This document shows, one piece after another, positions 1-64,000 of a DNA stretch of 64,000 nucleotides. The notes below the pieces were generated by a model that saw only the letters and a program-made list of their open reading frames with translations, ran no database searches and was not told the DNA's origin. The position numbers were made by a program, and so were the translations under genes. Position 1 is the first letter of the stretch; each line of letters opens with the position of its first letter. The stretch spans positions 1 through 64,000 of IMG/VR virus record IMGVR_UViG_3300044535_000389; one strand, given 5' to 3'. This stretch comes from a virus.

Positions 1-229
1 TAAGACCCAAGGCGGAACTAACAACTGCATCAACGCGAATAATATCATGGTTCATTGTCTTGACTCGGTTGTCGAGTCCCATAATAATACCCTGCATTCC
101 CTTGAGTGCTTTAACAACGCTCTCGAGGATGTAGTTGATAACAAAATATACGAAGACACCACCGAGCAAGGCCGCTGCAATGGGGAATCCTACATCTCCA
201 ATAAGTTTAAATATCGTATCGTATGACAT
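1..229 (-). CDS. Partial small membrane protein (C-terminus off window)
   Basis: An open minus-strand frame starts at the ATG at 229 and runs off the left edge without a stop (76 codons visible). Residues about 10-33 form one strongly hydrophobic segment (GFPIAAALLGGVFVYFVINY), followed by an amphipathic stretch rich in valine and charged residues. This layout (short N-terminus, one membrane span, helical tail) fits small phage membrane proteins of the UviB/BhlA/YvrJ holin-like type, but nothing proves that role. A TATAAATA late box at 238-245 lies just upstream, so late expression is likely. It is divergent from the plus-strand gene at 273. Confidence 0.7.
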   Translation of the reverse strand, partial: MSYDTIFKLIGDVGFPIAAALLGGVFVYFVINYILESVVKALKGMQGIIMGLDNRVKTMNHDIIRVDAVVSSALGL

Positions 230-237
230 ATCAATTC

Positions 238-249
238 TATTTATAAATA
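238..249. promoter_or_regulatory. Divergent T4-type late promoter (overlapping TATAAATA boxes)
   Basis: Two TATAAATA octamers overlap on opposite strands: plus 242-249 (facing the gene at 273) and minus 238-245 (facing the gene at 229). TATAAATA is the known recognition box of the T4 gp55 late sigma factor. One near-palindromic sequence thus seems to drive two divergent late genes. Confidence 0.75.
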
Positions 250-272
250 AACGTAAAGAAGGAAGACAAAAA

Positions 273-1007
273 ATGGCAGGTGCAGCGGCAGAAAGACAAG
301 AAAATACTTTTGTTAAGTCAATTAATGATGCGGTCAAGAAAAATCCGGCTGGAATTAAGATAAAAGCCGGTTCTCAGACTATTTCTGGAGTAATTAAAGC
401 GGAAAAATTCACCGGAAGACAAGTTTCTGGCTCTGAACCCTATATTGATGTCAATTTACATCTGGCTGACGGTAAAACTACAGTAGGCATCTCTATGAAA
501 GGTGAGACTGCGCCCTCATTAGCGGGTGGCGGACTGAAAGGCATCAATTTAGCCGTCCCAGGACTTGCGAATAAGTTTATGAAAGCAGTTTTAGCGCATC
601 TAAAGAAAAAAATTAAGCCCGGAGACAAAGTTCCGGACTGTTATGGTAAGATTAGTGACCAACATAAAGTAACAATTGTGGTTGGTAACAAAGATATGGG
701 TGGCCCAATTGACTACATGTATATTGGCAACATGACTCCCGTATCTAACTACAACAAAAGCACCAACACACTTTCGTTTAACAATGGAAACTTCTATGAA
801 GCAACCAAATATGCTAAGTCACATGACCTATATTTCAGACTTCGTGCTAGAAGAGAAGACCAAGTGTTTGATCCAACTGCAAAAGACAGTATGAACGTGC
901 CTAAAATCTATTCTAAGTCACCAAGTAAAGGGGACTCCGCCGGTAGAATAGTTGTTACCGACAAAGTCCCCAATAATGCATTACAAAATGTAGTTAATAT
1001 TGTTTAA
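273..1007 (+). CDS. Conserved-looking phage protein, possible nuclease-like fold
   Basis: The only plus-strand gene in the window. I start it at the ATG at 273 (244 aa), 7-8 bases after a GAAGGA ribosome-binding site and just downstream of a late promoter; the longer frame starting at 135 would cross that promoter. The protein is rich in Lys and Gly. Near residues 55-85 it has the order Glu-Pro, Asp-Val, a glycine turn, then Ile-Ser-Met-Lys-Gly, which resembles the D...(S)xK core of PD-(D/E)XK nucleases, followed by a glycine-rich GGGLKGI loop. The protein at 8159-9151 shares the D-V...ISxK arrangement. Function is otherwise unknown. Its end overlaps the convergent glycosyltransferase gene by 4 bases. 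Confidence 0.7.
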   Translation: MAGAAAERQENTFVKSINDAVKKNPAGIKIKAGSQTISGVIKAEKFTGRQVSGSEPYIDVNLHLADGKTTVGISMKGETAPSLAGGGLKGINLAVPGLANKFMKAVLAHLKKKIKPGDKVPDCYGKISDQHKVTIVVGNKDMGGPIDYMYIGNMTPVSNYNKSTNTLSFNNGNFYEATKYAKSHDLYFRLRARREDQVFDPTAKDSMNVPKIYSKSPSKGDSAGRIVVTDKVPNNALQNVVNIV

Positions 1008-1942
1008 ACGAAAACGTCTACGTCTAAATCCTTAGAATACTTTGTATCGGGCGGCAGAGTAATCAGCTTCATACCATAATTGTTGACGCCTTCGGGAAGA
1101 ACAACACCCTCTTTAAGAGTTAGTGTGTTCTTCTTGAAGGGTGTATAGTCAACATAATGATGCCAACGACCATAACGCCATACAACACGCGCAACATCTG
1201 GGTGCATATCAGCCAACATCTGTGACTTGTTGATGGTGCCCTTCTCGTGGTAACGCTTACCTTCTACTTCTTCACCCTCTTCCAAGAATTCTTTGTGATA
1301 GAACTCTGCGGTATTACCACCCTTGACGGTTTGTGTAGCAACTTTACCCTGCAAGAACGCATTGAACTGCACCGTGCAGTCACCATCTTTGAGGACGCGA
1401 AGGCAAATATCAGTATCTTCATTGTAACGACCGCGCCAGCGATGCTTACAATCGTTACGGATTAGCAATGTCGAGTAGATACGAGTGTTGGCGACATAAG
1501 GAGGATACTTCTGGTTCGGTGCAATGAAGAACCGATACTGCGGACCAGCAATGTAGAGGTTCTCATAACGGTCAAAGAAGTCTTCCATCACTTTGAAGAA
1601 CACACCAGACTCCACGCGAATACGTTCGTTGCGATACAGACGATAGAAATCTGAAATGTTATCATCTAGAACCCAGTGGGCATCTGCACCGATACTGATA
1701 GAGTGGTCCCATGCCCAGTTTCTAGCGCGACCGGGGCCATCACCGTGATTGGAGAACGGCGCAACCAGCAGAGTGACACCAGAAAGTCCGAAATTGGTTA
1801 TCGCATCTTTGTAGGGCTGCAAATCTTGAGGTTCGATAATGATATAATGCGGCACTCTCATACGAGAAAGTGACCGCGAAGTAATCATAGTATCGGCACG
1901 ACCCTTAGAAACAATGTAAACGGGGTATTTTGGGTTAGTCAT
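1004..1942 (-). CDS. TET/JBP-associated-type glycosyltransferase (TAGT-like)
   Basis: A 312 aa protein with the signature run of the TAGT/GREB-type glycosyltransferases: YPVYIVSKGR at residues 6-15, GPGRARNWAWDHS at about 69-81, a WVLDDNI metal/sugar-nucleotide motif at about 90-96, WRGRYNEDTDICLR at about 168-181, and GRWHHYVDY near 258. The DDN and EDTD acids fit a DxD-type catalytic centre. The family is known from phages in which oxidised 5-methylpyrimidines in DNA are glycosylated, so DNA hypermodification is the likeliest role. No TET/JBP oxygenase is recognised in this window. It overlaps the upstream GT-B gene by 8 bases, so the two are co-translated. Confidence 0.88.
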   Translation of the reverse strand: MTNPKYPVYIVSKGRADTMITSRSLSRMRVPHYIIIEPQDLQPYKDAITNFGLSGVTLLVAPFSNHGDGPGRARNWAWDHSISIGADAHWVLDDNISDFYRLYRNERIRVESGVFFKVMEDFFDRYENLYIAGPQYRFFIAPNQKYPPYVANTRIYSTLLIRNDCKHRWRGRYNEDTDICLRVLKDGDCTVQFNAFLQGKVATQTVKGGNTAEFYHKEFLEEGEEVEGKRYHEKGTINKSQMLADMHPDVARVVWRYGRWHHYVDYTPFKKNTLTLKEGVVLPEGVNNYGMKLITLPPDTKYSKDLDVDVFV

Positions 1943-3017
1943 AAAACAAATGATCCAATGATGTTGATTTCCATCTCGCCAAACTATCAGCGAACATATT
2001 ATTTAGGTTGAGAATCCAGTTCTCTTTACTGTGCTTGGCTTTAGTTCTATTAGATATATCACACCTTTGCTCAAAAGTCAAGCCTTTCAGTGTATTAATA
2101 ACATCTTCTAGTTCTTCTTGCTTGACATTCGTAGGAACCATGATATAGTCAGTATCACTATCAGCAACAGCTTGGCTACCATGTGTACCACTACTATCTG
2201 TAACAAGCACCAGAGGTAGTCCTCTTGTCAAGGCTTCTAATGCAGTAATGCCCCATGACTCCACAGGACAAGTAGAAACGTAAACAGAACCAGTTGCCAT
2301 TACTGCCATGGTATCATGGTGCTTCAAACCGCGAATTGTATCTCTTGGTGTTTCCCAATGAGCATTCTTCTCTGCATATTCTTTCTGTGTATCACTATCA
2401 AATAGAGGAATACTTGTTAGAACACAAGACTTTAGCGCAGACACTTTAAGTTTGTTGTGAAGAAAGAATGGATTCTTAGTAGGGTCCGTGCGACCAACTG
2501 TCACCGCATCAAAGTGTTTGTTTTCAGATACTTGTTCATCGCCGTTAGCAAAGGCTGAGTTGATATAACCATAAGCATTCAAAACATCATGGCCTACGAT
2601 ACGCTTAGAGATTGCATTCATCTTACTGTGTTGGTCTTTAGAGACGAAGTAAATGGAACCACCATTAGCAGCGAACTCTTCTTTGGCTTTGATGGATTCC
2701 ACGTTGTAGATAGACCGAATACCAGGCGAGTGATTAAGCCACACCACCGGTAAATCAAACTGTTGAAATGCTACTGTATACGCATGACTGAAATGATTAG
2801 TGAAGATAATGTCTGGCTTATGCTCATTCACAGCCCGTTGCATGATATCACCTGTTCTACGTTCCATTCTGTCTTCGAATGTAATGTAAACGGGTATCAC
2901 GCCTTCGATGTTCTCATACACCAGCTTCTGGAATAACTCCACACCACCAAGCACAACATCCGACTCAAGTCGGACATTCTTATCTTTGTGCTGGATGACG
3001 GGCATTAGTATTCTCAT
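1935..3017 (-). CDS. GT-B (GT4-like) glycosyltransferase
   Basis: 360 aa. The C-terminal half has the GT-B/GT4 donor-binding pattern: VGRTDPTKNPF (about 174-184) and VESWGITALEALTRGLPLVLV (about 254-274), in which E-x-W-G and the second E are the usual nucleotide-sugar contacts. The N-terminal half looks like an acceptor Rossmann domain starting with MRILMPV. It overlaps both neighbours (4 and 8 bases), so it is probably made together with the TAGT-like enzyme downstream and may act on the same product. Acceptor and sugar are unknown. Confidence 0.85.
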   Translation of the reverse strand: MRILMPVIQHKDKNVRLESDVVLGGVELFQKLVYENIEGVIPVYITFEDRMERRTGDIMQRAVNEHKPDIIFTNHFSHAYTVAFQQFDLPVVWLNHSPGIRSIYNVESIKAKEEFAANGGSIYFVSKDQHSKMNAISKRIVGHDVLNAYGYINSAFANGDEQVSENKHFDAVTVGRTDPTKNPFFLHNKLKVSALKSCVLTSIPLFDSDTQKEYAEKNAHWETPRDTIRGLKHHDTMAVMATGSVYVSTCPVESWGITALEALTRGLPLVLVTDSSGTHGSQAVADSDTDYIMVPTNVKQEELEDVINTLKGLTFEQRCDISNRTKAKHSKENWILNLNNMFADSLARWKSTSLDHLFYD

Positions 3018-3625
3018 TCGGCTTCAATCCAGCGCAGAAGATAATTCGGTGTCCGTTCTAGCTTGGGGTGCCAGATTGCTTTAGACTTATCCGTCAGCAC
3101 CTGGTCAATGCGCCGCGAGAACTCTTCATAGTCCTCAAGCCGACGAAACTTCACAATAACCGAACGAATTGGTCCGTTATCTTCTAGATACTCAAACTCT
3201 GGCATCCCCACCCAATGCTCTTTCCAAGCACTCTCTTCGGTATCATTCACTTCCACTTCAAGCGAAGCTAGATTCTTATCCGTTCGCGGAGCGCATAGGC
3301 GCCTATCCACATCCACCAATGGTGCTTGGCCATCATCAAACAGCGCAGCACGAGGGTCTGCCAAAGGGTACCAGAAGTCTTTAAGATTACTCGCTACGAT
3401 ATACCCGATACGCTTAGAGAGGTCTACGATATCTTCTACGGTGCGGAAGTGGACGTAGATAGCCTTCCACAGGTCTTGGTCTACCTTCTTCTTACCAGAA
3501 TTATCCGCAAGCGGAGTATCTATCACCCCTACCAGATGCTCAAGGGACATGCGATACTCGTCTTGCATCCGCGCATTCTGGTCGAGATAGTTTTCATAAT
3601 CACCAGATTCTTTTACTTCACTCAT
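3014..3625 (-). CDS. Hypothetical protein with an internal duplication
   Basis: 203 aa, not assigned to a function. Two copies of a short alpha/beta unit are visible: one at about residues 55-87 (FRTVEDIVDLSKRIG ... FWYPL) and one at about 157-190 (FRRLEDYEEFSRRID ... IWHPK). Each ends in an aromatic-Pro pair after a helix, a pattern I have seen in phage and mobile-element proteins of unknown role. It has its own sigma70-like promoter (3645-3673), a GGAG ribosome-binding site, and is translationally coupled to the glycosyltransferase downstream. Confidence 0.8.
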   Translation of the reverse strand: MSEVKESGDYENYLDQNARMQDEYRMSLEHLVGVIDTPLADNSGKKKVDQDLWKAIYVHFRTVEDIVDLSKRIGYIVASNLKDFWYPLADPRAALFDDGQAPLVDVDRRLCAPRTDKNLASLEVEVNDTEESAWKEHWVGMPEFEYLEDNGPIRSVIVKFRRLEDYEEFSRRIDQVLTDKSKAIWHPKLERTPNYLLRWIEAE

Positions 3626-3644
3626 AACATCTCCTTATTCCACC

Positions 3645-3673
3645 AATATAACACTATTAGCTATACAAGTCAA
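3645..3673 (-). promoter_or_regulatory. Sigma70-like promoter
   Basis: Minus strand: -35 TTGACT (3668-3673), 17-base spacer, -10 TATATT (3645-3650). It sits inside the end of the epimerase gene and drives the 203 aa gene and the glycosyltransferases. Confidence 0.65.
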
Positions 3674-4502
3674 GCATTTTCCTAATACCTTCTCTTAATT
3701 TCGTAGAAGGACCAAACCCAAGGTCTTTGCGCAATTTACTACCATCCATACGCTGGTAAGGTATCTCAGAAAAATCCTTCTTATTATATAGGATAGGTAA
3801 TTTGGTACCCATCTCCTCTTGGATTATATCAATAACCTCTCTCGTAGAGTAATTCTCCTCACTCGTCACGTTATAAGCGCCAGCTAGATTCTCCCTCCTC
3901 GCAAACGCCATAATAACCTCACACAGGTCGCCAATCCACAGATAGTCACGGCGCATCTCCTCAGACCCCGCCCATATCATAGGCGCCTCACCGCACCGCA
4001 GCCGCGCCACCGTACCAGGTATCAGCCGCGTAAGGTTATTATCGTGCGGCCCGTAAGTATTCGTAAGCCGCAAAGAGATTACGTCCATACCATAATAGTC
4101 ACGGTAGAAATCACACAGTTCCGCAGCCAACACCTTGGACTTCTCATAAGGAGAAAAGCCATTCAATGGTGCAGTCTCCGTCAATGGTTTCAGACTTTGC
4201 GCACCATATACCTTATCAGACTCCAGCACAATCACTGGAACACCAAGACCTCGAGCGGATTCCAATACACTAGCAGTAGCAAGAGTATTACTGAGGAACG
4301 CACCCATGGGATTAGTCGCACACACCGATACAATAGAATTGCCAGCGCAGTGGACAATCGCCTCGATATTACTCATATTATCAACGGCTACGCGAAACTC
4401 CGTGGTCGCAACATCTAGATCGGTTACAACCCATTCCACAGTGGGTTGATGGTATCTCAGAGACTTACCAATGAAGCCTTCATGCCCAGTCAATAATATC
4501 AC
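3657..4502 (-). CDS. NAD-dependent epimerase/dehydratase (SDR family)
   Basis: 281 aa extended-SDR enzyme. TGHEGFIG at the N-terminus is the GxxGxxG dinucleotide loop, and SPYEKSK around residue 134 carries the YxxxK catalytic pair. LRLTNTYGP and DYLWIGDL match nucleotide-sugar epimerases/dehydratases. I place the start at the GTG at 4502, which overlaps the TGA of the sulfotransferase gene (GTGA) and gives the usual M-I-L-L-T-G beginning; an in-frame GTG at 4520 is the alternative. Probably makes the nucleotide sugar used by the neighbouring glycosyltransferases. Substrate not determinable. Confidence 0.88.
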   Translation of the reverse strand: MILLTGHEGFIGKSLRYHQPTVEWVVTDLDVATTEFRVAVDNMSNIEAIVHCAGNSIVSVCATNPMGAFLSNTLATASVLESARGLGVPVIVLESDKVYGAQSLKPLTETAPLNGFSPYEKSKVLAAELCDFYRDYYGMDVISLRLTNTYGPHDNNLTRLIPGTVARLRCGEAPMIWAGSEEMRRDYLWIGDLCEVIMAFARRENLAGAYNVTSEENYSTREVIDIIQEEMGTKLPILYNKKDFSEIPYQRMDGSKLRKDLGFGPSTKLREGIRKMLDLYS

Positions 4503-5005
4503 GGCGTCAACTCTTTCCACTCTTCCGGGCTAATGACGTTACAATTTTTTCTAAAGTATCGATACTGTATCAACTCTTCTCTTAGACCCGATGAACCTTT
4601 AGCATCATGTCTATTAACATTGTTACTGTTAGATACCAGAGTACCCTCATCCATGGGTAAGTAATCACTCAAGTTTTCGAAAGGAATTATCTCAAAGTCA
4701 ACATAGCGTGGAATATTGATAAGATATGGCTGTCTGTGAACCCATATCCAAAAGTCTTTATCCATACCGTTGTGAGGTTCATGATGGATAAACCAACCCG
4801 TTGTCTCGAACACCTCAGCAGACTTCCATCTGTCTATAGGGTTTCGTAGCACAAGAACTCTTCTCGTAGTAGAATTTATCCACTCGTTCCATCGGTCATG
4901 CATACCCCTTGGCACCTCTTCGAAGCCAAAGTATTTGCGCATCGATGTATGTCCACATCTAGTGTTAGACAATACATGGACATTACCGTTGTCGTGTATG
5001 AACAT
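4499..5005 (-). CDS. Sulfotransferase-like protein
   Basis: 168 aa. SNTRCGHTSMRKYF at residues 13-26 fits the 5'-phosphosulfate-binding loop of PAPS-dependent sulfotransferases, and VLVLRNPIDRW at about 50-60 fits the 3'-phosphate loop (R-x-P-x-x-R). It is shorter than most family members (about 250 aa), so it is a minimal or trimmed form. Start ATG at 5005 directly follows the TGA of the upstream gene. It lies between a small gene and a sugar epimerase, suggesting sulfation of a glycan or modified base; this is inference. Confidence 0.7.
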   Translation of the reverse strand: MFIHDNGNVHVLSNTRCGHTSMRKYFGFEEVPRGMHDRWNEWINSTTRRVLVLRNPIDRWKSAEVFETTGWFIHHEPHNGMDKDFWIWVHRQPYLINIPRYVDFEIIPFENLSDYLPMDEGTLVSNSNNVNRHDAKGSSGLREELIQYRYFRKNCNVISPEEWKELTP

Positions 5006-5188
5006 TCAGGTAGCTGCCTCGGTGCTCCGCTGTAGTATAGTAGCATTAACTAGCTTCCACACAATCTGTTCAATGATATTGGCTTCTTCGTCCATATCCA
5101 TATCATAGAGAGCCATCTGTAGGTCACCTACGCGGCCATCTACGAGGTCATCGAAATACGGGGCATCTTGTTCTAGTAGTATATTCAT
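5006..5188 (-). CDS. Small acidic hypothetical protein
   Basis: 60 aa, strongly acidic in the middle (DMDMDEEANIIEQ), no recognised family. A GAGGAGAGTAAG stretch ahead of the ATG is a good ribosome-binding region. Its TGA is followed at once by the ATG of the sulfotransferase, so they share an mRNA. Confidence 0.65.
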   Translation of the reverse strand: MNILLEQDAPYFDDLVDGRVGDLQMALYDMDMDEEANIIEQIVWKLVNATILQRSTEAAT

Positions 5189-5230
5189 TTACTTACTCTC
5201 CTCGACTTTATTTAGGGGTTTTTGGTGGCG

Positions 5231-5350
5231 CGAAAAATTCTGGTGGAGGCCATCAGCTTTTTCCTTGGTGCCAGGTGAACGACCTTAAAGCAAGCCGCGT
5301 CTAAAGTCTTGGCACCTAGCCCGGGCCCACCAGATTTCACTATGGCTTAC
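5231..5350 (-). ncRNA. Structured RNA candidate with a terminator-like end
   Basis: No frame crosses this intergenic stretch. On the minus strand it folds as nested stems: an outer stem of 8 bp (5337-5344 with 5239-5246, TCTGGTGG/CCACCAGA), a 7 bp stem (5310-5316 with 5267-5273, GGTGCCA/TGGCACC) and an inner 7 bp stem (5302-5308 with 5281-5287) that needs one G-U pair on the minus strand but would have an A-C clash on the plus strand. Right after the outer stem the minus strand reads AATTTTT, like an intrinsic terminator. I do not recognise the family. Confidence 0.6.
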
Positions 5351-5369
5351 CTGGCTCTAAGTCTGTGCA

Positions 5370-5401
5370 ACCGCACCTTACTACAACCGTATCTTACTAC
5401 A
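5370..5401. repeat. Tandem repeat, 2 x 16 bp
   Basis: Two head-to-tail 16-base units, 5370-5385 and 5386-5401, differ at two positions (plus strand ACCGCACCTTACTACA and ACCGTATCTTACTACA). They lie between the structured RNA candidate and the small Cys-rich gene. A CGGG-TTCG-CCCG mini-hairpin follows at about 5408-5419. Confidence 0.6.
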
Positions 5402-5420
5402 GGTTACCGGGTTCGCCCGC

Positions 5421-5645
5421 TCACTTCATGGCCCGACGGAGCCTTGCCATATCTTTATCCATAAAGTCACCATCGGCTGACCACTGCCTAAACGCTACAC
5501 ATTCGAGCATCTTAGCACCACAGTCTTCCATCATCGGACATCCATCACAGGGTACATCCCGTGCGCTCTCTGGTGTTCCAGTATCAAGCATCGATACCCG
5601 GCTGGGTTCGTGCTGATAATACATATCGAAGCCAATCATATCCAT
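5421..5645 (-). CDS. Small Cys-rich (metal-binding) protein
   Basis: 74 aa. Four closely spaced cysteines (CDGCPMMEDCGAKMLEC, residues about 33-49) followed by V-A-F-R-Q-W form a compact putative zinc or Fe-S site; similar small Cys-motif proteins occur in other phages, function unknown. ATG at 5645 preceded by AGGAAA. Downstream lies the structured RNA candidate. Confidence 0.72.
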   Translation of the reverse strand: MDMIGFDMYYQHEPSRVSMLDTGTPESARDVPCDGCPMMEDCGAKMLECVAFRQWSADGDFMDKDMARLRRAMK

Positions 5646-5663
5646 AATATATTTCCTTTTTTA

Positions 5664-5996
5664 TTAGAGGTAGTATGGTCCAGTCCACTGGATCTTATAA
5701 CCACCGTCTAGGATGTTACCACGTGCTTTGTTCTTAGTAGGTGCATTCCAACCAGCAGCTTTGAGGATATCACCCTTACGGAACCCCTTAGCGCAGTCTT
5801 CTTTCTGAATGAAGCCCCACACGCTGTTCTGTGTCACGATGCGGATATACTTGCGGCCTTCTTCGACGCGGATACCCTCTACAAACTCTTCATACATGCG
5901 GTCATTAATCTCGCTGCGGGCCTTACCACTGCATGTCTGCCATGCGAAGTAGTCGGCGTTGATATCTTGGATTAGCTGTTCAATCTGGTTCTGCAT
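5664..5996 (-). CDS. Conserved hypothetical phage protein
   Basis: 110 aa, soluble. The C-terminal half (KGDILKAAGWNAPTKNKARGNILDGGY...WTGPYYL) is a pattern I recall from small proteins in many unrelated phages, with no known role. A full sigma70-like promoter at 6028-6055 lies 32 bases upstream. Confidence 0.75.
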   Translation of the reverse strand: MQNQIEQLIQDINADYFAWQTCSGKARSEINDRMYEEFVEGIRVEEGRKYIRIVTQNSVWGFIQKEDCAKGFRKGDILKAAGWNAPTKNKARGNILDGGYKIQWTGPYYL

Positions 5997-6027
5997 GATG
6001 ATTCTCTTTCTTTTCTCTTACTATACC

Positions 6028-6055
6028 AATATACACGATTCGCAGGGAATGTCAA
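6028..6055 (-). promoter_or_regulatory. Sigma70-like early promoter, module member
   Basis: -35 TTGACA (6050-6055), 16-base spacer with GCGAATC, -10 TATATT (6028-6033). The -35 box overlaps the TGA stop of the upstream gene (6052). Drives the 110 aa gene. Confidence 0.75.
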
Positions 6056-6258
6056 GCGGTATTTTGAAGAATTCTATTGCGCTTTGTGAGGCTATAACCA
6101 TCTTCGTACCATGGTGCATCGTCTGGTGTGATGAGTTCGGTATAACGAATGCCCGCTTGGACACGCATGTAATTCCAGAACTTACGAGCATCTTCGAAGT
6201 TATCGAACAGCTTGTCCTTAAGGGAATAGTTGTAATAGCGATATTGGACCTTATACAT
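6052..6258 (-). CDS. Small hypothetical protein
   Basis: 68 aa, rich in Tyr and Asp, unrecognised. It has the repeated promoter (6290-6317) and the conserved leader AAAGTGATTCGTT-ATG shared with at least seven other genes here, marking it as part of that regulon. Its TGA is reused in the -35 box of the next promoter. Confidence 0.75.
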   Translation of the reverse strand: MYKVQYRYYNYSLKDKLFDNFEDARKFWNYMRVQAGIRYTELITPDDAPWYEDGYSLTKRNRILQNTA

Positions 6259-6289
6259 AACGAATCACTTTCTCTCTGACTTCTATTTC

Positions 6290-6317
6290 ACTATAGCAGA
6301 ACCAGTAGTAATGTCAA
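6290..6317 (-). promoter_or_regulatory. Sigma70-like early promoter, module member
   Basis: TTGACA (6312-6317), 16-base spacer, TATAGT (6290-6295). The leader carries GATTCG just before the ATG of the 68 aa gene. Confidence 0.72.
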
Positions 6318-6419
6318 CCATTCATTTCAGCTAACCAAGTGATTGATTCATTAGAGTTATTCTTTAGTCGCTACACTCCTTTATAACACATGGCAAGTGA
6401 TTCGTCAAGAGAAAAACAT

Positions 6420-6451
6420 AAAAAAGGTCCCCGAGTCGAAACCCGAGGACC
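6420..6451 (-). terminator. Rho-independent terminator
   Basis: Minus strand: a 10 bp stem (one arm 6442-6451, other 6426-6435; GGTCCTCGGG/CTCGGGGACC with G-U pairs), 6-base loop, then TTTTTT at 6420-6425. It closes the single-gene unit 6481-6645. Confidence 0.85.
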
Positions 6452-6480
6452 AGTGTGTGACCTAGAGAAAGGAAGTAAAA

Positions 6481-6645
6481 CTAGGTCATGATGAAACGCT
6501 GTGGCATACGCTTGTTGATAAAGCTAGTGGCATATTGCTCAACCGCATGCTTGGAACCCTTTCGGTCCGCTACCCAGGAACCGTTAACGTATAGGTCCAG
6601 CAGGTAGGTACCAGGCTTTATCTTCGTAATGGTATAGTCTCGCAT
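6481..6645 (-). CDS. Small hypothetical protein
   Basis: 54 aa when started at the ATG at 6645 (MRDYTITK), which has a clean AGGAG site 7 bases upstream; the longer frame to 6717 would begin upstream of its own promoter. Predicted compact basic beta-rich protein, no recognised family. It forms its own transcription unit between the promoter at 6697-6725 and the terminator at 6420-6451. Confidence 0.75.
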   Translation of the reverse strand: MRDYTITKIKPGTYLLDLYVNGSWVADRKGSKHAVEQYATSFINKRMPQRFIMT

Positions 6646-6696
6646 GGTGGTTCTCCTAGTGAGGGTTACCGAACCGTTATGATTCGTATTATCTAT

Positions 6697-6725
6697 AATA
6701 TAACACAAAGGCACCATGGTGTCAA
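6697..6725 (-). promoter_or_regulatory. Sigma70-like promoter
   Basis: TTGACA (6720-6725), 17-base spacer, TATATT (6697-6702). It lacks the CGAATC spacer element of the repeated module. Confidence 0.72.
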
Positions 6726-6726
6726 G

Positions 6727-6755
6727 TAAAAAATGCGCGGCGGTGCCGAGGAGGA
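6727..6755 (-). terminator. Possible terminator of the HD-hydrolase operon
   Basis: Minus strand: CGGC-ACC-GCCG hairpin followed after CGCA by TTTTTT. It lies about 150 bases after the last gene of the operon 6902-8066. The stem is short, so this is moderate evidence. The intervening 6756-6901 holds a small direct repeat (ACTGGGTTNA-type units around 6875-6910) and no gene that I can support. Confidence 0.5.
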
Positions 6756-6901
6756 GGGAATTGGCCGAGGATTAAGACCAGGTTATATGGTCGCTAATAT
6801 GCTCTGGTGGCGTGGTCTAGTTCATGGACACTGGAATCTGAATATTATACTAATAGTTAGTGGGATTTACTAACCCCAGTTCAACCCAGTGTAACCCAGT
6901 G

Positions 6902-7057
6902 TCAACCCCAGTCTAGTTGTTCTCTCACCACTGGTACAATGACTGTCTTGTCATCTTCTCTTATAGCTTTATGGGTTGCTTCTCTCTCTGTGATATACTT
7001 ACCATACTGGTGATTGGTATATCCTAGTTCATTCTCTATAAGATAATTGTTACTCAT
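6902..7057 (-). CDS. Small hypothetical protein, operon end
   Basis: 51 aa from the ATG at 7057 (MSNNYLIENE), which overlaps the TAA of the preceding gene (TAATG); the longer frame to 7105 ignores this coupling. Contains a conserved-looking E-R-E-A-T-H-K-A-I helix. Function unknown. Last of six coupled genes. Confidence 0.65.
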   Translation of the reverse strand: MSNNYLIENELGYTNHQYGKYITEREATHKAIREDDKTVIVPVVREQLDWG

Positions 7058-7152
7058 TACACAAGGATGACCAATATAACGATGATTGCTACTACTAATG
7101 ACCATTCTACTGGTCCATAGTCTTTGATGATTTCTTTAATAAATTTAATCAA
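7057..7152 (-). CDS. Tiny membrane protein
   Basis: 31 aa beginning at a TTG (7152) that overlaps the TGA of the upstream gene (TTGA) and ending in TAA overlapped by the next ATG. After a charged N-terminus (IKFIKEIIKDYGPVEW) it is a single 15-residue span of V, I, L and A. The coupling on both sides is the main support. Confidence 0.55.
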   Translation of the reverse strand: MIKFIKEIIKDYGPVEWSLVVAIIVILVILV

Positions 7153-7283
7153 AATTGATACTCCACCCAATAGTGTGCTGTTTTACCACTGGACCATGTT
7201 ACCTTACTACCTCTATATCTCTTATATGGAATAAGAGGTGTTTCGGTTGGTAGTGGTAGTTTCTTCCATTCTTTCTCTGTCAT
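7149..7283 (-). CDS. Small basic hypothetical protein
   Basis: 44 aa, MTEKEWKKLPLPTETPLIPY and onward, ending WVEYQF. Too short for routine gene calling, but coupled to its downstream neighbour by a TTGA overlap and preceded by AGAGAGATAACAGT. Unrecognised. Confidence 0.6.
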   Translation of the reverse strand: MTEKEWKKLPLPTETPLIPYKRYRGSKVTWSSGKTAHYWVEYQF

Positions 7284-7340
7284 ACTGTTATCTCTCTATA
7301 CAAAAATAATGAAAAATTGTTCATTTCGGCCGTGTGGTGA

Positions 7341-7490
7341 TCATATAATTGGTACACTAATAGAGGTCTTTTGCCATTGCTCTTCACCATTATCCTCTGA
7401 CAATAGCCTGTTCTCCTGTATCTTCTTTACCACTTTACCGGTTTGTTCGTCATACCAGTATTCTATGATTTCTTCACGGATTTTCTTCAT
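7341..7490 (-). CDS. Small charged hypothetical protein
   Basis: 49 aa (MKKIREEIIEYWYDEQTGKV...), overlapping the preceding gene by 17 bases in another frame, with GAGGACA before the ATG. Looks like a short beta hairpin plus charged tail; unrecognised. Confidence 0.6.
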   Translation of the reverse strand: MKKIREEIIEYWYDEQTGKVVKKIQENRLLSEDNGEEQWQKTSISVPII

Positions 7491-7620
7491 TGTCCTCGGC
7501 CTTCTTCAATGCTTTTGCTGCAATATTGGCACAGGTATATCCGTGTCCATGGCCGTGTGAATGACCGAACTTCTCGATTTCTTTGAGGGCTTGTTCATAT
7601 ACCTTCAGCAGTTCGGTCAT
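7474..7620 (-). CDS. Small His-rich protein
   Basis: 48 aa, N-terminal amphipathic helix then HSHGHGHGYTC, a metal-binding-looking cluster, then a second helix. The ATG overlaps the TGA of the HD-hydrolase gene (ATGA), so it is translated from the same mRNA. Whether the His/Cys cluster binds metal is inference. Confidence 0.65.
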   Translation of the reverse strand: MTELLKVYEQALKEIEKFGHSHGHGHGYTCANIAAKALKKAEDNEENP

Positions 7621-8066
7621 TTGTTGGGTACCTGGGCTAGTAGTTCAAGATAGAATTGATTATACTTGGCCAGACGGGCGATATCCTTTTCGGTAACACC
7701 CTTGAGGCGACGGATATCGGTGTTGTGGCGAAGGTCTGACATCTTCACTCTCATGGCATCTTCGTTGGCCATTACCTCTTGCTTGTATTGGTCATAGGAT
7801 TGACCTGGCATCTTGGTGAGTGCGGAGACTGCGGCTAGAACACGTTCGGTGCAACCAATGGCGCGTAGGTCGTCCCAGGTGGTATCGGTATCTTCGATAA
7901 CGTCATGAAGCAATGCGATGCACTGGAGTTCTTCGTCTGTTGTCTTGAGGTAATGCATCACCTTCATTGGGTGAAGGATGTATGGGTTACCACCGCGGTC
8001 AAACTGACCTGCATGGGCATTCGTGGCTAGGACGAGGACTTTACCGAGTAGTTCACCTTTTTTCAT
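7617..8066 (-). CDS. SpoT/MESH1-like HD hydrolase (alarmone hydrolase candidate)
   Basis: 149 aa, the size of small alarmone hydrolases. Motifs in order: HAGQFDRGGNPYILHP (residues about 18-33, first metal His and substrate loop), ALLHDVIEDT (about 51-60, the HD pair), VKMSDLRHNTD (about 108-118, second Asp and nucleotide contacts). These match ppGpp-hydrolase HD domains; no synthetase domain is present. Known enzymes remove the 3'-pyrophosphate of ppGpp or act on related nucleotides, so it may keep the host stringent response off during infection. Start is the ATG at 8066; a TTG two codons upstream is less likely. First gene of a six-gene operon with promoter 8093-8121. Confidence 0.9.
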   Translation of the reverse strand: MKKGELLGKVLVLATNAHAGQFDRGGNPYILHPMKVMHYLKTTDEELQCIALLHDVIEDTDTTWDDLRAIGCTERVLAAVSALTKMPGQSYDQYKQEVMANEDAMRVKMSDLRHNTDIRRLKGVTEKDIARLAKYNQFYLELLAQVPNK

Positions 8067-8092
8067 AATCAAATCTCTTTCTCTATATTATT

Positions 8093-8121
8093 ATAGTAGA
8101 CGATTCGAGACCAAATGTCAA
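8093..8121 (-). promoter_or_regulatory. Sigma70-like early promoter, module member
   Basis: TTGACA (8116-8121), 17-base spacer with CGAATCG, -10 TACTAT (8093-8098). Drives the alarmone-hydrolase operon. Confidence 0.7.
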
Positions 8122-8158
8122 GTAAAAAGGTGAGAAACTTTAGTTCGATAGGAGAAAA

Positions 8159-9151
8159 TTATTTTCCATGCATAGTCCCTGAACCTTTAACACCGGAAAG
8201 GGGATCCGATTGGCTGTTATATTTCATTCTGTGTTGTGCGAACTTTTTACCTTTATAATAAAAGGAAATTGCTGCGCCAGAACGTTCTGTTTTTAAATTG
8301 ATATGTTTAGGATCTGCTAGAATGTGTTCATGGTGTGCAGCAGGATCGATGGCATGTGTGGAGTGATTGCCATATGTGGTATGACGTATATGGTTGTGTC
8401 CTGCTTGCTGAAGTGGGGTGGCATGTGCATGAAGAACATGATTTCGAATATGAGTTACCAAGTCTTCATGAGTACCTGAAGTTAAGTGTTTATGCATATG
8501 TTCTGCAATGCTGTGCAATACATGGGCATTTTGTCGCTTGATTTCCGCATGTGCTTCCGGATTAGCCTTTGCCCACTCTTTACGACTGGCCGCATTTGTT
8601 AGGTTCTTTAGTTCTGGATGTTGTTTTTTGATATTCTCACGGTGTGCAGCCAAAATCTTTTCGCCGCCATGAGTTGATTCCATACCTGGATTAGATACAG
8701 GAACGTGACCGGTGTTACTGTCCGTCACTTTTAGACTTATACCGTGATGTTTTCCATGTTTGTCTGATACCATGACATCAGAGGCGTCTTGCTTTTGAGT
8801 AGAATGAATACCAGTTGATCTATGAATGTCGCCCGGCTTCGAGGTCCAATGAACATGCTTTATTGGATGACCAATTCGCTTTTTAATATCATCAGCCGCA
8901 GCCTTTGCTCTATCATTAATTTTTTTATAGTTCTCGTGGGACATTGTAGACTTTAACTGGTCATGAGCTTCTTTAGGTGAATGTCCGTTTACATCATGGT
9001 GTTTTTCCATGTGGTTGCCGCCATTTAGATGATAGCCAGTTAATAGTTCATGCATAACACCTTTAGTGTTTGCACTAACAGTATTATGGGTCTCTGTGGC
9101 TTCTGATAGATAAAACCAATGTAAATCATTCCACTGGGCAAACGATATCAT
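8159..9151 (-). CDS. Conserved phage protein, PD-(D/E)XK-like core pattern
   Basis: 330 aa, unusually rich in His. The N-terminal part (MHELLTGYHLNGG, then HWTSKPGDIHRSTGI) is a pattern I recall from T4-like myoviruses. Around residues 125-145 DASDVMVSD...HGISLKVT gives a D...ISxK arrangement of the PD-(D/E)XK type, like the gene at 273. It could be a virion nuclease or just a structural relative; I cannot decide. ATG at 9151 with GGAGAA; an AATAAATA box (one base off TATAAATA) upstream hints at late expression. Confidence 0.75.
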   Translation of the reverse strand: MISFAQWNDLHWFYLSEATETHNTVSANTKGVMHELLTGYHLNGGNHMEKHHDVNGHSPKEAHDQLKSTMSHENYKKINDRAKAAADDIKKRIGHPIKHVHWTSKPGDIHRSTGIHSTQKQDASDVMVSDKHGKHHGISLKVTDSNTGHVPVSNPGMESTHGGEKILAAHRENIKKQHPELKNLTNAASRKEWAKANPEAHAEIKRQNAHVLHSIAEHMHKHLTSGTHEDLVTHIRNHVLHAHATPLQQAGHNHIRHTTYGNHSTHAIDPAAHHEHILADPKHINLKTERSGAAISFYYKGKKFAQHRMKYNSQSDPLSGVKGSGTMHGK

Positions 9152-9175
9152 ATTATTCTCCTTGAATACTTATAT

Positions 9176-9304
9176 TTATTCAAGCGAAATTCTTACGCCG
9201 AACCACCATAAATCTACACGAAAGAACCAGCGCCCGTTGTGCTTACCGAAGCCTATACGGAGCATACGGTTGTCGGCGTCAAGAGACAGGCGTGAAAAGG
9301 TCAT
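9176..9304 (-). CDS. Small hypothetical protein (DLWWFG motif)
   Basis: 42 aa, missed by length filters. Ends in FFRVDLWWFGVRISLE, a pattern seen in small proteins of several phages. Overlaps the upstream 54 aa gene by 26 bases in another frame. Function unknown. Confidence 0.65.
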   Translation of the reverse strand: MTFSRLSLDADNRMLRIGFGKHNGRWFFRVDLWWFGVRISLE

Positions 9305-9443
9305 CTAATGCTATCTTCTTGAGGTTGTTGCTTTTCATATCACGAAGAATACTCGCCGCTGGTCCAGCACCGGGCCCGGGCCACTCTCGTTCAAGCCTCT
9401 GCGCACACTCCTCAATAACGGCATCCCTGGCTTCCTTATCCAT
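9279..9443 (-). CDS. Small hypothetical protein
   Basis: 54 aa (MDKEARDAVI...). The ATG overlaps the TAA of the SGNH gene (TAATG). Two predicted helices around a WPGPGAGP linker; unrecognised. Confidence 0.65.
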   Translation of the reverse strand: MDKEARDAVIEECAQRLEREWPGPGAGPAASILRDMKSNNLKKIALDDLFTPVS

Positions 9444-9859
9444 TAGATTCCTGAGAATGTTACCAGTTGTTTATACCCACGCCACGAAGGGTGCACACCA
9501 TCTGGCTGCACGAATTTGGTACCGATGATGGTATCACCATAACTCTTAGCAATCTCCGTGACGGTCTTGTTCACACCGGGCTTGCAGAATTTGGCATTGC
9601 AAGGAGGCATAATCCAGACGACCTTCAGAGACTTGATACGGTACCGCACCTTGGACAGTTCTTTATAGGTGTTCACACCCTTGTGGTCATTGGTACCGAG
9701 ACTGATCACTACGGTCTTAGCCGCTAGTGGTGTGGTACCCCACCGCTTGTTCCATTGCCAGGTGTTGAAGCCACCCTTGGCATAGGACACGCACTCGGTA
9801 GGTGCGAACATCTTGGTACCTACAGCGATGGAGTCACCTATAATCAAACATTCAAGCAT
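9443..9859 (-). CDS. SGNH/GDSL-family hydrolase
   Basis: 138 aa. Block I GDSIAVG (residues 8-14, catalytic Ser), a Gly of block II in YAKGGFN, block III GTNDHKG (about 55-61, Asn), and block V DGVHPSWRGY (about 119-128, the Asp and His of the triad). All four SGNH residues are present, so an active esterase, lipase or deacylase is plausible. It is much shorter than typical SGNH enzymes (about 200 aa), a minimal version. Coupled to small genes on both sides. It differs from the three larger SGNH-like proteins at 21492-24300. Confidence 0.85.
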   Translation of the reverse strand: MLECLIIGDSIAVGTKMFAPTECVSYAKGGFNTWQWNKRWGTTPLAAKTVVISLGTNDHKGVNTYKELSKVRYRIKSLKVVWIMPPCNAKFCKPGVNKTVTEIAKSYGDTIIGTKFVQPDGVHPSWRGYKQLVTFSGI

Positions 9860-10034
9860 TTTGTAGCCTTTCTAGTTCCATAATTGTTCTTTGTAATGAC
9901 TGCAATTCAGCACCCATATCCATTACACCATGTGCGTCACGGTTCTGTAGGAATACCTCAGCCATGTCCCAGCACTTCTCCTCACGCCAGCGAAGATTGG
10001 CAATCGCTTCTTGTTCTTTGGTTCTCATTGTCAT
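9852..10034 (-). CDS. Small helical hypothetical protein
   Basis: 60 aa, almost entirely helical and charged (ELQSLQRTIMELERLQNA C-terminus suggests a short coiled coil). ATGA overlap with the lipoprotein gene upstream and an 8-base overlap with the SGNH gene downstream. Confidence 0.7.
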   Translation of the reverse strand: MTMRTKEQEAIANLRWREEKCWDMAEVFLQNRDAHGVMDMGAELQSLQRTIMELERLQNA

Positions 10035-11002
10035 TGTCCTAATGTTACATATGAATTAGTGGCATCAAGATATGTATAGACAACGGAAAAATCATTTACC
10101 AGCATGGAGCCGTTACCTGCTTGCACTTCCACACCCAATTCTACACCCTTCACGTACCATTCAGGCCTAATGTCAAGATCATCATCCAATACGTCAAATA
10201 CCTTAACCCAGTCAATTGTTCCCATGGTGATTTTTGTCTTGTTGTCCTCAGGTGTGATGATTACCATCTTCTGTCCTTCTGGATTGGTAGAGACTAGAAT
10301 ATCATACAGCACACCGTTCATGGTAATCTGGTGATTATGCGACCCTGGTTGTGTACCGAAATAGTTCACGGGATCTGACCAGTATAGAATATGGTCACTA
10401 GGATGGATATTGAACGTGATTTCCGCTGCAATCTTACCAGTATCATCGAACAAAAACAGGTCCGACATGAGGTTCATATATTTCAGGTCACCCGATAGCA
10501 TAACATCAAAGGTTTCTGAAAATTTGGTAATATTCTTGACCTGTGATAGGGCATTTTCGGTATTATATCCCGTGAGACCTAGGGTGGTCTTACCAAAGGC
10601 TACCGATGGGTAGCCGTATACCACAGCACCGTTACCATATGGTTGGTCAGGATAGTCCCAAGTAAATAGAGTACCGTCTGGCATCGTTAGCTTGTTATAG
10701 GTAACAGTCTGGGTATAGTCCTTACCATATACCATACCGAACTTGTCTGCACCCCAATTGTTATTCACTGCGATATACATGCCACTCTGGTAATAATCTA
10801 CCCCATTCTGGCGCACCGATAGATTGGTGACCAGTTTCCCGGTGTTGTCAACGACGGCAGGTGTTGCAACCGCAGCGGGTGATATGGGTGCAAATGCTGG
10901 AACTTGTATGATGGCTGGCGCTTGACTATCGCTGCCTCCACCACACGCTGCCAGTCCTAAGACCATAGCACCCAGTGCAATCCCATTCAAAGCGTTACGC
11001 AT
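10031..11002 (-). CDS. Secreted lipoprotein with GH12-like beta-sandwich
   Basis: 323 aa from the ATG at 11002. Residues 1-19 are a lipoprotein signal peptide ending in the lipobox L-A-A-C, followed by a Gly/Ser/Pro/Ala linker. The rest resembles glycoside hydrolase family 12 (cellulase/xyloglucanase type): NNNWG at about 79-83, YGYPSVAFG at about 130-138, and an AAEITFNIHP strand whose Glu aligns with the family's nucleophile strand. Alternatively it is a non-catalytic concanavalin-like fold. A lipidated glycanase on a phage could alter the host surface or help exclude other phages. Coupled to the DUF1281-like gene upstream. Confidence 0.72.
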   Translation of the reverse strand: MRNALNGIALGAMVLGLAACGGGSDSQAPAIIQVPAFAPISPAAVATPAVVDNTGKLVTNLSVRQNGVDYYQSGMYIAVNNNWGADKFGMVYGKDYTQTVTYNKLTMPDGTLFTWDYPDQPYGNGAVVYGYPSVAFGKTTLGLTGYNTENALSQVKNITKFSETFDVMLSGDLKYMNLMSDLFLFDDTGKIAAEITFNIHPSDHILYWSDPVNYFGTQPGSHNHQITMNGVLYDILVSTNPEGQKMVIITPEDNKTKITMGTIDWVKVFDVLDDDLDIRPEWYVKGVELGVEVQAGNGSMLVNDFSVVYTYLDATNSYVTLGQ

Positions 11003-11004
11003 GG

Positions 11005-11445
11005 TCAGGCCTCGTCCCAATCCTCATACATCTCGGTAATACCCCATTGCTCGTTCAAATCATCTGGGATATTGGACAGGTCATCGGGGTCGATATCAAA
11101 CGACACCTCTTCGCCGTTGACATATTGACCAACGAAGGATGACTCGAAGTATTGGCCGTTGACGGTGAATCCCTGTTCCATGAGTTCATCATAGAAGGCA
11201 CAAGGTGGTGACCATGCGGTCTCAAATCCTACACAAACTGCCTCTGGCATCAAACGGTCGATGACCTCACCATTGGAGATATCCCACTTGGTACCCCAAG
11301 ATTCGACGGCATCATCCCAGCTCCATTCAGCCAGAGGCACAAACGTCTGAAACAGATTGCCATCACGGACAGCCTGCTCAAACTTGTCAATCATTGCGGG
11401 ATCCGCATGTTCTACGGTAACAGTATTTGAACACCAATTAGGCAT
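11005..11445 (-). CDS. Api92/DUF1281-like ferredoxin-fold protein
   Basis: 146 aa. Starts MPNWCSNTVTV and has ESWGTKWDIS and FETAWSPPCAFYD, the hallmark order of the DUF1281/Api92 family (N-terminal beta strand, W-G-T-K-W-D, T-A-W-S-P-P). The family is common on plasmids and phages; function unknown, sometimes near anti-restriction genes. Confidence 0.85.
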   Translation of the reverse strand: MPNWCSNTVTVEHADPAMIDKFEQAVRDGNLFQTFVPLAEWSWDDAVESWGTKWDISNGEVIDRLMPEAVCVGFETAWSPPCAFYDELMEQGFTVNGQYFESSFVGQYVNGEEVSFDIDPDDLSNIPDDLNEQWGITEMYEDWDEA

Positions 11446-11714
11446 TATATATCTCCATCTAAATCAATTTTTACACGTTCAACAGGTTCCCATATTGTGT
11501 TATCAGCAATCTGTCCATACTCATCATAGGTCCACATACGATATTGGAGTTCCACCTTGACAATGCGCTCAATCCCGCTGTTATCTGTTTTGGTATACTC
11601 TACCACACGTATCTCCATCTTCTCAGGAAGAGGAATATTCATTGACGGTAGAGATACCGGAGGAGAGGGCGCAATCGTCCTTACCCGTGGTGTTCTTAGC
11701 ATGTTACCATTCAT
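11445..11714 (-). CDS. Hypothetical protein
   Basis: 89 aa; Pro-rich N-terminus (APSPPVSLPSMNIPLPEK) then a beta-rich C-terminal half. Coupled at both ends (TAATG with the gene downstream, ATGA with the gene upstream). No family recognised. Confidence 0.65.
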   Translation of the reverse strand: MNGNMLRTPRVRTIAPSPPVSLPSMNIPLPEKMEIRVVEYTKTDNSGIERIVKVELQYRMWTYDEYGQIADNTIWEPVERVKIDLDGDI

Positions 11715-11911
11715 GCTGCTTTGTTCCAGTTGGCCATGCGGGCGCGCTCACCAATCTCTTTCCGCACTTCTGGGAAACGTGCCATCATGGACAGAAGGGT
11801 GGATTCATAGTATCCTGCTTTATAGGACATAAAAGACTCGGCGGACACATTGGCACCCTCGATAAGAGCCGAGAGTAATTCGGCATCGGTCATTTCAGTA
11901 ACATCATTCAT
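11711..11911 (-). CDS. Hypothetical protein
   Basis: 66 aa from the ATG at 11911, which has GAGGAG 8 bases upstream; the longer frame to 11926 has no site. Helical, acidic N-terminus and a basic C-terminus. Unrecognised. Confidence 0.65.
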   Translation of the reverse strand: MNDVTEMTDAELLSALIEGANVSAESFMSYKAGYYESTLLSMMARFPEVRKEIGERARMANWNKAA

Positions 11912-11922
11912 AATAAAACTCC

Positions 11923-12093
11923 TCAATCAAAAAAATTACCAAGAGCCCAACGGTAGTTGAGTATCGAACCATTTGCCATCCAGGCACCCTGTGGCAGGCT
12001 ACCGAACGTCTTGTTGGCTTTTTCCATTGCTTCACCCATACGGGCGGCTTCAACGACAATCTTCTTACCGTTTGCTTCAAATTGATATTTCAT
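11923..12093 (-). CDS. Small hypothetical protein in the repeated-promoter regulon
   Basis: 56 aa, MKYQFEANGKKIVVEAARMG..., below the usual length cutoff. It follows the promoter at 12128-12155 and the conserved GATTCGTT-ATG leader, the strongest sign that it is real. Looks like a beta-beta-helix protein; function unknown. Confidence 0.75.
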   Translation of the reverse strand: MKYQFEANGKKIVVEAARMGEAMEKANKTFGSLPQGAWMANGSILNYRWALGNFFD

Positions 12094-12127
12094 AACGAAT
12101 CACTTTCTTTTCACTGACTACTATCTA

Positions 12128-12155
12128 ACAATAGCAGGATTTACCAGAATGTCAA
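12128..12155 (-). promoter_or_regulatory. Sigma70-like early promoter, module member
   Basis: TTGACA (12150-12155), 16-base spacer, TATTGT (12128-12133); conserved GATTCGTT leader follows. Confidence 0.7.
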
Positions 12156-12163
12156 CCCCTAAA

Positions 12164-12400
12164 TTAATAGAGGTTGCGAATATCTTCTATGTTGAAGAGG
12201 GCCTGACGAACGGCAATCTTAGCAATCGAAAACTGGTGCGTAGGAGCATCACTCGCTTTTGGGTAATATTCCATCAGAACGTTGTTTACGCAAGCGTTGA
12301 TGTCACTGGAACCAATCTCTTCGGCGTCATCAAACATCCACAGGACATGCTCGGCTACAACACGGTCAAACTTCTCAACGTTTTCTAAAATATCAATCAT
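12164..12400 (-). CDS. Small hypothetical protein, regulon member
   Basis: 78 aa, acidic and helical. Carries the conserved AAAGTGATTCGTT-ATG leader and promoter 12435-12462. Unrecognised. Confidence 0.75.
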   Translation of the reverse strand: MIDILENVEKFDRVVAEHVLWMFDDAEEIGSSDINACVNNVLMEYYPKASDAPTHQFSIAKIAVRQALFNIEDIRNLY

Positions 12401-12434
12401 AACGAATCACTTTCTCTCTTCTGACTACTATCTA

Positions 12435-12462
12435 ACTATAGCAGATTCTGCGGTAATGTCAA
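12435..12462 (-). promoter_or_regulatory. Sigma70-like early promoter, module member
   Basis: TTGACA (12457-12462), 16-base spacer, TATAGT (12435-12440). Confidence 0.75.
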
Positions 12463-12469
12463 GCAATCA

Positions 12470-12676
12470 TTACACCACAGCAGGAAAGGCTTTCGCAGCA
12501 AGGGCAGCATCAGCCACTGGCATCGCCAGCACGGCTTCGTTGGCATAGAGCCGCATCAAACCATCGGGCTTCAAGAGCCATACTGCTTTCTGAGGCTCTG
12601 GGTTGTTGTACCAGACCCGAACAGGGACATCATCAAGAACGACAACTAGGTTAAGGGCAGGCTGGGCAACTATCAT
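12470..12676 (-). CDS. Small hypothetical protein, regulon member
   Basis: 68 aa, Val/Ala-rich, with WYNNPEPQKAVWLLKPDG in the centre suggesting a small beta-rich fold. Leader reads GATTCGAA-ATG. Function unknown. Confidence 0.72.
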   Translation of the reverse strand: MIVAQPALNLVVVLDDVPVRVWYNNPEPQKAVWLLKPDGLMRLYANEAVLAMPVADAALAAKAFPAVV

Positions 12677-12710
12677 TTCGAATCACTTTCTCTCACTGAC
12701 TACATTATTA

Positions 12711-12738
12711 AATATAGCAGATTCGCAAGGAAAGTCAA
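12711..12738 (-). promoter_or_regulatory. Sigma70-like early promoter, module member
   Basis: TTGACT (12733-12738), 16-base spacer with GCGAATC, TATATT (12711-12716). Confidence 0.75.
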
Positions 12739-12746
12739 GCGGTATT

Positions 12747-13490
12747 TTACCTCTGAGGTATTTCCGCTAAGATTTCTTCATACATACCATTTACATCGGC
12801 CTCAGGTAGAAGCTCCAGTGACGCTTCGATTTGGCGAATGACAAATGCGTCCACTTCCTTCTGGGTCATGCCATCATAGATATCACCTGCAATGGCAGTA
12901 ATCTTCATTTCTTGTGTAATCTCTGACATAAAAATATTCCTGTATTGTTCTACCACATCACTCCATGTGATAGGGTTATTCGAATCATATGATGAGTCCA
13001 CTGGGCGTAAAGACATTACCCACCGCTCGGTGTCACCCACCTTTATACCGTGATATGTGGTGGTGTCCATGAGTAGCGGCCTATCGCTTGGGCATACTAC
13101 GCAATCAACCTCTACCACCTCGCGGTCTGGGTATTGGGTGACCGCTGGTGTGCCATCCGCGTTCTCATACCACATAAGCCGCGAGGACTCGCAGCCTTGT
13201 AACGTATAGTTGATTGCATAGATATACCCACGGTCTGGTGGGAAGTAGTCCTTATGCACAGGAGGCATCAATTCCTGGCTACGTGGCTCTCGCACAAACA
13301 CAAACGAGGTGCTTGTCATAGGCACAGGAAACTTGGCTAGCCACTCCTCATTGAATACATCCGCATTATTGATAATGAATAGTCTGTAGCCATTGGTGTC
13401 CACAAATGGTTGTAGGGACTGGCAATGCGCAATAGGATCTACCTTGTATGCACCGTCCAGTGGTATATCAAGAACGTGGCTATGCTTCAT
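12747..13490 (-). CDS. 2OG-Fe(II) oxygenase-like protein
   Basis: 247 aa. VHKDYFPPDRGYIYAINYTL (about residues 96-115) supplies an H-x-D pair at the start of a jelly-roll strand, and TYHGIKVGDTERWVMSLRP (about 171-189) supplies the second His and a downstream Arg: the HxD...H...R layout of 2-oxoglutarate/Fe(II) dioxygenases, closest in style to aspartyl-hydroxylase or prolyl-hydroxylase types. Substrate unknown; it could act on protein, nucleotide or sugar. It does not carry the TET/JBP signature that I would look for next to a TAGT enzyme. Coupled (ATGA) to the 122 aa gene upstream. Confidence 0.72.
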   Translation of the reverse strand: MKHSHVLDIPLDGAYKVDPIAHCQSLQPFVDTNGYRLFIINNADVFNEEWLAKFPVPMTSTSFVFVREPRSQELMPPVHKDYFPPDRGYIYAINYTLQGCESSRLMWYENADGTPAVTQYPDREVVEVDCVVCPSDRPLLMDTTTYHGIKVGDTERWVMSLRPVDSSYDSNNPITWSDVVEQYRNIFMSEITQEMKITAIAGDIYDGMTQKEVDAFVIRQIEASLELLPEADVNGMYEEILAEIPQR

Positions 13491-13855
13491 CGCTTGTTCT
13501 TTCTCTGTTGTTCAATAAAATCTTTGTTGCCTACCCAGGTGTAGGCCTTATATCGAATCTTATTTTCTGCCATCATGTCTTGCTTCGTGAACACAATATG
13601 TCCATCGGTAATCATCTTTTCAGCCAGCTTGACTGCCATTTCCTTCTTGAACCTGCCTTCCATTTCGTCCGGCGTACCACGTTGCATGAGCCAGTCTTTA
13701 TCATGTTCAAGGGTGTAATCAACCAAGCTACCTGGCATGCTGTAATCATACTTGATCGGAGCAGCACTGATGGTACCGTTAGAGAAGCTATCGACTGGTA
13801 TTGAAATGCTATCCCAGTCCAATGGTTTAAACGCGCCTGTGTTACCGATTGCCAT
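13487..13855 (-). CDS. Hypothetical protein
   Basis: 122 aa soluble protein, Lys-rich C-terminus (QQRKNKR). Its ATG overlaps the TAA of the ligase gene (TAATG) and its TGA the start of the oxygenase-like gene, so all three are co-translated. Unrecognised. Confidence 0.72.
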   Translation of the reverse strand: MAIGNTGAFKPLDWDSISIPVDSFSNGTISAAPIKYDYSMPGSLVDYTLEHDKDWLMQRGTPDEMEGRFKKEMAVKLAEKMITDGHIVFTKQDMMAENKIRYKAYTWVGNKDFIEQQRKNKR

Positions 13856-15156
13856 TACTTATCATCTCTCCAACGAACGAACCGTGGGAACCTCAGTGAA
13901 TAGGTGCCGTCTTGGTTCTGGGTTATTACATCGCACAAGATTTCGGCTGTCTTACCAACCACATCGCTCTTCTGATTCCAGAATAGGTCACGCTCGGTGT
14001 CACTAAAGCCACTGCCGACGTTGACTGTGATATCTTTACCGTGGTCATTACCGCTGCACACCAGAGCGCCTAGGCGACCCTTGTTGCGACCAGTGCCCTC
14101 TTCTAGTGCAATAACAGGAAGGTCAACGGTGATAACGGGCTTCCACTTCATCCAGAAGGTGTTGCGCTTACACTCATACGGTGCTTCCATGTCCTTAATC
14201 ATGATGCCTTCAAACCCAGCCGTTACCATCTCTGTTGCATACTCATGGAGCTTGGTGCGGCCTTCTTCGGTATTTAGGTCTACCACAATCTGGCTATCTA
14301 CCCGCGTAACGTTGGGCATAGCATCAAATACGCGCTGCATGTCAGTCAGGATTGCAAGCCGCTTGCGCAACTGGGCATTCCAGAAGCCACGCTTGAAGTC
14401 CTCAAGAGGTAGAATATCAAACACATTGAACACCGTGTCCTGTGTCTGGACGTTCTCCTTGCGCTGGGCCTGACGCATCAGGTCTTGAAAGGACTTGCCC
14501 ATAATCTCGCCGTCAAGCACAAAGCCACCCTTTGTTTTAAGGTAAGCACGGATAGCATAGACATTGCTCAGGACCTGTTGTTCCACGTGTGGGAAGTTAT
14601 CGAACACCTTGCCATTGCGGCTGTAGCATGTGGCGGTATTATCTTCTGAAACAACCAACAACACACGGGCGCCATCCAGCTTAGGCTCAAGCCACTTGGT
14701 ACCTACCATCTCTGGTCGACCTTCGCTGTTAGCAGCCAACTGGCAACCAAAGGTGGGAATCACATACTCGGTACCCTTGCATACCTTATTGATAGTTCTT
14801 TCACTAAAGCCTGCCCGCATGTCACGGCGCAAGATAGGAGCAAGGAACAGGTTCCACTCATCACTATCAAACTTTAGGGACATACCAAGAATGGCATCAC
14901 GGGCTGCGTGGCCAGTCAACTGTCGAGCGGACAGGCTGGTGAGTAGTTCATCAAACTCCTCATACGGATTAGGTGCGCCAGTGATACCCTCGGTAGCTGG
15001 AATCTGCTTGACACCAAAGGTAATGTATGGGTTGTAGCAGTTACGAATACCATTCAGGAACACATGGTCACCTGCGTCCAGCGCCCGCTTAAGGACATCT
15101 TCCTTATGCAGGCGACTATCGGACTCGGTAAGCTGTTTAATCCACTTATGCTTCAT
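13855..15156 (-). CDS. ATP-dependent DNA ligase
   Basis: 433 aa. EPKLDGARV (about residue 158) is motif I with the adenylated Lys; FVLDGEIMG is motif III; FEGIMIKD is motif IV; FWMKWKP is motif V. Size and layout fit T4 gp30-type ligases (487 aa). It seals nicks at Okazaki junctions and in recombination intermediates. I start it at the ATG at 15156 (MKHKWIKQL); the longer frame to 15183 would need a TTG. The start overlaps the end of the upstream gene by 11 bases. Confidence 0.95.
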   Translation of the reverse strand: MKHKWIKQLTESDSRLHKEDVLKRALDAGDHVFLNGIRNCYNPYITFGVKQIPATEGITGAPNPYEEFDELLTSLSARQLTGHAARDAILGMSLKFDSDEWNLFLAPILRRDMRAGFSERTINKVCKGTEYVIPTFGCQLAANSEGRPEMVGTKWLEPKLDGARVLLVVSEDNTATCYSRNGKVFDNFPHVEQQVLSNVYAIRAYLKTKGGFVLDGEIMGKSFQDLMRQAQRKENVQTQDTVFNVFDILPLEDFKRGFWNAQLRKRLAILTDMQRVFDAMPNVTRVDSQIVVDLNTEEGRTKLHEYATEMVTAGFEGIMIKDMEAPYECKRNTFWMKWKPVITVDLPVIALEEGTGRNKGRLGALVCSGNDHGKDITVNVGSGFSDTERDLFWNQKSDVVGKTAEILCDVITQNQDGTYSLRFPRFVRWRDDK

Positions 15157-15403
15157 TAGGAAATACCAATCCAAATTGTTCAATCATCACATCACGGACA
15201 CCCTCACGGTCAACCGAATCCAGTGCAAGGTTCTCATAGCCAACGCGGTTGGCGTAAATGTCGAAGGCGTCAAGGATTTGACGCGAGGTCGCACCCATAT
15301 CATACACACCACCTTCGGCGTAAAAGTCACCGACATAGACTAGGAAGTTACAAATCTCACGCACAACGCCTTGAATATTCATACCAACAGGTTCGACTCG
15401 CAT
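15146..15403 (-). CDS. Hypothetical protein upstream of ligase
   Basis: 85 aa from the ATG at 15403, preceded by AAGGAG; the longer frame would put the ribosome-binding site inside the gene. Helical, acidic, unrecognised. Promoter at 15433-15460 drives it and probably the ligase operon. Confidence 0.7.
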   Translation of the reverse strand: MRVEPVGMNIQGVVREICNFLVYVGDFYAEGGVYDMGATSRQILDAFDIYANRVGYENLALDSVDREGVRDVMIEQFGLVFPNEA

Positions 15404-15432
15404 AACAATCTCCTTTTTCACTCTATATTCTC

Positions 15433-15460
15433 ATAATAGCAGATTCGCTAGGAATGTCAA
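15433..15460 (-). promoter_or_regulatory. Sigma70-like early promoter, module member
   Basis: TTGACA (15455-15460), 16-base spacer with GCGAATC, TATTAT (15433-15438). Likely the ligase-operon promoter. Confidence 0.78.
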
Positions 15461-15469
15461 GCATTATTT

Positions 15470-15748
15470 TTAGTCGGTAGGATAAGGCAGGCGATGAGGC
15501 TGATTGACAAAATCGCGGGCAAAATCAAGGGCGCTTTCTGGCATATAGAATGACCGAGTATCTACCCACTCATCTTTCTCCCAATAGCGGACCAGATATG
15601 CGGTGCGCCAAGGAGCAGTGGTCGTTTTATTCTCCACTTCCTCTGACCACACGATTGCTGTGCGGTCTACTACGGACCACTCATCAATGAAATCACCCCA
15701 ATCACCGAGGCTCTGAATATATTCCAATGTTTCTTTAATGGTATACAT
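15470..15748 (-). CDS. Hypothetical protein
   Basis: 92 aa, Trp- and Asp-rich, single-domain. GAGAAGTT before the ATG; promoter 15771-15799. Unrecognised. Confidence 0.72.
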   Translation of the reverse strand: MYTIKETLEYIQSLGDWGDFIDEWSVVDRTAIVWSEEVENKTTTAPWRTAYLVRYWEKDEWVDTRSFYMPESALDFARDFVNQPHRLPYPTD

Positions 15749-15770
15749 AACTTCTCACTTTCTATAATCA

Positions 15771-15799
15771 CTTATAGACGATTCGCAGGCAAATGTCAA
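15771..15799 (-). promoter_or_regulatory. Sigma70-like early promoter, module member
   Basis: TTGACA (15794-15799), 17-base spacer with GCGAATC, TATAAG (15771-15776). Starts inside the 3' end of the methyltransferase gene. Confidence 0.75.
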
Positions 15800-16836
15800 G
15801 AAAATAAATGGTCCAATGTGACAGGTACAGCCTTCTCTGGCTTTTTTGAAAATACCATAATGCTCTCATCGGTATTGATATCTACCTTCGCACTGGGTCT
15901 GGTTATATTCTTTAGCGTAATGGACTCCACATAATAGAAGCCGAGACTTTCTGCAATGGCTCTAGTATCAGCGCATAACTTATAATTCAGGAAGTCCTTG
16001 ATGTTGATTAGCATCTTGCCATCATCAATCAGATATTTTTTGATGTTTTCCAGAGTGGGTCTTAGATATGTATCTAGCCATTCCTGATATGTAGTACCAG
16101 GCTTAAATGACTGGTCACCAATTTTATAATCTTCTAGACTGAAATACGGCGGACTGCTAAATGCTACACCGATGGTGTTCTCCCACTCTGGAACAAATGT
16201 TTGAGAACCATGACACCGAATGTCATACTTTGCAGAGGTGCCATTCACTGTATTGTAGTCAGTGGCCATTTGGTTGAGGCGTTCTACTAGCAGATTGTTG
16301 GGGTCAGTGCCGTAATATTCCACTCGGTTTCTTAGGGACGAAAGCATCCTAACGCCCCAACCACACGAGAAGTCATAGTATTTACCATTGATATTATACC
16401 TGAATAGGATATCGTCAACCGACTTAATTGGATAATTAGACGGCTTCATTGCAACACCACCGCCACTAAGCCGTAATGCGGCCTCAAAGTTCTCTATATC
16501 AGAGTTGGTCTTTGGATATACCTTGTCACTAGAAAGCACCCTACTCCAGAAGTATCGAATCAAATCCATAGATTCGAATACTTCTTCTATTGACCAACGT
16601 GGAGACTCCAGCTTCACCTTGGCCATAAGGTCTTTTACATAGTAACTAGTAATGGTGCTTATGATAGTGCTACCATCATATACTGCTTTTAGGTTTTTGT
16701 TAACCAGTTCAAAATCAGGCTTTTCGTAATATGCGGCCTTCAATTCTAAGCACTTATCTTCTGGCAAATCATACCAGTGGTCGGTATTAAGTGTCTTGCC
16801 TAAATGGGTAATTTGGTATTTTTTACTTTTTCCCAT
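15796..16836 (-). CDS. DNA methyltransferase (amino-group, SPPY type)
   Basis: 346 aa class-I SAM enzyme. YDFSCGWGVRMLSSL (about residue 153) is the FxGxG motif I, YGTDPN the following acidic strand, and AFSSPPYFSLEDY (about 226) the S/D-P-P-Y catalytic motif IV. SPPY is typical of N4-cytosine and some N6-adenine DNA methyltransferases. The N-terminal 140 residues could be the target-recognition part. It may protect phage DNA from restriction. No matching restriction enzyme is adjacent. Upstream gene ends 15 bases away. Confidence 0.85.
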   Translation of the reverse strand: MGKSKKYQITHLGKTLNTDHWYDLPEDKCLELKAAYYEKPDFELVNKNLKAVYDGSTIISTITSYYVKDLMAKVKLESPRWSIEEVFESMDLIRYFWSRVLSSDKVYPKTNSDIENFEAALRLSGGGVAMKPSNYPIKSVDDILFRYNINGKYYDFSCGWGVRMLSSLRNRVEYYGTDPNNLLVERLNQMATDYNTVNGTSAKYDIRCHGSQTFVPEWENTIGVAFSSPPYFSLEDYKIGDQSFKPGTTYQEWLDTYLRPTLENIKKYLIDDGKMLINIKDFLNYKLCADTRAIAESLGFYYVESITLKNITRPSAKVDINTDESIMVFSKKPEKAVPVTLDHLFS

Positions 16837-16851
16837 ACTAATGTCAATCCT

Positions 16852-17208
16852 TTAGGCAGCCTTCTGGTACGGTTTGTTCCACTGTCCAGCATTCACGTTA
16901 ACGTACCAACCGACACAAAAGTAGTCGATTTGGGCGTTGCTGGTGTCGTGATTGCCATCATTCATGGCAGTCTTGATTTCTTCGAGGAAAGCCAGTTCCT
17001 TACCTTGATAGCTATCAGCCAACCAATACAGATTGACCTGGCTGTAGCCACGGTCATTGTTGGCAAGGTCTAGAGGACCTGACTTGAGGTTGAGAACAAG
17101 GGTGCTGTAGTTGCGAACCGCAAGACTACCCTTCATATTATATTTCTTGAGGACTGCTTTTACCTTAGGGGCAAGACGAGCCTTCTCACTTTGGTTCATA
17201 TAAGCCAT
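16852..17208 (-). CDS. Conserved phage/plasmid hypothetical protein
   Basis: 118 aa. MAYMNQSEKARLAPKVKAVL..., then SLAVRNYSTLVLNLKSG and AMNDGNHDTSNAQIDYFCVGWYVN is a pattern I recall from many phage and plasmid proteins of unknown role. Basic N-terminus, beta-rich C-terminus. Regulated by the promoter at 17243-17270 and a GATTCGTT-ATG leader. Confidence 0.82.
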   Translation of the reverse strand: MAYMNQSEKARLAPKVKAVLKKYNMKGSLAVRNYSTLVLNLKSGPLDLANNDRGYSQVNLYWLADSYQGKELAFLEEIKTAMNDGNHDTSNAQIDYFCVGWYVNVNAGQWNKPYQKAA

Positions 17209-17242
17209 AACGAATCATTCCTTTCTCACTGACTACTTATTA

Positions 17243-17270
17243 AATATAGCAGATTCGTGAGGAAAGTCAA
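17243..17270 (-). promoter_or_regulatory. Sigma70-like early promoter, module member
   Basis: TTGACT (17265-17270), 16-base spacer with ACGAATC, TATATT (17243-17248). Confidence 0.75.
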
Positions 17271-17273
17271 GCA

Positions 17274-17951
17274 TTATTTTTTGTAGGCAGCATCTTCCTT
17301 CTTGCCGATAGGATTACGGACTTCGGCAGATGCTATCTTACGGATGTGCTTGTGAACCTGAGTGAGGCCATGCTCGTCGGTGTGGTCATTGTCCACAATG
17401 TGCATATGTTCTGCGCCGAAATGCTTCTGGAAGTGGCCGATGTTGCCCTGCACTTGCTTGTGCATTCTCTCGACTTCATGGTGCGGCAGACTACGTTCGC
17501 GCTGGTCGTTGCGCTTCTTGGCTGTCTCTAGTGAGGTGTTTACGAATACCATGTGAGTATCGTAGCCTGCTTTACGTAGGCGTTCGGAGTGCTTTCTAAT
17601 CTTCTCCGGGTCTTTACCTGTGCCATCAATCACTAGACCAAGGCGACCTTTAACGTAATGGTGTTCACGCTTATGGGTTAGTTCCTTAGCATGGTCACGA
17701 ATCTCTTGACCCTTCTTGGAGTAGACATTTTCAGGAGTGGCTTTCAGGCCATGCTTCTTCATACCCTTCTCGAATAGGTCATCCGAGTTGACTTGCTTGA
17801 AGCCAAGACCATGTGTGGTCTTCTTAGATACATAAGACTTACCTGAGCCGGGACCACCTGCTAGGAAGATAGCCTTACGTCTAGCTGGGTCATGGATACC
17901 CTCATCTAGGACTTCTTCTACGAGGTTGATAAAATCGGCAAATGATAGCAT
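17274..17951 (-). CDS. P-loop kinase, zeta-toxin-like
   Basis: 225 aa. IFLAGGPGSGKSYVSKK (residues about 28-44) is a Walker A loop; VNSDDLFEKGMKKHGL follows as in zeta toxins and bacterial/phage polynucleotide-kinase-like enzymes; LVIDGTGKDP is Walker-B-like, and TAKKRNDQRERSLP a lid with two Arg. Substrate could be a nucleotide or sugar nucleotide. No antitoxin is adjacent, so a metabolic or virion role is as likely as a toxin. A TATAAATA late box lies at 17972-17979, so expression is late. Confidence 0.8.
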   Translation of the reverse strand: MLSFADFINLVEEVLDEGIHDPARRKAIFLAGGPGSGKSYVSKKTTHGLGFKQVNSDDLFEKGMKKHGLKATPENVYSKKGQEIRDHAKELTHKREHHYVKGRLGLVIDGTGKDPEKIRKHSERLRKAGYDTHMVFVNTSLETAKKRNDQRERSLPHHEVERMHKQVQGNIGHFQKHFGAEHMHIVDNDHTDEHGLTQVHKHIRKIASAEVRNPIGKKEDAAYKK

Positions 17952-17971
17952 AATAGACTCCTTATTGCGTC

Positions 17972-17979
17972 TATTTATA
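17972..17979 (-). promoter_or_regulatory. T4-type late promoter
   Basis: Exact TATAAATA on the minus strand, 21 bases upstream of the kinase ATG, with GGAG in between. Confidence 0.75.
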
Positions 17980-17981
17980 TC

Positions 17982-18548
17982 TTACTTACCCTTTACCATA
18001 TCGTAAATGTCAGCCCAGGTCTTGGCCCGGAAGCTGTCCAGAACACCCATGTTGTGTTCGTGATCGATTAGAATACCACGCAGACCAACCTTTAGACCGG
18101 CTTCAACGTTTTCTGGCTTGTCTTCAATCCAGAACAGTCCGCTGTCCTTATATGGTGCAAGGGCATCATCCTTGTCGGCACCACAGTCAAGGCAAATTAC
18201 ACTCTCAATGGCATCACCAAAGAACTGCTTAAGGTTTGCTTCACGTGCCTTGACAGCCCATGGGTCCTTGCTCAGGCTGGTGATGACACGGAACTGATAT
18301 CCCTGCTCCTCATACATACGCCGAACATAGTAGACGGCATCACGGAAGGGCTTTAGGAAGCCGATGGCTGCGCTCTCGTTGAATTGCCGCACTAGTTCCT
18401 TGCTCTTCTTCTTGTCGATACCGTACCGTTCGTTGATATGGTAGACATCGGTGCGAATTTCTTTGTAGCCTTTGAGTGCCATCCACTCGGTAAACGTGGT
18501 ACTCCAGTCTAATAGAACACCGTCACAATCTGTAAGAATCAATTTCAT
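17982..18548 (-). CDS. HAD-superfamily phosphatase
   Basis: 188 aa from the ATG at 18548 (longer frame uses a TTG). LTDCDGVLLDW at residues 4-14 is HAD motif I (nucleophile Asp and general acid Asp); VITSLS about 95 is motif II; the Lys of ADKDDALAPYK may be motif III; WIEDKPENVEAGL about 150 is motif IV. The order fits 5'-nucleotidase/phosphoglycolate-type HADs. Possibly a nucleotidase feeding phage nucleotide metabolism. Coupled loosely to the metallopeptidase upstream. Confidence 0.85.
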   Translation of the reverse strand: MKLILTDCDGVLLDWSTTFTEWMALKGYKEIRTDVYHINERYGIDKKKSKELVRQFNESAAIGFLKPFRDAVYYVRRMYEEQGYQFRVITSLSKDPWAVKAREANLKQFFGDAIESVICLDCGADKDDALAPYKDSGLFWIEDKPENVEAGLKVGLRGILIDHEHNMGVLDSFRAKTWADIYDMVKGK

Positions 18549-18562
18549 TTTTTTATTTTCTC

Positions 18563-19036
18563 TCAATTAGGTATCTTCTGCGTTGCACACCACTTGTGGT
18601 TCAACCCCACTTCGCGACCGTATGCTTCAATCTCCCAAGGAGCATCGAAATATGCATCTTCCTTACCCTTAGGCTTCCATATCTGGCCCATCCACTTGCT
18701 GTAGATTTTGAGACCACCACGAGCAGCCACCGCATGACCAGTCTGAAGTTCGTTCTTGGCATGTTGCTTGACATGGACCATTTCGTGACCGAGAACCTTG
18801 ATCATCTCATCGATGTCTTGGTTCTTGAGACCAATGGTGAACCACCGTGGGTTCTTGGTGCCGTCCTCGTCAACGCACTCGCCCTCTAGGTCAAAGTTTT
18901 TCCAAACTTCGATATCAAGGGTGAGATTGCGGACCATGCGTGGGTCCATTAGTTGAGCGGCGAAGAATTCTGCTGCCTCGATCAACTTCTGCTTATCAGC
19001 GCGACGACCAATCAAACCTGTAACTGAAATATCCAT
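18563..19036 (-). CDS. Zinc metallopeptidase-like protein (HExxH)
   Basis: 157 aa. VLGHEMVHVKQH around residue 82 is a classic HExxH zinc site; the Glu of EAYGREVG about 55 residues downstream could be the third ligand, as in SprT/WLM-type gluzincins. Substrate unknown. It has a sigma70 promoter (19062-19090). Confidence 0.82.
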   Translation of the reverse strand: MDISVTGLIGRRADKQKLIEAAEFFAAQLMDPRMVRNLTLDIEVWKNFDLEGECVDEDGTKNPRWFTIGLKNQDIDEMIKVLGHEMVHVKQHAKNELQTGHAVAARGGLKIYSKWMGQIWKPKGKEDAYFDAPWEIEAYGREVGLNHKWCATQKIPN

Positions 19037-19061
19037 AATAACCTCTTTCGCTTATAGACTC

Positions 19062-19090
19062 ACTATAAGCGATTCGTGACCAAATGTCAA
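19062..19090 (-). promoter_or_regulatory. Sigma70-like early promoter, module member
   Basis: TTGACA (19085-19090), 17-base spacer with ACGAATC, TATAGT (19062-19067). The -35 box contains the TGA stop of the 59 aa gene upstream. Confidence 0.75.
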
Positions 19091-19266
19091 GCGTTTTCTT
19101 CAAGCCATTCTATCTGGTGATTAGCTACCGTAATGGAAACTATGTTGCCGCCATCGTCCTCAAGGGTCAGGTCCACCCCAGTGGAGTTTTCTCTTGTCTT
19201 GGCCTCGTGGACGAAATAAATCTTACCAGCATGTTCCCAGCTGTCGTTGTCTATTCTACAGTGCAT
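19087..19266 (-). CDS. Small hypothetical protein after ANL enzyme 1
   Basis: 59 aa (MHCRIDNDSWEHAGKIYFVH...). The ATG overlaps the end of the ANL gene by 11 bases. Beta-rich and acidic. Its stop codon is part of the next promoter. Unrecognised. Confidence 0.68.
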   Translation of the reverse strand: MHCRIDNDSWEHAGKIYFVHEAKTRENSTGVDLTLEDDGGNIVSITVANHQIEWLEENA

Positions 19267-20617
19267 AGTGATGCTCCAAATACGCTCTTAGTTGTTCCAT
19301 ACTGACTTTGGTATCTACCATAAAGTCTTCTTTATTTAGGTATACAAATGTAAACGCCTTTTCAAGATAAGTCTTACCATTTTCTATATCATATCTTTCT
19401 TGCTTGTTCCAAAGGACAATAAAATGCTTTCCATTATTAGGAACTACAAAACTATGATCGCCAAATTGTTCTTGCATCATCTGTTTAAGTTCGCCCGTGT
19501 ATAACGGGTGGTCGTCATTTCTACCACCATAATAAAAACGGTCGCCTTCAACTAATAAAGCGTCTGCTACTGGTCTTGGTGCTGGCCAGAGGTCAGAGTG
19601 AACCATATCACCGTCGATCTTGTATAGGTCATCTACCAATTTACCTATATATCCTGGTTGGTATACGGAATCTGGTGTTATTCTATTTACCAGCAAAGGT
19701 ACACCAGTATCGACAGAGCCGTAATGGGACATGAAATCTATTGGATATTCTTTGGTCATATCGTATATCTCTGGCCCAGCTGGAAACCCAGACATATTGA
19801 TTGTAATTCTATGACTAGGACGCCGATCGGCCTCAGGAAAACCGAGTTTCAGTGCGTCTAGCACAAAACTATTAGAGCATATCAGAGTGTCTACTTTTCT
19901 ATCGGTCAAACATTCTTCGACAAATTCTTTTGGGCGCCATATTTTCTTTTGGTGATGAGGAACCCAAGCAACGCTTCCAGAATAATGAACGTCACACACC
20001 ATTAGAGTTGGAAGAAGATATGATAACATAGCAGAAGCATGGTGCATATTTACCGTCTGTTGCACCACGTTCCGCTTAGTATAACCAAAAGCAGATATAT
20101 TTCTTTGCGAAATCTTATACACCTCATCGTGGGTAAAGAAGTATGGCTTAGATACGCCTGTGGTACCACTAGTTGAAGCGAATATCAGAGCATCACTAGG
20201 AGAAACGGGTATATCTACATCTGTGTCGTTTGTTATCTCATCGATTTCATCTTCGTAACAAACCTGCTTGCTATATCGCTCAAACATTTCAGTCTGTAGG
20301 TCATTTTCATCCAACATTCTCTGAGAGATAGTTATATCAACAGGACCAAATATTGCCATCTTTGTAACATGAAGTGTTTCTTTGGCAATTGGCTTGGCAA
20401 TGATGAAAATTTTCAATCCTAATTCTGCGGCTGCAAATAGACAGGCAATATGATTTAAGTTTACATCAAAAATACCAAGGGCCATTACATCACCGCTGCG
20501 AAGTTCCTTGTATATCAGAAGTCTCTTCCAACGGTTGATGAGGCGAAATAGATCATCTCTATTCGCCCCATCGTAGTTTATGTCAGGATTGATTATATGC
20601 CTGTTAATCACGGGCAT
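19256..20617 (-). CDS. Adenylate-forming (ANL) enzyme, paralog 1
   Basis: 453 aa. FASTSGTTGVSKPYFF (about residue 149) is the A3 P-loop of acyl/aryl-CoA synthetases and adenylation domains; VNMHHASAMLSYLLP the following helix; SHYGSVDTGVP (about 295) the A5 adenine/acyl site; FYYGGRNDD (about 365) the A8 hinge with Arg and Asp. The C-terminal domain is short and I see no clear A10 Lys, so it may adenylate without full thioesterification. No carrier-protein domain. Two paralogs lie at 31480 and 36415. Activated substrate unknown. Confidence 0.85.
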   Translation of the reverse strand: MPVINRHIINPDINYDGANRDDLFRLINRWKRLLIYKELRSGDVMALGIFDVNLNHIACLFAAAELGLKIFIIAKPIAKETLHVTKMAIFGPVDITISQRMLDENDLQTEMFERYSKQVCYEDEIDEITNDTDVDIPVSPSDALIFASTSGTTGVSKPYFFTHDEVYKISQRNISAFGYTKRNVVQQTVNMHHASAMLSYLLPTLMVCDVHYSGSVAWVPHHQKKIWRPKEFVEECLTDRKVDTLICSNSFVLDALKLGFPEADRRPSHRITINMSGFPAGPEIYDMTKEYPIDFMSHYGSVDTGVPLLVNRITPDSVYQPGYIGKLVDDLYKIDGDMVHSDLWPAPRPVADALLVEGDRFYYGGRNDDHPLYTGELKQMMQEQFGDHSFVVPNNGKHFIVLWNKQERYDIENGKTYLEKAFTFVYLNKEDFMVDTKVSMEQLRAYLEHHYAL

Positions 20618-20792
20618 AGAGCGCGGCCCTAATATCCTTGTATGCTTGGTCTAGAATGGCCTTGATACGAGCCTTCTCTGATGGCATGGCACCCTTAGCC
20701 TCAACGTAAATGTTACAATTGAGAGTGCTTTCACCAGCTTCTGTTTCCATATCGCTGGTCATGTCGTTGTAAAAGAGTTGTGTATTAATCAT
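20604..20792 (-). CDS. Small hypothetical protein
   Basis: 62 aa; polar N-terminus and helical C-terminus (MPSEKARIKAILDQAYKDIRAAL). Overlaps ANL enzyme 1 by 14 bases, so co-translated. Length would fit a small partner or carrier, but no DSL phosphopantetheine motif is present. Confidence 0.65.
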   Translation of the reverse strand: MINTQLFYNDMTSDMETEAGESTLNCNIYVEAKGAMPSEKARIKAILDQAYKDIRAALYARD

Positions 20793-21009
20793 TTTTATTC
20801 ATTGCCTCCATAATTATATTTACGCGGTGCATCGCTTCTAGAATGCGAGTTATTGTAATTAGTAGCACACAACCTATCCACCATCCAAAAAACATGGCCT
20901 CTCCGATATGTGTTCCGCTAACGAAAAATTTAGTGGCTGCAATAAATGCGGCCAAGACAAAGCCCTTGAAACAATTATCAATAAACCAATTAGCTAAGGT
21001 TATGTTCAC
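20785..21009 (-). CDS. Two-span membrane protein
   Basis: 74 aa with hydrophobic segments at about 12-30 and 38-56 (GEAMFFGWWIGCVLLITIT). Overlaps neighbours by 8 and 20 bases. Unrecognised. Confidence 0.7.
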   Translation of the reverse strand: MNITLANWFIDNCFKGFVLAAFIAATKFFVSGTHIGEAMFFGWWIGCVLLITITRILEAMHRVNIIMEAMNKND

Positions 21010-21178
21010 TCTTTAGTCTTTCAATTTCGGTTTTGATTTTTAGTTTGCGGCGCTTAATGGTATTTACCAGCCAGTCTTGAGGCTTCGGGCGCTGCATTAG
21101 AATTTCAAGACCTTCGTCTTGTTCTCGGTGTTTTTGTTCCAAGGCTCTGATATGGTTCAATACACTTTGTTTATCCAT
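20990..21178 (-). CDS. DUF465/YdcH-like small coiled-coil protein
   Basis: 62 aa from the ATG at 21178 with GGAG upstream. HIRALEQKHREQDEGLEIL...LVNTIKRRKLKIKTEIERL is the heptad-like pattern of DUF465 (first helix with H..L...H, second K-L-K-I-K-E-I). Function of the family is unknown. Confidence 0.72.
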   Translation of the reverse strand: MDKQSVLNHIRALEQKHREQDEGLEILMQRPKPQDWLVNTIKRRKLKIKTEIERLKSEHNLS

Positions 21179-21189
21179 AATATACTCCA

Positions 21190-21489
21190 TTACAAATGTT
21201 TACGGATCATCTCCAAGGTAGAAGCGGCGTCTTGCTGCTTTTCTACATCCCGTAAAAACTTACCTATTATATGCCGCCAGTCACCCTTATCCATGACAGT
21301 GGTTAGAATATTCTTAGACAAGACTTGAAGGAGTGAGCCGAGGGCTATAAGGTCTTCCTCGTCGTCACAATACATGACAATTTCTTTGATATAATCATCA
21401 ACGTCTTCTAGTAGAGAAACGCGCTTTTCTTGACGCTCTCTTGAGGTAAGCCTGCGCTGAGGATCATATGGATGTTCAATCATATTCAT
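21190..21489 (-). CDS. Helical hypothetical protein
   Basis: 99 aa, all-helical and acidic in the centre (YCDDEEDLIALGSLLQVLSK). Two candidate ATGs, 21489 and 21483; the second keeps a better distance from the upstream stop. Unrecognised. Confidence 0.68.
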   Translation of the reverse strand: MNMIEHPYDPQRRLTSRERQEKRVSLLEDVDDYIKEIVMYCDDEEDLIALGSLLQVLSKNILTTVMDKGDWRHIIGKFLRDVEKQQDAASTLEMIRKHL

Positions 21490-21491
21490 AT

Positions 21492-22220
21492 TTATTCAAA
21501 ATATTCCTTGAACCAATTGGCCACATGAACGTGGGCTTCTTCGCTTGGATGGTCGTCCCATGGGCAGAGTAGATTCTTACCCATAGACTCAAATGTCTTG
21601 CTCTTGTCAAACAGGAAAATATTTTCATCGGTTTCCAGATAATCAATGTATTCATCCATAGTCTTACGAGAGGCAATGCGTCGAGTTTGCAGGCCGCGCT
21701 TCAATGCGGTGTCAATACATGCATCACGGAACCACATCTGCACACAGGTAATATCCATAGAGTCGCATAGATTTTTAATTGTGGCAACATGGTACAATGT
21801 CTTCAACATGTCGGAATGATACGAAGACAACTGTTCGTAGTATGTGGCCAGAGCCTTCTTTGTGGCTTTGGGTATATTATCAAAGTCAACCGATGAGCCG
21901 CGTAGTTGTAGGGCATCCACATCAAAAGGATATGGTTCATCCCTGTAGTCGGTGAATTCAAAACGAGATGGGTCCGACCACACGATAATAACACGCTCTG
22001 GTTTGTGTTGTAGAATATCTATGAAGGCACGGCGGGCAATCCGAGAGTTAGAAGAGCCTGGCGTTGCCATGTTCATTTCTTCCATATCCCAGGCATCAGC
22101 CAGTAGTTTAGAGAAACGCTTGGCTTCACACTTGGCATAGACTTCTTTCATGTTACCAGGTGCATAACGCTCAATACCGATACCATATGCAAAACTACAA
22201 CCGTTTACGTATAACTTCAT
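21492..22220 (-). CDS. SGNH-like hydrolase, large form A
   Basis: 242 aa from the ATG at 22220 (GGAGAA upstream). NGCSFAYG at residues 5-12 is block I with the Ser; ATPGSSNSRIARRA about 54 carries the Gly/Asn; WDDHPSEEAH near 227 gives D-x-H. This resembles SGNH-like proteins common in T4-like phages and in capsule/exopolysaccharide loci. It probably removes or transfers an acyl group. Relationship to forms B and C is distant; they share the order but not the motif wording. Confidence 0.8.
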   Translation of the reverse strand: MKLYVNGCSFAYGIGIERYAPGNMKEVYAKCEAKRFSKLLADAWDMEEMNMATPGSSNSRIARRAFIDILQHKPERVIIVWSDPSRFEFTDYRDEPYPFDVDALQLRGSSVDFDNIPKATKKALATYYEQLSSYHSDMLKTLYHVATIKNLCDSMDITCVQMWFRDACIDTALKRGLQTRRIASRKTMDEYIDYLETDENIFLFDKSKTFESMGKNLLCPWDDHPSEEAHVHVANWFKEYFE

Positions 22221-22402
22221 GTTCTTCTCCAGAAGGGGACATATGTTTCGCCCACCCATTTTGATTTTGGACACTTAGTATATAGTAGTTTCACTTTAGC
22301 TGGCATATGACACCCACATATACCACAGGTTTTACCGTTTAAGTGGACACATTCTAAACAAATATTCCAACGTCTCTCTTGTTCTTCTTCACTTGCTATC
22401 AT
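22217..22402 (-). CDS. Small zinc-ribbon protein (DUF6171-like)
   Basis: 61 aa from the ATG at 22402. RWNICLECVHL...TCGICGCHM...KVKLLYTKCPKSKW shows six cysteines in the order of small phage zinc-ribbon proteins: C-x2-C, C-x2-C-x-C, then C-P-x-x-K-W. The ORF could start two codons earlier at a TTG. ATGA overlap with the SGNH-like gene. Confidence 0.8.
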   Translation of the reverse strand: MIASEEEQERRWNICLECVHLNGKTCGICGCHMPAKVKLLYTKCPKSKWVGETYVPFWRRT

Positions 22403-22664
22403 AATCAATTGCGTTTACAAATGAAAATTTCTGTCCTTCGGTCCAGTCTTTTAGATACTCATTGTCTTCGTCAAACTGGCGAAGATACTCCACATCATCA
22501 ATCTCACGAGCGGTGGTAATCACTTCATCAACATGGTGTTGAGAAAACTCCGCAAGTTCTCCCACATTCATGGTAACTTCATCCTTGGCATCGGCCGGGC
22601 TATTTGCTTCGATGACATACCGCATACGGAACATGGAGATTGTTTCTACAAGATACTTAGCCAT
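22389..22664 (-). CDS. Conserved T4-like phage hypothetical
   Basis: 91 aa. MAKYLVETISMFRMRYVIEA..., FSQHHVDEVITTAREI, and YLRQFDEDNEYLKDW form a pattern I recall in T4-like phages of marine and other bacteria. Function unknown. Confidence 0.8.
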   Translation of the reverse strand: MAKYLVETISMFRMRYVIEANSPADAKDEVTMNVGELAEFSQHHVDEVITTAREIDDVEYLRQFDEDNEYLKDWTEGQKFSFVNAIDYDSK

Positions 22665-23379
22665 TTAAAAATCCTTTCTTAAAGTCAACTTCTAGCATAC
22701 TTCTATAGTCTCCGTCAAGACATTTTAAAACATAATCACAAAAAATCTTGTGATTGTCTTCTGATATATGATTAGGTCTAGCATCAAAAATTCTATTTCT
22801 AGAGTATTCACCCTCTGTTGCAAATTCTTGATGGCTAATCTGTCTCATATAGCCGTCTAAGTGAAAATCATATGACAGAGTAAAATCGGAATAACGGGCC
22901 TCATCAAAGGCATTAATCAACAGTTTTTTGTTGCTTAATCCGTTAAGGGCTTCTCGTATCAAATTTACTTGCGCCCGATGTAACTCAGGATTATAGAAAT
23001 GAAACCAAGTTTCATAAAAACTTTTATGCTCATTATAATGTTGTTTCAATGATGGTGGAAACTTAACATTCTCAAATGAGAAGCCTTGCGTCGAAAACAG
23101 TTGTAATATGGCCGAAGATTCTGCATCAAAATCTGGATGTACCAAAGGAGAGCGTCCACTAGAAGTCACGACAAAAATAATAATATCGTCAGGAGAATAT
23201 GACTTATTCAGGTATTCATAATATTTTACGGTAGCATAGTTTAATGAACTGCCTCGGCGGGCATAGTTGTTAATACCTAACCCTAACGTCTTAGCAGTCT
23301 CTTTCCACCAAATATATTTACCATCTGTATCCGTATATTCGGCACAAAAACTATCACCGAACAATACTAAGTTAGCCAT
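22657..23379 (-). CDS. SGNH-like protein, large form B
   Basis: 240 aa from the ATG at 23379. LVLFGDSFCAEY (residues 4-15) is block I; ARRGSSLNYATVKYYEYL the block II/III region; VVTSSGRSPLVH a beta strand; FDARPNHISEDNH near the C-terminus offers Asp and two His. Form C (23554-24300) is a clear paralog sharing the FYNPELHR/FFNPAIHK and DARPNHxxEDNH motifs. Substrate unknown. Confidence 0.8.
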   Translation of the reverse strand: MANLVLFGDSFCAEYTDTDGKYIWWKETAKTLGLGINNYARRGSSLNYATVKYYEYLNKSYSPDDIIIFVVTSSGRSPLVHPDFDAESSAILQLFSTQGFSFENVKFPPSLKQHYNEHKSFYETWFHFYNPELHRAQVNLIREALNGLSNKKLLINAFDEARYSDFTLSYDFHLDGYMRQISHQEFATEGEYSRNRIFDARPNHISEDNHKIFCDYVLKCLDGDYRSMLEVDFKKGFLNG

Positions 23380-23551
23380 CGATGCGCCCAAGACGATGCA
23401 GCAAGTTTGAGATAACCGCTACATCTGGATGAGGTTCTCGTTCGCTATATCCCTCTACTCTCATAATGTCGAGTAGATACGAATGCAATGCCCGCTTGAT
23501 GACGGGAATATCGGTGGGGGCAAACGCGCCGCCCTTAGCTTCTTTTACCAT
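23372..23551 (-). CDS. Small hypothetical protein between SGNH paralogs
   Basis: 59 aa from the ATG at 23551 (MVKEAKGGAFAPTDIPVIKR...). Helical. Overlaps form B by 8 bases. Unrecognised. Confidence 0.68.
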   Translation of the reverse strand: MVKEAKGGAFAPTDIPVIKRALHSYLLDIMRVEGYSEREPHPDVAVISNLLHRLGRIDG

Positions 23552-23553
23552 TG

Positions 23554-24300
23554 TCAATCTTCCTTAAAAAGGTCAGTCTTAAATTTTACGGAACTTAACG
23601 GTGAATAATTATACTGCAAACACTCATACATGTAATCCGCTAGAATATAGTGGTTATCTTCGTGGAGATGGTTAGGTCTAGCATCCCAGCTACCAAGTTT
23701 ACCTGTTCTGGTTTTTATCTTACCTCTGAAATGCTCACCGCTCTTTCCGCTTATATGCTCATTCTCACTAGCAACCATTAGATTGCCGCATGGATGACAT
23801 TCGGGTCGATTATTATCATTTGTTGGGTCAGAATCCTCGAATGCAGATAATACCAATTTCTTATTAGGCAAAGAGTTTATTGCTTTTGTAATAAAGTAAC
23901 ACTGTGACTTATGAATAGCCGGATTAAAGAATTTTAGCCAGGTCTTGTAGTATTCTTCATGTTCTTTGAAGTGTTCGGTAACATATGGATTATCTAGTTT
24001 TTCCAATAGTTTATCATCACCCACGATGAATTTATATAGTGTCGACCAGGATGGATAATATGCATCGTGGACTATAGGTGCCCGGTAGCAAGATGTCAGG
24101 ACAACAACTATGATATCCGTTTCTTGGTAATCATTCTCTAGATAGTCGAACAGCTTAATAGAGGTATATTCCAGATTGGTGGCAGCCAGTGAATAGTATT
24201 TCACTGGTACATCAAATTTGGAAGACAGGAGTTTGGGCCAAGTTATTTCTTGTACCCTCTCATCTGCAAAACTATCGCCAAAAACTACTAATCTAGACAT
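23554..24300 (-). CDS. SGNH-like protein, large form C
   Basis: 248 aa from the ATG at 24300, which overlaps the TAA of the gene upstream (TAATG). LVVFGDSFADE is block I; YSLAATNLEYTSIKLFDYL parallels form B but lacks its Gly-Ser-Ser; WDARPNHLHEDNH matches form B. An inserted stretch with Cys/His (RPECHPCGN) is absent from form B. A recent duplication followed by divergence is likely. Confidence 0.8.
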   Translation of the reverse strand: MSRLVVFGDSFADERVQEITWPKLLSSKFDVPVKYYSLAATNLEYTSIKLFDYLENDYQETDIIVVVLTSCYRAPIVHDAYYPSWSTLYKFIVGDDKLLEKLDNPYVTEHFKEHEEYYKTWLKFFNPAIHKSQCYFITKAINSLPNKKLVLSAFEDSDPTNDNNRPECHPCGNLMVASENEHISGKSGEHFRGKIKTRTGKLGSWDARPNHLHEDNHYILADYMYECLQYNYSPLSSVKFKTDLFKED

Positions 24301-24851
24301 TAATCCCATAGTCCTCTATAGTAGACACCAAACAGACGGGTGCCATTGTCAATACGCTTGTTATGTGCCTTCCATCCCTCAACATCGAGGATACCATTTT
24401 TGAAGTAAATATCATCGTTGCCATCTTCCACCATCTGTTCGAATGCCCAGATCATTTCATCCATGACCCAGTCCCAACGCTTGTGCCAGTTGCTGTCAGT
24501 TTCAAACTCATGTCCTGGATCTTCGGAGGCAGCAAAGCGAAGTTCTTCTGGAACATCTTCATCTGCCACGGCAGGTGAACCATGCTTGGTTGCCTTGAGT
24601 TGCTTTAACATAGGAAGAATAATCAGAGCAAGAGTGTCGTCCATACTCCATGTGTCATATGGGTCGATACGAATCTCGACCTTCCTCTTACTGAAAAAAT
24701 ATGCGGATATTTCGGTAATTGGTGTGTGTTTATCTAACCATTCCCCTAATGCGAAAACCGCATCATCGTCTTTGTCTTTCCAGAACAGAATCTTTTCTGC
24801 AATCTGGTATGGACCAAACCAACGTGGATATGGACCTATGTTAATCTTCAC
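24300..24851 (-). CDS. Conserved T4-like phage hypothetical
   Basis: 183 aa. MKINIGPYPRWFGPYQIAE, IRIDPYDTWSMDDTLALIILPMLKQLK and RWDWVMDEMIWAFEQ form a highly characteristic pattern found in many T4-like phages. Function unknown; the acidic centre (PAVADEDVPEEL) suggests a structural or scaffold-like role but this is a guess. Confidence 0.85.
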   Translation of the reverse strand: MKINIGPYPRWFGPYQIAEKILFWKDKDDDAVFALGEWLDKHTPITEISAYFFSKRKVEIRIDPYDTWSMDDTLALIILPMLKQLKATKHGSPAVADEDVPEELRFAASEDPGHEFETDSNWHKRWDWVMDEMIWAFEQMVEDGNDDIYFKNGILDVEGWKAHNKRIDNGTRLFGVYYRGLWD

Positions 24852-25032
24852 GAGAATCTTCCGAAAGTCCAGTCAAATATTCATCATTACCAAAATCCAA
24901 CGGAAAAATATCAATTTCCTTTGCTGCTTGTGCGAGTTTAGTTACACCATAAACTGCTAGTGCCGCTACTCCGAACACTGCTAGATATGGAATGGCTTCG
25001 ATTGCCTTTTCTTTTAGGTCATCCTTAGTCAT
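24841..25032 (-). CDS. Small single-span membrane protein
   Basis: 63 aa; basic/acidic N-terminus, one span at about 14-34 (AIPYLAVFGVAALAVYGVTKL), acidic C-terminus. Overlaps both neighbours (11 and 8 bases). Confidence 0.7.
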   Translation of the reverse strand: MTKDDLKEKAIEAIPYLAVFGVAALAVYGVTKLAQAAKEIDIFPLDFGNDEYLTGLSEDSRED

Positions 25033-25264
25033 CTGTAATTCCCATTTCTGCTAGTTGGTCTTTGGTAGAAAACCATTTGAGTAGAAGTTCAGCCGCATCG
25101 ATATGCTTCTGAATCTCAATATCATCTGCTTCCTGGTCACCCCAAACAAATACCCATGCTTGATTACCTTTGTCGTTTTTTAGAGTTTCCCATGTGCTAC
25201 GTAATTGTTCTACAACGACACGGTCAACGGTTTCCCAATCAAGTTCTACTGTAACCTTACTCAT
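25025..25264 (-). CDS. Conserved phage hypothetical
   Basis: 79 aa from the third of three consecutive ATGs (25270, 25267, 25264), chosen for spacing from AGAAGG. VTVELDWETVDRVVVEQLRSTWETL is a pattern I recall in other phages. Acidic, helical. Confidence 0.75.
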   Translation of the reverse strand: MSKVTVELDWETVDRVVVEQLRSTWETLKNDKGNQAWVFVWGDQEADDIEIQKHIDAAELLLKWFSTKDQLAEMGITDD

Positions 25265-25658
25265 CATCATTTACCTTCTTATAACGATTATAATTACCAT
25301 CTGCCTCGATGACCATAACTTCATCAAGATCCTTACTCTTCGCCATCACACGTTGTTCGCCTTCCGCGACAATATGTCCGCGCTCACGCAAAACCCGCAT
25401 CACAGCATTGGCAATACCAAACTTATTGCGCCCAGTGTCGGCAGCATTTTGCGCTGCCTCTGCACATTCTTTGTAAACATCATCAGGAAGCGACCAAGAC
25501 AAATCCATTGCATTAGTAAAGTCACCCACGCGACGGAGGTATTCTTGACCACCATCCACCCAGATTGCACCGCAAGTGCAATTTACAAAGTCATGTCGAT
25601 GCCGGGAGAAAATTTTGTCTCCACAACTCAGACATACTGCGGTATTCTCAATAATCAT
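25257..25658 (-). CDS. Zinc-ribbon protein (DUF7695-like)
   Basis: 133 aa. N-terminal CLSCGDKIFSRHRHDFVNCTCGAIWVDGG (residues 9-37) holds C-x2-C...C-x-C with conserved S-R-H-R-H-D-F; this module is common in phages. The C-terminal half is helical. Probably a nucleic-acid-binding or structural zinc protein. Confidence 0.8.
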   Translation of the reverse strand: MIIENTAVCLSCGDKIFSRHRHDFVNCTCGAIWVDGGQEYLRRVGDFTNAMDLSWSLPDDVYKECAEAAQNAADTGRNKFGIANAVMRVLRERGHIVAEGEQRVMAKSKDLDEVMVIEADGNYNRYKKVNDDE

Positions 25659-25888
25659 TCTGCTATCACCTTTTCATGTACCGCAACAATGTGTTTACAC
25701 TTGTTGTGGAAGTTATAACCCATGCAATTACAAACCCAACCACTAGGGGTCAACGTTGTATCATACTGCTTACCCTTAGAATTGACATAGGGCCATGTGA
25801 AGCCATTTAGAAAATGTCTCTCACCATAATTCATACCAGGCAATTGCACGGGTTTACGAAAAGCACTCACACCAGCAGGAAGAATCAT
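25655..25888 (-). CDS. SWIM-type zinc-finger protein
   Basis: 77 aa. WVCNCMGYNFHNKCKHIVAVHEKV (about 51-74) fits the SWIM pattern C-x-C...C-x-H. SWIM fingers bind DNA or protein in recombination and transcription factors. Coupled to both neighbours. Confidence 0.78.
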   Translation of the reverse strand: MILPAGVSAFRKPVQLPGMNYGERHFLNGFTWPYVNSKGKQYDTTLTPSGWVCNCMGYNFHNKCKHIVAVHEKVIAE

Positions 25889-26058
25889 TAATTCAACTTT
25901 CCATCATAAGTTCGCAGCCAAGGCTGACCAAAGACATACTTGGCTTCTAGGTCATCAGCAACACCGTGCCAATACGCTTGAAACCATTCACTCTTAGCTT
26001 TATACGCTATTTCACGGCATTTGTCAATAGATTTAAATATCTTTGCATAATTAGTCAT
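25888..26058 (-). CDS. Small hypothetical protein
   Basis: 56 aa from the ATG at 26058 (MTNYAKIFKSIDKCREI...). Helical with conserved-looking Trp/Tyr. Overlaps the dCMP deaminase end by 8 bases. Confidence 0.7.
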   Translation of the reverse strand: MTNYAKIFKSIDKCREIAYKAKSEWFQAYWHGVADDLEAKYVFGQPWLRTYDGKLN

Positions 26059-26482
26059 TTTCTTTTGTTGCCTTATACAGCATGACATTCGCTTCTCTAA
26101 ACATCAATTCGGTAATGTCCCAGTTAAACGTATCTTCTCGGTCAGATTTATAACAAATGACCTTCTTGATGCCGCGCTGGATGATGCTCTTGGCGCACTC
26201 GTTGCACGGCATCAAAGGTACATACATTGTGCAACCCTCAACCGACATGGGAGAGTTGTCTAGTGCATTGCGCTCGGCATGAGCCACAAACAGGTGCTTG
26301 GTGGGTCGGTCTTCGTAGCGTTTTGCCAGGTCCTTGACGCCACGCGGAAACCCATTGTAGCCTATTGAGATAATACGATTGCGGTCATCCACAATAACTG
26401 CACCAACTTTGGTGCGAGGATCATACGACCATTCGCCAATATGGTCGGCTAGGTCAAGAAACCTCTGACACCATTTAGACAT
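26051..26482 (-). CDS. cd: dCMP deaminase
   Basis: 143 aa. FVAHAERNAL (about residue 81) is the HAE zinc/catalytic motif and PLMPCNECAKSII (about 105) the PCxxC motif. GYNGFPRG near residue 40 is typical of deoxycytidylate deaminases. Converts dCMP to dUMP, the substrate for the ThyX encoded at 50503, so together they make dTMP. Shorter than T4 Cd (193 aa) but complete across the core. Confidence 0.95.
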   Translation of the reverse strand: MSKWCQRFLDLADHIGEWSYDPRTKVGAVIVDDRNRIISIGYNGFPRGVKDLAKRYEDRPTKHLFVAHAERNALDNSPMSVEGCTMYVPLMPCNECAKSIIQRGIKKVICYKSDREDTFNWDITELMFREANVMLYKATKEND

Positions 26483-26593
26483 TCAACTGAAACTCCAAAT
26501 CACAGTTATCATGGCAATCAAAATCAGAATACCGAAACATCCTGATGCAGTCAACCCATCCCACATTGCTCGTTGTCGAGGATGATTAGTCAT
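26483..26593 (-). CDS. Tiny membrane protein
   Basis: 36 aa, MTNHPRQRAMWDGLTASGCF then a hydrophobic span (GILILIAMITVIW). ATG overlaps the end of the 70 aa gene; TGA abuts the ATG of the dCMP deaminase (TGAATG). Confidence 0.62.
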   Translation of the reverse strand: MTNHPRQRAMWDGLTASGCFGILILIAMITVIWSFS

Positions 26594-26798
26594 AATCAAC
26601 ACCTTCATCTTGCTTGCGACCCATATAGTGGTCGTCGCTTACGCAATGAAACTGTGCCTGGAGTTTGCTATTGATAATGGTGCGAGTGACATCACCCGCG
26701 AACTTTTCACATTGCTCCTTAGATGCAGTCTCGTAGACATCCTTGGCCACAAATTCGCCCTCTTGCGTGAACAAAAATACTATAAGCCAATAACTCAT
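26586..26798 (-). CDS. Small hypothetical protein, hydrophobic N-terminus
   Basis: 70 aa; MSYWLIVFLFTQEGEF at the start could be a short signal or strand; one or two Cys. ATGA overlap with the membrane-protein gene upstream. Unrecognised. Confidence 0.7.
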   Translation of the reverse strand: MSYWLIVFLFTQEGEFVAKDVYETASKEQCEKFAGDVTRTIINSKLQAQFHCVSDDHYMGRKQDEGVDYD

Positions 26799-27001
26799 TT
26801 CACAACTCCATACAGAAGGATGGCGGTAATGAAACCATTAACTACCATCAGAGGTTTATCTTGCATCTTATATGCTGCGTAGCCCCAAGCGGCGGCACCG
26901 ATGACCGATAGGATCAGGTCTACCTGGTGAAACTCAAATGCCCGACAAGTGGCAGCAAGGATGACACACGCGGTACCGAACCATTTAATAATCTCAAGCA
27001 T
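26795..27001 (-). CDS. Small membrane protein (three spans)
   Basis: 68 aa from the ATG at 27001 (MLEIIKWFG), after GAAGAAG. Spans at about 5-20, 27-43 and 50-66. Similar short proteins occur in other phages; no function known. Confidence 0.7.
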   Translation of the reverse strand: MLEIIKWFGTACVILAATCRAFEFHQVDLILSVIGAAAWGYAAYKMQDKPLMVVNGFITAILLYGVVK

Positions 27002-27143
27002 ATTTTTCTTCTTCCAACATAAGTGCAATACCAGCGATGAACATCATCATACCAAAAGCGGCTTGCAAGGCAAAACGAAGAAAACTAGCATCTTCAGGAA
27101 CACACATCACAAACAGACCGGCAAACAACAAAACATATTTCAT
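26994..27143 (-). CDS. Small two-span membrane protein, regulon member
   Basis: 49 aa (MKYVLLFAGLFVMCVPEDAS...). It follows promoter 27177-27204 and the GATTCGTT-ATG leader, and its end overlaps the next ATG by 8 bases. First gene of the unit 26051-27143. Confidence 0.72.
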   Translation of the reverse strand: MKYVLLFAGLFVMCVPEDASFLRFALQAAFGMMMFIAGIALMLEEEKYA

Positions 27144-27176
27144 AACGAATCACTTTCTTTTCTCAGCTTATAATCT

Positions 27177-27204
27177 ACTATAGCATATTCTGAGAAAATG
27201 TCAA
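27177..27204 (-). promoter_or_regulatory. Sigma70-like early promoter, module member
   Basis: TTGACA (27199-27204), 16-base spacer, TATAGT (27177-27182). The TGA of the 107 aa gene lies inside the -35 box. Probably drives the dCMP deaminase operon. Confidence 0.76.
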
Positions 27205-27524
27205 GCGGTAATTTCATCAAAACCAAACGTAGCACAACGGAACAGTTTTCCGTCTACCTCGAGGATGTCGCCTACTGACATCGAGGAGCAGGGACCGAGT
27301 TTCTCAACCGTAGCACCTTCCCAAAGATTCATGGCAGCGAATGCTTCTTCCATATCATTGGTATCAACGTTAGCAACGTGGGCGTAATACTGGAAGTTCT
27401 CAGTCTTGAAGGGCGACATCGGCCACGAACGGTCAAAATACGCTTTGATGCGGTCACTGGTTTCGCCGTTATTTACAGCCGCGATTTCAGCATCGGTCAG
27501 TTGAATTTGGTACACCTTAATCAT
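27201..27524 (-). CDS. Conserved phage hypothetical, regulon member
   Basis: 107 aa. MIKVYQIQLTDAEIAAVNNG, VATVDT-like HVANVDTNDMEEAFAAMNLW and CSSMSVGDILEVDG...CATFGFDEI form a pattern found in many phages with unknown role. Leader AAAGTGATTCGTT before ATG. Confidence 0.82.
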   Translation of the reverse strand: MIKVYQIQLTDAEIAAVNNGETSDRIKAYFDRSWPMSPFKTENFQYYAHVANVDTNDMEEAFAAMNLWEGATVEKLGPCSSMSVGDILEVDGKLFRCATFGFDEITA

Positions 27525-27558
27525 AACGAATCACTTTCTCTTTTCTGTCTACTATTAC

Positions 27559-27586
27559 ATCCTAGCAGATTCGCAGGGAAAGTCAA
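27559..27586 (-). promoter_or_regulatory. Sigma70-like early promoter, module member
   Basis: TTGACT (27581-27586), 16-base spacer with GCGAATC, TAGGAT (27559-27564). Confidence 0.7.
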
Positions 27587-27594
27587 GTGCTAAT

Positions 27595-27744
27595 TTACCA
27601 ATGATGAATGACATTTGCCACAAGAAAAATGTTTGCGATAATGGCCTGACAAATCAGAAAGGTCCGAATCCATGCTATCTTGTCGGATTCGCTATTACAC
27701 GGAGAGGCTTTTTCACCTAAGGCTTTTGACCATATTCGCCACAT
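27595..27744 (-). CDS. Small membrane-associated protein
   Basis: 49 aa, MWRIWSKALGEKASPCNSES then a hydrophobic C-terminal span (FLICQAIIANIFLVANVI). TAATG overlap with the gene upstream. The MWRIWxKALGEKA start recurs in small proteins of other phages. Confidence 0.72.
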   Translation of the reverse strand: MWRIWSKALGEKASPCNSESDKIAWIRTFLICQAIIANIFLVANVIHHW

Positions 27745-28061
27745 TATCCTATTAACGAGCCCCCGGCTTTCTTTCTGGCCTTATCAATGGCTTCCCTGGT
27801 CTTAACGTCTCTAATAGACTTTGAGCCATATTTTTCCGCGACCGGTGTGTTGGGGTTCTGTTCTGCAACTCGGCTCATAACTTCTTTGAAGTGGTCTGGC
27901 ACCTTGCCGCCGCCATCTGAACCAGAAGCATGAGCAAAATTCATTTGAAAAATTTGATGTAATTGAGGATTATCAGCAACGAATTGCTTCATTTCCTCGT
28001 ATGACATCTTGGTTTCCCATTGCTCTTCCGTTTCAGGATTATAAAACTCATATATTGGCAT
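27744..28061 (-). CDS. FmdB-like conserved phage protein
   Basis: 105 aa from the ATG at 28061 (MPIYEFYNPETEEQWE); the longer frame runs into tRNA-Leu. The start resembles FmdB zinc-ribbon proteins but without the cysteines; the C-terminal half (FKEVMSRVAEQNPNTPVAEKYG...VKTREAIDKARKKAGG) is typical of T4-like phages. Function unknown. Confidence 0.8.
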   Translation of the reverse strand: MPIYEFYNPETEEQWETKMSYEEMKQFVADNPQLHQIFQMNFAHASGSDGGGKVPDHFKEVMSRVAEQNPNTPVAEKYGSKSIRDVKTREAIDKARKKAGGSLIG

Positions 28062-28076
28062 ATTAACCTCGTTTAA

Positions 28077-28159
28077 TGGTAGGCACGGCGGGACTCGAAC
28101 CCGCAAGGTTTCCCGACGAATTTTAAGTCCGTTGCGTTTACCAATTTCGCCACGCGCCC
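28077..28159 (-). tRNA. tRNA-Leu(TAA)
   Basis: Acceptor stem (GGGCGCG with CGTGCCT, one G-T pair at the end), T-loop TTCGAGT, encoded CCA and a long variable arm. Anticodon loop CTTAAAA. The 5' 22 bases overlap the end of the CDS 28138-29046. 3'-most member of the array. Confidence 0.92.
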
Positions 28160-29046
28160 AAATTCTGACCCCATGTGGTGTCAGTCATTTCGTAGTAGAC
28201 ATAGTTATCAACTAACGTCTTATTTAGACCCAGAGAAACAAGCCAGTCTGAGTAAGTTGATTTACTATCACCCATCATTTTTCTGACTTGCCGGTGTATA
28301 CCATGTGTAGGACTGTTTATACTCAAACAAAATTGTATTTGTTCATTTACGTATTCATCTACATTACCATCTATGCTCAAATGATCCAATACACTACATA
28401 CAGCATACTCTGGCGAATCCAGAAGGTCATCGTCTACAAAAAAGTAATAATAATGCCATTCTGCCATTGGAATGATGCCATCATCCTGCATAAAAAGATA
28501 TTCAAACAACGGATGCTCTATCGCAGTCTTTACATAAGACGTTGTAGCAGCAAACGGAGCCTCAAGCACCCCGGGATGTCTTCTAGGTGCAACCATACCA
28601 GTTTTAGCGGCAATAAAATTTGTCCACTTTCTTGGTAGATACATTTCACTTCGTTCTTCTGGGTAAATGTATCTGCCATTACCATGTTTAAATGGCCACT
28701 CATCCAGATTAGTAGGACGGACAAAAATGTTTTTGCAGTCAAGCACAAGTACCGTATCATCCAGAGATTGTGCGGCTGTAGTCAACTTCAACATCTGTTG
28801 TCTGCGCCACCCAAAAGTAAACGGTTGATCAAAATGTAAATAATTCTCACGTTTAGAAAACGCTAGATTAAGTTTGTGTCGGGTATAATACGGAGCCAAA
28901 ATGTTATGCCATTCTTCTGGTGTTAAGGATTCATCCTCAACTGTAATCCAATGGCGACATGGCTTCTCAATAAACTTATCAATTGAGTGGGCCTGAAGTA
29001 GAAGGTCTTGAATATCCCTCTCACAGGCAATAGTAACTATATCCAT
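28138..29046 (-). CDS. DUF6492-like glycosyltransferase-type protein, paralog 1
   Basis: 302 aa. VTIACERDIQDLLLQAHSIDKFI (residues 3-25), HWITVEDESL, and VLVLDCKNIFVRP (about 97-109) with a D-x-x-N site resemble DUF6492, a putative GT-A glycosyltransferase fold; SINSPTHGIHRQV is shared with paralog 2. The last seven codons lie within the tRNA-Leu gene, so the C-terminus is constrained by or invades the tRNA. Substrate unknown. Confidence 0.72.
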   Translation of the reverse strand: MDIVTIACERDIQDLLLQAHSIDKFIEKPCRHWITVEDESLTPEEWHNILAPYYTRHKLNLAFSKRENYLHFDQPFTFGWRRQQMLKLTTAAQSLDDTVLVLDCKNIFVRPTNLDEWPFKHGNGRYIYPEERSEMYLPRKWTNFIAAKTGMVAPRRHPGVLEAPFAATTSYVKTAIEHPLFEYLFMQDDGIIPMAEWHYYYFFVDDDLLDSPEYAVCSVLDHLSIDGNVDEYVNEQIQFCLSINSPTHGIHRQVRKMMGDSKSTYSDWLVSLGLNKTLVDNYVYYEMTDTTWGQNLGAWRNW

Positions 29047-29930
29047 TAGCAGTCCATATATTGTTTAACTAATTCATCATTCAGCCCAAGTGATAGAAGC
29101 CATTCTGTATAGAACATACCAGTTTTACTCGGAAGGTTTTCTCTCACGGTTTTATGTAAGCCATGAGTTGGGCTGTTAATATTCAGGCATCTTTCAACAT
29201 CGTTTCTGATACTCTGATCATACCGTCCCTCTATCATATCAAAGGGACTGATTGCATTACATATAATATCTTTTTCTTCTGGTAGTTCATCAGGATCAAC
29301 ATAGAACATATACGTATGAAACTCCGAGTTTGGAGTAACATCTTGATTTAGAAAGAGTGCTTCCAAATCAAAGTCTTCTGCCATTTGCTGAACTATTTTC
29401 TTCTCAAAGACAAATGGTGTTTCTAACAAACGACCAAACTTATCTGGTATTTGTTTACCAGAAATCTCACTGAAATATAATAGCCATCCTTGTATGATAT
29501 CATGGTTAGTACCAGTGAAAATTGTATCTCTAGTCAGATATGCACCATTACCATGCTTTACTGGCCAAGAATATAGGTCAGTGGGTCTAACAAATAAATT
29601 TTTAGAATCTAGAACTAATGCATGGTCGCTTATAACATGATCACTGGTGGTAAGAAGTTTTAAGTATTGTTGCCTTCTCCAGCCATGCCCAAATCTACCC
29701 CAATCCGCAAAGACAGCATCCAAGGTGGGGTCTCTACGATAAGTATTTAATCTAAGGGTATGCTTTGTATAATACGGCGACAAGATATCTTGCCATTGAT
29801 CAAGCGAAAGATGTGTATCTTCTACCGTGACGAAATGTGTTATAGGCTTCTCAATAAACTTATCAATTGAATGTGCTTGTAGAAGAAGGTCTTGAATGTC
29901 TCTTTTACAAGCAATAGTAACTAAATCCAC
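29046..29930 (-). CDS. DUF6492-like glycosyltransferase-type protein, paralog 2
   Basis: 294 aa, tandem paralog of 28138-29046 (same MD-V-TIAC-RDIQDLLLQAHSIDKFIEKP start, PYYTKHTLRL, GWRRQQYLKL, VLDSKNLFVRP, INSPTHGLHKTV, WLLSLGLN). GTG start with GGAGATAATT. VLDSKN replaces the paralog's VLDCKN. Sits between tRNA-His and paralog 1, so the pair interrupts the array. Confidence 0.74.
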   Translation of the reverse strand: MDLVTIACKRDIQDLLLQAHSIDKFIEKPITHFVTVEDTHLSLDQWQDILSPYYTKHTLRLNTYRRDPTLDAVFADWGRFGHGWRRQQYLKLLTTSDHVISDHALVLDSKNLFVRPTDLYSWPVKHGNGAYLTRDTIFTGTNHDIIQGWLLYFSEISGKQIPDKFGRLLETPFVFEKKIVQQMAEDFDLEALFLNQDVTPNSEFHTYMFYVDPDELPEEKDIICNAISPFDMIEGRYDQSIRNDVERCLNINSPTHGLHKTVRENLPSKTGMFYTEWLLSLGLNDELVKQYMDC

Positions 29931-29943
29931 AATTATCTCCTAA

Positions 29944-30020
29944 TGGGGTGAATGACGGGACTCGAACCCGCGACATTCGGCATCACAAGCCGACACTCTA
30001 ACCAACTGAGCTACATCCAC
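29944..30020 (-). tRNA. tRNA-His(GTG)
   Basis: Anticodon loop TTGTGAT. C73 discriminator, and the base before position 1 (30021) encodes the extra G-1 expected of tRNA-His. CCA encoded. Confidence 0.93.
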
Positions 30021-30042
30021 CATACTCAGGAATACTTATAAC

Positions 30043-30131
30043 TGGCGGAACATCAGGGAGTCGAACCCTGTATACCCTTTAGAGGTATTACGCATTAGCA
30101 GTGCGTTGCATTACCGTCCTGCCCATGTTCC
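30043..30131 (-). tRNA. tRNA-Ser(GCT)
   Basis: Perfect acceptor stem GGAACAT/ATGTTCC, long variable arm, anticodon loop CTGCTAA, G73, CCA encoded. Confidence 0.92.
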
Positions 30132-30137
30132 TAAAAT

Positions 30138-30212
30138 TGGTAGCCCGAACGGGTTTCGATCCCGCTTCTCCGCCTTGAAAGGGCGGTGTCCTAGCCACTA
30201 GACGACCGGGCC
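30138..30212 (-). tRNA. tRNA-Glu(TTC)
   Basis: Anticodon loop CTTTCAA on a CCGCC/GGCGG stem; T-loop ATCGAAA; CCA encoded. Confidence 0.92.
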
Positions 30213-30215
30213 ATT

Positions 30216-30290
30216 TGGAGCGGAAGAGCGGATTCGAACCGCCGACCATCTCGTTGGCAACGAGAAGCTCTACCACTGAGCTACTTCCGC
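30216..30290 (-). tRNA. tRNA-Gly(GCC)
   Basis: Acceptor GCGGAAG/CTTCCGC, anticodon loop TTGCCAA, U73 as usual for Gly, CCA encoded. Confidence 0.93.
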
Positions 30291-30294
30291 ATTA

Positions 30295-30372
30295 TGGAGC
30301 GCCGAGCCGGATTCGAACCGGCGGTTTTACGGATTTGCAATCCGTTGCGATGGACCACTCCGCCATCGGCGC
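30295..30372 (-). tRNA. tRNA-Cys(GCA)
   Basis: Acceptor GCGCCGA/TCGGCGC, anticodon loop TTGCAAA, U73 as expected for Cys, CCA encoded. Confidence 0.92.
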
Positions 30373-30373
30373 T

Positions 30374-30445
30374 TGGTACCAGCAGGTGGTAATGATCCAC
30401 CCAAACTAACCTTATGAGAGTCAGTCGAACACCTGTTCTACTGGT
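30374..30445 (-). tRNA. Divergent tRNA-like gene, anticodon CAT
   Basis: 72 bases fitting exactly between tRNA-Cys and tRNA-Ile. Acceptor ACCAGTA pairs with TGCTGGT (one G-T), A73 and CCA are encoded, anticodon loop CTCATAA on a weak stem, T stem GGTGG/CCACC perfect. But the T-loop is ATCATTA instead of TTCRANN, and the D arm is a tight GAAC-AGGT-GTTC hairpin. Either a functional, divergent elongator Met/Ile2 tRNA or one decaying; standard tRNA finders may miss it. Confidence 0.6.
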
Positions 30446-30446
30446 G

Positions 30447-30522
30447 TGGTGCGAATAACAGGAATTGAACCTGTGACCTTTCCCTTATCAGGGGAATGCT
30501 CTACCATCTGAGCTATATTCGC
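30447..30522 (-). tRNA. tRNA-Ile(GAT)
   Basis: Acceptor GCGAATA/TATTCGC, anticodon loop CTGATAA, A73, CCA encoded. Confidence 0.92.
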
Positions 30523-30528
30523 ATCTTA

Positions 30529-30972
30529 TCAATTAAATAACTTTTCTAAGTCCTTGAGAGGAATTATGCAGTTACTATATTGATTTGTTAAATCTGGTCC
30601 TTTTTTAAATATCAATCTTATTTTTGGAAATGATAGAATATCACATATAATATAATTCATAGTGGAGGAATGTTCTATAGCTTTTTCTTCATTAAAAACT
30701 CTTCCGCCGCCAAAATTTATAGATTGCATAAATCTACATCCAGACTTTGTAAAACATTTCTGTTCATATTTCTGGCCGTCGGTCAAACTAACATGATCAT
30801 GACCTCTGGCATTTACATATTGCAAATCTGGAAACCATTTCTCAATCATTATTTCCAGAAATTTTGAGGCTATTCTTCCATCTTTAAACATTCTATTCAA
30901 TTCAGACTCTTGTAGTATATCAAATGATATATTTTCAAGTTCAAAATAATATGTTTTGTCAAATACTATCAT
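30529..30972 (-). CDS. Hypothetical protein, possible restriction-type nuclease
   Basis: 147 aa from the ATG at 30972 (GAGG upstream); the longer frame enters tRNA-Lys. The section ARGHDHVSLTDGQKYEQKCF (about residues 54-73) has a D-x-n-E-x-K order that could be a PD-(D/E)XK centre, preceded by GRIASKFLEIMIEKWFPDL, a helix typical for such enzymes. Base composition looks more AT-rich than its neighbours. A free-standing endonuclease inside a phage tRNA array would fit mobile-gene behaviour; this is inference. Confidence 0.6.
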   Translation of the reverse strand: MIVFDKTYYFELENISFDILQESELNRMFKDGRIASKFLEIMIEKWFPDLQYVNARGHDHVSLTDGQKYEQKCFTKSGCRFMQSINFGGGRVFNEEKAIEHSSTMNYIICDILSFPKIRLIFKKGPDLTNQYSNCIIPLKDLEKLFN

Positions 30973-30986
30973 TATAACCTCAATAT

Positions 30987-31062
30987 TGGTGGACACTTTG
31001 GGGTTCGAACCCAAGACCTACAGGTTAAAAGCCCGTTGCTCTACCTACTGAGCTAAGTGTCC
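30987..31062 (-). tRNA. tRNA-Lys(TTT)
   Basis: Acceptor GGACACT/AGTGTCC, anticodon loop CTTTTAA, A73, CCA encoded. Confidence 0.93.
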
Positions 31063-31068
31063 GTGAAA

Positions 31069-31144
31069 TGGTAGACGATGTAGGATTCGAACCTACGACC
31101 TAAGGATTAAGAGTCCCGCGCTCTACCGACTGAGCTAATCGTCC
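31069..31144 (-). tRNA. tRNA-Lys(CTT)
   Basis: Acceptor GGACGAT/ATCGTCT, anticodon loop CTCTTAA, A73, CCA encoded; the top pair of the anticodon stem is a C-T mismatch. Probably a duplicate of the neighbouring Lys gene that shifted to CTT. Confidence 0.88.
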
Positions 31145-31152
31145 ATTAAATT

Positions 31153-31227
31153 TGGTAGACGAGGAGGGACTCGAACCCCCAACCTAACCGTTATGAGCGG
31201 TCGGCTCTACCATTGAGCTACTCGTCT
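31153..31227 (-). tRNA. tRNA-Met(CAT), elongator or Ile2
   Basis: Acceptor AGACGAG/CTCGTCT fully paired, so not an initiator; anticodon loop CTCATAA; A73; CCA encoded. Elongator Met and Ile2 (lysidine) cannot be told apart here. Confidence 0.9.
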
Positions 31228-31423
31228 ATATGTAGACCCGAACACGATCGGAATCTACAGGAGCACCGACCACTCGACGCTCTATGTAGTAATAATCTAT
31301 GAAATGATCGCCGTCACGGGTATACACACCGTGGGCAGCCCGCGCTTCATCTTCAGATGCATACACACCCAACAGCAACGAACCTTCGTAATCCCATTCA
31401 CCTAACAATGCAAAAACTTCCAT
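31226..31423 (-). CDS. Small hypothetical protein, regulon member
   Basis: 65 aa: MEVFALLGEWDYEGSLLLGVYASEDEARAAH..., a compact beta-alpha protein. Leader GATTCGTC-ATG and promoter 31455-31483. Its stop codon touches tRNA-Met. An early gene placed inside the tRNA array. Confidence 0.75.
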   Translation of the reverse strand: MEVFALLGEWDYEGSLLLGVYASEDEARAAHGVYTRDGDHFIDYYYIERRVVGAPVDSDRVRVYI

Positions 31424-31454
31424 GACGAATCACTTTCTCTCTGACTATATTCTC

Positions 31455-31483
31455 ATAATAGCTGATTCGCCGGTAAATGTCAA
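31455..31483 (-). promoter_or_regulatory. Sigma70-like early promoter, module member
   Basis: TTGACA (31478-31483), 17-base spacer with GCGAATC, TATTAT (31455-31460). Overlaps the TGA of ANL enzyme 2; can transcribe into the 3' half of the tRNA array. Confidence 0.76.
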
Positions 31484-32760
31484 GTGCTAAATTTTTCTAG
31501 ATATCCCAAAAGTTGATAAACATTGACCTTGGTTTCGGTAGTCCATTGTTCTTTACTGAGGTAATGAACGGTCATACCAGGCACTTCAACGCCCTCACTA
31601 TCATTCCAGATGATTAGGTTGTTTCCGTAAACAGATAGGTCTTTCTTTAGCAGACGCTTACATGCCTTTTCAACGGGATCTACCTCAACACGGCCGTTAT
31701 GATACCACTTACCATTCTTCTCGGTCAACTTATCTTCTAGAACTCTACGTCCTACCCAAGGACCTTCTACTAGAATTTCATCACCCGTAATGATCTTGTA
31801 GTAATCATCAGGCTCTACGCCTAGCCAATTTTCTTGCCATTTGGAATGCTTTGTCACATGATTCAACAAAAGGGGAATGCCCGTATCTACAGAACCGAAG
31901 TGCGATAGAAACTCTACGTTGAAGAACTCGCAATACTCCACATATTCAGCCGGGATAGTATAGCCACTGAGATTAATCAGCAGAGTTGCATCAAACTGGT
32001 CTGAGAAATATTTTACCAAATCACGGACGACAAATGCACTACCAAAGAAAACTCTATCTACCTTCTTTTCTTTGATGAACGTAAAGAAGTTCGGCATATC
32101 ATCATAGATATTATAGTAATAGTGCTTATCTGCTACCATAAGAGCAGGTAGCAAGAAGGTCATCATACAACTAACGTGATGCATGTTTCGGGTATGACAA
32201 ACTACGGATTGTGGTTCGAACTTGAAAACGCCTGTGTTTCTCTTTGAGAGGTCGAAGCAATCTTTCTGCGTGAAGTATACCGGTTTAGGTCTGCTGGTTG
32301 TTCCACTTGATGAACCACAAAGAAAGATTTCATCGGGCGAACTATAATCTTCCAACATTTTTTCTGTGACGCTATCAATTTCTGTCTCGAAAATGTTCAT
32401 TTTACAGTAGCGATTTACCATTTCCATATATGGTTCGCTTTTTGCAAGATATTCATCTACGACATGGAAGTCAATAGGATTAAATACCGAGGCTTTTGTT
32501 CGGTCAATCGTTTCAACGGCCGCTGGCTTATCAAGTAATACCAGTCTCATTGCCAATTCACCCGCTGCAAAAATAAGGGCTAGATGATTTGGGCTTACCA
32601 TGACAAGAGAAATGCCAAGGGAGTCTCCTCTCATGGCACCTCTTTTGACTAAGAGAAATTTCCATCGATCAATTAAGCTACACATTTCTTCGCGGGAAAC
32701 TACATTTCCTTTTTCATCTTCATATGAAAAATTGTCAGTCAAAATGTTCTTGTTGATCAT
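31480..32760 (-). CDS. Adenylate-forming (ANL) enzyme, paralog 2
   Basis: 426 aa. FLCGSSSGTTSRPKPVYF (about 146) is the A3 loop; RNMHHVSCMMTFLLPALMV matches paralog 1; FLSHFGSVDTGIPLLLNHVT (about 276) is the A5 region, almost the same wording as paralog 1. WYHNGRVEVDP (about 350) is A8-like with N-G-R. The C-terminal domain is short. It sits between tRNA-Ser and an early gene inside the array. ATG start with a T-run and GATC upstream; no strong ribosome-binding site is seen. Confidence 0.84.
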   Translation of the reverse strand: MINKNILTDNFSYEDEKGNVVSREEMCSLIDRWKFLLVKRGAMRGDSLGISLVMVSPNHLALIFAAGELAMRLVLLDKPAAVETIDRTKASVFNPIDFHVVDEYLAKSEPYMEMVNRYCKMNIFETEIDSVTEKMLEDYSSPDEIFLCGSSSGTTSRPKPVYFTQKDCFDLSKRNTGVFKFEPQSVVCHTRNMHHVSCMMTFLLPALMVADKHYYYNIYDDMPNFFTFIKEKKVDRVFFGSAFVVRDLVKYFSDQFDATLLINLSGYTIPAEYVEYCEFFNVEFLSHFGSVDTGIPLLLNHVTKHSKWQENWLGVEPDDYYKIITGDEILVEGPWVGRRVLEDKLTEKNGKWYHNGRVEVDPVEKACKRLLKKDLSVYGNNLIIWNDSEGVEVPGMTVHYLSKEQWTTETKVNVYQLLGYLEKFST

Positions 32761-32774
32761 AGGTTATCTCAAAC

Positions 32775-32862
32775 TGGAGGAAGCGGTGGGATTCGAACCC
32801 ACGGTACCTTGCGGTACGACAGTTTTCAAGACTGTAGGTTTCAACCGCTCACCCACGCTTCC
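32775..32862 (-). tRNA. tRNA-Ser(TGA)
   Basis: Perfect acceptor GGAAGCG/CGCTTCC, long variable arm, anticodon loop CTTGAAA, CCA encoded. Discriminator is U73 rather than the G73 usual for bacterial Ser. Confidence 0.9.
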
Positions 32863-32866
32863 AATA

Positions 32867-33103
32867 TTATACGCCCACGGCGCTACGATATGTATCTAGG
32901 ATCATATCTTCTTCCTGTCTCACATGTGCTTCCAGCTTACGGAGACGCACAATCTTACGAACGGCCTTGGTATCAAACCCTTCACCCTTCAATTCAGAAT
33001 AGACTTCCTTACGGTCAATCTTCTTCACATCAATCTCGGCTTCGATGTTTTCAATACGCTCAATGAACAGGCGAAGTTGGTCTACTGCAATAATATCACT
33101 CAT
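32867..33103 (-). CDS. GapR/DUF2312-like DNA-binding protein
   Basis: 78 aa. QLRLFIERIENIEAEI (residues 9-24), VYSELKGEGFDTKAVRKIVRLRKLEAHVRQEED and a final LDTYRSAVG reproduce the GapR/DUF2312 pattern almost in full. GapR is a nucleoid protein of Alphaproteobacteria that clamps overtwisted DNA ahead of polymerases. A phage copy may redirect host chromosome organisation or help phage DNA topology. Best single clue to an alphaproteobacterial host. Confidence 0.9.
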   Translation of the reverse strand: MSDIIAVDQLRLFIERIENIEAEIDVKKIDRKEVYSELKGEGFDTKAVRKIVRLRKLEAHVRQEEDMILDTYRSAVGV

Positions 33104-33124
33104 TATATATGTCCTTAAAAAAGA

Positions 33125-33200
33125 TGGATGCCCCTCCAGGGCTCGAACCTGGACTCTTCGGAATCAAAATCCAACGTGTTGCCAATTACACCAAGGGGCA
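33125..33200 (-). tRNA. tRNA-Gln(TTG)
   Basis: U1-A72 acceptor TGCCCCT/AGGGGCA as typical for Gln, anticodon loop TTTTGAT, CCA encoded. Confidence 0.92.
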
Positions 33201-33201
33201 A

Positions 33202-33277
33202 TGGTACGGGATGACGGGCTCGAACCGCCGACATTCTGCGTGTAAAGCAGACGCTCTACCAACTGAGCTAATCCCGC
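33202..33277 (-). tRNA. tRNA-Val(TAC)
   Basis: Acceptor GCGGGAT/ATCCCGT, anticodon loop TTTACAC, A73, CCA encoded. Confidence 0.92.
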
Positions 33278-33945
33278 GTAATTATGACCAGATCTTGTCT
33301 CCAGTCATTTGATATTATAGTCGTTTTATTGTATTTGTCAAGCATTTTTGAAAAATAATCAACGTTATAATATGTCCACAAGAAACGAACATTTTCTTGA
33401 GGAAACTCTTGTGTTATTTTAGACTTTGTTTTACCATCTACGTCACATTGATAGACGTAACAATAGTCCATATTTTCATGCTCTGGGAAAAATCTAAGAA
33501 GTCCTATTTCACCATAAACGGTTTCAGTATCTTTTCCGTATGCTGTCCAAGAAATTAACATTTTTCCGTTTTCGGCCAAGTGACTATAAAGCCACTCTAT
33601 TAGGGTCAACATCTCTTCTTTTGAAGTATGTGTGAAGACACTATGCGCTATGATTAAATCATACTTTTCTTCTATTACTGGAAGTTGTTCTTTTCCTCCA
33701 GGATTATATTCTGGATTAAATCCGTCATAATGGATGAAGTTTGCACCAGGAAACATACGTCTTCCTGTTTCAATTGCATCCTCACAGATATCAATGCCAG
33801 TATAATTTTCTTGAGGAAAAGATCCGTTAGAAGTTTCTAGAAATATACCATAGTTGCAACCAAAATCTAATACCTTTCGTTCATCGACATCTGGTATCAT
33901 ATCTTTTATCACAGTATGAATGGGCAAATAATAGTGTATTAGCAT
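33268..33945 (-). CDS. SAM-dependent methyltransferase (class I)
   Basis: 225 aa. VLDFGCNYGIFLETS (about residue 24) is motif I; YTGIDICEDAI the acidic strand II; YDLIIAHSVFTHTSKEEM (about 106) motif IV; NGKMLISWTAYG motif V. Typical methyltransferase type-11/25 small-molecule or protein enzyme; not a DNA methyltransferase motif. The methyltransferase at 46285 has the same AHSVFTH wording. The end of the CDS overlaps the tRNA-Val gene by 10 bases. Confidence 0.86.
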   Translation of the reverse strand: MLIHYYLPIHTVIKDMIPDVDERKVLDFGCNYGIFLETSNGSFPQENYTGIDICEDAIETGRRMFPGANFIHYDGFNPEYNPGGKEQLPVIEEKYDLIIAHSVFTHTSKEEMLTLIEWLYSHLAENGKMLISWTAYGKDTETVYGEIGLLRFFPEHENMDYCYVYQCDVDGKTKSKITQEFPQENVRFLWTYYNVDYFSKMLDKYNKTTIISNDWRQDLVIITRD

Positions 33946-34386
33946 TTAGTGCCTCACTACATGGTCGGCAGCATGTGTTGCCGCAAACGAATCGGGTTTG
34001 ATTTTAGCATCAATCCCTGTTGTTCCCTTAACATACCCCAATGCTTCTTTAACAGCAATGTTAGATTTATGCTTGGGATCTGGATTGATATCAAGGTGGA
34101 TTTCTAGATGCCGATTGCCAATTACATCAACAATTTCAGTTGCTGCTTCGATGGCAAATCCTGCTTCGGTAATCAGACGTTGACGTAAGTTACCAAAGTC
34201 ACGCATTTCTACGTTTCTAGAAAATATTTTACCGCCATGCTTAGAATCCATGTGAAGAATAATGACGGTGGAATACTTGGCGTACCACTCACCGCTACGC
34301 TTTTTGAATCTAATAGAATCAGCACCTATATAAACAGATGACGTTTCACTGGAGTTTAGAATTGCTTCTCTTGCCTCATCATACAT
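33946..34386 (-). CDS. RNase H-fold protein (YkuK/DUF458-like)
   Basis: 146 aa. VYIGADSIRFK (about 17) has the first Asp of an RNase H-like strand; LRQRLITEAGFAIEAATEI, IHLDINPDPKHKSNIAVKEALGYVKG and KPDSFAATHAADHVV match the DUF458/YkuK family in order. Predicted RNase H-like nuclease or nucleic-acid-binding protein; activity unproven. Confidence 0.84.
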   Translation of the reverse strand: MYDEAREAILNSSETSSVYIGADSIRFKKRSGEWYAKYSTVIILHMDSKHGGKIFSRNVEMRDFGNLRQRLITEAGFAIEAATEIVDVIGNRHLEIHLDINPDPKHKSNIAVKEALGYVKGTTGIDAKIKPDSFAATHAADHVVRH

Positions 34387-34404
34387 GCGTCACCTGTTTA
34401 TAAA

Positions 34405-34478
34405 TGGCGAAGGTGCCGGGATTCGAACCCGGAACGACGGTTTTGGAGACCGTAATGATACCATTTCACTACACCAAC
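34405..34478 (-). tRNA. tRNA-Trp(CCA) with acceptor-stem mismatches
   Basis: Anticodon loop CTCCAAA on a perfect ACGGT/ACCGT stem, T-loop TTCGAAT, G73, CCA encoded. Acceptor GTTGGTG faces CACCTTC, leaving two adjacent T-T mismatches at pairs 2-71 and 3-70. Confidence 0.85.
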
Positions 34479-34485
34479 AAAAAAA

Positions 34486-34562
34486 TGGTCTGGAATGTAG
34501 GATTCGAACCTACGACCCCCTGCTCCCAAAGCAGGTGCGCTACCAGGCTGCGCTAATCCCAG
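34486..34562 (-). tRNA. tRNA-Pro(TGG)
   Basis: C1-G72 acceptor CTGGGAT/ATTCCAG typical for Pro, anticodon loop TTTGGGA, CCA encoded. Confidence 0.92.
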
Positions 34563-34571
34563 AAACTTTAG

Positions 34572-34760
34572 TTACTTTGAATCTGCTTGTGGAGTTGCTT
34601 CCGACGCAACAACTTCTACAGTTTCTGTTGCATTTGCTGTAGCAAGTGCAGCATCAGCCGCTGGGCCAGCAGCTTCCGATACAGATGGTGTTTCCGCGGT
34701 AGGAGCGCAAGCGGCAGTAAGAGCGGCAACTGCGAGAACCATAAAAGTCTTGATATTCAT
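34572..34760 (-). CDS. Small lipoprotein
   Basis: 62 aa. MNIKTFMVLAVAALTAAC is a complete lipoprotein signal peptide with lipobox L-T-A-A-C; the mature part is Ala/Thr/Glu-rich and unstructured. A phage-made lipoprotein could block superinfection at the outer membrane, as known for other phages; unproven here. AAGGAATTAATT precedes the ATG. Confidence 0.75.
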   Translation of the reverse strand: MNIKTFMVLAVAALTAACAPTAETPSVSEAAGPAADAALATANATETVEVVASEATPQADSK

Positions 34761-34817
34761 AATTAATTCCTTGGTTGTTATATGAAATTATCGCGCATCT
34801 AACATTCGTGATAATTC

Positions 34818-34899
34818 TGGAGCCCAAGATAGGATTCGAACCTACATCTTACTTCCAGTTACCTTTGGCTCCGTTCGTAGCGGAGAGGGATACTTGGGC
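34818..34899 (-). tRNA. tRNA-like gene, Arg(ACG) anticodon, no D arm
   Basis: 82 bases. Acceptor GCCCAAG/CTTGGGC is perfect, the T arm GTAGG-TTCGAAT-CCTAT is canonical and CCA is encoded. A perfect hairpin CTCCG-CTACGAA-CGGAG has the exact form of an anticodon arm (C32 T33 ACG A37 A38). But only 7 bases replace the D arm, and 23 bases separate the anticodon arm from the T arm. That region (CCA-AAGGTAAC-TGG) looks more like a displaced D arm. Arg is the only amino acid otherwise missing from the array. Confidence 0.6.
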
Positions 34900-34904
34900 A
34901 AACT

Positions 34905-34977
34905 TGGAGCGACCGATGGGATTCGAACCCACTCCGTCAGCTTGGAAGGCTGAGTCCTCACCCAGGAGAACAGTCGC
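34905..34977 (-). tRNA. tRNA-Gly(TCC)
   Basis: Acceptor GCGACTG/CGGTCGC with one G-T, anticodon loop CTTCCAA, U73, CCA encoded. Confidence 0.9.
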
Positions 34978-34983
34978 ATTTAT

Positions 34984-35292
34984 CTAAATGCTGGCTCTAA
35001 TAGCTATGACAGTTTGCACATCATAGAAATCATCTTGGTCTAGACCTTCTGATTCAAGAGTTACAACTTCTGCTTCATCGATGAATGTTATTCTGGAATC
35101 TGCAAGCTCTCTTGCAACACAAGCCTGTGCCGCTGCCTGCGTAGAATACAAAGTGCAGAGAGGATTTCCAGGCTTTACACCTAGAAAATCAGTATCATCA
35201 ATTAGACTATCGAACTTTTCAGCCAGATCGTTACCTGCTAGAGAGTTGTAATGGTTAGCATTATTAACAAAAAATTTAGCGATATATGCCAT
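34984..35292 (-). CDS. Hypothetical protein (paralog of next gene)
   Basis: 102 aa. NHYNSLAG, CTLYSTQAAAQACVARELAD and a final DDFYDVQTVI segment correspond in position to parts of 35318-35605, so the two look like diverged tandem copies. Unrecognised otherwise. Lies within the tRNA array. Confidence 0.7.
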   Translation of the reverse strand: MAYIAKFFVNNANHYNSLAGNDLAEKFDSLIDDTDFLGVKPGNPLCTLYSTQAAAQACVARELADSRITFIDEAEVVTLESEGLDQDDFYDVQTVIAIRASI

Positions 35293-35317
35293 TGCTTTTT
35301 TCCTGCTCTTTTATGTA

Positions 35318-35605
35318 TTAATTGTCGGGAACATAGAAATCGCTGACCGCTAAGCCATCAGCATCTTCTAGAGGCATTACGGTGGTAGTCGGTTGACCAC
35401 CGATTACAAGAGGATCTGCCCGATGACTTTCTGCAAAAGCATAGGCATTTTCTGCCGTGTCGAATAGAAAATATGTGGTCATGCCGCCTTTTAGGCCGAT
35501 GAAGCCAGTTCTGCTTTTCCAATCATCATTTCGACTCTTTTTTGCCTCGGGTGAATGGTCAATGTGATTAACTTGAACCAAGGTACATTTTACAACATAA
35601 GACAT
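35318..35605 (-). CDS. Hypothetical protein with late promoter
   Basis: 95 aa. NHIDHSPEAKKSR, YFLFDTAENAYAFAESHRAD and SDFYVPDN parallel the downstream neighbour. An exact TATAAATA late box (35638-35645) lies about 33 bases upstream, overlapping the 5' flank of the array. Function unknown. Confidence 0.72.
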   Translation of the reverse strand: MSYVVKCTLVQVNHIDHSPEAKKSRNDDWKSRTGFIGLKGGMTTYFLFDTAENAYAFAESHRADPLVIGGQPTTTVMPLEDADGLAVSDFYVPDN

Positions 35606-35637
35606 AAATTTTCTCCAACAATGGGTATCTCTATCGC

Positions 35638-35645
35638 TATTTATA
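35638..35645 (-). promoter_or_regulatory. T4-type late promoter inside the tRNA array
   Basis: Exact TATAAATA on the minus strand directly after tRNA-Asp; would drive 35605-34984 and the tRNAs downstream at late times. Confidence 0.72.
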
Positions 35646-35649
35646 ACAT

Positions 35650-35726
35650 TGGCGACTCGGACGGGACTTGAACCCGCAACTTCCAGCGTGACAGGCTGGT
35701 GCTCTAACCAATTGAACTACCGAGCC
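35650..35726 (-). tRNA. tRNA-Asp(GTC)
   Basis: Acceptor GGCTCGG/CCGAGTC, anticodon loop CTGTCAC, G73 as expected, CCA encoded. Confidence 0.92.
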
Positions 35727-35732
35727 TTATAT

Positions 35733-35817
35733 TGGTGGGCCAGTGAGGTATCGATCCTCCCCCGAAGACGGACGAGATTTACAGTCTCGCTGCTAGAGCC
35801 ACTAGCTTTACCGACCC
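35733..35817 (-). tRNA. tRNA-Tyr(GTA)
   Basis: Acceptor GGGTCGG/CTGGCCC, long variable arm, anticodon loop CTGTAAA, CCA encoded. Confidence 0.92.
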
Positions 35818-35822
35818 AAAAA

Positions 35823-35898
35823 TGGTGCTCCCGAACGGATTCGAACCGCTGACACGTGGTTCTTCAAACCACTGCTCTACCAACTGAGCTACAGGAGC
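35823..35898 (-). tRNA. tRNA-Phe(GAA)
   Basis: Acceptor GCTCCTG/CGGGAGC, anticodon loop TTGAAGA, A73, CCA encoded. Confidence 0.92.
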
Positions 35899-35905
35899 GT
35901 AATAG

Positions 35906-35988
35906 TGGTACGCCTAGAGGGACTCGAACCCCCACGCTTTCGCACTGGTACCTAAAACCAGCGTGTCTACCAATTCCACCATAGGCGC
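35906..35988 (-). tRNA. tRNA-Leu(TAG)
   Basis: Acceptor GCGCCTA/TAGGCGT, long variable arm, anticodon loop TTTAGGT on CTGGT/ACCAG, A73, CCA encoded. Confidence 0.91.
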
Positions 35989-35997
35989 AAAAAGAGC

Positions 35998-36110
35998 GAC
36001 CACCTGCAGTGTGCCTTGATCGAATTACGTCCGGGCGCTTCGATCTTCCCAGATAAAGAATACTGTTGCAACAGTATCTCTACCCCTTCGCGGGTTCAGC
36101 AGAGGTGGTC
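35998..36110 (-). ncRNA. Structured RNA candidate within the tRNA array (1)
   Basis: 113 bases closed by a perfect 8 bp stem (GACCACCT at 36103-36110 on the minus strand with AGGTGGTC at 35998-36005). Inside are a 7 bp palindromic hairpin (36060-36077, ATACTGT-TGCA-ACAGTAT), a 7 bp hairpin GATCGAA/TTCGATC (36018-36024 with 36039-36045) and a small CCC/GGG hairpin (36084-36094). No open frame, no tRNA loops, no CCA. It sits between tRNA-Ala and tRNA-Leu, spaced like another tRNA, recalling the two small stable RNAs of unknown function in the T4 tRNA cluster. Confidence 0.65.
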
Positions 36111-36115
36111 TAACT

Positions 36116-36191
36116 TGGTGGAGAATAACGGGTTCGAACCGTTGACATCCAGCTTGCAAAGCTGGCGCTCTACCAACTGAGCTAATTCCCC
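36116..36191 (-). tRNA. tRNA-Ala(TGC)
   Basis: Acceptor GGGGAAT/ATTCTCC, anticodon loop TTTGCAA, A73, CCA encoded. Confidence 0.92.
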
Positions 36192-36199
36192 AAAACTTA

Positions 36200-36433
36200 T
36201 TATTTTTTATAAGAGTTAATATATTTTTGGTATTCTTTGTTTGGATGATTTACCAATCGTTTATGGTACAGATCAATTATAGTTTTTGCGGCCGTACCAG
36301 GCAACAGATTAGGAAAAAATCCATGTATGAAACTTGCTAATGCTGCCCAAAGTAATCTCAGTCCAGCCGAATTTGCAAAAACAAAATGGCTTAAATAAGT
36401 TTCTTTGCTTTTTTCTAAGTGTTCTCTAAACAT
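36200..36433 (-). CDS. DUF6356-like small protein
   Basis: 77 aa. MFREHLEKSKETYLSHFVFA, then a hydrophobic LRLLWAALASFIHGFFPNLLP and IIDLYHKRL match the DUF6356 layout. Possibly membrane-associated. Overlaps the end of ANL enzyme 3 by 19 bases, so the two are co-translated; it could be its membrane partner. Confidence 0.75.
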   Translation of the reverse strand: MFREHLEKSKETYLSHFVFANSAGLRLLWAALASFIHGFFPNLLPGTAAKTIIDLYHKRLVNHPNKEYQKYINSYKK

Positions 36434-37881
36434 CTAAAAAATTCCCTCATTAATTCTTTATCTAACTTGACTCCAAAATAGTAATCTTTGAAATCCAGAA
36501 TTGCAAACTTATCTATACGAACTAGATTGGTTCCGTGATGAAAGAGAATTGCAGCATCTATTTCCATAACTAATTCGTTTATATCTTTATCATAAGACGA
36601 GTTGATTGCTAGATAGATTTGGTTTTCGATAATATCTATAACAACAGAAACGTTGTTATCATATTTAGCAGAAATATTTTCAAGGAATGGCAAGTCTACT
36701 GTAGTATCATTGATACGAATGACATCGGTGCGCCCGGTATGTTTATACTCATGCCAGTGGGCTTTTACCTTCACGAACTTATCATTCGTAGCTACCGTCT
36801 TATCATAAACGGGCATGTGAACTAAGAGACCGCCTTCTTCATCGAAAGAAACGCCATAGAAAGCATCTGGTTTAAAAAACTCGGTGTTATCAAAAGTATC
36901 GGCATTAACCGCGGTTAATCTGGACAACAGAAGTGGTCCAGCAGTTTCATTGCAACCAAAAACACTTTCTATGCTTTCAACATAACCTTCTTTCACATAT
37001 TTCGTATAATCATATGGAATGTAAGACAGAAGATCCAAACGCATATTTGGATATTTTACGCCGTGATTTTCCAACGAAGTAAAAAACTTATCGGAAAGAT
37101 CCCTATATGATAAAGTGGCATGATTGATATCTTGGTCCTTCAAAGTCAGGACTAAGTTATCAAGAATTTCCGCGCGGTGTGACATAAGATAGTGGTTCTT
37201 TACCGCATCGCTATGCAACGAAGGTAAGAAAAACACACTCAAACTACTACCGTGATTAAGGTTTCTGCTATGCAGAACGTTACCCGAAAATCTCGACGAA
37301 TTTCTCTTACACAATTCATAGAAAAATCTATGTGTATGTGTAAGTAGCTTCGGAGTATTTGTGGTACCGCTGCTGGTGCATATCATTAAAGTATCGTCTG
37401 GGTGCGGCCGAATTACAGAGATTTCATCAAATCTTTTTTGATTGTCAACTGTAATAAGACGCAAATCCTCAATGCTAAATGATTTATTGCAATAGTCTAT
37501 GAACCACGCGGATTTAGAATATGAATAACCGGCAGCATCATGAATATAGATGTTGATAGGCGACAGTAACTTAACTTTAGGATTTACCTTATCACTAGCC
37601 AGATATGCTGGCAGTTGATCCGCAATAGTAACTACCAAGGACAACTCGAAACTGGCAAAACAAAGGGCAAGATAGTCACTATCTACCACTAGTAGTCCGA
37701 TAAGAATCCTATCGCCTTTTTTGGCGCCGCATGTTTCAGTTAAAACATACTTCCAATGGTCAATCTTCTTGACCAATTCATCTTTATTAATCGAATCTGG
37801 TGTGGGGTATTCTGTTGCAAGAGGACTAATGTCTACGCTTTGATAATTGTCCGAGATAAAATCTCTCGTTAAAGTCTGCAT
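36415..37881 (-). CDS. Adenylate-forming (ANL) enzyme, paralog 3
   Basis: 488 aa from the ATG at 37881, with GGAGATGTT directly before it; the longer frame to 37950 has no signal. LMICTSSGTTNTPKLLTHTH (about 144) is the A3 loop; RNLNHGSSLSVFFLP corresponds to RNMHH in paralog 2; ESVFGCNETAGPLLLSRLT (about 296) is A5; HTGRTDVIRIND (about 380) is A8. The C-terminal domain is longer than in paralogs 1 and 2 and includes a Lys (FGVKLDKELM) where A10 would fall, so this copy may be the complete enzyme. Substrate unknown. Confidence 0.84.
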   Translation of the reverse strand: MQTLTRDFISDNYQSVDISPLATEYPTPDSINKDELVKKIDHWKYVLTETCGAKKGDRILIGLLVVDSDYLALCFASFELSLVVTIADQLPAYLASDKVNPKVKLLSPINIYIHDAAGYSYSKSAWFIDYCNKSFSIEDLRLITVDNQKRFDEISVIRPHPDDTLMICTSSGTTNTPKLLTHTHRFFYELCKRNSSRFSGNVLHSRNLNHGSSLSVFFLPSLHSDAVKNHYLMSHRAEILDNLVLTLKDQDINHATLSYRDLSDKFFTSLENHGVKYPNMRLDLLSYIPYDYTKYVKEGYVESIESVFGCNETAGPLLLSRLTAVNADTFDNTEFFKPDAFYGVSFDEEGGLLVHMPVYDKTVATNDKFVKVKAHWHEYKHTGRTDVIRINDTTVDLPFLENISAKYDNNVSVVIDIIENQIYLAINSSYDKDINELVMEIDAAILFHHGTNLVRIDKFAILDFKDYYFGVKLDKELMREFFRCLENT

Positions 37882-37977
37882 AACATCTCCATTGTTTAAA
37901 ACATAAAGCGAAGTGGGTGGATTCGGATATACCACCAAGCAACTAGCCAAATACCTATGTATCTATTTCGTCGCCAC

Positions 37978-38079
37978 GACTCGTTAGCTGGTTAAGCAGG
38001 AGACCAATCCCCGAGTCTACCTTATCCCCTCTGGCAGGAGAGTATTCAGTCACACTTCTTACAGCCTCCGTCGAGGCTG
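37978..38079 (-). ncRNA. Structured RNA candidate within the tRNA array (2)
   Basis: About 100 bases immediately after tRNA-fMet on the minus strand. Visible helices: CAGCCTC-GACG-GAGGCTG (38062-38079), CTCT/AGAG hairpin (38029-38042), and GACTCG/CGAGTC (38012-38017 with 37978-37983) enclosing a TGGT/ACCA stem. No frame. Like the element at 35998 it is spaced as an array member. The remaining 37882-37977 is leader of ANL enzyme 3. Confidence 0.55.
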
Positions 38080-38084
38080 ATATC

Positions 38085-38159
38085 TGGTTGCAGGAGTCGG
38101 ACTTGAACCGACGACCTTCTGGTTATGAGCCAGACGAGCTACCACTGCTCCACCCTGCG
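38085..38159 (-). tRNA. Initiator tRNA-fMet(CAT)
   Basis: CGCAGGG pairs with TCCTGCA leaving the C1-A72 mismatch that marks bacterial initiators. D arm TGGAGCAGTGGTAGCTCG, loop CTCATAA, AGGTC variable loop and GTCGG-TTCAAGT T arm follow the bacterial fMet consensus closely. The anticodon stem is TCTGG/CCAGA, so only two of the three usual G-C pairs are kept. A73 and CCA are encoded. Confidence 0.92.
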
Positions 38160-38165
38160 TCAAAC

Positions 38166-38240
38166 TGGCTCCCTAAGATGGATTCGAACCACCGACCAAT
38201 TGATTAACAGTCAACTGCGCTACCGCTGCGCCATTAGGGA
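38166..38240 (-). tRNA. tRNA-Asn(GTT)
   Basis: Acceptor TCCCTAA/TTAGGGA perfect (U1-A72), anticodon loop CTGTTAA, G73 as typical for Asn, CCA encoded. Confidence 0.92.
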
Positions 38241-38247
38241 ATAAAAA

Positions 38248-38323
<76 letters not shown>

Positions 38324-38327
38324 AAAA

Positions 38328-38441
38328 ACTTATTAGAAGAATGCACTGGACCAGCGCATGCCATTTGCAACTAACATCATCGGAATCGAACCGAGCAATG
38401 CACTCATCTAATAAGTCATGTGGGAGAGCCGAAGCCCTCCC
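38328..38441 (-). ncRNA. Structured leader RNA of the tRNA array
   Basis: Directly upstream of tRNA-Thr. Minus strand: an 8 bp hairpin with UUCG tetraloop (38422-38441, GGGAGGGC-TTCG-GCTCTCCC), then a stem of about 20 bp (38396-38416 with 38328-38349) whose two G-U pairs are only allowed on the minus strand. The loop of the long stem carries CGG-TTCGATT-CCG (38381-38393), a perfect tRNA T-arm mimic without matching acceptor. Could be a processing signal, a decayed tRNA, or a small RNA. Confidence 0.6.
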
Positions 38442-38481
38442 GACACAAACTTTATCTAACAATGTCAAAGAACCGAAACTC

Positions 38482-38519
38482 TATTTATACACTTTACTAC
38501 ACTTTTTAGTGTAAGTCAA
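38482..38519 (-). promoter_or_regulatory. Dual early/late promo­ter of the tRNA array
   Basis: Minus strand: TTGACT (38514-38519), 17-base spacer, TAAAGT (38491-38496) gives a sigma70-like promoter; one base further an exact late box TATAAATA lies at 38482-38489. The array leader could therefore be transcribed by both early and late polymerase forms. Confidence 0.7.
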
Positions 38520-38539
38520 GTTCTTTTTAAAATTTATTT

Positions 38540-39046
38540 TCAAAAATCTTCTGGTCGATATGGGTCGTAAAATCTTCCCCACATCCAACCAGATGGTAGT
38601 ATGAAAGTCAGTGGGTCTACCAAATGCGTTTTACCACTAGGGTCGACACACCACTTTCGTCTTCTATGTCTCGCCTTCATCGCTATGAGATTGCGAGTTT
38701 CCCATGATTGGCGTCTACCATACATAGGATTGTTTTCGTTGCGCCTTGTTCCTCGCATCTTGCGACGAATTTTGGCCTTTGTTTCTTCTTTCAAGCCACC
38801 CCAGTTGGGGTTGTTGCTACCGCTTAACGCTAGAGCAATCTTTCGTTTATGCTCTGTTGTTAGATTTGGTATCTTCTTTCTAGCAACTTTATCCTTGAAT
38901 GTCAACCCTTTTTTTAAACTGTCTGCTTTTTCTCTGATATATTCGATATTAGAGTTTTGTAGCAACAGTTCTCTGGGTTTTGGTACCTGTTCCGGGTCCT
39001 TGACTAACCAGATTTCGCTTTTGTGTTTAAAGAGGAAGTATCTCAC
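38540..39046 (-). CDS. NUMOD3-containing DNA-binding protein (homing-endonuclease-like)
   Basis: 168 aa, very basic. LSGSNNPNWGGLKEETKAKIRRKMRG and NENNPMYGRRQSWETR (about residues 74-115) are two copies of the NUMOD3 DNA-binding module that accompanies GIY-YIG and HNH homing endonucleases. No GIY-YIG or HNH catalytic core is visible, so it is either a remnant or a DNA-binding regulator. GTG start (AAAGGTG upstream), overlapping the SpeD-like gene by 20 bases. Confidence 0.8.
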   Translation of the reverse strand: MRYFLFKHKSEIWLVKDPEQVPKPRELLLQNSNIEYIREKADSLKKGLTFKDKVARKKIPNLTTEHKRKIALALSGSNNPNWGGLKEETKAKIRRKMRGTRRNENNPMYGRRQSWETRNLIAMKARHRRRKWCVDPSGKTHLVDPLTFILPSGWMWGRFYDPYRPEDF

Positions 39047-39431
39047 TTATAACACCTTTATCCAGTAATGTCAAGTCATGTTCGCGGTCAATATATTTAA
39101 ATTCAACATTTACCGGCATAAAATCACTTAGAGCCAGAAATACATCATCAACATTCAGCTTTGAGCAAGTATAGACATCCAGTTGCATCAAAGCAGGATT
39201 CACTTCATCCCATACATGCATGGCGATGTGGCTTGTTTCGATAATAGTTACCGCTGTCAAACCTTGATTGCCCACCATATCAGAATACACGGCATACGGA
39301 CCCATAAGAATCTTCATATCAATCTTATCAACCAAAAGTTTCATCCAGTCTTGAATGGCTTCTGCGCACTTAGGCGGATTTTTAAGTTCGGCACGGATGA
39401 TTAGGTGCTTATGTTCCAGTATTTGACCCAT
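39027..39431 (-). CDS. speD: S-adenosylmethionine decarboxylase-like (SpeD)
   Basis: 134 aa from the ATG at 39431. GLTAVTIIETSHIAMHVWDEVNP (about residues 62-84) and QLDVYTCSKL match the autocleaving SpeD family; the Ser-His pair where the pyruvoyl group forms is kept, with Thr instead of the usual Glu in front of the Ser. Known enzymes decarboxylate SAM for spermidine synthesis. SpeD-like genes are known in other T4-like phages. Polyamines could help DNA packing. Confidence 0.85.
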   Translation of the reverse strand: MGQILEHKHLIIRAELKNPPKCAEAIQDWMKLLVDKIDMKILMGPYAVYSDMVGNQGLTAVTIIETSHIAMHVWDEVNPALMQLDVYTCSKLNVDDVFLALSDFMPVNVEFKYIDREHDLTLLDKGVISEILPL

Positions 39432-39463
39432 CAAAGTATTTCCCTAGATAGTGGAGAGAACTT

Positions 39464-40261
39464 CTATTTATTAGGTCTCCACCAGATACTTTTGATGAAG
39501 TCATTACCGAAATTTTCTACCGCATATTCATAATTTTGCTTACAGTGAGGAATATTATCGTATATGATTTGTTTCTCTTCGTCTGTAAACTCGTTTATAT
39601 CTAATAATTTGTTTGCTATTTTGGAAAAATTAAAATCAGTATAAGGAATTTGCAAATACTCACATAATTCCATCATACTATTTTCTGTAAACAGCGTCTC
39701 ATAAAATCCAATAAAAATATTTTCAAAGACTTGACGATAATTGTCTATCGTTTTTTCCCAGTTTAACAATCGGTATTCAAATGGAACAGGAATGTTCAAT
39801 ACATCATCTAACGTAACAGGAACATCGCTTGAAGTATTTTGTCGATATCTTCTAAATGTATCAGACATATTTTCGTTGGAGTCCAGAGACAACTTAGCGA
39901 TTACATCTAATTTTGTTTCTGAAATTTTCTGACTTATTGGATCTCGAAGAATAATTACGGGGCGAACATTGAATCCATACAAGGTTGCCTTCAGTGCAAA
40001 CTCTTTAAGTTGTTCTATTGTTGCAAAACCATTGGAAGGCGACATTTCACCCAGAAGTTTAACTTCGGGATTTTCTGCCAGTTTTTGATAATGATCAAAG
40101 AAATTGGATTTATCAAAATCAGGATTCAGAGTGAACCCATCCATAAAAAGAAAATATTCTTTTATGCTAGATAGGTCACAGTCCCCACGGCCGTTTAACT
40201 CCCCATACAACCACGTGCTTCCCGCTCTTGCGCAACCCGCGTATAAAAGCAAATTTATCAC
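39464..40261 (-). CDS. Sulfotransferase
   Basis: 265 aa, full length. LLYAGCARAGSTWLYGEL (residues 4-21) is the PAPS 5'-phosphosulfate loop and RPVIILRDPISQKISE (about 100-115) the 3'-phosphate loop with R-x-P...S. Likely transfers sulfate from PAPS to a glycan, lipid or protein. Second sulfotransferase in the window (the other at 4499 is shorter). AATAAATA late-like box downstream. Confidence 0.86.
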   Translation of the reverse strand: MINLLLYAGCARAGSTWLYGELNGRGDCDLSSIKEYFLFMDGFTLNPDFDKSNFFDHYQKLAENPEVKLLGEMSPSNGFATIEQLKEFALKATLYGFNVRPVIILRDPISQKISETKLDVIAKLSLDSNENMSDTFRRYRQNTSSDVPVTLDDVLNIPVPFEYRLLNWEKTIDNYRQVFENIFIGFYETLFTENSMMELCEYLQIPYTDFNFSKIANKLLDINEFTDEEKQIIYDNIPHCKQNYEYAVENFGNDFIKSIWWRPNK

Positions 40262-40264
40262 GAA

Positions 40265-40774
40265 TTATTCCGAGAGCGGTTCTGACTTTTTTGATACCTT
40301 CTTCTTCTTAACCTCGGGCTTTTTCCAACCAGTCAGAAAACTATCTAGCACATCGGCAAGAGCAGGATAAATATCAAGAATTGTTTTATCTTTTGCCGCA
40401 TCCAAAAGAACTTGTTCGTCAGGATGAACACCTTGACAAATCTGCATCCAGATTTCTTCGCGGCGCCACTGAGCGACATTTGCTGCGCTGCCGTTAGGAA
40501 GAAGCGTTAGGATCCGTCTAAATTCCATGGTGATAGTGGTGTCAGACATACCAGATGGTAGTCCTTCATTCTTAATGGGTGTCTTACCATCAGGTAGATT
40601 GTATGGCCCCTGTTCATATCCTACGCCCCAAGCTAGAAAACGCATAAAAATAGAGTTGCCAAGAGAGACTGCCCGAACTCGTTCGCGCAATTCGTCTACG
40701 TCCTTTACCTCTGTTACCCAATCCAGGGCTTCATTGATATACTTAAACTTCTTCGGCTGTAATCTTGTTGCCAT
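40265..40774 (-). CDS. DUF6433-like conserved phage protein
   Basis: 169 aa. INEALDWVTEVKDVDELRERVR, YNLPDGKTPIKNEGLPSG, and a C-terminal VLLDAAKDKTILDIYPALADVLDSFL followed by a Lys-rich tail. This layout occurs next to replication genes in T4-like phages. Function unknown. Overlaps the cytidylyltransferase gene by 32 bases. Confidence 0.8.
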   Translation of the reverse strand: MATRLQPKKFKYINEALDWVTEVKDVDELRERVRAVSLGNSIFMRFLAWGVGYEQGPYNLPDGKTPIKNEGLPSGMSDTTITMEFRRILTLLPNGSAANVAQWRREEIWMQICQGVHPDEQVLLDAAKDKTILDIYPALADVLDSFLTGWKKPEVKKKKVSKKSEPLSE

Positions 40775-41183
40775 TGCTAATTCTCTTTCTCAATTCAGTA
40801 GTGCTAAAGCTGTGCCTGCGACTATTGTAATAAACTTCCATATCTAGTTCGTCACCAGTAAACCGCTTACCGTAATAATCTTGGCCGATGATGCGAACAT
40901 CCCAGTCATAACATTGTAGTATATTTAGCAAGTCTTCTTCCGTCGTATATGGAATGATATCGTCCACATACCTACAGGCTTGCACCTGAATATACCGTTC
41001 TACCAGAGATTGAACGGGCTTGTTCTTCTCTGGGCGGTCAATCGTTGGGTCAGTCTGTAACGCCACAACTAATCGGTCACACTGTTCTTTAGCTTCCTGT
41101 AGCATAAGAACGTGACCCGCGTGAAACAGGTCAAAGCAACTGGCTGTGATGCCTACTCGCTCATCGGAACTATTAAAATTCAT
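40743..41183 (-). CDS. Cytidylyltransferase-like nucleotidyltransferase (TagD/RfaE type)
   Basis: 146 aa. ITASCFDLFHAGHVLMLQEAK (residues 12-32) contains the HxGH nucleotide-binding motif and SFSTTELRKRI near residue 130 the STTxLR motif. Matches glycerol-3-phosphate cytidylyltransferase-like enzymes, widespread in T4-like phages. May make a CDP- or ADP-activated sugar or alcohol for surface or DNA decoration. Confidence 0.88.
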   Translation of the reverse strand: MNFNSSDERVGITASCFDLFHAGHVLMLQEAKEQCDRLVVALQTDPTIDRPEKNKPVQSLVERYIQVQACRYVDDIIPYTTEEDLLNILQCYDWDVRIIGQDYYGKRFTGDELDMEVYYNSRRHSFSTTELRKRISNGNKITAEEV

Positions 41184-42054
41184 CGATCAAATCAATCATC
41201 TGCTTCATACGATTTGCAATAAAGTAGTTTAGAAGACCACTGCGGTCGCCACCTTTCTGCTTCTCGTAACTATCTATAACATCATTTTTGATGTCTTCAG
41301 GAATACGCGACAGGTCGACCAGTTCGCGGTTGCGCTGAAAGTTGCGCCACATCTCATCGCTAGTGATGAAGTCTTCTGGCTTCTGGTGCTTCCACTGAGC
41401 AACCTTATCTTTCTTCATGGGACGCTGGCGTGAACCAGTGACAAAAGTATCATCGTCTGATAGGATGTTAGGAACACCGTCACCCTTATCGCCCATGATA
41501 ATGTGTTCCATAAGAACAGCGGCAGGCGTCTCTGTTATCTTAACAAACTTCTTTTGAACCGGAGCATACTGCTTGACGTTGGACCATTTCTGTAACTGAT
41601 TGAAGTCATGGTCACCAGAAAGAACGAGAAACGGCTCTGCACTGGGCAGAAGGCCATCGACATTCGAAGTCTGACTATATTCAGCCAAAACACCTATTAC
41701 ATCATCTGCTTCTGCGCCGTCAACATCGATGACAGGATACGGAAAGTGTTCTGACAATTCAGCACGAACCTGGTGCAATGCTTCGAAGATGGAATTCCAA
41801 TCAAAGCCACTATCGGCGCGGTTCTTCTTACGATTAGCCTTGTAGTTAGGGAAGAACTGACGGCGCCAGTAGTGGCGATTATCACATGCAATAACAATCT
41901 CGCCAAACTCTGGTCCGAACTTACGCTTATAAGAACGGATTGAATTGATAATCATGTGGCGTATCAGAGGTAGATTGACCTCTACATCACGGCGACCACC
42001 AAGTTCTGCCATCATATTGCTAATTGCAACTTGATTAAAATCTACTACAATCAT
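41173..42054 (-). CDS. rnh: RNase H / 5'-3' flap nuclease (T4 Rnh-like)
   Basis: 293 aa, close to T4 RNase H (305 aa). MIVVDFNQVAISNM gives the first metal Asp; IVIACDNRHYWRRQFFPNYKANRK (about 48-71) the second Asp and basic helix; DVDGAEADDVIGVLAE (about 107) the E-A-D-D cluster; LSGDHDFNQLQ (about 136) the D-x-D pair. Removes RNA primers ahead of ligase. Overlaps both neighbours. Confidence 0.94.
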   Translation of the reverse strand: MIVVDFNQVAISNMMAELGGRRDVEVNLPLIRHMIINSIRSYKRKFGPEFGEIVIACDNRHYWRRQFFPNYKANRKKNRADSGFDWNSIFEALHQVRAELSEHFPYPVIDVDGAEADDVIGVLAEYSQTSNVDGLLPSAEPFLVLSGDHDFNQLQKWSNVKQYAPVQKKFVKITETPAAVLMEHIIMGDKGDGVPNILSDDDTFVTGSRQRPMKKDKVAQWKHQKPEDFITSDEMWRNFQRNRELVDLSRIPEDIKNDVIDSYEKQKGGDRSGLLNYFIANRMKQMIDLIDEF

Positions 42055-42386
42055 TCGCTTTCACCCTTGCTTTTAGTTAAGACTTCGCGAATGTCATCCA
42101 GAAGATTTATTTCTGGACAGTGGACGCCAGCTTGACGCATATACATGCCTTGAATCATAACAGCAATAACGGCACAATCGCCGTTAAAGTTGTCATTCAA
42201 CTTACCCAACTTCTTGTCTACGGCCCTCAAAATGCCATTCAGACAAGCATGGGCAAAAGCCTCAGCGTCCTGATATGCAGAATATTCGGTAGCACCTTCA
42301 AGAAAGTAATTGTAGGATTCCAAATCTTCTTTCGTGGGCGGCGCCGAACGAGGTCGAAGATATGTAATGTTATCATTATCTGACAT
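42051..42386 (-). CDS. Hypothetical protein
   Basis: 111 aa helical protein with conserved-looking Ala/Phe (AEAFAHACLNGIL) and MIQGMYMRQAG. TAATG overlap upstream and ATGA overlap with rnh. Unrecognised, but its place in the replication operon suggests a DNA-metabolism role. Confidence 0.72.
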   Translation of the reverse strand: MSDNDNITYLRPRSAPPTKEDLESYNYFLEGATEYSAYQDAEAFAHACLNGILRAVDKKLGKLNDNFNGDCAVIAVMIQGMYMRQAGVHCPEINLLDDIREVLTKSKGESE

Positions 42387-43504
42387 TAAAAGACTTTCAA
42401 AATTAAAGTTGTTGCCGTGAGTCGAGGGCGCACATTCGCATTCTTACTTTTAACAGAAGAATACCATTTTGTCAAGTCTTTTTTAGCGGTCGCAGAAAAT
42501 GCAGGAATCTGTTCTTCTGGCTTTCGAAGCAATTTGCAACTGGACATGGCCTCATCATAACCCACGAGAGATGCACCCTTTACAGTGATGCCACCACCGA
42601 CTGGACTATAATACTTGGAAATCTTGCGGGTCTTTGTATCGAACGCCCAGACTTCACTACAGTTAAGAAGGTTGATGGGGTCAACGCTCTTGCCGAACTT
42701 AGGGTCTTCTACCAAGAACTTGACTGCCCGTACCAGTTTAGTTTTATCTTTGGGCTTCTTACTGCGAACCTTGGCAACTTGCTTACTAACATAAGCCTTC
42801 TTGAGGTCATTGACATAACCTTCGATAAGCTGGACAATCTTCTTGATGAGTGTGATACCAGGGAACGGGAAAGAATCCATGAACTCAATCTGTTCTTCGG
42901 TCAAAGTCTTTCTATCTGTCCGACGAAGTTCCAGAACTTCTGAATATTCTGCCAGAAGAGGCTGGAGCTTATCAGCACAAGCCGCATACTGCTTATCATT
43001 CATCTTATATGGCATTAGAATTTGAGCCATGTTCTTATTGTCTTCGCCAGTGATAAGATTTTCGATTTCATCATTTACAAGAGACAAGATGTAGGTAGAA
43101 GCCAGTTTAACGGGCTTGACTACCTTGATCACAGGAGAGGCAACAGGCTCATCATCGTCATCTGACTTGATGCGCTTGTTTGCCACTTCCTGAATCTTTT
43201 CCCAGATGCGGTTCTGGTGAACCTCGCTTACTGGGAAACCACGCATGGCAATTCGAGCCGTGTTGGCATAGGTTCTAGGTAGAAACTTATCTGGTACCTG
43301 ACTGACAGCCTTTAGCTTCTCTTTATCGGCTTTGAACCAATCAGTAAGAAAAGCGCGGCAGTCTTTGGCATCTACAATATAGTTATACCAGTTAAGAGCA
43401 TTGCTAAATTCGCTTTGATAGTTTACAGGTTCGTAACTATCGGCCCAGATAGGCTCGACACCGACGAACTTCGACTCAGCAACAGGTACCTTAAGTTTAT
43501 ACAT
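42386..43504 (-). CDS. Conserved large phage hypothetical
   Basis: 372 aa from the ATG at 43504 (AAGGAG upstream). Helical N-terminus (WYNYIVDAKDCRAFLTDWFK), long charged middle and a beta-rich C-terminal half (VWAFDTKTRKISKYYSPVGGGITVKGASLVGYDE). No catalytic motif. It heads the unit leading to rnh and is driven by an excellent promoter (43529-43557). Function unknown. Confidence 0.75.
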   Translation of the reverse strand: MYKLKVPVAESKFVGVEPIWADSYEPVNYQSEFSNALNWYNYIVDAKDCRAFLTDWFKADKEKLKAVSQVPDKFLPRTYANTARIAMRGFPVSEVHQNRIWEKIQEVANKRIKSDDDDEPVASPVIKVVKPVKLASTYILSLVNDEIENLITGEDNKNMAQILMPYKMNDKQYAACADKLQPLLAEYSEVLELRRTDRKTLTEEQIEFMDSFPFPGITLIKKIVQLIEGYVNDLKKAYVSKQVAKVRSKKPKDKTKLVRAVKFLVEDPKFGKSVDPINLLNCSEVWAFDTKTRKISKYYSPVGGGITVKGASLVGYDEAMSSCKLLRKPEEQIPAFSATAKKDLTKWYSSVKSKNANVRPRLTATTLILKVF

Positions 43505-43528
43505 AATCACTCCTTGTCAATATATCTC

Positions 43529-43557
43529 ATTATACGATATATCAAGGTATTTGTCAA
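43529..43557 (-). promoter_or_regulatory. Strong sigma70 promoter (consensus -10)
   Basis: TTGACA (43552-43557), 17-base spacer, TATAAT (43529-43534): both hexamers are perfect consensus. The -35 box includes the TGA of the gene upstream (43554). Drives 43504 to rnh and beyond. Confidence 0.85.
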
Positions 43558-43820
43558 CCCTCAAATTTTACTGAAATTACAGTATCATAGCGAAAAGAAC
43601 GCCATGCATTCTTATCGAGGTCCCATACGGCCAGCGAATCAGTAGGACCCTTTTTCTGAATTGATTCTTCGAGATCGGTTTGCTTTGGTAATACCGATTC
43701 TTGTAGGGTGCAACGCATTACCCGCTCATCACCATTCTGCTTCGTAAAAGTAACTGTGCCTACCTTAGCACGAAGATTGTTTGTAAGGTCTTCGCGCATT
43801 GCTTCAACGTCGGTCATCAT
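43554..43820 (-). CDS. Sm/SH3-fold small protein (WYL_2/DUF2693-like)
   Basis: 88 aa. VGTVTFTKQNGDERVMRCTLQESVLP and SLAVWDLDKNAWRSFRYDTVISV match the DUF2693 (WYL_2, Sm-like beta barrel) pattern. Likely a small nucleic-acid or protein-binding barrel. Start at the first of two adjacent ATGs (43820), AGGAGA upstream. Confidence 0.82.
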   Translation of the reverse strand: MMTDVEAMREDLTNNLRAKVGTVTFTKQNGDERVMRCTLQESVLPKQTDLEESIQKKGPTDSLAVWDLDKNAWRSFRYDTVISVKFEG

Positions 43821-43821
43821 T

Positions 43822-44793
43822 TCACATTCTCCTAATATTTTTTTCATCGACTATAATTTGACCTCTTGCATTTTTGCGAGGAGGGTCTGGCATAGAAACA
43901 TCATGAGTAGAACCATGCTTCTCAAACTGAAAGAAGTCTGGAACTTCTGGTATGAGGGCTTTTGGTTTCTGCTTACGTGTTTTCTTAGCTTTTGGCGTCT
44001 CGGTTGGAGCTTTCGGTTCATCCACTTCAACTGAGACAATATTCACTATATCTGATTCTTCTCGTTTTGTCAACCCTAAAAATGTCATATTTGCTGCAAT
44101 TATCAAAAGAATTGCCAGCGGGTCAAAAACAAAGATAAGAATGATAATCATCATACGGACGGCCTTGTCGATGGTGGCATTATCACCACTACCATAGAAT
44201 AGTTCCGCTACATATTTGATTGGTCCTACTTCCGCTTCGAGTATGAGGTTCTCTGTTTTGAGCGGTATGAGATTAGTCTCAATAGTCTCAATGTTTGTAG
44301 TTGCACCCTCAATTTCTTTATTGAGCGCCGCACGTTCCCTCTTTTGTCGATTTCTAATGAAGTTAGCATCGAGGATATTTTCGCCAGTAGTGAGTCTGTC
44401 CAGAGTATCCAAAGATGTTTGCGCATTCTTTAGTCTCCTTTCAGCCGAAGTCTTCTGACTTTCTAGTTGTGCAATCTGTAATTGTGCTGAACCGCCAACT
44501 GTGGTGTGTTCAATATGCGCTTTACTTAGATAGCCGAACACACCCATGCTGGTGATGAACGACAAGACTACCACTGCTATCGTAAAGTATGTCTTCAATA
44601 GTCTGTTAGCAATCTTCCAGTTACGATACACCCAACTTGCTGTCACAAGTTTAGCTAGTTCTAGGACAATACCCATAGCAGCGATTGCAATAGGTGAAGC
44701 AGGAAAGATGGCCATCAAGCCTAATATAGAAAAATAACCAGCTACACTAGTAATCGCTAGTGCTACCAGCATCAAGAGGGCTGCGAAAAACAT
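43822..44793 (-). CDS. Membrane protein with periplasmic coiled coil
   Basis: 323 aa. Hydrophobic spans at about 1-20, 22-45, 68-90 and 205-230; a long coiled coil between about 98 and 185 (LQIAQLESQKTSAERRLKNAQTSLDTLDRL); a Pro/Lys-rich cytoplasmic C-terminus (PTETPKAKKTRKQKPKAL). It could anchor a complex at the inner membrane. Similar coiled-coil membrane proteins occur in T4-like phages; function unknown. Confidence 0.78.
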   Translation of the reverse strand: MFFAALLMLVALAITSVAGYFSILGLMAIFPASPIAIAAMGIVLELAKLVTASWVYRNWKIANRLLKTYFTIAVVVLSFITSMGVFGYLSKAHIEHTTVGGSAQLQIAQLESQKTSAERRLKNAQTSLDTLDRLTTGENILDANFIRNRQKRERAALNKEIEGATTNIETIETNLIPLKTENLILEAEVGPIKYVAELFYGSGDNATIDKAVRMMIIILIFVFDPLAILLIIAANMTFLGLTKREESDIVNIVSVEVDEPKAPTETPKAKKTRKQKPKALIPEVPDFFQFEKHGSTHDVSMPDPPRKNARGQIIVDEKNIRRM

Positions 44794-45125
44794 CCAGGTC
44801 TCCAGTCAGGTAACTTTAATTCTTTCAAGTGCGATAGTCGTAATCTAACATTCCACATGTCATTGATACACCGATCATCAAATCGATACTCCCATTGTAG
44901 AATATGCTCGACTGCTTTTGCGTGAGATTTGCCGGCATATTCTGCAACAACTTCTTTACGCATTTCGCCTTCATAGTTAGTAACATATGTAGAACTACCA
45001 AAATATTTTTCAAATAGTTTATCAGTCTTACATGAATAACCAATATAGTATTTGCCGTCGTCAAAGTAGGTGCAATAAACTCTATGCACTTTCTTTGGCA
45101 ACGGCTTCTTCTTTTTAATAACCAT
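44772..45125 (-). CDS. GIY-YIG-like nuclease
   Basis: 117 aa. VYCTYFDDGKYYIGYSCKTD (about residues 17-36) resembles the GIY...YIG beta hairpin with Y-Y-I-G-Y, followed by KYFGSST and a late Glu in AVEHILQWEYRF that could be the metal ligand. Short for a homing endonuclease and without a DNA-binding module. Lies directly downstream of the RNR genes, a common site for phage homing nucleases. Moderate certainty. Confidence 0.68.
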   Translation of the reverse strand: MVIKKKKPLPKKVHRVYCTYFDDGKYYIGYSCKTDKLFEKYFGSSTYVTNYEGEMRKEVVAEYAGKSHAKAVEHILQWEYRFDDRCINDMWNVRLRLSHLKELKLPDWRPGCFSQPS

Positions 45126-45149
45126 TAGTTCACTCCGAGTGTGAACTAT

Positions 45150-45302
45150 TTATTCGTCCTCGTCCCAGTCATCAAACTCGAGGTCTTCTTCGGCTATCTT
45201 GGTTCCACAAAACGGACAGTATTTAGTTTTGTAGTATTCTTCATCCAATTCATGCTCCACCAAAAACACGGCATCACATGAAAAGCATTCCTGTTCTTCC
45301 AT
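45150..45302 (-). CDS. Small zinc-ribbon protein after nrdB
   Basis: 50 aa, MEEQECFSCDAVFLVEHELD...KYCPFCGTKIAEED, with two C-x2-C pairs 24 residues apart and an acidic tail. TAATG overlap with nrdB. Below the usual length limit. Similar zinc ribbons follow RNR genes in other phages. Confidence 0.82.
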   Translation of the reverse strand: MEEQECFSCDAVFLVEHELDEEYYKTKYCPFCGTKIAEEDLEFDDWDEDE

Positions 45303-46288
45303 TATGCAGCTCCCCAAACACTTTCCCATGTACCAGATAGAGCGCCCTTGGCATAATCGGTAGCACGATTTTCAAAGAAGTTGGTATGAGTAGGCGCATT
45401 GATCATTTCTTCAACCCATGGTAGAGGATTCTTCTTTACTTTAAAGATACCTTTAAGACCAAGACTAATCAATCTACGGTCGCAAATGTAACGAATATAC
45501 TTTTTAACATCATCTTCCGTCAAATCTTCCATAGCTCCCATGGAGAATGAAAGTTCAATAAACTTGTCTTCCAGGTCTACCATTTTCTCGGCAATAGTAT
45601 ATATGCTAGACTTTAGTTCGTCGTTCCATATATCTCTATTCTCTTCAACATATGCACGGAACAACTTAATCATCGACTCGGCATGCATTGTTTCATCAAC
45701 GATTGACCAAGTAACGATCTGTCCCATTCCCTTCATTTTCCCGTGACGAGGGAAGTTGAGGAGCATGATGAAGGACGAGAACAACTGCATACCTTCAGTG
45801 AACGCCGAAAATGCAGCAATGTTAGTGGCGACAGATTCCTTTGTGCCATTTGAATTCGACAAATCTGTAAAGTAGTCGTGTTTTGCCCGCATTGAGTCGT
45901 ATTCAAGGAATTCTTGATACGTTGTTTCAGGCATACCCAACGTCTCAATAAGGTGTGAGTAAGCGGCGACATGAAGAGCCTCCCTTGCTGCAAATCCCAT
46001 CAACATCATACGGATTTCAGGTTGAGGGAAATATGGTAGATAGTTCTTTACATAACCACCCGCGACATCGATATCACCTTGTGTAAAGAAACGAAAAATG
46101 TTAGTGAGAAAATGCTTTTCGCCGTCAGTAAGACGTTTCTTCCAATCGTTTACATCTTCAATCATAGGAACTTCTGTATGAAGCCAGTGGGATTGTTCAT
46201 GCTTCAACCAGGCATCATATGCCCACGGGTAATTAAATGGCTTAAAATAAGAACGTTCATCCATAAGAGTAATCGAAGGTTTGGTCAT
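45302..46288 (-). CDS. nrdB: Ribonucleotide reductase small subunit (class I, NrdB)
   Basis: 328 aa from the ATG at 46288. FAAREALHVAAYSHLIETLG (about 103-122) has the metal ligands E-x-x-H and the radical Tyr four residues later; WSIVDETMHAESMIKLF (about 185) gives the second E-x-x-H. Class Ia-type diiron/tyrosyl radical subunit that works with the large subunit at 47230. ATGA overlap with the gene upstream. Provides dNTPs for phage DNA. Confidence 0.95.
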   Translation of the reverse strand: MTKPSITLMDERSYFKPFNYPWAYDAWLKHEQSHWLHTEVPMIEDVNDWKKRLTDGEKHFLTNIFRFFTQGDIDVAGGYVKNYLPYFPQPEIRMMLMGFAAREALHVAAYSHLIETLGMPETTYQEFLEYDSMRAKHDYFTDLSNSNGTKESVATNIAAFSAFTEGMQLFSSFIMLLNFPRHGKMKGMGQIVTWSIVDETMHAESMIKLFRAYVEENRDIWNDELKSSIYTIAEKMVDLEDKFIELSFSMGAMEDLTEDDVKKYIRYICDRRLISLGLKGIFKVKKNPLPWVEEMINAPTHTNFFENRATDYAKGALSGTWESVWGAA

Positions 46289-46992
46289 TTGTTGGCTTTC
46301 GTAAATAACATGTAAGTCTGGTCGTAGGTGGAATCGAAAAGTTTTTCTACTTGCCAAGTAGTCTCGTCGGCAATAGCATATACTATATCTTCACTATATC
46401 TATATGGCTCGGCAATTTCAACCTTTTTATATTCTAAATCCGGTGTTTCTGAAAATAAAAAAGTAATTATAAGTTTAGCATCATCATTGAATAGGTTGTG
46501 AGAACGAGACAAAAATAATTTTAGTTTATCGTAATGTAAATGAGTAAATACAGAATGGGCAAATCCAAAATCAAACTTTACATTAAAATCTTCAAATGAA
46601 AAATCGTCAGTAATTATAAAATTTTCGGATGTTATCTTATTCTGTAAATTATATTTCGGAACTTCGTAATTAAGACCAGCTTCAACTAATCCTAGATTAA
46701 CATCTATACCATAATAATTATTAGGGTCAAGATATTCGATTAATTTGCAACCAACTCTCATACTACCACAACCAACATCTAGTATTTTCATGTTGGATTG
46801 TAGTCCATGAGACTTTAATATATCAAGATGATGAGTTCCTATTTCATCCCAATGTTCTATTGGTCCACCTACTAATTTTCTATGGTCATTATCTTGTTTT
46901 CTGTAATCACTGAGTATTTCAAATGGAGAATAATAACCATTGTCTAAATCAATAGGAGTCTCTGCTAATATCTCACATTTATTCAAAATCAA
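46285..46992 (-). CDS. SAM-dependent methyltransferase inserted in the RNR operon
   Basis: About 235 aa. KILDVGCGSMRVGCKLIEYL (motif I) and YYGIDVNLGLVEAG (motif II), DFGFAHSVFTHLHYDKLKLF (motif IV). The start is unclear: no ATG is available, and I prefer the TTG at 46992 overlapping the TGA of glutaredoxin; a GTG at 47007 is the alternative. More AT-rich than the RNR genes around it, so it looks inserted. Acceptor unknown; its AHSVFTH wording matches the methyltransferase at 33268. Confidence 0.8.
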   Translation of the reverse strand: MILNKCEILAETPIDLDNGYYSPFEILSDYRKQDNDHRKLVGGPIEHWDEIGTHHLDILKSHGLQSNMKILDVGCGSMRVGCKLIEYLDPNNYYGIDVNLGLVEAGLNYEVPKYNLQNKITSENFIITDDFSFEDFNVKFDFGFAHSVFTHLHYDKLKLFLSRSHNLFNDDAKLIITFLFSETPDLEYKKVEIAEPYRYSEDIVYAIADETTWQVEKLFDSTYDQTYMLFTKANK

Positions 46993-47225
46993 TTTTCGGC
47001 GGCCCACTTAACAAGATCGTCATAACCACCAACATGTTCACCATTGATCCAAATCTGTGGAACAGTGGTCACATTAGGAAGTTGTGCAGTAATGTCTTCC
47101 CAAAGGCAGTCTTTTCCGACTACCATTTCGGTATATTGAATGTCCATACCCTGCATAAACTCTTTTGCTTTTACGCAATAAGGGCAATCTGGTTTTGAAA
47201 CTATTTGTGCAAACAATTGTGTCAT
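46989..47225 (-). CDS. nrdC: Glutaredoxin
   Basis: 78 aa. CPYC redox pair at about residues 14-17, TVPQIWI cis-Pro loop (about 53) and GGYDDL glutathione site (about 66). Reduces ribonucleotide reductase; placed between nrdA and nrdB genes as in several phages. Confidence 0.94.
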   Translation of the reverse strand: MTQLFAQIVSKPDCPYCVKAKEFMQGMDIQYTEMVVGKDCLWEDITAQLPNVTTVPQIWINGEHVGGYDDLVKWAAEN

Positions 47226-47229
47226 TTAC

Positions 47230-49029
47230 TTATCCTTCGCAAGCTATGCAAGCATCGCCATCGATCATTGCTTTAAAGTCAATTTCCTTAATTGCATCTC
47301 GTTCGATGCGCTTGGAAATCTTATCTGCCTTACCGAGTTTTTCTGAACGGCAATAATATAAAGTCTTTAACCCCTGCTTCCATGCTAGGAAGTGGACAGC
47401 ATGAAGATATTTGATATTTGCATCGGGACGGAAGAATAGATTGAGAGACTGTGCCTGATCAATAAACTTCTGTCTGTCTGCCGCATGTTCAATGACCCAC
47501 CGTTGGTCAATTTCCATGGAGGTCTTATAGACTTCCTTGGTTGTTGTATCCATCCAAGTAAGGTGTTGAACCGAACCATCATTGGCGATAATAGAAGACC
47601 AAACTTCGTCATACCAACCATCTTTCTGGTTTACTGATTCAAACTTAATGATTCCGTCAAGGTATTTATTCTTATTCAGAAATGAACCCGATAATGTATC
47701 TTGACGATATGCGTTGGCTCTCCACGGTTCAATCGATGGACTTGTATTACCCATGATGATAGATGAAGATGCATTAGGCGCAATAGCTTGCATGTGGCTG
47801 AAACGACGACCCGTACCAGCAGCATCAGGTGCTTCACCGCGTTCTGTGCCTAGTTCTAGGTTAGCAACATCTAAGCGTGTCTTAATGTGCTTGAAGATAC
47901 GCATATTGGTACCCTTAGCAACTGCCGACTCCCATGCAACACCCTTACGCTGGAGATAAGCATGAAAGCCTAGAGCGCCAATACCGATAGAACGTTCGCG
48001 CTTGGCCGAGTAAATTGCTCTGGAAACTTGCTTTGGTGCATTATCAATGAAATACTGAAGAACATTGTCAAGCATCTCTGCCATATCTTTCAAGAACAGA
48101 GGGTCCTTGGACCACGCATCATAATATTCTAGATTGACTGAGGACAAGCAACAAACAGCCGTGCGTTTTCTATCGGTAGGAAGAATAATTTCAGAGCAAA
48201 GATTGGACTGGTGTATCTTTAGACCCAAGGCCTTTTGAAAATCTGGCAACGCACGGTTCGAGGCATCGATAAAGTGAATGTAAGGCTCACCTGTCATCAT
48301 TCGAAGTTCGAGTATCTTCTGCCAAAGTTCCTTAGCAGAAACAGTATCACGAATTTCACCCGACTTTGGATCAGTCAGATTCCAGCTATCATCTGTATCG
48401 TCATCTGCCATACAACGTTCGATGATTTGCATGAAGTCGTCGGTGATATTGATTCCGTGGTGCAAATTGAGCGCCCGCATATTGGGGTCGCCAGTTGGCT
48501 TGCGCATTTCTAGAAATAGCCCAACATCAGGGTGAGAAATATCCAGATAAGCAGCATAAGAACCACGGCGAGTGCGACCTTGACGGTAAGCCATAGAAGA
48601 AGCATCATAAGTGCGAAGATGAGGCATAACACCAGTAGACTTATCATCTGCGGCGCGAATACCAAAACCAATACCAACGCCGCCACCAAGCATAGACAAC
48701 CAGTTAGTTTCTGAAAGATTTTCAACTAGACCCTCCGCAGTATCATCAATGAAGTTTAGGAAACAACTGATTGGCATACCACGCTTCGACCGACCAAACG
48801 AGAGGATCGGAGTTGCATATGACAACCAGTGCTTTGACGCATATTCGTATAGACGCTGCGCATGTGCAGGATTAGAACCGAACGTCTTTGAAACAAAAGC
48901 GAACCGATGTTGCGGAGACGTTTCGTCGTCCTTCATGTATGATTCTTGAAGTCGCTGAATACCTAGTTTGTCAAACAGGGAGTCCCGTGATAGGTCAATC
49001 TCAATATCCAGATAATTCTCTCTTGCCAT
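47230..49029 (-). CDS. nrdA: Ribonucleotide reductase large subunit (class I, NrdA)
   Basis: 599 aa against about 760 in E. coli. NLCSEIILP (about 286) has the thiyl-radical Cys with N and E; SLSSVNL-like CCLSSVNL and ALGFHAYLQ follow; the C-terminal tail ends in CIACEG, the C-x2-C pair that is re-reduced by glutaredoxin. The N-terminal ATP-cone is absent: the protein begins directly at the alpha-helical domain, so the activity-shutoff site for dATP is missing. Loss of that feedback suits a phage that needs high dNTP levels. Confidence 0.95.
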   Translation of the reverse strand: MARENYLDIEIDLSRDSLFDKLGIQRLQESYMKDDETSPQHRFAFVSKTFGSNPAHAQRLYEYASKHWLSYATPILSFGRSKRGMPISCFLNFIDDTAEGLVENLSETNWLSMLGGGVGIGFGIRAADDKSTGVMPHLRTYDASSMAYRQGRTRRGSYAAYLDISHPDVGLFLEMRKPTGDPNMRALNLHHGINITDDFMQIIERCMADDDTDDSWNLTDPKSGEIRDTVSAKELWQKILELRMMTGEPYIHFIDASNRALPDFQKALGLKIHQSNLCSEIILPTDRKRTAVCCLSSVNLEYYDAWSKDPLFLKDMAEMLDNVLQYFIDNAPKQVSRAIYSAKRERSIGIGALGFHAYLQRKGVAWESAVAKGTNMRIFKHIKTRLDVANLELGTERGEAPDAAGTGRRFSHMQAIAPNASSSIIMGNTSPSIEPWRANAYRQDTLSGSFLNKNKYLDGIIKFESVNQKDGWYDEVWSSIIANDGSVQHLTWMDTTTKEVYKTSMEIDQRWVIEHAADRQKFIDQAQSLNLFFRPDANIKYLHAVHFLAWKQGLKTLYYCRSEKLGKADKISKRIERDAIKEIDFKAMIDGDACIACEG

Positions 49030-49572
49030 TTATAGTCCCTGTTCCTTCAAAACTTTTTCGATGTCTGGTTTAAAGTAAGTATCTGGTTTCAGAATCTTAC
49101 CATCTGCCCGTTTCTTAATCTTTCCACTCTCGGAAACCTTGCTCATATTTGATGCTCGAACTTCTTCCCATACCGCATCAAAATTAATACCCAGAGTTGC
49201 GAAAAGTCCTTTTACGACCCAGACTAAATCTGCGCCACCATCTGCAACGTCACCGATGTGCCGACGAAGAAATCCGTCACACAGTTCGCGGAATTCTTCA
49301 TCAATTAGATCAATATATAGCTTGGCTTGAGCCTCATTATTTTCATTTAGATGTGGAGTTGCACCGATATACTGGTCGGCCGCTGCCATAAACTGTTCAA
49401 CATCATTCTGATAATTATTATTCTTCTTACTCAATGTATAACTCCCATCTTCATTTTCTATCCAAATTATTGTATCACCGGGCTTCCACCCAGTTTCTTC
49501 CTCAAGGCCATCCCAGGCAATATAATGTTCATCTGAAACTGCATCATACTGCACTGTAACTGTATCCACCAT
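49030..49572 (-). CDS. MazG-like NTP pyrophosphohydrolase with AbrB-like N-terminus
   Basis: 180 aa. Residues 1-48 (YDAVSDEHYIAWDGLEEETGWKPGDTIIWIE) look like a swapped-hairpin AbrB/SpoVT-type module. The rest is MazG-like: LIDEEFRELCDGFL (E-x-x-E) and VADGGADLVWVVKGL (D-x-x-D) carry the metal acids, then SNMSKVSESGKIKKRADGKILKP. May hydrolyse dNTP/NTP or alarmones. Directly upstream of nrdA and coupled to it. Confidence 0.88.
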   Translation of the reverse strand: MVDTVTVQYDAVSDEHYIAWDGLEEETGWKPGDTIIWIENEDGSYTLSKKNNNYQNDVEQFMAAADQYIGATPHLNENNEAQAKLYIDLIDEEFRELCDGFLRRHIGDVADGGADLVWVVKGLFATLGINFDAVWEEVRASNMSKVSESGKIKKRADGKILKPDTYFKPDIEKVLKEQGL

Positions 49573-49573
49573 T

Positions 49574-50419
49574 TTAATACTCCAAAGCTGATTTACAAAT
49601 ATCTTCTAAAGATTTAGTTTCAGTGAAAAACTTGCTTACTTCTGGTAGAACAGAAACTACAACTTCTCCAGGTCTTCTATCACAATACACTTTTTTGATG
49701 GGTTTGTCAATGACATTTTCCATGGCAGACACAACTTCTAGCACAGAACTTCCTGTTGTGCTTCCCAGACATTCTACATTATTTGTTGCACCATTTTCTA
49801 CTATTCTATAAAGAGAATCCACAATATCTGTAATATGCGTATAATTTCGAATAGTAGTTCCGTCTCTAGTATCATAATCAGTACCAAAGATACCAACTTC
49901 TGGATACAAACCATTAGCAACTGCGGCCAATTTACGAATTAAGTGATAGTGACTGTCATCGAACTTGTCGAATCCGTCGTTACCACTGACATTATAAAAT
50001 CTAGCAATACTATAAGACGGAAGTAATGTAACTAAGTCTTCGCCTGCTCGTTTACTTCCGGCGTATGGACTACTTCCAGGATTAAATGCGGAGCCTGTGC
50101 TACAGTAAACAAAATTATCTGTTCTAGTTGAATCTAGAACGTTTTGAGTGCCTAAAAGATTTGTCTTATAATAAGGAATAGGCATTGTAACCGATTTTGA
50201 TACCATCGTCAATGCCGCTAGATGAACAACAGCATCATAATCCCCAGCAAAAGTGGCAATTCTGATATCCCAAGGAATTACCTTACCCTCAATATACTTG
50301 GAAATTTCATTCTGTTGCAAATTGAAATCTGTTGCGTAAACTTGATGTCCACCCTCTGCCAACTTTTTGACAAGATGACTACCAATATAGCCAGTTGCAC
50401 CGGTAACTAGGACTTTCAT
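49574..50419 (-). CDS. UDP-glucose 4-epimerase-like SDR enzyme
   Basis: 281 aa. VTGATGYIGSHL (residues 4-15) is the NAD loop, VYCSTGSAFNPG carries the catalytic Ser/Thr, and SPYAGSKRAGEDL the Y-x3-K pair. GalE-like; exact sugar not certain. Second epimerase in the window. A nucleotide-sugar product could feed the phage glycosyltransferases. Confidence 0.88.
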   Translation of the reverse strand: MKVLVTGATGYIGSHLVKKLAEGGHQVYATDFNLQQNEISKYIEGKVIPWDIRIATFAGDYDAVVHLAALTMVSKSVTMPIPYYKTNLLGTQNVLDSTRTDNFVYCSTGSAFNPGSSPYAGSKRAGEDLVTLLPSYSIARFYNVSGNDGFDKFDDSHYHLIRKLAAVANGLYPEVGIFGTDYDTRDGTTIRNYTHITDIVDSLYRIVENGATNNVECLGSTTGSSVLEVVSAMENVIDKPIKKVYCDRRPGEVVVSVLPEVSKFFTETKSLEDICKSALEY

Positions 50420-50502
50420 CTATCTTCCCGACTTTTTTGAGTTAAAAATTTGGCGAGAAAAAAATGTCACTTGCCGTTTTTCAAAGGTTCCTGGCTTTTT
50501 GG

Positions 50503-51213
50503 TCAAGGTAGTTTTCTTTCGAACTCTGCCCATGCCGCCATGTCATCTAGTGCCTTGATTACATCGGGAAAGTGTTGACCAATAATCTCCCAGCACTGTT
50601 CTGCTACGATGCGGTGTTCTTTCTGTGTGGCTTTGTCCATACGAAGTTGGCAGTAGTGAACCCACGAACGTAGCGAACCTGCCATGATAATGATGGACTC
50701 TGTATTACCTTCAGGTAGAACGGCGCGGGCCTGTTCTTTGGCAATACCATTCTCAATTGCCCACTCATAAGCATCTAAAGCGGCATCAGTGGCGTTTACC
50801 TGTCTCATTGCCCATTGTTCGGCCAATTCATTGTTTCCGGATCCCAATTCCACCGAGTTTTGTCGGTTATTGGCGTCCTGTAGTCTTGCCTCTCTAGTGA
50901 CAAATTCAAGGCTTTTAGTCGGGTCTGCATATCTCTGCGAAAATTCTTGGAACGAAAAGGATCGATGGCGAAGAATTTGCCGAGCGATGTCACGAGTTGT
51001 TTTAATTTCCATTGATACATGTACCATCTCCAATGGTGACCAGTGTTGGTTCTTGATAAGATATTGAACCAACTTAGGTGCTGTTGCTGTATTGTTTTGA
51101 TTCGAGGGATTCGATACTCTTGCTGCCCATGCAACAAGTTCATTGGCAGTATTACATTCTGTGTAGGCACTTGGCTTTGTAATACCAATTAAATTTACTT
51201 CACTCAACTTCAA
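50503..51213 (-). CDS. thyX: Flavin-dependent thymidylate synthase
   Basis: 236 aa. RHRSFSFQEFSQRY (about 80-93) is the ThyX signature RHRxxSxxExSxRY. Makes dTMP from dUMP using FAD, NADPH and methylene-THF; works after the dCMP deaminase at 26051. The 50420-50502 gap shows no gene and no clear terminator. Confidence 0.96.
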   Translation of the reverse strand: MKLSEVNLIGITKPSAYTECNTANELVAWAARVSNPSNQNNTATAPKLVQYLIKNQHWSPLEMVHVSMEIKTTRDIARQILRHRSFSFQEFSQRYADPTKSLEFVTREARLQDANNRQNSVELGSGNNELAEQWAMRQVNATDAALDAYEWAIENGIAKEQARAVLPEGNTESIIIMAGSLRSWVHYCQLRMDKATQKEHRIVAEQCWEIIGQHFPDVIKALDDMAAWAEFERKLP

Positions 51214-51466
51214 ATTCCTTCACTGCTTGGAACTGTGCCTTACTTACGAAACCAACACCCAATAGATGGTCTACACGGTCAGTTGCGTCGGCATAATCTG
51301 CATATCTACCATCATCGAACCACCACCAGCGGTCGAGACCAAGGAACCAGCGAGGTTCGCGTCGGTATTCGACCAGCCACATATCGTCGGTTCGATGGAT
51401 ACGCAACTTTGTAATCTTAATACGGTGTATCTCTACACCATATTCATTAGCGACCAATTCGCTCAT
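51200..51466 (-). CDS. Hypothetical protein between primase and ThyX
   Basis: 88 aa from the ATG at 51466 (ATGA overlap with primase). W-rich centre (WLVEYRREPRWFLGLDRWWWFDDG) is striking; then a helical VDHLLGVGFVSKAQFQAV. Unrecognised. Confidence 0.72.
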   Translation of the reverse strand: MSELVANEYGVEIHRIKITKLRIHRTDDMWLVEYRREPRWFLGLDRWWWFDDGRYADYADATDRVDHLLGVGFVSKAQFQAVKEFEVE

Positions 51467-52503
51467 ATCTTTCTCCACATGGCATATCTTGCCTTTGCTG
51501 CTAACCCTTGAAACGTATTATCATTTATAATAGCATGAATTTCATCGGGTGTCAATCCATTTTCAATCATCTCATTGATATCTTTACCGGGAACACTGTC
51601 TGGCCAGATTACCATCTTATAACTCATATCTATATACTTATTCATCAACTTACCGACTTCTCGGTTTTTAGGTTGATTGTCAAAAATAATTGTTATTTTT
51701 TCTTTTTGTATCGGGAGTTGGTCGATTTTTCCGAATGACGTTCCAGCACAAGCGATAGAATTATCCAGAAAAAGGGAGTCAAGGGGCCCTTCGACAACGA
51801 GTATTTCTTTTGTAGGATCGACCTTATCCAGACCGAAAATGGATGGCGCATCTTCATCTACCTTAACATTAATATAACGTAACGACTCGCCTCGGATTCC
51901 GCGAAGGCTAACAACCAAGAGTTTACCAGAGCCATCAAAAAAAGGAATCGCAAGCCTCGGCTCGGTTGTGATGATGGACTCTTTGTATTTGGCATTAAGT
52001 TGTATGATGTCTTTAACATTAGGTATGAAATACAGCCGACTAAAAGCATCGCGAGGGATTTTGCGGTCAGTAACATATTGAATTACCTCGTGGTCATCTG
52101 GTAGTGTATCAAGTCGATCCATAATTTGGTCGATTGGTTTAGGGTCTGGTTTCTTAGTGAATACAGGCGGTGAAAAATCTAGAACGTCTTGAATATTCTT
52201 GTGAGACTTAGCAGGTCCAACTTTGGCAGTATCTGCATAGCGTTGTATGACATACTGCCTATATTGATTGTCATCAAACTGCTTTAGAAAGTTGCCGAAG
52301 CCCATAGATACGCCACAGTTGTGACACTTATAGTTTAGGTCATTCTTTCCTAAGAAGAAATAGCCGCGAGATTTTCTTTTGTTACGCGAGGAGTCACCGC
52401 AGATGGGACACCTGCAGTTCCAAAGATCGTTAGATTTTTTCTTGAAGTTCTCCAGACGATACGAAATGGCATGGAGAAACTGAATATCAATATATGCACT
52501 CAT
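51463..52503 (-). CDS. 61: DNA primase (T4 gp61-like)
   Basis: 346 aa. Zinc-binding CPICGDSS...YKCHNCGVSMGF (about residues 31-63) and the Toprim core EILVVEGPLDSLF (about 230) plus TIIFDNQPKN are seen; size matches T4 gp61 (342 aa). Synthesises primers for the replisome. Start is the ATG at 52503; the longer frame starts upstream of the promoter. A -10 box ends six bases from this ATG, suggesting a leaderless transcript. Confidence 0.93.
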   Translation of the reverse strand: MSAYIDIQFLHAISYRLENFKKKSNDLWNCRCPICGDSSRNKRKSRGYFFLGKNDLNYKCHNCGVSMGFGNFLKQFDDNQYRQYVIQRYADTAKVGPAKSHKNIQDVLDFSPPVFTKKPDPKPIDQIMDRLDTLPDDHEVIQYVTDRKIPRDAFSRLYFIPNVKDIIQLNAKYKESIITTEPRLAIPFFDGSGKLLVVSLRGIRGESLRYINVKVDEDAPSIFGLDKVDPTKEILVVEGPLDSLFLDNSIACAGTSFGKIDQLPIQKEKITIIFDNQPKNREVGKLMNKYIDMSYKMVIWPDSVPGKDINEMIENGLTPDEIHAIINDNTFQGLAAKARYAMWRKI

Positions 52504-52509
52504 AGATTC

Positions 52510-52538
52510 ACTATACACCTTTAGACGGTGTAAGTCAA
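52510..52538 (-). promoter_or_regulatory. Sigma70-like promoter giving a possible leaderless primase mRNA
   Basis: TTGACT (52533-52538), 17-base spacer, TATAGT (52510-52515), then only GAATCT before ATG. Transcription would start at or next to the A of the start codon. Confidence 0.65.
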
Positions 52539-52543
52539 CCCTT

Positions 52544-53008
52544 TTAGAAGAACTTCATCACCATCGGTAATATTTTTGTGATGATGGCACCGAGAACAAT
52601 GCCACCACCTATCATAATATACTTGGTTCTTTCCAATTTGTCAATACGATTTTTATGTTTTTCTTCTTCTTTATCAACTGAACCCTTGAGGTCTTTGATA
52701 GCAGCAAGCATCTTGTCTTCGGTAGACTGAATTTTTGCTTCAAGTTCACGAGTGGTTGTTGTGATACGCGAATGTAACTCGGCGTTACTTGCCTTGGTTT
52801 CTTGTCTATGCACCTCTAAACTCTGGTAGATATCTTCGTTGACATTTTCTTGTGCTTCGAGTTTAGTATCATGAACAGCAAGCATCTTATTGATGCAGTT
52901 GGAAACATCACCAATCTTTTCGATTGCGAGGTCAAGGCGACCGAACACCACCTGAATTTGCTTCAGGTCATGTTCGATTACCGCGACTTTGGTTTCCAAA
53001 GATTCCAA
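52544..53008 (-). CDS. Coiled-coil protein with C-terminal membrane anchor
   Basis: 154 aa. KVAVIEHDLKQIQVVFGRLDLAIEKIGDVSN and a long heptad region up to about 130, then a span (YIMIGGGIVLGAIITKILPMVM). This layout is common in T4-like phages, function unknown; could be a lysis or injection-site accessory. It lies next to EF-hand and endolysin genes. Confidence 0.78.
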   Translation of the reverse strand: MESLETKVAVIEHDLKQIQVVFGRLDLAIEKIGDVSNCINKMLAVHDTKLEAQENVNEDIYQSLEVHRQETKASNAELHSRITTTTRELEAKIQSTEDKMLAAIKDLKGSVDKEEEKHKNRIDKLERTKYIMIGGGIVLGAIITKILPMVMKFF

Positions 53009-53179
53009 TTACTTTGCCTTTGGTTTACGTGCTTTTTTGACAACTGCTTTAACTTGTTCAACCTTTGCTTCTGCCTTATCAACTGCGGCAGTAACCTCAG
53101 CGAGGTCAATCTTACCGTCCTTGTTAGCGTCTACAAAACCAAAAAGTTTTTTCAGTGCATCTTTGATTTGATTAAGCAT
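53009..53179 (-). CDS. EF-hand-like small protein
   Basis: 56 aa from the ATG at 53179. FVDANKDGKIDLAEV (residues 15-29) is a perfect EF-hand calcium loop (D-x-N-x-D-G-x-I-D-x-x-E) after an amphipathic helix; the tail is Lys/Ala-rich (VKKARKPKAK). Single EF-hands usually dimerise or act as dockerin-like anchors. Directly downstream of the endolysin gene, so it may tune lysis or bind the envelope. Confidence 0.82.
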   Translation of the reverse strand: MLNQIKDALKKLFGFVDANKDGKIDLAEVTAAVDKAEAKVEQVKAVVKKARKPKAK

Positions 53180-53183
53180 ATTC

Positions 53184-54359
53184 TTATCCCCAGTTTGCGT
53201 ATTGTTTAGTTTTCTTAATACGGTCATCAAGACCATGCGTACCACCGTTTACTCGGCGAGTAATCTGGCCGATGACTGCATCTGTTACACCCTTATCTGC
53301 AATAGCGAATAGACCATTCTTATTGAAGAACCAAAGAGCGGATTCGAAAGCAAGTTCTGTTGCTACGATGTCTGGGTTTGTCAGGACATCAGGGCGCTTG
53401 ATTGATTGTGAGAATGCAGTGTAGTTATCCTTACCAGTTAACTGGATTGGACCACGGCCACGGAACTTATATCCGTCACCCGATGACTCTGGTCCATTAC
53501 CCATACGATTAGCATACACTTTGTTTGCAATCTTTTCTGGCTTACGAGCATATCCGGCAGTCGATGCGATGGTCGGAAAATACTTCTTGAAGATGCCGTT
53601 GAGGCCCTTGTCAGAGTAGTTTAGATTTTCTGAGAACACCTTGAAGCCACCGGACTCATGAGCGCATTGTCCAAAGAAGTGCGCAGCCTGTGCAGTAGAA
53701 AGTTTGTAGTAATCCTTAGCACCCTTGAATGTTCCTGGGCCCCACTTACCATCGGCTGGAATACCACACTTCGCTTGAAGTGCCGCCATTGGTCCAAGAC
53801 CAGCAGTTGATGTTGCTTGAACGGCGGCCTTAGCAACTTGCGCTACTGCTTGAACAACAGGCGCACCCGCTTCTCTAGTAGTCGATGGGTCAAAGTCAGC
53901 AACAGGTGTATACTTTGTACCACCAGCCTTAGACTTAGTGGCAATCAAACGTTGTTTACGATTGCCGCCTTCTTTCTTAATTGATGCGTGAACCCAACCA
54001 GAATTCTTATCGCCCGCTGCATAGAACTCAAGGATAACCTGATCGAACTCAAGGTTATCGGCAACCCAGTCAGCAACCTTCTTGTTGTCTACACCCTTAA
54101 CTTCGAAGTCAATTGCTTGACCGTTAACGTGTTGAGAAGTCTTCGAACCACCTACTGCCTTGTTGACAAGTGGTGCGCGATAAGACGAGTTGATTGTAAC
54201 TGGCCCAAACTTGGCTCTTACTGGCTCAAGAATCTTCTCGCAACAGTAGCGCATATTTTCGATATGCTCTGCGGTTGGAGTGTTAGGGATGCCTAGTCGC
54301 TTGGCGGTAGGCGATACTGTCATTTCTTCCAGTGCAAAATGTTCTGTTAGCTTTGTCAT
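53184..54359 (-). CDS. Three-domain endolysin: M15 peptidase, PG-binding, GH19
   Basis: 391 aa. N-terminal peptidase M15/DUF882 domain: INSSYRAPLVN (about 55), SQHVNGQAIDF (about 71, S-x-H...D), WVHASI (about 121). Middle: LQAKCGIPADGKWGPGTFKG (about 190), a peptidoglycan-binding_1-like repeat. C-terminal GH19/lysozyme-like domain: FFGQCAHESGGFKVFSENLNYS (about 220, catalytic Glu) and DGYKFRGRGPIQLTGKDNY (about 300). It cuts both peptide and glycan bonds of peptidoglycan. No signal peptide, so it needs a holin or is virion-associated. One-base overlap with the candidate holin upstream. Confidence 0.92.
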   Translation of the reverse strand: MTKLTEHFALEEMTVSPTAKRLGIPNTPTAEHIENMRYCCEKILEPVRAKFGPVTINSSYRAPLVNKAVGGSKTSQHVNGQAIDFEVKGVDNKKVADWVADNLEFDQVILEFYAAGDKNSGWVHASIKKEGGNRKQRLIATKSKAGGTKYTPVADFDPSTTREAGAPVVQAVAQVAKAAVQATSTAGLGPMAALQAKCGIPADGKWGPGTFKGAKDYYKLSTAQAAHFFGQCAHESGGFKVFSENLNYSDKGLNGIFKKYFPTIASTAGYARKPEKIANKVYANRMGNGPESSGDGYKFRGRGPIQLTGKDNYTAFSQSIKRPDVLTNPDIVATELAFESALWFFNKNGLFAIADKGVTDAVIGQITRRVNGGTHGLDDRIKKTKQYANWG

Positions 54360-54811
54360 TAGAATGGTCCGTGGTCTTCGTCTGAATCTTTATACTTATC
54401 AATTGCTGCCATCAGTTTAATTTCTGTGTCAGCTTCAATTGATTCCGCTTGGGCATTGGTAACATGCGCTTCTGCTAGTGCCTTATGGTCAGTCTTACCT
54501 AGCTCTTGAACTTTGACATTAGGGTCAAGTTCTGAAACTTTCATACCCATCATCGTCGCAAACGCACCGACGAAAGCACCAACGATGGTAGAGAATGCTG
54601 GACCAATAATCTTAAAGATTTCGTTGTTATCGATTGTCTCATTAGGAACAAAAAGGCCAATCATCATGGTCACAACAACAGACATCATAATGATGCCAAG
54701 AATAGCCGCGGCCATCTTCATGATGGTAAGTTGAATCTTACCCTTCTCAATTTCTAGTTCTTGGAGGGTATCAATTTGTTTACCCACCGAGAAAAAATTT
54801 GACAAACTCAT
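54359..54811 (-). CDS. Two-span membrane protein, holin candidate
   Basis: 150 aa. Spans at about 30-52 (MKMAAAILGIIMMSVVVTMMIGLF) and 68-88 (IGPAFSTIVGAFVGAFATMMGM), charged helical C-terminus. Position directly upstream of and overlapping the endolysin gene suggests a class-II-like holin; a second candidate is at 62354. Confidence 0.72.
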   Translation of the reverse strand: MSLSNFFSVGKQIDTLQELEIEKGKIQLTIMKMAAAILGIIMMSVVVTMMIGLFVPNETIDNNEIFKIIGPAFSTIVGAFVGAFATMMGMKVSELDPNVKVQELGKTDHKALAEAHVTNAQAESIEADTEIKLMAAIDKYKDSDEDHGPF

Positions 54812-55344
54812 TGTGCATTCCTTCTTATAATTTTTTTCTTCTTTTTATAATTTGCTTGTGCCTTCTTAGAGACACCAGGTTCTGCTTGGTTGGCTTTAGT
54901 TGGATTTGGAATACCAATCCCAGCTATTCCACCACCACCGACACCCATCTCTTCAACAAACTGTCTGAATGATAGTGTTCTGTTCTCTAGGTCTTCTGCT
55001 AAAGCAATAGCGTCTGGTTCTTGGTGTGCCATGTAGAATAGTTCCTCTAAAACATCGTCATCATATTCTACCCCTTCTTTTACCAATGCAACCGCAGCGG
55101 CAAAAGAAAGAAAGTTCTTACTTTCTACTGGCACCATATGAATAATTCTTTTCAATCTAAAAACTAAACGATGGAGATAAGTATATGCTTCTCTCTCAAC
55201 ATCTGTATTTAGTTTTGAAATTGGTGTGATTTCTTTACCCTTCTTGTCGATAATGCCCAAGCGGTATGCGTCCGTTCTTTCAAACGGAGTAGTGAGCATC
55301 CATAGGACGCGCAGTGCAATAGCATTATCGATCAACTTAGCCAT
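54808..55344 (-). CDS. Conserved T4-like phage hypothetical
   Basis: 178 aa from the ATG at 55344. LIDNAIALRVLWMLTTPFERTDAYRLGIIDKKGK and EREAYTYLHRLVFRLKRII are typical of a protein conserved in T4-like phages; the C-terminus is a Gly/Lys tail (GVGGGGIAGIG...YKKKKKI). Function unknown; sits among late genes. Confidence 0.84.
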   Translation of the reverse strand: MAKLIDNAIALRVLWMLTTPFERTDAYRLGIIDKKGKEITPISKLNTDVEREAYTYLHRLVFRLKRIIHMVPVESKNFLSFAAAVALVKEGVEYDDDVLEELFYMAHQEPDAIALAEDLENRTLSFRQFVEEMGVGGGGIAGIGIPNPTKANQAEPGVSKKAQANYKKKKKIIRRNAQ

Positions 55345-55699
55345 CAATATTCCTTAAAGTTCTCGCTATGTTTAAATCTAAAGGTATTTCTGGTATATCA
55401 TCTACAGTCATTCTATTTAGATAAACTAGAAATGTTTTCAGGTATGACCAATACTTATTTTCTAATTTATATAAAAGCATCAAAGTGGTTTCATTACCAA
55501 ATACGTTATACAAAACTATTAAGTGATTGAGTATCAATCTTTCACTTAATATATCTGTTGTTACATATCTACGAAATAATCGTTTGATATACTTAAATCG
55601 TTTTAAATCTTCTTCAAGGTCAGACATACCAAGGCAACCTCGATTGTCATAACTCTTAATAGCAAAGATCAAAAAATTATCATCATTTAATTCAAACAT
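55337..55699 (-). CDS. Conserved T4-like phage hypothetical
   Basis: 120 aa. FLIFAIKSYDNRGCLGMSDLEEDLKRFKYIKRLFRRY is a pattern I recall from T4-like phages, always near the previous gene. Basic and helical; could bind nucleic acid or structural proteins. Confidence 0.84.
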   Translation of the reverse strand: MFELNDDNFLIFAIKSYDNRGCLGMSDLEEDLKRFKYIKRLFRRYVTTDILSERLILNHLIVLYNVFGNETTLMLLYKLENKYWSYLKTFLVYLNRMTVDDIPEIPLDLNIARTLRNIDG

Positions 55700-55700
55700 A

Positions 55701-56153
55701 TTATGTTACTGTCGCCGTTCCTCCAATGAAATACCACAATGTTCCTTGGAACATAAGTGTCGCGGTATCTCCTGCCCCATTAAAAACAATACTAGAATGA
55801 CCAATATTGGACGTAATACTTAGTGTATGATTTGCGGAATTTGATTGCATGATGATAGTTTTAATTTGGCCATCAACACCATCAACGATGGTTAATGTAC
55901 CACTAGCATCAGGTGACGTAATCCTTGTTACCAAAGATGTAATTGAAATGGCACCCGCAGCCGATAAAGTCTGCGGAGTGCCACCCAATACTAATTTGTC
56001 TTCTAAAACTACCGGGACAGGAATGCCGCCGAACAGATTAGCAACAGTAATCTTATGATCATATGGACTTGTATTTGGTTTCACTAGATAAATCACATCA
56101 GCCGAATTCGCTTCGGTTGCTGGATTCATCGCTGTTACTTTGCTATCTGCCAT
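55701..56153 (-). CDS. Virion/fibre-like structural protein
   Basis: 150 aa. Beta-rich and Thr/Ser/Gly-rich with few charges (VTAMNPATEANSADVIYLVKPNTSPYDHKITVANLFGG), typical of tail-fibre tips or head decoration proteins. Same unit as the 523 aa protein. Confidence 0.72.
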   Translation of the reverse strand: MADSKVTAMNPATEANSADVIYLVKPNTSPYDHKITVANLFGGIPVPVVLEDKLVLGGTPQTLSAAGAISITSLVTRITSPDASGTLTIVDGVDGQIKTIIMQSNSANHTLSITSNIGHSSIVFNGAGDTATLMFQGTLWYFIGGTATVT

Positions 56154-56159
56154 TAGTTA

Positions 56160-57731
56160 TTAATCCTCTGGGAATTCGATATCGTCAGCGGCATCACCGG
56201 TGATGCCGTTCTTCGAAAGGGCGCACAGAACTTCATACTGGATACGACCAGCATGAGCACCAGTTAGAACCTTACGCTTTACCCAACCAGTGTGAGCAAC
56301 AGCACCACTAAGTCCTTCTTCATCACCTTGGTTTACACCAAGTGCTGCATTAGCAGTAGCAGTTGTTGCAGTCATCAGATCGAAATACTGATCATTATTA
56401 CCAGTACCAGAAATCAGAACGAGTGTAAATGGCGTATATGTTAGACCAGTTGGCGTACCTACTGTTGTAGTAAGTGCAGAACCATCTTCACCCGTCAGAG
56501 TAAATCCAGTTACGGATGGCGATGTACCTGTAACAGCAGAAACAGTATAGATGCTGCCCGTCGCATATCCAGAAATAGTACCAGTTCCACCTAGTGTACC
56601 AGTAATACGAATACGATCACCAGCTGCTAGAGTAGTTGCGGTGCAAGTAAACTGACCGCCAGTTCCAGAGATAGCAACACCAGCAAGTGCGGTACGACCA
56701 GCAGCAGCAGAGGCAGAAGCAGCCAAACGGAACAGACCAGTTGTAAACCCTAGAGCAGAAACAAAGTATGAAGTTCCGTTTACTAAACCAGTAACAGCAG
56801 TACCACCATTATGATAATACTTAATTTCTTCACCAGAAACTAAACCGTGAGTAGCATAAGTAAACTTCTCTTCAGCAATAGTAACAGCAGATGTAGGCAC
56901 AGTTCTGCGTGGAACTGAAAGATTTACAGTAGGAGCAGTTTCATATGAAGAACCATTGTCTGTTACAGTGATTGCAGTAACTACGCCACCAGAGATGGTC
57001 GCTGTTGCCTCAGCATCAGCACCACCACCACCTGAGAAACCAACAGCAGGGGTTTCAAGGTAACGTGTACCACCTTGGATTAGAGCAACCGCTGAAATGT
57101 AACCACCCGATTGGTCGCCATGAATTTCGCTGCTTCTTACACCAAAAACTTGTGTCGATTCAAAGTCAGTTGATCCAACAGAGGCAACGAAAGTTGGTTT
57201 TTCGTGGGCTCTATATGTTTGACCAGAGAATGTAGTCAGAGTTGTTCCTGGATTTGCATTGATAACAGTCGCCACTGTTTCACTAGCAACGGCGATTACA
57301 ATCATTTCCTGAGTACCAACACGAACGATATCATTAACAAGAAGAAGATCCGTCACGAACAAGGTGTCTGTACCTGTTAGAGTTCCGCGACCGTAATCTA
57401 GACTTAGTGTGAAAGTGTGTGAAGCACCTGAACCATCTGTCGAGGCGATTACTGTTGGATTATTATGTAGTGCCTGTGCTTCAGTAGCAGCAACCATGAA
57501 AGTATCTGTAGTAACATTAGTTACGTAGTATGTGCTGCCAGATGTCAGACCTACAACAGAAGTTCCTCCACCGTTTGCATATGCAACAGGATCGCCTAGT
57601 TGAAATGGATGGCCTGACGAATTATAAACGCCGGCAGCATGACCTGTGGCGCCATTGAATGTGATAGCAGGTGCAGTAAGAGTTACTGTACCCGACACTG
57701 ATTTACTATCTGCTTTACCCCATGCGGACAT
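56160..57731 (-). CDS. Large beta-rich structural (decoration/fibre) protein
   Basis: 523 aa, very rich in Thr, Gly, Ala, Val and Ser, very low in Lys and Cys. Repeating motif about every 100 residues: a V-x-G-L-(V/T)-x-G-(S/T)-x-Y-(Y/F)-V unit (residues about 59-72, 312-325) and Y-x-x-x-x-x-T-V-N-L strands, suggesting tandem beta-sandwich repeats. Typical of T4-like capsid-decoration or fibre proteins. No enzymatic motif. Confidence 0.75.
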   Translation of the reverse strand: MSAWGKADSKSVSGTVTLTAPAITFNGATGHAAGVYNSSGHPFQLGDPVAYANGGGTSVVGLTSGSTYYVTNVTTDTFMVAATEAQALHNNPTVIASTDGSGASHTFTLSLDYGRGTLTGTDTLFVTDLLLVNDIVRVGTQEMIVIAVASETVATVINANPGTTLTTFSGQTYRAHEKPTFVASVGSTDFESTQVFGVRSSEIHGDQSGGYISAVALIQGGTRYLETPAVGFSGGGGADAEATATISGGVVTAITVTDNGSSYETAPTVNLSVPRRTVPTSAVTIAEEKFTYATHGLVSGEEIKYYHNGGTAVTGLVNGTSYFVSALGFTTGLFRLAASASAAAGRTALAGVAISGTGGQFTCTATTLAAGDRIRITGTLGGTGTISGYATGSIYTVSAVTGTSPSVTGFTLTGEDGSALTTTVGTPTGLTYTPFTLVLISGTGNNDQYFDLMTATTATANAALGVNQGDEEGLSGAVAHTGWVKRKVLTGAHAGRIQYEVLCALSKNGITGDAADDIEFPED

Positions 57732-59059
57732 TAGTTGTCTCCCTTTTTATATTCTTGATCTACAAAGTTAAAAAATTGTTTGCGTTTTTCTTCATCAAGT
57801 TCCGAGGGAGACTTGATACCATACTGTGTAAGTGCTGCGTCAAATGTGGTCTTATAAGATTCATTCATCTGTGTGAAGGCAGCGATATCAGCCAGTGCTT
57901 CGCCGCGGCGAGATTCCTTTGCAAGAATTTTACGGCCAGCACGGATACGACTATTTAAACGGTTTCCATACTTTCTCATACTATCCAGGTCATTAACATT
58001 TGCAACGACTTCACCCGGTTTAGTCTTTGCCTTATCCATATAAGATTGAAGTTTACCCTTTGAAAGTTCATCGATTGTTTCGACTTCTTCTTTCACACCA
58101 GCATTCATTTTTTTAGCATGAGCATGTGCAGCCTTGTGCTGGTCAGGAGATGTTTGCTTTGATTGGGTGTCTCCATAAGGAAACGACTTGACCACCTTTG
58201 ATGTCATCAATGCCTGACCCATCGCATCTTTTTTCCCAGTAGGAATTTTTTTGTTCACATGATGTGCGTTATTGGCTGTGTGAACGAAATATGTTGCTTC
58301 TTCCAGATCGACTTCCTCAGTGCGAGAGTTTTTCAAATCGGCGGCGCTAGGTGCACCTTCTGAACCAGGCTTGCGCATACGTTCACCAGATCCTGATTTA
58401 ATGCGCTTACGCTTTGCATGAATGTTATCCCAGAGGCCGCGCTTCTCTTCGACTGGCTCGGCTTCTTCATTCTTCTGGGTATTCATTGCCTTCTTAGCAA
58501 GATGTTTGGCAACGTTCTTTACCTTATTGCCGTATTCGTCTTTGCGCTCTCCGGCTTTTTTATATGGACCTTCAAACGGCATTTTTTCTTCATTCATTTC
58601 GCTTTGGAGATAGTTCGCTGCGGTTGAGATATAGTCTTCTGCTAGGGTAATCTTTGATTGAACCCACTCAGGAAGATTTGTATCTTCGCTCATCGAATCA
58701 TGCATACGTTGCGAGTTAGCAATGATTGACTTTAGTTGGGACATAGCCATGTCACCTTCATAGTCATACTCTTGCTTCTCTTTAGCTTCGGTTGCATACG
58801 ATTTAGCACCAACTCTGGCCTTATTAAAGATAGAATCATCACCCAGAACGATGAACATCATGGAATTTAAGAAGTTTGCCATGATGTCGCGCTCGGCGCC
58901 TTGAAGTGGATAACCACCTTGTATCTTAGTAATAGCTTTGCGCAATAGAGGAATAGTATTCGATGGCATTAGTCCAGCACGGACTAGTTGCTGCAAACGC
59001 ATATCCAAATCTACTGACTCTGCCATTACAGTGTCTTTAATTGTTTGTTCGAGTGACAT
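57731..59059 (-). CDS. Virion-associated protein with ELSKxKLxxYxxxA motif
   Basis: 442 aa from the ATG at 59059 (AAGGAG upstream). Helical and highly charged. EEVETIDELSKGKLQSYMDKAKTKPGE (about 340-366) is a motif scattered through virion proteins of T4-like phages; other parts (NAHHVNKKIPTGKKDAMG) are Lys-rich. Possibly a prohead core or internal head protein. Overlaps the structural gene by one base. Confidence 0.75.
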   Translation of the reverse strand: MSLEQTIKDTVMAESVDLDMRLQQLVRAGLMPSNTIPLLRKAITKIQGGYPLQGAERDIMANFLNSMMFIVLGDDSIFNKARVGAKSYATEAKEKQEYDYEGDMAMSQLKSIIANSQRMHDSMSEDTNLPEWVQSKITLAEDYISTAANYLQSEMNEEKMPFEGPYKKAGERKDEYGNKVKNVAKHLAKKAMNTQKNEEAEPVEEKRGLWDNIHAKRKRIKSGSGERMRKPGSEGAPSAADLKNSRTEEVDLEEATYFVHTANNAHHVNKKIPTGKKDAMGQALMTSKVVKSFPYGDTQSKQTSPDQHKAAHAHAKKMNAGVKEEVETIDELSKGKLQSYMDKAKTKPGEVVANVNDLDSMRKYGNRLNSRIRAGRKILAKESRRGEALADIAAFTQMNESYKTTFDAALTQYGIKSPSELDEEKRKQFFNFVDQEYKKGDN

Positions 59060-59085
59060 TAGTATCTCCTTATCCTCTATATTTA

Positions 59086-59523
59086 TCACTTAGAGGATGC
59101 ACGGATCATCCAACCGTGTTTTGCATGAACATCTAATCTCTCTTCGAGTAAGTTCAATAAGCCTCTATTATTTTCCGCGTCTGCCAATTTATGAGCCGAA
59201 TTAAGTGCTTCAATCACAGAGGCATTTGCGTCATTAAGGTCAGATAACATACCAGATACATCTACACCATAGATATTAGATTCTTTGATAGTAGTAATAG
59301 AAGCAAGTTCTGTCATATTATATGGCGCATATTCATCCAAAGCTCTAATTTGTTCCGCCACGGTGTCTATAGCCGCAAACAGTTCTTCGTAGATGTCAGA
59401 AAAGAAATCGTGCAGCTGGGAGAAGTCTTTACCTTCTACATTCCAGTGAAAGCCATGCGCCTTAAAATACATTGCATATGTATTTGCCAGAACAATTTTA
59501 AGGGAAGTATTCAACTCATCCAT
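59086..59523 (-). CDS. Dps-like ferritin
   Basis: 145 aa. AHGFHWNVEGKDFSQLHDFFSDIYEELFAAID (about 22-53) holds the His, His, Asp and Glu of the Dps ferroxidase centre (H-W-N-V-x-G...L-H...D-x-x-x-E); NRGLLNLLEERLDVHAKHGWMI is the last helix. Dps binds DNA and oxidises iron. On a phage it could protect DNA from oxidative damage or act in the capsid; both neighbours are virion-type genes. Confidence 0.88.
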   Translation of the reverse strand: MDELNTSLKIVLANTYAMYFKAHGFHWNVEGKDFSQLHDFFSDIYEELFAAIDTVAEQIRALDEYAPYNMTELASITTIKESNIYGVDVSGMLSDLNDANASVIEALNSAHKLADAENNRGLLNLLEERLDVHAKHGWMIRASSK

Positions 59524-59524
59524 A

Positions 59525-61783
59525 TTATTTCTTCTTCGTTCTTGCGTTGGTCACGCGGCTCTGGTCACGCTTTCTTTCGCTTTGTTGTAGGCGGATTGAA
59601 AGTCTTGATACCATTGGTGCCATGCGCTTTACTTGTGCTTCGATACGTGCCTTTTCAGAGGCTGATACAGAAGATGGGTCGCGGTTACGAAGAATGCGCT
59701 TGTAAACCATTCTACGAGCGGCGCGAATTGAACGAGATTTAATTCTATCAGGTGTAGCAATACGCTTTAGCGCCATATTCTTTGCAAGATTGCGGCGAGT
59801 CTTGTTGCGCATTGCAGCAAATCTTTTCTTTAGACGACCCTGAGGAGTGATGGCTTCATCTAGTTCGCCTTCATTCTCATCTTCGTCTTCTACATCTTCG
59901 GCATCATAGTATTTACTTAGGTCTTGCCATGAAGAAGATTCAATTTCATTAGTGACATCAGCCTCAATTGCAGCCAAGTCACCCTCGGTCCATTGATTTA
60001 CCGTATCGTCGGCGCTCATATCATCTAAACCAGGTAGAGGTGATAGTTGATACGGCGAAGGATAATTTGCAGGTGAGATATTGTCAGTGCAAGGTCCCAT
60101 TGTCTGACCCATGGTCTCTTCTGAGATTGCTCTCATAAAATCAGCATGTGATTTGTGGGCGCGCTTGACTAGACTTTCTTTTTCGATTGAAGACTTCAAC
60201 GAGTGATAGCGGTCATTGAACTTCTCTACATGGTTAGGAGCTACGTGGTGTTCTGCACCATCATAGAACTTAACCTTGGAACCAATAGAAGTGGCTTTAC
60301 GAAGTTGCATAACAAGATGCTTAGGTTCTTCTGCTCTCTGGACTGCCTTTTTCTTTGCAATATCTTTCTTAGCCTTTGCGATTTTTTTCGGATCGGCAAG
60401 TGTCTTTCGTAGTTTGGCAGCAAATTCAGAACGCTTCTTGGCACCTAGGGCCGAGATTTCGTCGAGTTGTTGTTCTTGGATAGCATCACCAGAAAATGGA
60501 TTCATTGCTGGAATCTTATCAGCCGCTAGACCTTCTTGTCCTGGTGTCATAGCTGCCCACTTCTTGCGAAGTTCTGGGCTACCCCATTCGTCTTCTTTAC
60601 CTAGTTCTTCTTTGACAGTGCTGTTGTTTAGACGTTTTGCCATAGCACCACGAATTCGCGAGAGAGACCCGACACTGCTCTGTGGTGTTCTTGGTTTTTC
60701 AGCAGCAGGATGCATCGTAGGTTTAGCAATCGGCGGACGTTTTGGTGGCGTTTTCGGCGTATAACCATTACTAACGCTGTGTGCATTTTGGTCAATACCA
60801 TACTCGTTTATCTGCTCGATTTCTTCGTTACAATTCCAGCGGCGTAGTGACATAGCCTTACGGGTTGGACGACCCTTCTCATCCTTCATAGGACCTTTCA
60901 TGCCACCCATGCGGGCGCAGAATGACTTGCGACGACCAGCAGCTTCACCTTTTGGATCCAGCTTACTAGGAGGTGTAGTAACAGCCGTCTTGATACCCAT
61001 GGCCTTGGCACCCTTACGAGTTAGACCAGCGCCATCTTCTGTGGCACGGTAGTGACCCTTAGAGTCTTCGCCGCGCTCTTCTGGAAGAATTGAAGACTTA
61101 GTTACCTTTGATTTGAATACAGTGTGGTCAACACCGACTCTCTTTGCTGCAACCTTATGTGCATGAGCGGTGTTCTGAGCCTTAACATGGACCGAACCAG
61201 CAGCAACAGCTTTACCAGCATGTTGTTTAGGAAAGTCTACCTTCCACATGCCATATGCTTCTTCGACTTTGTTTGAGACTTCGATGGTCTGTGCATTCAA
61301 TGGCTTCTTGGCTTCATCGCCGTTTGCCGCCTTGTATGCTTTGTCCATATCTTCGTCGCTATCACTTTCTTGTGGCTTTAGACCAGCATTTGAATGGTAG
61401 CCATACTCACCTTCTTTAGGAAAGCCTTCTCTTGGATAATTATCAGCGGCTTCTTTGACATGACGACCCATGCCACTGGAATAGGTATTGAGTTCGTATG
61501 GGTGTGTGCCGCCCTTGTTGAATACTTGAACATGTACCATGTGCTTCTTGCCACTAGTATGAGTGGCTGGCATACTTACAGAGGTGGTATTACCTTCGCT
61601 TGGCTTCTTTGAGCCAACACCAACGTGCTGGAATCTATCATCGTCACTTACACTAAGACCAGCCTTTTGGTGGTGTGATAGTGCGTGATTGATTGCATCG
61701 GTATATGATTTGTGATACAGTGTGTAATCAGAACCACGAGCCTCTTTCAGTCGCGCCTTTGCTTTCTCAATAATATTAGCCAT
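59525..61783 (-). CDS. Large Lys/Ala-rich virion-associated protein
   Basis: 752 aa, no enzyme motif. Short helical segments separated by polar linkers: EEYGMW..., LARLSGRRKSF-like GRRKSFCARMGGMKGPMKDEKGRP (about 280-303), QLDEISALGAKKRSEFAAKL (about 433-452), a strongly basic end (RRMVYKRILRNRDP...RKRDQSRVT). Fits an internal head or DNA-packaging-associated protein processed during maturation. Exact late promoter TATAAATA at 61816-61823. Confidence 0.72.
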   Translation of the reverse strand: MANIIEKAKARLKEARGSDYTLYHKSYTDAINHALSHHQKAGLSVSDDDRFQHVGVGSKKPSEGNTTSVSMPATHTSGKKHMVHVQVFNKGGTHPYELNTYSSGMGRHVKEAADNYPREGFPKEGEYGYHSNAGLKPQESDSDEDMDKAYKAANGDEAKKPLNAQTIEVSNKVEEAYGMWKVDFPKQHAGKAVAAGSVHVKAQNTAHAHKVAAKRVGVDHTVFKSKVTKSSILPEERGEDSKGHYRATEDGAGLTRKGAKAMGIKTAVTTPPSKLDPKGEAAGRRKSFCARMGGMKGPMKDEKGRPTRKAMSLRRWNCNEEIEQINEYGIDQNAHSVSNGYTPKTPPKRPPIAKPTMHPAAEKPRTPQSSVGSLSRIRGAMAKRLNNSTVKEELGKEDEWGSPELRKKWAAMTPGQEGLAADKIPAMNPFSGDAIQEQQLDEISALGAKKRSEFAAKLRKTLADPKKIAKAKKDIAKKKAVQRAEEPKHLVMQLRKATSIGSKVKFYDGAEHHVAPNHVEKFNDRYHSLKSSIEKESLVKRAHKSHADFMRAISEETMGQTMGPCTDNISPANYPSPYQLSPLPGLDDMSADDTVNQWTEGDLAAIEADVTNEIESSSWQDLSKYYDAEDVEDEDENEGELDEAITPQGRLKKRFAAMRNKTRRNLAKNMALKRIATPDRIKSRSIRAARRMVYKRILRNRDPSSVSASEKARIEAQVKRMAPMVSRLSIRLQQSERKRDQSRVTNARTKKK

Positions 61784-61815
61784 TAAAAGTATCTCCAGAA
61801 GCTAAACGTTTGCTA

Positions 61816-61823
61816 TATTTATA
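61816..61823 (-). promoter_or_regulatory. T4-type late promoter
   Basis: Exact TATAAATA on the minus strand 33 bases upstream of the 752 aa gene. Confidence 0.76.
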
Positions 61824-61827
61824 ACAA

Positions 61828-62343
61828 TTACTTCTTCGATTTCTCGGAGTTGATACGGTCAACCTCAGTTTTGTTATCTGCAATCCACTTCTGTAGAGCA
61901 ATCAATTGCTGGGCGTTTTGCTGGCATCTGGAGTAGTTTGTGATGATTCCGACGAGGGCCGTAGTGTCTGTAATTCCTGAGGAGGACGCATCAGAAGCTC
62001 GGGTGGGGTCGGCATCACTGGCAGTGGCACTAGAGTCGTGCGTGAACACCCAGCCGTTAGACATAACAGACTGGCTAGGAACAATGTTTTTGGCGGTATC
62101 AATGTAAACATATTCTTTCTCTCTAATTGTGTTTGTTCTATCAACATATTCAGTAACTACATTATTACTTATTTCAGCATTCTTTTTCTCAAGTTCGGCA
62201 ACTTGTGTGCTTGCCTTAGCAGCAAATCTTTGTAGTTCTGCTTCGGCGTAGGCAGAGCCCTTCATATATCCATATAGGAATACACCAAGTATTAAAGCAG
62301 CGCCTGCTAGTAACTTATATGGGAGAGGGATCATACCAAACAT
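61828..62343 (-). CDS. Inner-membrane spanin (Rz-like)
   Basis: 171 aa from the ATG at 62343 (AAGGAA upstream). One N-terminal span (PLPYKLLAGAALILGVFLYGY, about 5-25) and a long periplasmic coiled coil. A lipoprotein gene is nested in another frame (61902-62111), the classical Rz/Rz1 arrangement. Together they would fuse inner and outer membranes at lysis. Confidence 0.85.
   Translation of the reverse strand: MFGMIPLPYKLLAGAALILGVFLYGYMKGSAYAEAELQRFAAKASTQVAELEKKNAEISNNVVTEYVDRTNTIREKEYVYIDTAKNIVPSQSVMSNGWVFTHDSSATASDADPTRASDASSSGITDTTALVGIITNYSRCQQNAQQLIALQKWIADNKTEVDRINSEKSKK
61902..62111 (-). CDS. Outer-membrane spanin lipoprotein (Rz1-like), nested
   Basis: 69 aa in a different frame wholly inside the Rz-like gene. 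MFTLIPPKTLFLASLLCLTAGC is a lipoprotein signal peptide with lipobox L-T-A-G-C; the mature part is short and Pro-rich (PLPVMPTPPELLMRPPQELQ), as in Rz1. GAGAGAAAG precedes its ATG at 62111 (the longer frame to 62147 is not needed). Confidence 0.85.
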   Translation of the reverse strand: MFTLIPPKTLFLASLLCLTAGCSRTTLVPLPVMPTPPELLMRPPQELQTLRPSSESSQTTPDASKTPSN

Positions 62344-62353
62344 ATTTAATTCC

Positions 62354-62602
62354 TTATTCTTCTTCTGACTTCTTTGTTGGTTTCTTAGGCGCAAACTTTT
62401 CTACACCAGTAATACCAAGAGTGCCGATAACAATATACATTACACCGTTGAAGATAAACTCTTCAATGGTGAAGTCCCAGAATAGATTAGCAATGTAGCC
62501 AATGGCAATAAGTAGTGTAGCAACAACTGCTACCATACGTTTAGAAGATGGATTACCATTTTCTGACATCATATCTTTGATATATGTTAGAAATTTGCCC
62601 AT
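62354..62602 (-). CDS. Two-span membrane protein, holin candidate
   Basis: 82 aa. Spans at about 24-42 (VAVVATLLIAIGYIANLF) and 51-68 (FIFNGVMYIVIGTLGITGV), Lys/Glu tail. Size and topology fit phage holins, and it sits directly upstream of the spanin pair. The other candidate is 54359-54811. Confidence 0.78.
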   Translation of the reverse strand: MGKFLTYIKDMMSENGNPSSKRMVAVVATLLIAIGYIANLFWDFTIEEFIFNGVMYIVIGTLGITGVEKFAPKKPTKKSEEE

Positions 62603-62603
62603 G

Positions 62604-63212
62604 TTAGAGTCCTAGAAACGTTTTGAAGGACAAGGCTTCATGGAGGCCCATGCCACGGCGAACATCTTTATAGAGTTCGCTCTTATGCTTTGTGGACATT
62701 GCACTAGGTGCCATCTTATGAAATTCTTTTTCGTTACCAGCGGCTGCATGTTGGCGCATCTTGGTACCAGAAGCGCCTGCTACACCTGTGTCAGCATCCG
62801 AACGTTCTTTACCAACGGTATGAATGGTAATCTTCTTAAAGTTGTAGTGGCCGTGACGACCTTCTTTGCCATTATACTTATGCGCGAGAGCATGGAATTC
62901 ATGTGCGCGGTCTGAACCAACGTGTAAGTGTAAGTGTGTAACACCTTCACTATGAAGTCTTGACATTTGGTGTAGGAGAGTGGGATGTTCTTTATCTAGA
63001 AGACGAACATTGGCACCTGGAAATGCTCTCTTAGCATGTTTCAACTTCTGTTCAGGCGTCAAAGGATTCTTTTTAGAATCGTGTGTGCCAGTAAGAACGA
63101 TGGTATGTCCGTGGGTACCAGCCGTGTTACGAACTTGGTTTACAACAGCTTCATGACCCACGGTGATTGGGTTCATTCTACCTTGTGTGATATGATGATG
63201 AACGTCAGCCAT
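62604..63212 (-). CDS. Nucleotidyltransferase (NMNAT/cytidylyltransferase-like), His-rich
   Basis: 202 aa. ITQGRMNPITVGHEAVVNQV (residues 8-27) has a T/H-x-G-H nucleotide motif; ASGTKMRQHA (about 147) matches the (I/A)-S-G-T-x-x-R motif. Many His around (HLHLHVGSDRAHEFHAL). It might act on NMN, a sugar phosphate or a modified nucleotide. TAATG/overlap with the 3' gene upstream; placement among late genes is unusual for a metabolic enzyme. Confidence 0.82.
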   Translation of the reverse strand: MADVHHHITQGRMNPITVGHEAVVNQVRNTAGTHGHTIVLTGTHDSKKNPLTPEQKLKHAKRAFPGANVRLLDKEHPTLLHQMSRLHSEGVTHLHLHVGSDRAHEFHALAHKYNGKEGRHGHYNFKKITIHTVGKERSDADTGVAGASGTKMRQHAAAGNEKEFHKMAPSAMSTKHKSELYKDVRRGMGLHEALSFKTFLGL

Positions 63213-64000
63213 TATTTGCCCTTGCTTGCTCTTAGAATTGCACTGCGCTCTCGGTTAGCTTTCGAGAAGCCTTCGCGGTCAACAACCTTCAGACCATGGG
63301 CGACATAACCTTCGCCGCCAGCGGCTGCACCATTAATATGCGTCGAGAACCCACCACCGGCGGCACGATCTAATCCTCTAGCAAGATGATTGGTCGCTTG
63401 TTGTAAATGGTGGTGAATTTGAAACGATCTTTGAAAGTGCTTTTTGCTGGCATCTACCTGCGATAGATGAGTATTCATAGTGGCAGTCTTGCGCTCTTTA
63501 GCAGCCGGAGTCTTGACGGCATCTATCAGTTTCTGGTGCGAAGTTTCTAAATGCTTCCTGTATCCTTCGACTGAAGGTTTTTCACCGCTTGTAACAGTTC
63601 TATTGATATAAGTTCTTAGATGTATTTCATGACCAGGCAGATGCTGATACGAGTGACTTTTCATCAACTTTTCTGCCGCACTCAGATGCTCTTCTGCTTG
63701 GGACTTAACTGTAGAATGAAGTTTGCGCTCTTTGTCTGATACAAGATGTTGTACCATGTGAACATCAGGATGTGATTGAAAGTGCGACATGTCCGTGATA
63801 GGATGTGCGGTTCTTTCTGGACCCTTTAGCTCCGTATGTATAGTAACACTAACCTTGGATTTCTTTAGCTTCTTCGCTTCTTCGCTACCAGCATCCGCAC
63901 GATATTCAATCGTATTTGGAGTATGCGAGATGTGTGAGGTGTATTCTGATCTTCCAGAAGGTTCGCTCATATATCCGCCCTGGTATTCACCGGGCTTTTT
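63212..64000 (-). CDS. DUF6267-like protein, partial (N-terminus off window)
   Basis: At least 262 codons; the frame is still open to the right edge, and the first ATG seen (63970) is internal (KPGEYQGGYMSEPSGRSEY reads through it). The visible part (HTPNTIEYRADA, FSTHINGAAAGGEGYVAHGLKVVDREGFSKANRE) matches the DUF6267 layout of T4-like phages, whose N-terminal part has an ISRKIDGAPS-type motif that would lie beyond the window. His/Lys-rich. Function unknown; linked here to the nucleotidyltransferase downstream. Confidence 0.8.
   Translation of the reverse strand, partial: KKPGEYQGGYMSEPSGRSEYTSHISHTPNTIEYRADAGSEEAKKLKKSKVSVTIHTELKGPERTAHPITDMSHFQSHPDVHMVQHLVSDKERKLHSTVKSQAEEHLSAAEKLMKSHSYQHLPGHEIHLRTYINRTVTSGEKPSVEGYRKHLETSHQKLIDAVKTPAAKERKTATMNTHLSQVDASKKHFQRSFQIHHHLQQATNHLARGLDRAAGGGFSTHINGAAAGGEGYVAHGLKVVDREGFSKANRERSAILRASKGK

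What the first reader, a model, noticed from the sequence alone, without database searches (positions are those of the whole stretch)
19256..37881. Three paralogous adenylate-forming enzymes in one phage
ANL paralogs of 453, 426 and 488 aa share the A3 loop, an RNMHH-type helix and the SHxGSVDTGxP adenine site, but have no carrier domain and differ in the C-terminal domain. Two of them flank or sit in the tRNA array. ANL enzymes activate carboxylic acids; three in one phage point to acylation or amidation of several targets (DNA base, glycan, tRNA or small molecule). I know of no described phage pathway using such a trio.
Basis: partly seen in the sequence, partly recalled or inferred. Interest (0 to 1): 0.85.

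Follow-up and report, generated by a model that had tools for sequence, protein, structure and literature searches.

The report
Phage-only family of acid-activating enzymes
This aquatic phage carries three different, apparently working copies of an enzyme that charges small organic acids with ATP; they belong to a widespread, undescribed family that I found only in uncultured viruses, and what the phages attach the activated acids to is unknown.

Summary
Window 19256-20617, 31480-32760 and 36415-37881 (all minus) encode three divergent ANL (adenylate-forming) proteins. Pfam AMP-binding hits, AlphaFold models and Foldseek agree. The ATP-site residues are all present: P-loop, A5 acid, A7 Asp, A8 Arg and A10 Lys. 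Orthologues of ANL1 and ANL3 are under purifying selection (dN/dS 0.08-0.11).

They belong to an undescribed phage family found on about 65 uncultured-virus contigs. It has no match in 50,697 isolate phage records and none in two limited pattern scans of 84,980 prokaryote genomes. The trio is old: ANL3 groups with a different subclade, and ANL1 and ANL2 are not sisters. The alpha-amino-binding Asp of NRPS A-domains is an invariant His, and no record encodes a carrier protein. The likely substrates are therefore non-amino carboxylic acids.

The tRNA link is not conserved. Known hydroxymethyl-based DNA hypermodification is unlikely (no ThyA-type enzyme). Context is mixed: sugar, sulfotransferase-like and SGNH-like genes in the window's group; a coupled TctC carboxylate receptor in another clade. 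Best reading: stand-alone acyl-adenylating enzymes supplying acyl groups to decorate a sugar or glycan (about 0.35-0.4); main rival, carboxylate-uptake metabolism. A new variant of a known enzyme kind; target unproven.

The parts
19256..20617 (-). ANL1, 453 aa stand-alone adenylate-forming enzyme (P0001)
   Evidence: Pfam AMP-binding 6e-10; AF2 pTM 0.89 and Foldseek to acyl-ACP synthetase 8i3i 1.2e-18; orthologue L002 77% identical, dN/dS 0.11
20156..20176 (-). ANL1 A3 phosphate-binding loop STSGTTG (residues 148-154)
   Evidence: Family alignment A5, residue table
19307..19309 (-). ANL1 A10 catalytic lysine codon (K437, DTKVSMEQLR)
   Evidence: Conserved in 25 of 26 family members with a complete C-terminus
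31480..32760 (-). ANL2, 426 aa stand-alone adenylate-forming enzyme (P0002), inside the tRNA array
   Evidence: Pfam AMP-binding 1.4e-8; 32% identical to ANL1; A3 SSSGTT, A5 FGSVD, D343, R357, K411 present
36415..37881 (-). ANL3, 488 aa stand-alone adenylate-forming enzyme (P0003), inside the tRNA array
   Evidence: Pfam AMP-binding 2.7e-6; AF2 pTM 0.83, Foldseek 1.1e-20 to PltF, MenE, Acs; A5 FGCNE, D367, R384, K472; dN/dS 0.08-0.10 against L010/L014 orthologues
28077..38323 (-). tRNA array (23 tRNAs) that contains ANL2 and ANL3; context only
   Evidence: ARAGORN; association not conserved in most relatives
18563..19036 (-). HExxH-type metalloprotease-like gene next to ANL1; also next to the ANL1 orthologue in L002 (other order)
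   Evidence: BLAST cluster c39, 69% identity, PHROG 10499 7.9e-25 and metallo-protease PHROG 87 8e-4
21492..22274 (-). SGNH-like gene upstream of ANL1; membership in the pathway is inferred
   Evidence: GxSF...HPxxxxH motif alignment A6; no Pfam or PHROG hit
22657..23391 (-). SGNH-like gene; context
   Evidence: Alignment A6
23554..24309 (-). SGNH-like gene; context
   Evidence: Alignment A6; 97% identical in close relative L035
33268..33945 (-). SAM methyltransferase between ANL2 and ANL3; context
   Evidence: Pfam Methyltransf_23 1.5e-12
28138..29930 (-). Tandem pair of DUF6492-like (possible glycosyltransferase) genes near ANL2; context
   Evidence: Pfam DUF6492 0.0017, below cut-off
39464..40261 (-). 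Sulfotransferase-like gene (P-loop-like N-terminus, own reading); context
   Evidence: No Pfam or PHROG hit; sequence reading only

Best explanation
Each of the three proteins is a free-standing acid-activating enzyme of the ANL superfamily. Step 1 (fold and ATP site shown by sequence and model; activity itself inferred, about 0.85): it binds ATP and a carboxylic acid and makes an acyl-adenylate plus pyrophosphate. Step 2 (inferred, about 0.6): the acid is not an alpha-amino acid, and the three copies take different acids. Step 3 (inferred, about 0.35-0.4): the acyl group is passed directly or through host CoA, without a phage carrier protein, to a hydroxyl or amine of a sugar. It thereby acts as one decorating step beside sulfation, methylation and SGNH-type acyl chemistry, on a virion or host-surface glycan, which would alter recognition by host or competing phages. 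The confidence given is for the whole chain.
For: Enzyme class: Pfam AMP-binding in 28 of 28 family members; AF2 and Foldseek; all members with a complete C-terminus keep the A3 loop, A7 Asp and A8 Arg, and 25 of 26 keep the A10 Lys. Function maintained: dN/dS 0.08-0.11 and no stops inside in any of 26 records. Non-amino acids: the residue that aligns with the FH histidine of FadD13/MenE, where NRPS A-domains have the alpha-amino-binding Asp (family knowledge), is His in 28 of 28. No carrier: 0 of 18 records have PP-binding, with working controls. Sugar context in the window's own group: L002 has sulfotransferase-like, SGNH-like, ANL1 orthologue, NAD epimerase (2.9e-41) and UDP-galactopyranose mutase (2.5e-52) genes. 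L017 has UDP-glucose-dehydrogenase-type, GT2, methyltransferase, sulfotransferase-like, ANL and 2OG-oxygenase-like genes in one cassette. In L078/L079 an ANL-like pseudoenzyme is followed by two SGNH-like genes. A carbamoyltransferase lies about 6 kb downstream of the ANL in the nrd-linked group.
Against: Sugar genes are not next to the ANL in the gp47-ANL-gp46 clade or immediately next to it in the nrd clade, and many marine T4-like phages are rich in such genes anyway (own knowledge). I did not run an enrichment test: epimerase and GT2 hits in whole records are mostly far from the ANL. The SGNH-like and sulfotransferase-like calls rest on motifs, without Pfam or PHROG support. No acyltransferase partner was identified. 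In four members of the partly TctC-linked clade the A5 acid is Thr.
Confidence: 0.38

Rival explanations
1. Auxiliary metabolism: the phage boosts uptake of a carboxylate and activates it (as AMP then CoA ester) to feed host carbon and energy metabolism during infection. TctC/Bug periplasmic receptors would catch the acid and ANL would trap it inside the cell.
For: TctC (Pfam 1.2e-18 in L065) is directly adjacent to the ANL in L059/L072, L061/L065, L062/L063 (downstream) and in L073, L074/L075 (upstream), often overlapping by a few bases. The adjacency label needs at least 4 changes on the tree. TctC is almost absent from isolate phages: 1 of 50,697 records by tblastn with two queries. The A4 His fits acyl-CoA-synthetase-like substrates.
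Against: Only 8 of 26 records have TctC, and the window's phage has none. In G020/G021 TctC is not next to the ANL. Three divergent copies, and the much reduced C-terminal domain of the 401-427 aa members, do not suggest an ordinary CoA ligase.
Confidence: 0.27
2. DNA modification: the acyl-adenylate acylates or amidates a base in phage DNA to evade nucleases.
For: In several lineages the ANL lies between the recombination nuclease genes gp47 and gp46 or next to ribonucleotide reductase genes; the window has a DNA methylase at 15796.
Against: None of 18 records encodes a ThyA-family enzyme, the entry point of known hydroxymethyl-pyrimidine hypermodification, while 8 have ThyX. The ANL position between or near replication genes varies between lineages.
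Confidence: 0.1
3. tRNA- or translation-related acylation, as the location in the tRNA array might suggest.
For: ANL2 and ANL3 sit between tRNA genes, also in L010/L035.
Against: 16 of 20 other related loci have no tRNA within the fetched flanks; many other ORFs sit in the same array; the alpha-amino-binding Asp is missing.
Confidence: 0.04
4. Acyl donor for a small signalling or antibiotic-like molecule, or a counter-defence modification of a host protein or nucleotide, rather than a glycan.
For: PP-loop (QueC-like) gene just upstream of or overlapping the ANL in L026/L022/L047; radical-SAM, 2OG-oxygenase-like and carbamoyltransferase genes nearby in relatives; conserved inactive ANL partners.
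Against: No carrier protein; condensation, export and defence-related markers were not tested.
Confidence: 0.16
5. Decaying or binding-only relatives without catalysis.
For: Clear inactive paralogues exist in relatives (315-aa half-ANL in L023/L025/L036; P-loop-less ANL-like protein in L078/L079).
Against: The three window copies keep all ATP-site residues, and ANL1 and ANL3 have dN/dS of 0.08-0.11.
Confidence: 0.05

Closest known systems
Acyl-ACP synthetase AasS (PDB 8i3i) and fatty acyl-CoA synthetases such as FadD13 (3r44)
   Same: ANL fold, A3/A5/A7/A8/A10 residues, FH-type A4 histidine; best Foldseek match for ANL1 and among the best profile matches
   Different: 13-16% identity; phage proteins are shorter, mostly in the C-terminal domain; no carrier protein in the phage genomes
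o-Succinylbenzoate-CoA ligase MenE
   Same: Best PDB profile match (3ipl, 6.4e-9); similar compact size; same A4 and A5 alignment
   Different: NCBIfam menE score 24.6 bits against a cut-off of 330; no menaquinone gene context seen
NRPS adenylation domains and stand-alone aryl-acid ligases (EntE, FscC, CahJ, PltF)
   Same: Fold and P-loop; TIGR01733 hit weakly by 24 of 28 members
   Different: 28 bits against a cut-off of 317; His in place of the alpha-amino-binding Asp; no carrier domain or carrier gene
Uncultured Caudovirales proteins annotated 'AMP-dependent synthetase/ligase' (A0A6J5L571 and others in BFVD)
   Same: Best viral structural match, E 3.6e-27: phage ANLs have been deposited before, with automatic names
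   Different: No described function or family that I found; only about 5 such phage entries in BFVD; not in PHROGs as an ANL family
D-alanine-activating DltA of teichoic-acid decoration (from own knowledge)
   Same: Precedent for an ANL enzyme that supplies acyl groups to decorate a cell-surface polymer
   Different: DltA activates an amino acid and needs a carrier protein (DltC); neither is indicated here

Membership tests
ANL superfamily (AMP-binding enzymes) | AMP-binding domain by curated profile | tested here: met
   PF00501 in 28 of 28 family members; ANL1 and ANL2 above the gathering score, ANL3 26.9 against 29.9 bits
ANL superfamily (AMP-binding enzymes) | A3 phosphate loop [ST]SG[ST]T | tested here: met
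   STSGTTG, SSSGTT, TSSGTT
ANL superfamily (AMP-binding enzymes) | A5 acidic residue | tested here: met
   YGSVD, FGSVD, FGCNE
ANL superfamily (AMP-binding enzymes) | A7 ribose-binding Asp and A8 hinge Arg | tested here: met
   D352/R366 in ANL1 and equivalents in ANL2 and ANL3
ANL superfamily (AMP-binding enzymes) | A10 catalytic Lys in a C-terminal domain | tested here: met
   K437, K411, K472; 25 of 26 family members
ANL superfamily (AMP-binding enzymes) | Overall fold | tested here: met
   ANL1 and ANL3 models, Foldseek to hundreds of solved structures, the best being ANL enzymes; ANL2 not modelled
ANL superfamily (AMP-binding enzymes) | Adenylation activity | not testable with these tools
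   Needs ATP-PPi exchange or hydroxamate assay
NRPS amino-acid adenylation domain | Asp (D235 type) for the substrate alpha-amino group | tested here: not met
   His in 28 of 28 at the position aligned with the FH histidine of FadD13/MenE; the NRPS Asp at this position is from family knowledge
NRPS amino-acid adenylation domain | Carrier domain or carrier protein | tested here: not met
   PF00550 absent from 18 of 18 records, controls positive
Acyl-CoA / MenE-type ligase (NCBIfam families) | Curated family score | tested here: not met
   ANL1 hits far below cut-offs, e.g. menE 24.6 against 330
Acyl-CoA / MenE-type ligase | CoA as acyl acceptor | not testable with these tools
   C-terminal domain strongly shortened in many members; assay needed
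Described phage protein family (PHROGs) | Match to a functional PHROG | tested here: not met
   Only weak hits to three unknown-function PHROGs in 1-3 members
Hydroxymethyl-based phage DNA hypermodification | ThyA-family hydroxymethylase/synthase | tested here: not met
   PF00303 in 0 of 18 records

The most novel reading that the evidence does not exclude
A previously undescribed phage acylation system: a virus-restricted ANL family, present in up to three old, divergent copies per genome and sometimes paired with inactive ANL partners, that activates environmental or host carboxylic acids (delivered in one clade by a phage-encoded TctC receptor) and attaches them, without a carrier protein, to a phage-made or host-surface glycan or other polymer to change recognition or resistance.
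Probability: 0.22. Interest if true: 0.85.

Novelty: new variant of a known kind. Interest (0 to 1): 0.6.

Why it matters
If the enzymes work as their sequences say, uncultured aquatic phages have their own acid-activation chemistry, a reaction class for which I found no described phage enzyme. It would add acylation to the list of phage decorations. It would also explain an unannotated gene family that standard phage libraries miss. The TctC pairing gives a concrete, testable link between what a phage-infected cell takes up and what the phage does with it.

Tried and rejected
- Isolate-phage search: the one weak hit for ANL1 (Klebsiella phage OR941409, 101 aa at 33%, E 5e-3) has no ANL ORF there and is chance. 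ANL3, two relatives and one ANL-like pseudoenzyme gave no match.
- Bacterial relatives: two pattern scans of 84,980 genomes gave no relative. The scans use only two short peptides each, so this is not proof of absence.
- tRNA link: rejected as a general feature.
- ThyA-based DNA hypermodification: no marker.
- Carrier-dependent chemistry: no carrier protein.
- Sugar-gene proximity in whole records: epimerase and GT2 hits are mostly far from the ANL, so a universal sugar link is not supported.
- SGNH-like neighbours: a profile gave no PDB match, so the assignment rests on motifs.
- Literature: no described phage ANL family found in the held library. A remembered precedent (VioR as an ANL in viosamine acylation) turned out to be annotated as a reductase and was dropped (PMC3927599).
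Full report
OBSERVATION. The three ORFs exist as described. Pfam AMP-binding matches at 6e-10, 1.4e-8 and 2.7e-6; BLASTP shows the three are paralogues. The window lies in a 103.6-kb virus record, and these are its only AMP-binding genes. A second contig (L001/L077) carries all three, nearly or fully identical to the window, so they are not an assembly accident.

CATALYTIC STATE. I collected relatives and aligned 28 sequences (A5). The residue table shows the A3 phosphate loop, A7 Asp and A8 Arg in every member that is long enough, and the A10 Lys in 25 of 26. All three window copies also have the A5 acid. AlphaFold models of ANL1 (pTM 0.89) and ANL3 (0.83) match acyl-ACP synthetase, MenE, MatB, acetyl-CoA synthetase, PltF and other ANL enzymes. 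dN/dS of ANL1 against its L002 orthologue is 0.11; ANL3 against L010 and L014 orthologues is 0.08-0.10. ANL2 against L035 is saturated at synonymous sites. No member in 26 records has an internal stop. These are maintained genes.

SUBSTRATE CLASS (inference). In the profile alignment to FadD13 and MenE the invariant second His of the NMHH motif sits on the FH histidine of acyl-CoA synthetases. In NRPS A-domains this is the Asp that holds the alpha-amino group (established knowledge of that family). It is His in 28 of 28 members. No carrier protein is encoded in 18 records, with positive controls. Non-amino carboxylic acids are therefore the likeliest substrates, with CoA or a direct nucleophile as acceptor. 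Many members (401-427 aa) have a C-terminal domain reduced to little more than the hinge and the lysine helix.

DISTRIBUTION. Scans of IMG/VR found about 65 contigs with a family member. Four family members, including ANL1 and ANL3, and one ANL-like pseudoenzyme gave no real match in 50,697 isolate phage records. Pattern scans of 84,980 GTDB genomes gave no relative; those scans are limited. PHROGs and NCBIfam hold no matching family. BFVD holds about five uncultured-phage proteins that match, most with automatic ANL names, the best at 3.6e-27, so such proteins have been deposited but, as far as I could find, not described.

HISTORY. The tree puts ANL3 with the gp46/47-linked clade (95/91, but on a long branch), ANL1 with L002, and ANL2 with L035. 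ANL1 and ANL2 are not sisters, so the trio predates this phage lineage. In the close relative L035 most flanking proteins are 93-98% identical while ANL2 is only 57% identical, which suggests allele replacement or fast diversification at that locus.

CONTEXT. Four settings occur. (i) In the window's group, ANLs sit among tRNAs, SGNH-like, GT-like, methyltransferase and sulfotransferase-like genes. In L002 the ANL1 orthologue is flanked by sulfotransferase-like, SGNH-like, epimerase and UDP-galactopyranose mutase genes. In L017 the ANL is in a cassette with UDP-glucose-dehydrogenase-type, GT2, methyltransferase, sulfotransferase-like and 2OG-oxygenase-like genes. (ii) In the nrd-linked group the ANL follows nrdA-nrdB and precedes phoH and, about 6 kb on, a carbamoyltransferase. 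(iii) In another clade the ANL lies between gp47 and gp46 homologues, often with a TctC receptor directly before or after it. (iv) In L006/L020 it lies between virion genes.

INACTIVE PARTNERS. L006 fuses a C-terminally truncated ANL to a complete one in one 875-aa ORF. In L023, L025 and L036 a 315-325-aa half-ANL without a P-loop overlaps the start of the active gene. In L078/L079 an ANL-like protein lacks the P-loop. These are constrained (dN/dS 0.38 for the half-ANL, 0.07-0.17 for the pseudoenzyme), which hints at heteromeric enzymes.

EXPLANATION. The chemistry (acyl-adenylate formation) is well supported by sequence and model but not assayed. The target is not known. Given (i) and (ii) I favour decoration of a sugar or glycan, at about 0.35-0.4. 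Given (iii), a carboxylate-uptake metabolic role is the strongest rival. DNA-base modification is lowered by the absence of any ThyA-family enzyme, and tRNA acylation by the lack of conservation of the tRNA link. I did not run a neighbour-enrichment test, and epimerase and GT2 hits in whole records are mostly distant from the ANL, so the glycan link remains an inference.

NOVELTY. By membership tests these are ANL-superfamily enzymes. They are not members of any curated subfamily, and the NRPS-type features tested are not met. I call this a new, virus-restricted variant of a known kind.

Noticed in passing
L023 3536-4492, L025 9061-10008, L036 5346-6323: A 315-325 aa half-ANL without P-loop and without the A5-A10 region overlaps the start of the active ANL by 17 bp in several marine phage contigs; possible heteromeric partner.
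   Followed up: partly
L078 6198-7649 and L079 5374-6843: ANL-like pseudoenzyme with degenerate P-loop (TYSDGLCEDGFEFQ) followed by two SGNH-like genes and preceded by a 2OG-oxygenase-like gene and ThyX; conserved in L080-L087.
   Followed up: partly
L006 9017-11644: Fusion of a C-terminally truncated ANL and a complete ANL in one 875-aa ORF between baseplate and tail genes; the same ORF in L007-L009.
   Followed up: partly
L065 11455-12408, L063 11479-12417, L073 5311-6255, L075 9054-9998: Phage-encoded TctC/Bug tricarboxylate receptor genes with signal-peptide-like N-termini, directly adjacent to ANL genes; almost absent from isolate phages.
   Followed up: partly
L026 9305-9913 (also L022, L047): QueC-like PP-loop gene just upstream of or overlapping the ANL start (Pfam QueC 7e-4, below cut-off).
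   Followed up: no
window 31480-32760 versus L035 10001-11284: ANL2 is only 57% identical in a close relative whose flanking proteins are mostly 93-98% identical: allele swap or rapid diversification at this locus.
   Followed up: partly
L017 1403-1477: A tRNA with anticodon CTA (called tRNA-Pyl by ARAGORN) in the tRNA array of a related phage: possible amber-suppressor tRNA.
   Followed up: no
window 39027-39434: S-adenosylmethionine decarboxylase homologue (AdoMet_dc 7.3e-13); Pelagibacter phages have the same kind of annotation beside nrdA.
   Followed up: no
window 17274-17951: Zeta-toxin/AAA_33-type kinase (6.7e-17), possibly a nucleotide or polynucleotide kinase.
   Followed up: no
window 15796-16836: N6/N4 DNA methylase domain protein (2.4e-7).
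   Followed up: no
L002 12590-13873: Genes that read like CsgF/CsgG curli-secretion homologues on the contig with the ANL1 orthologue (own reading of the sequence).
   Followed up: no
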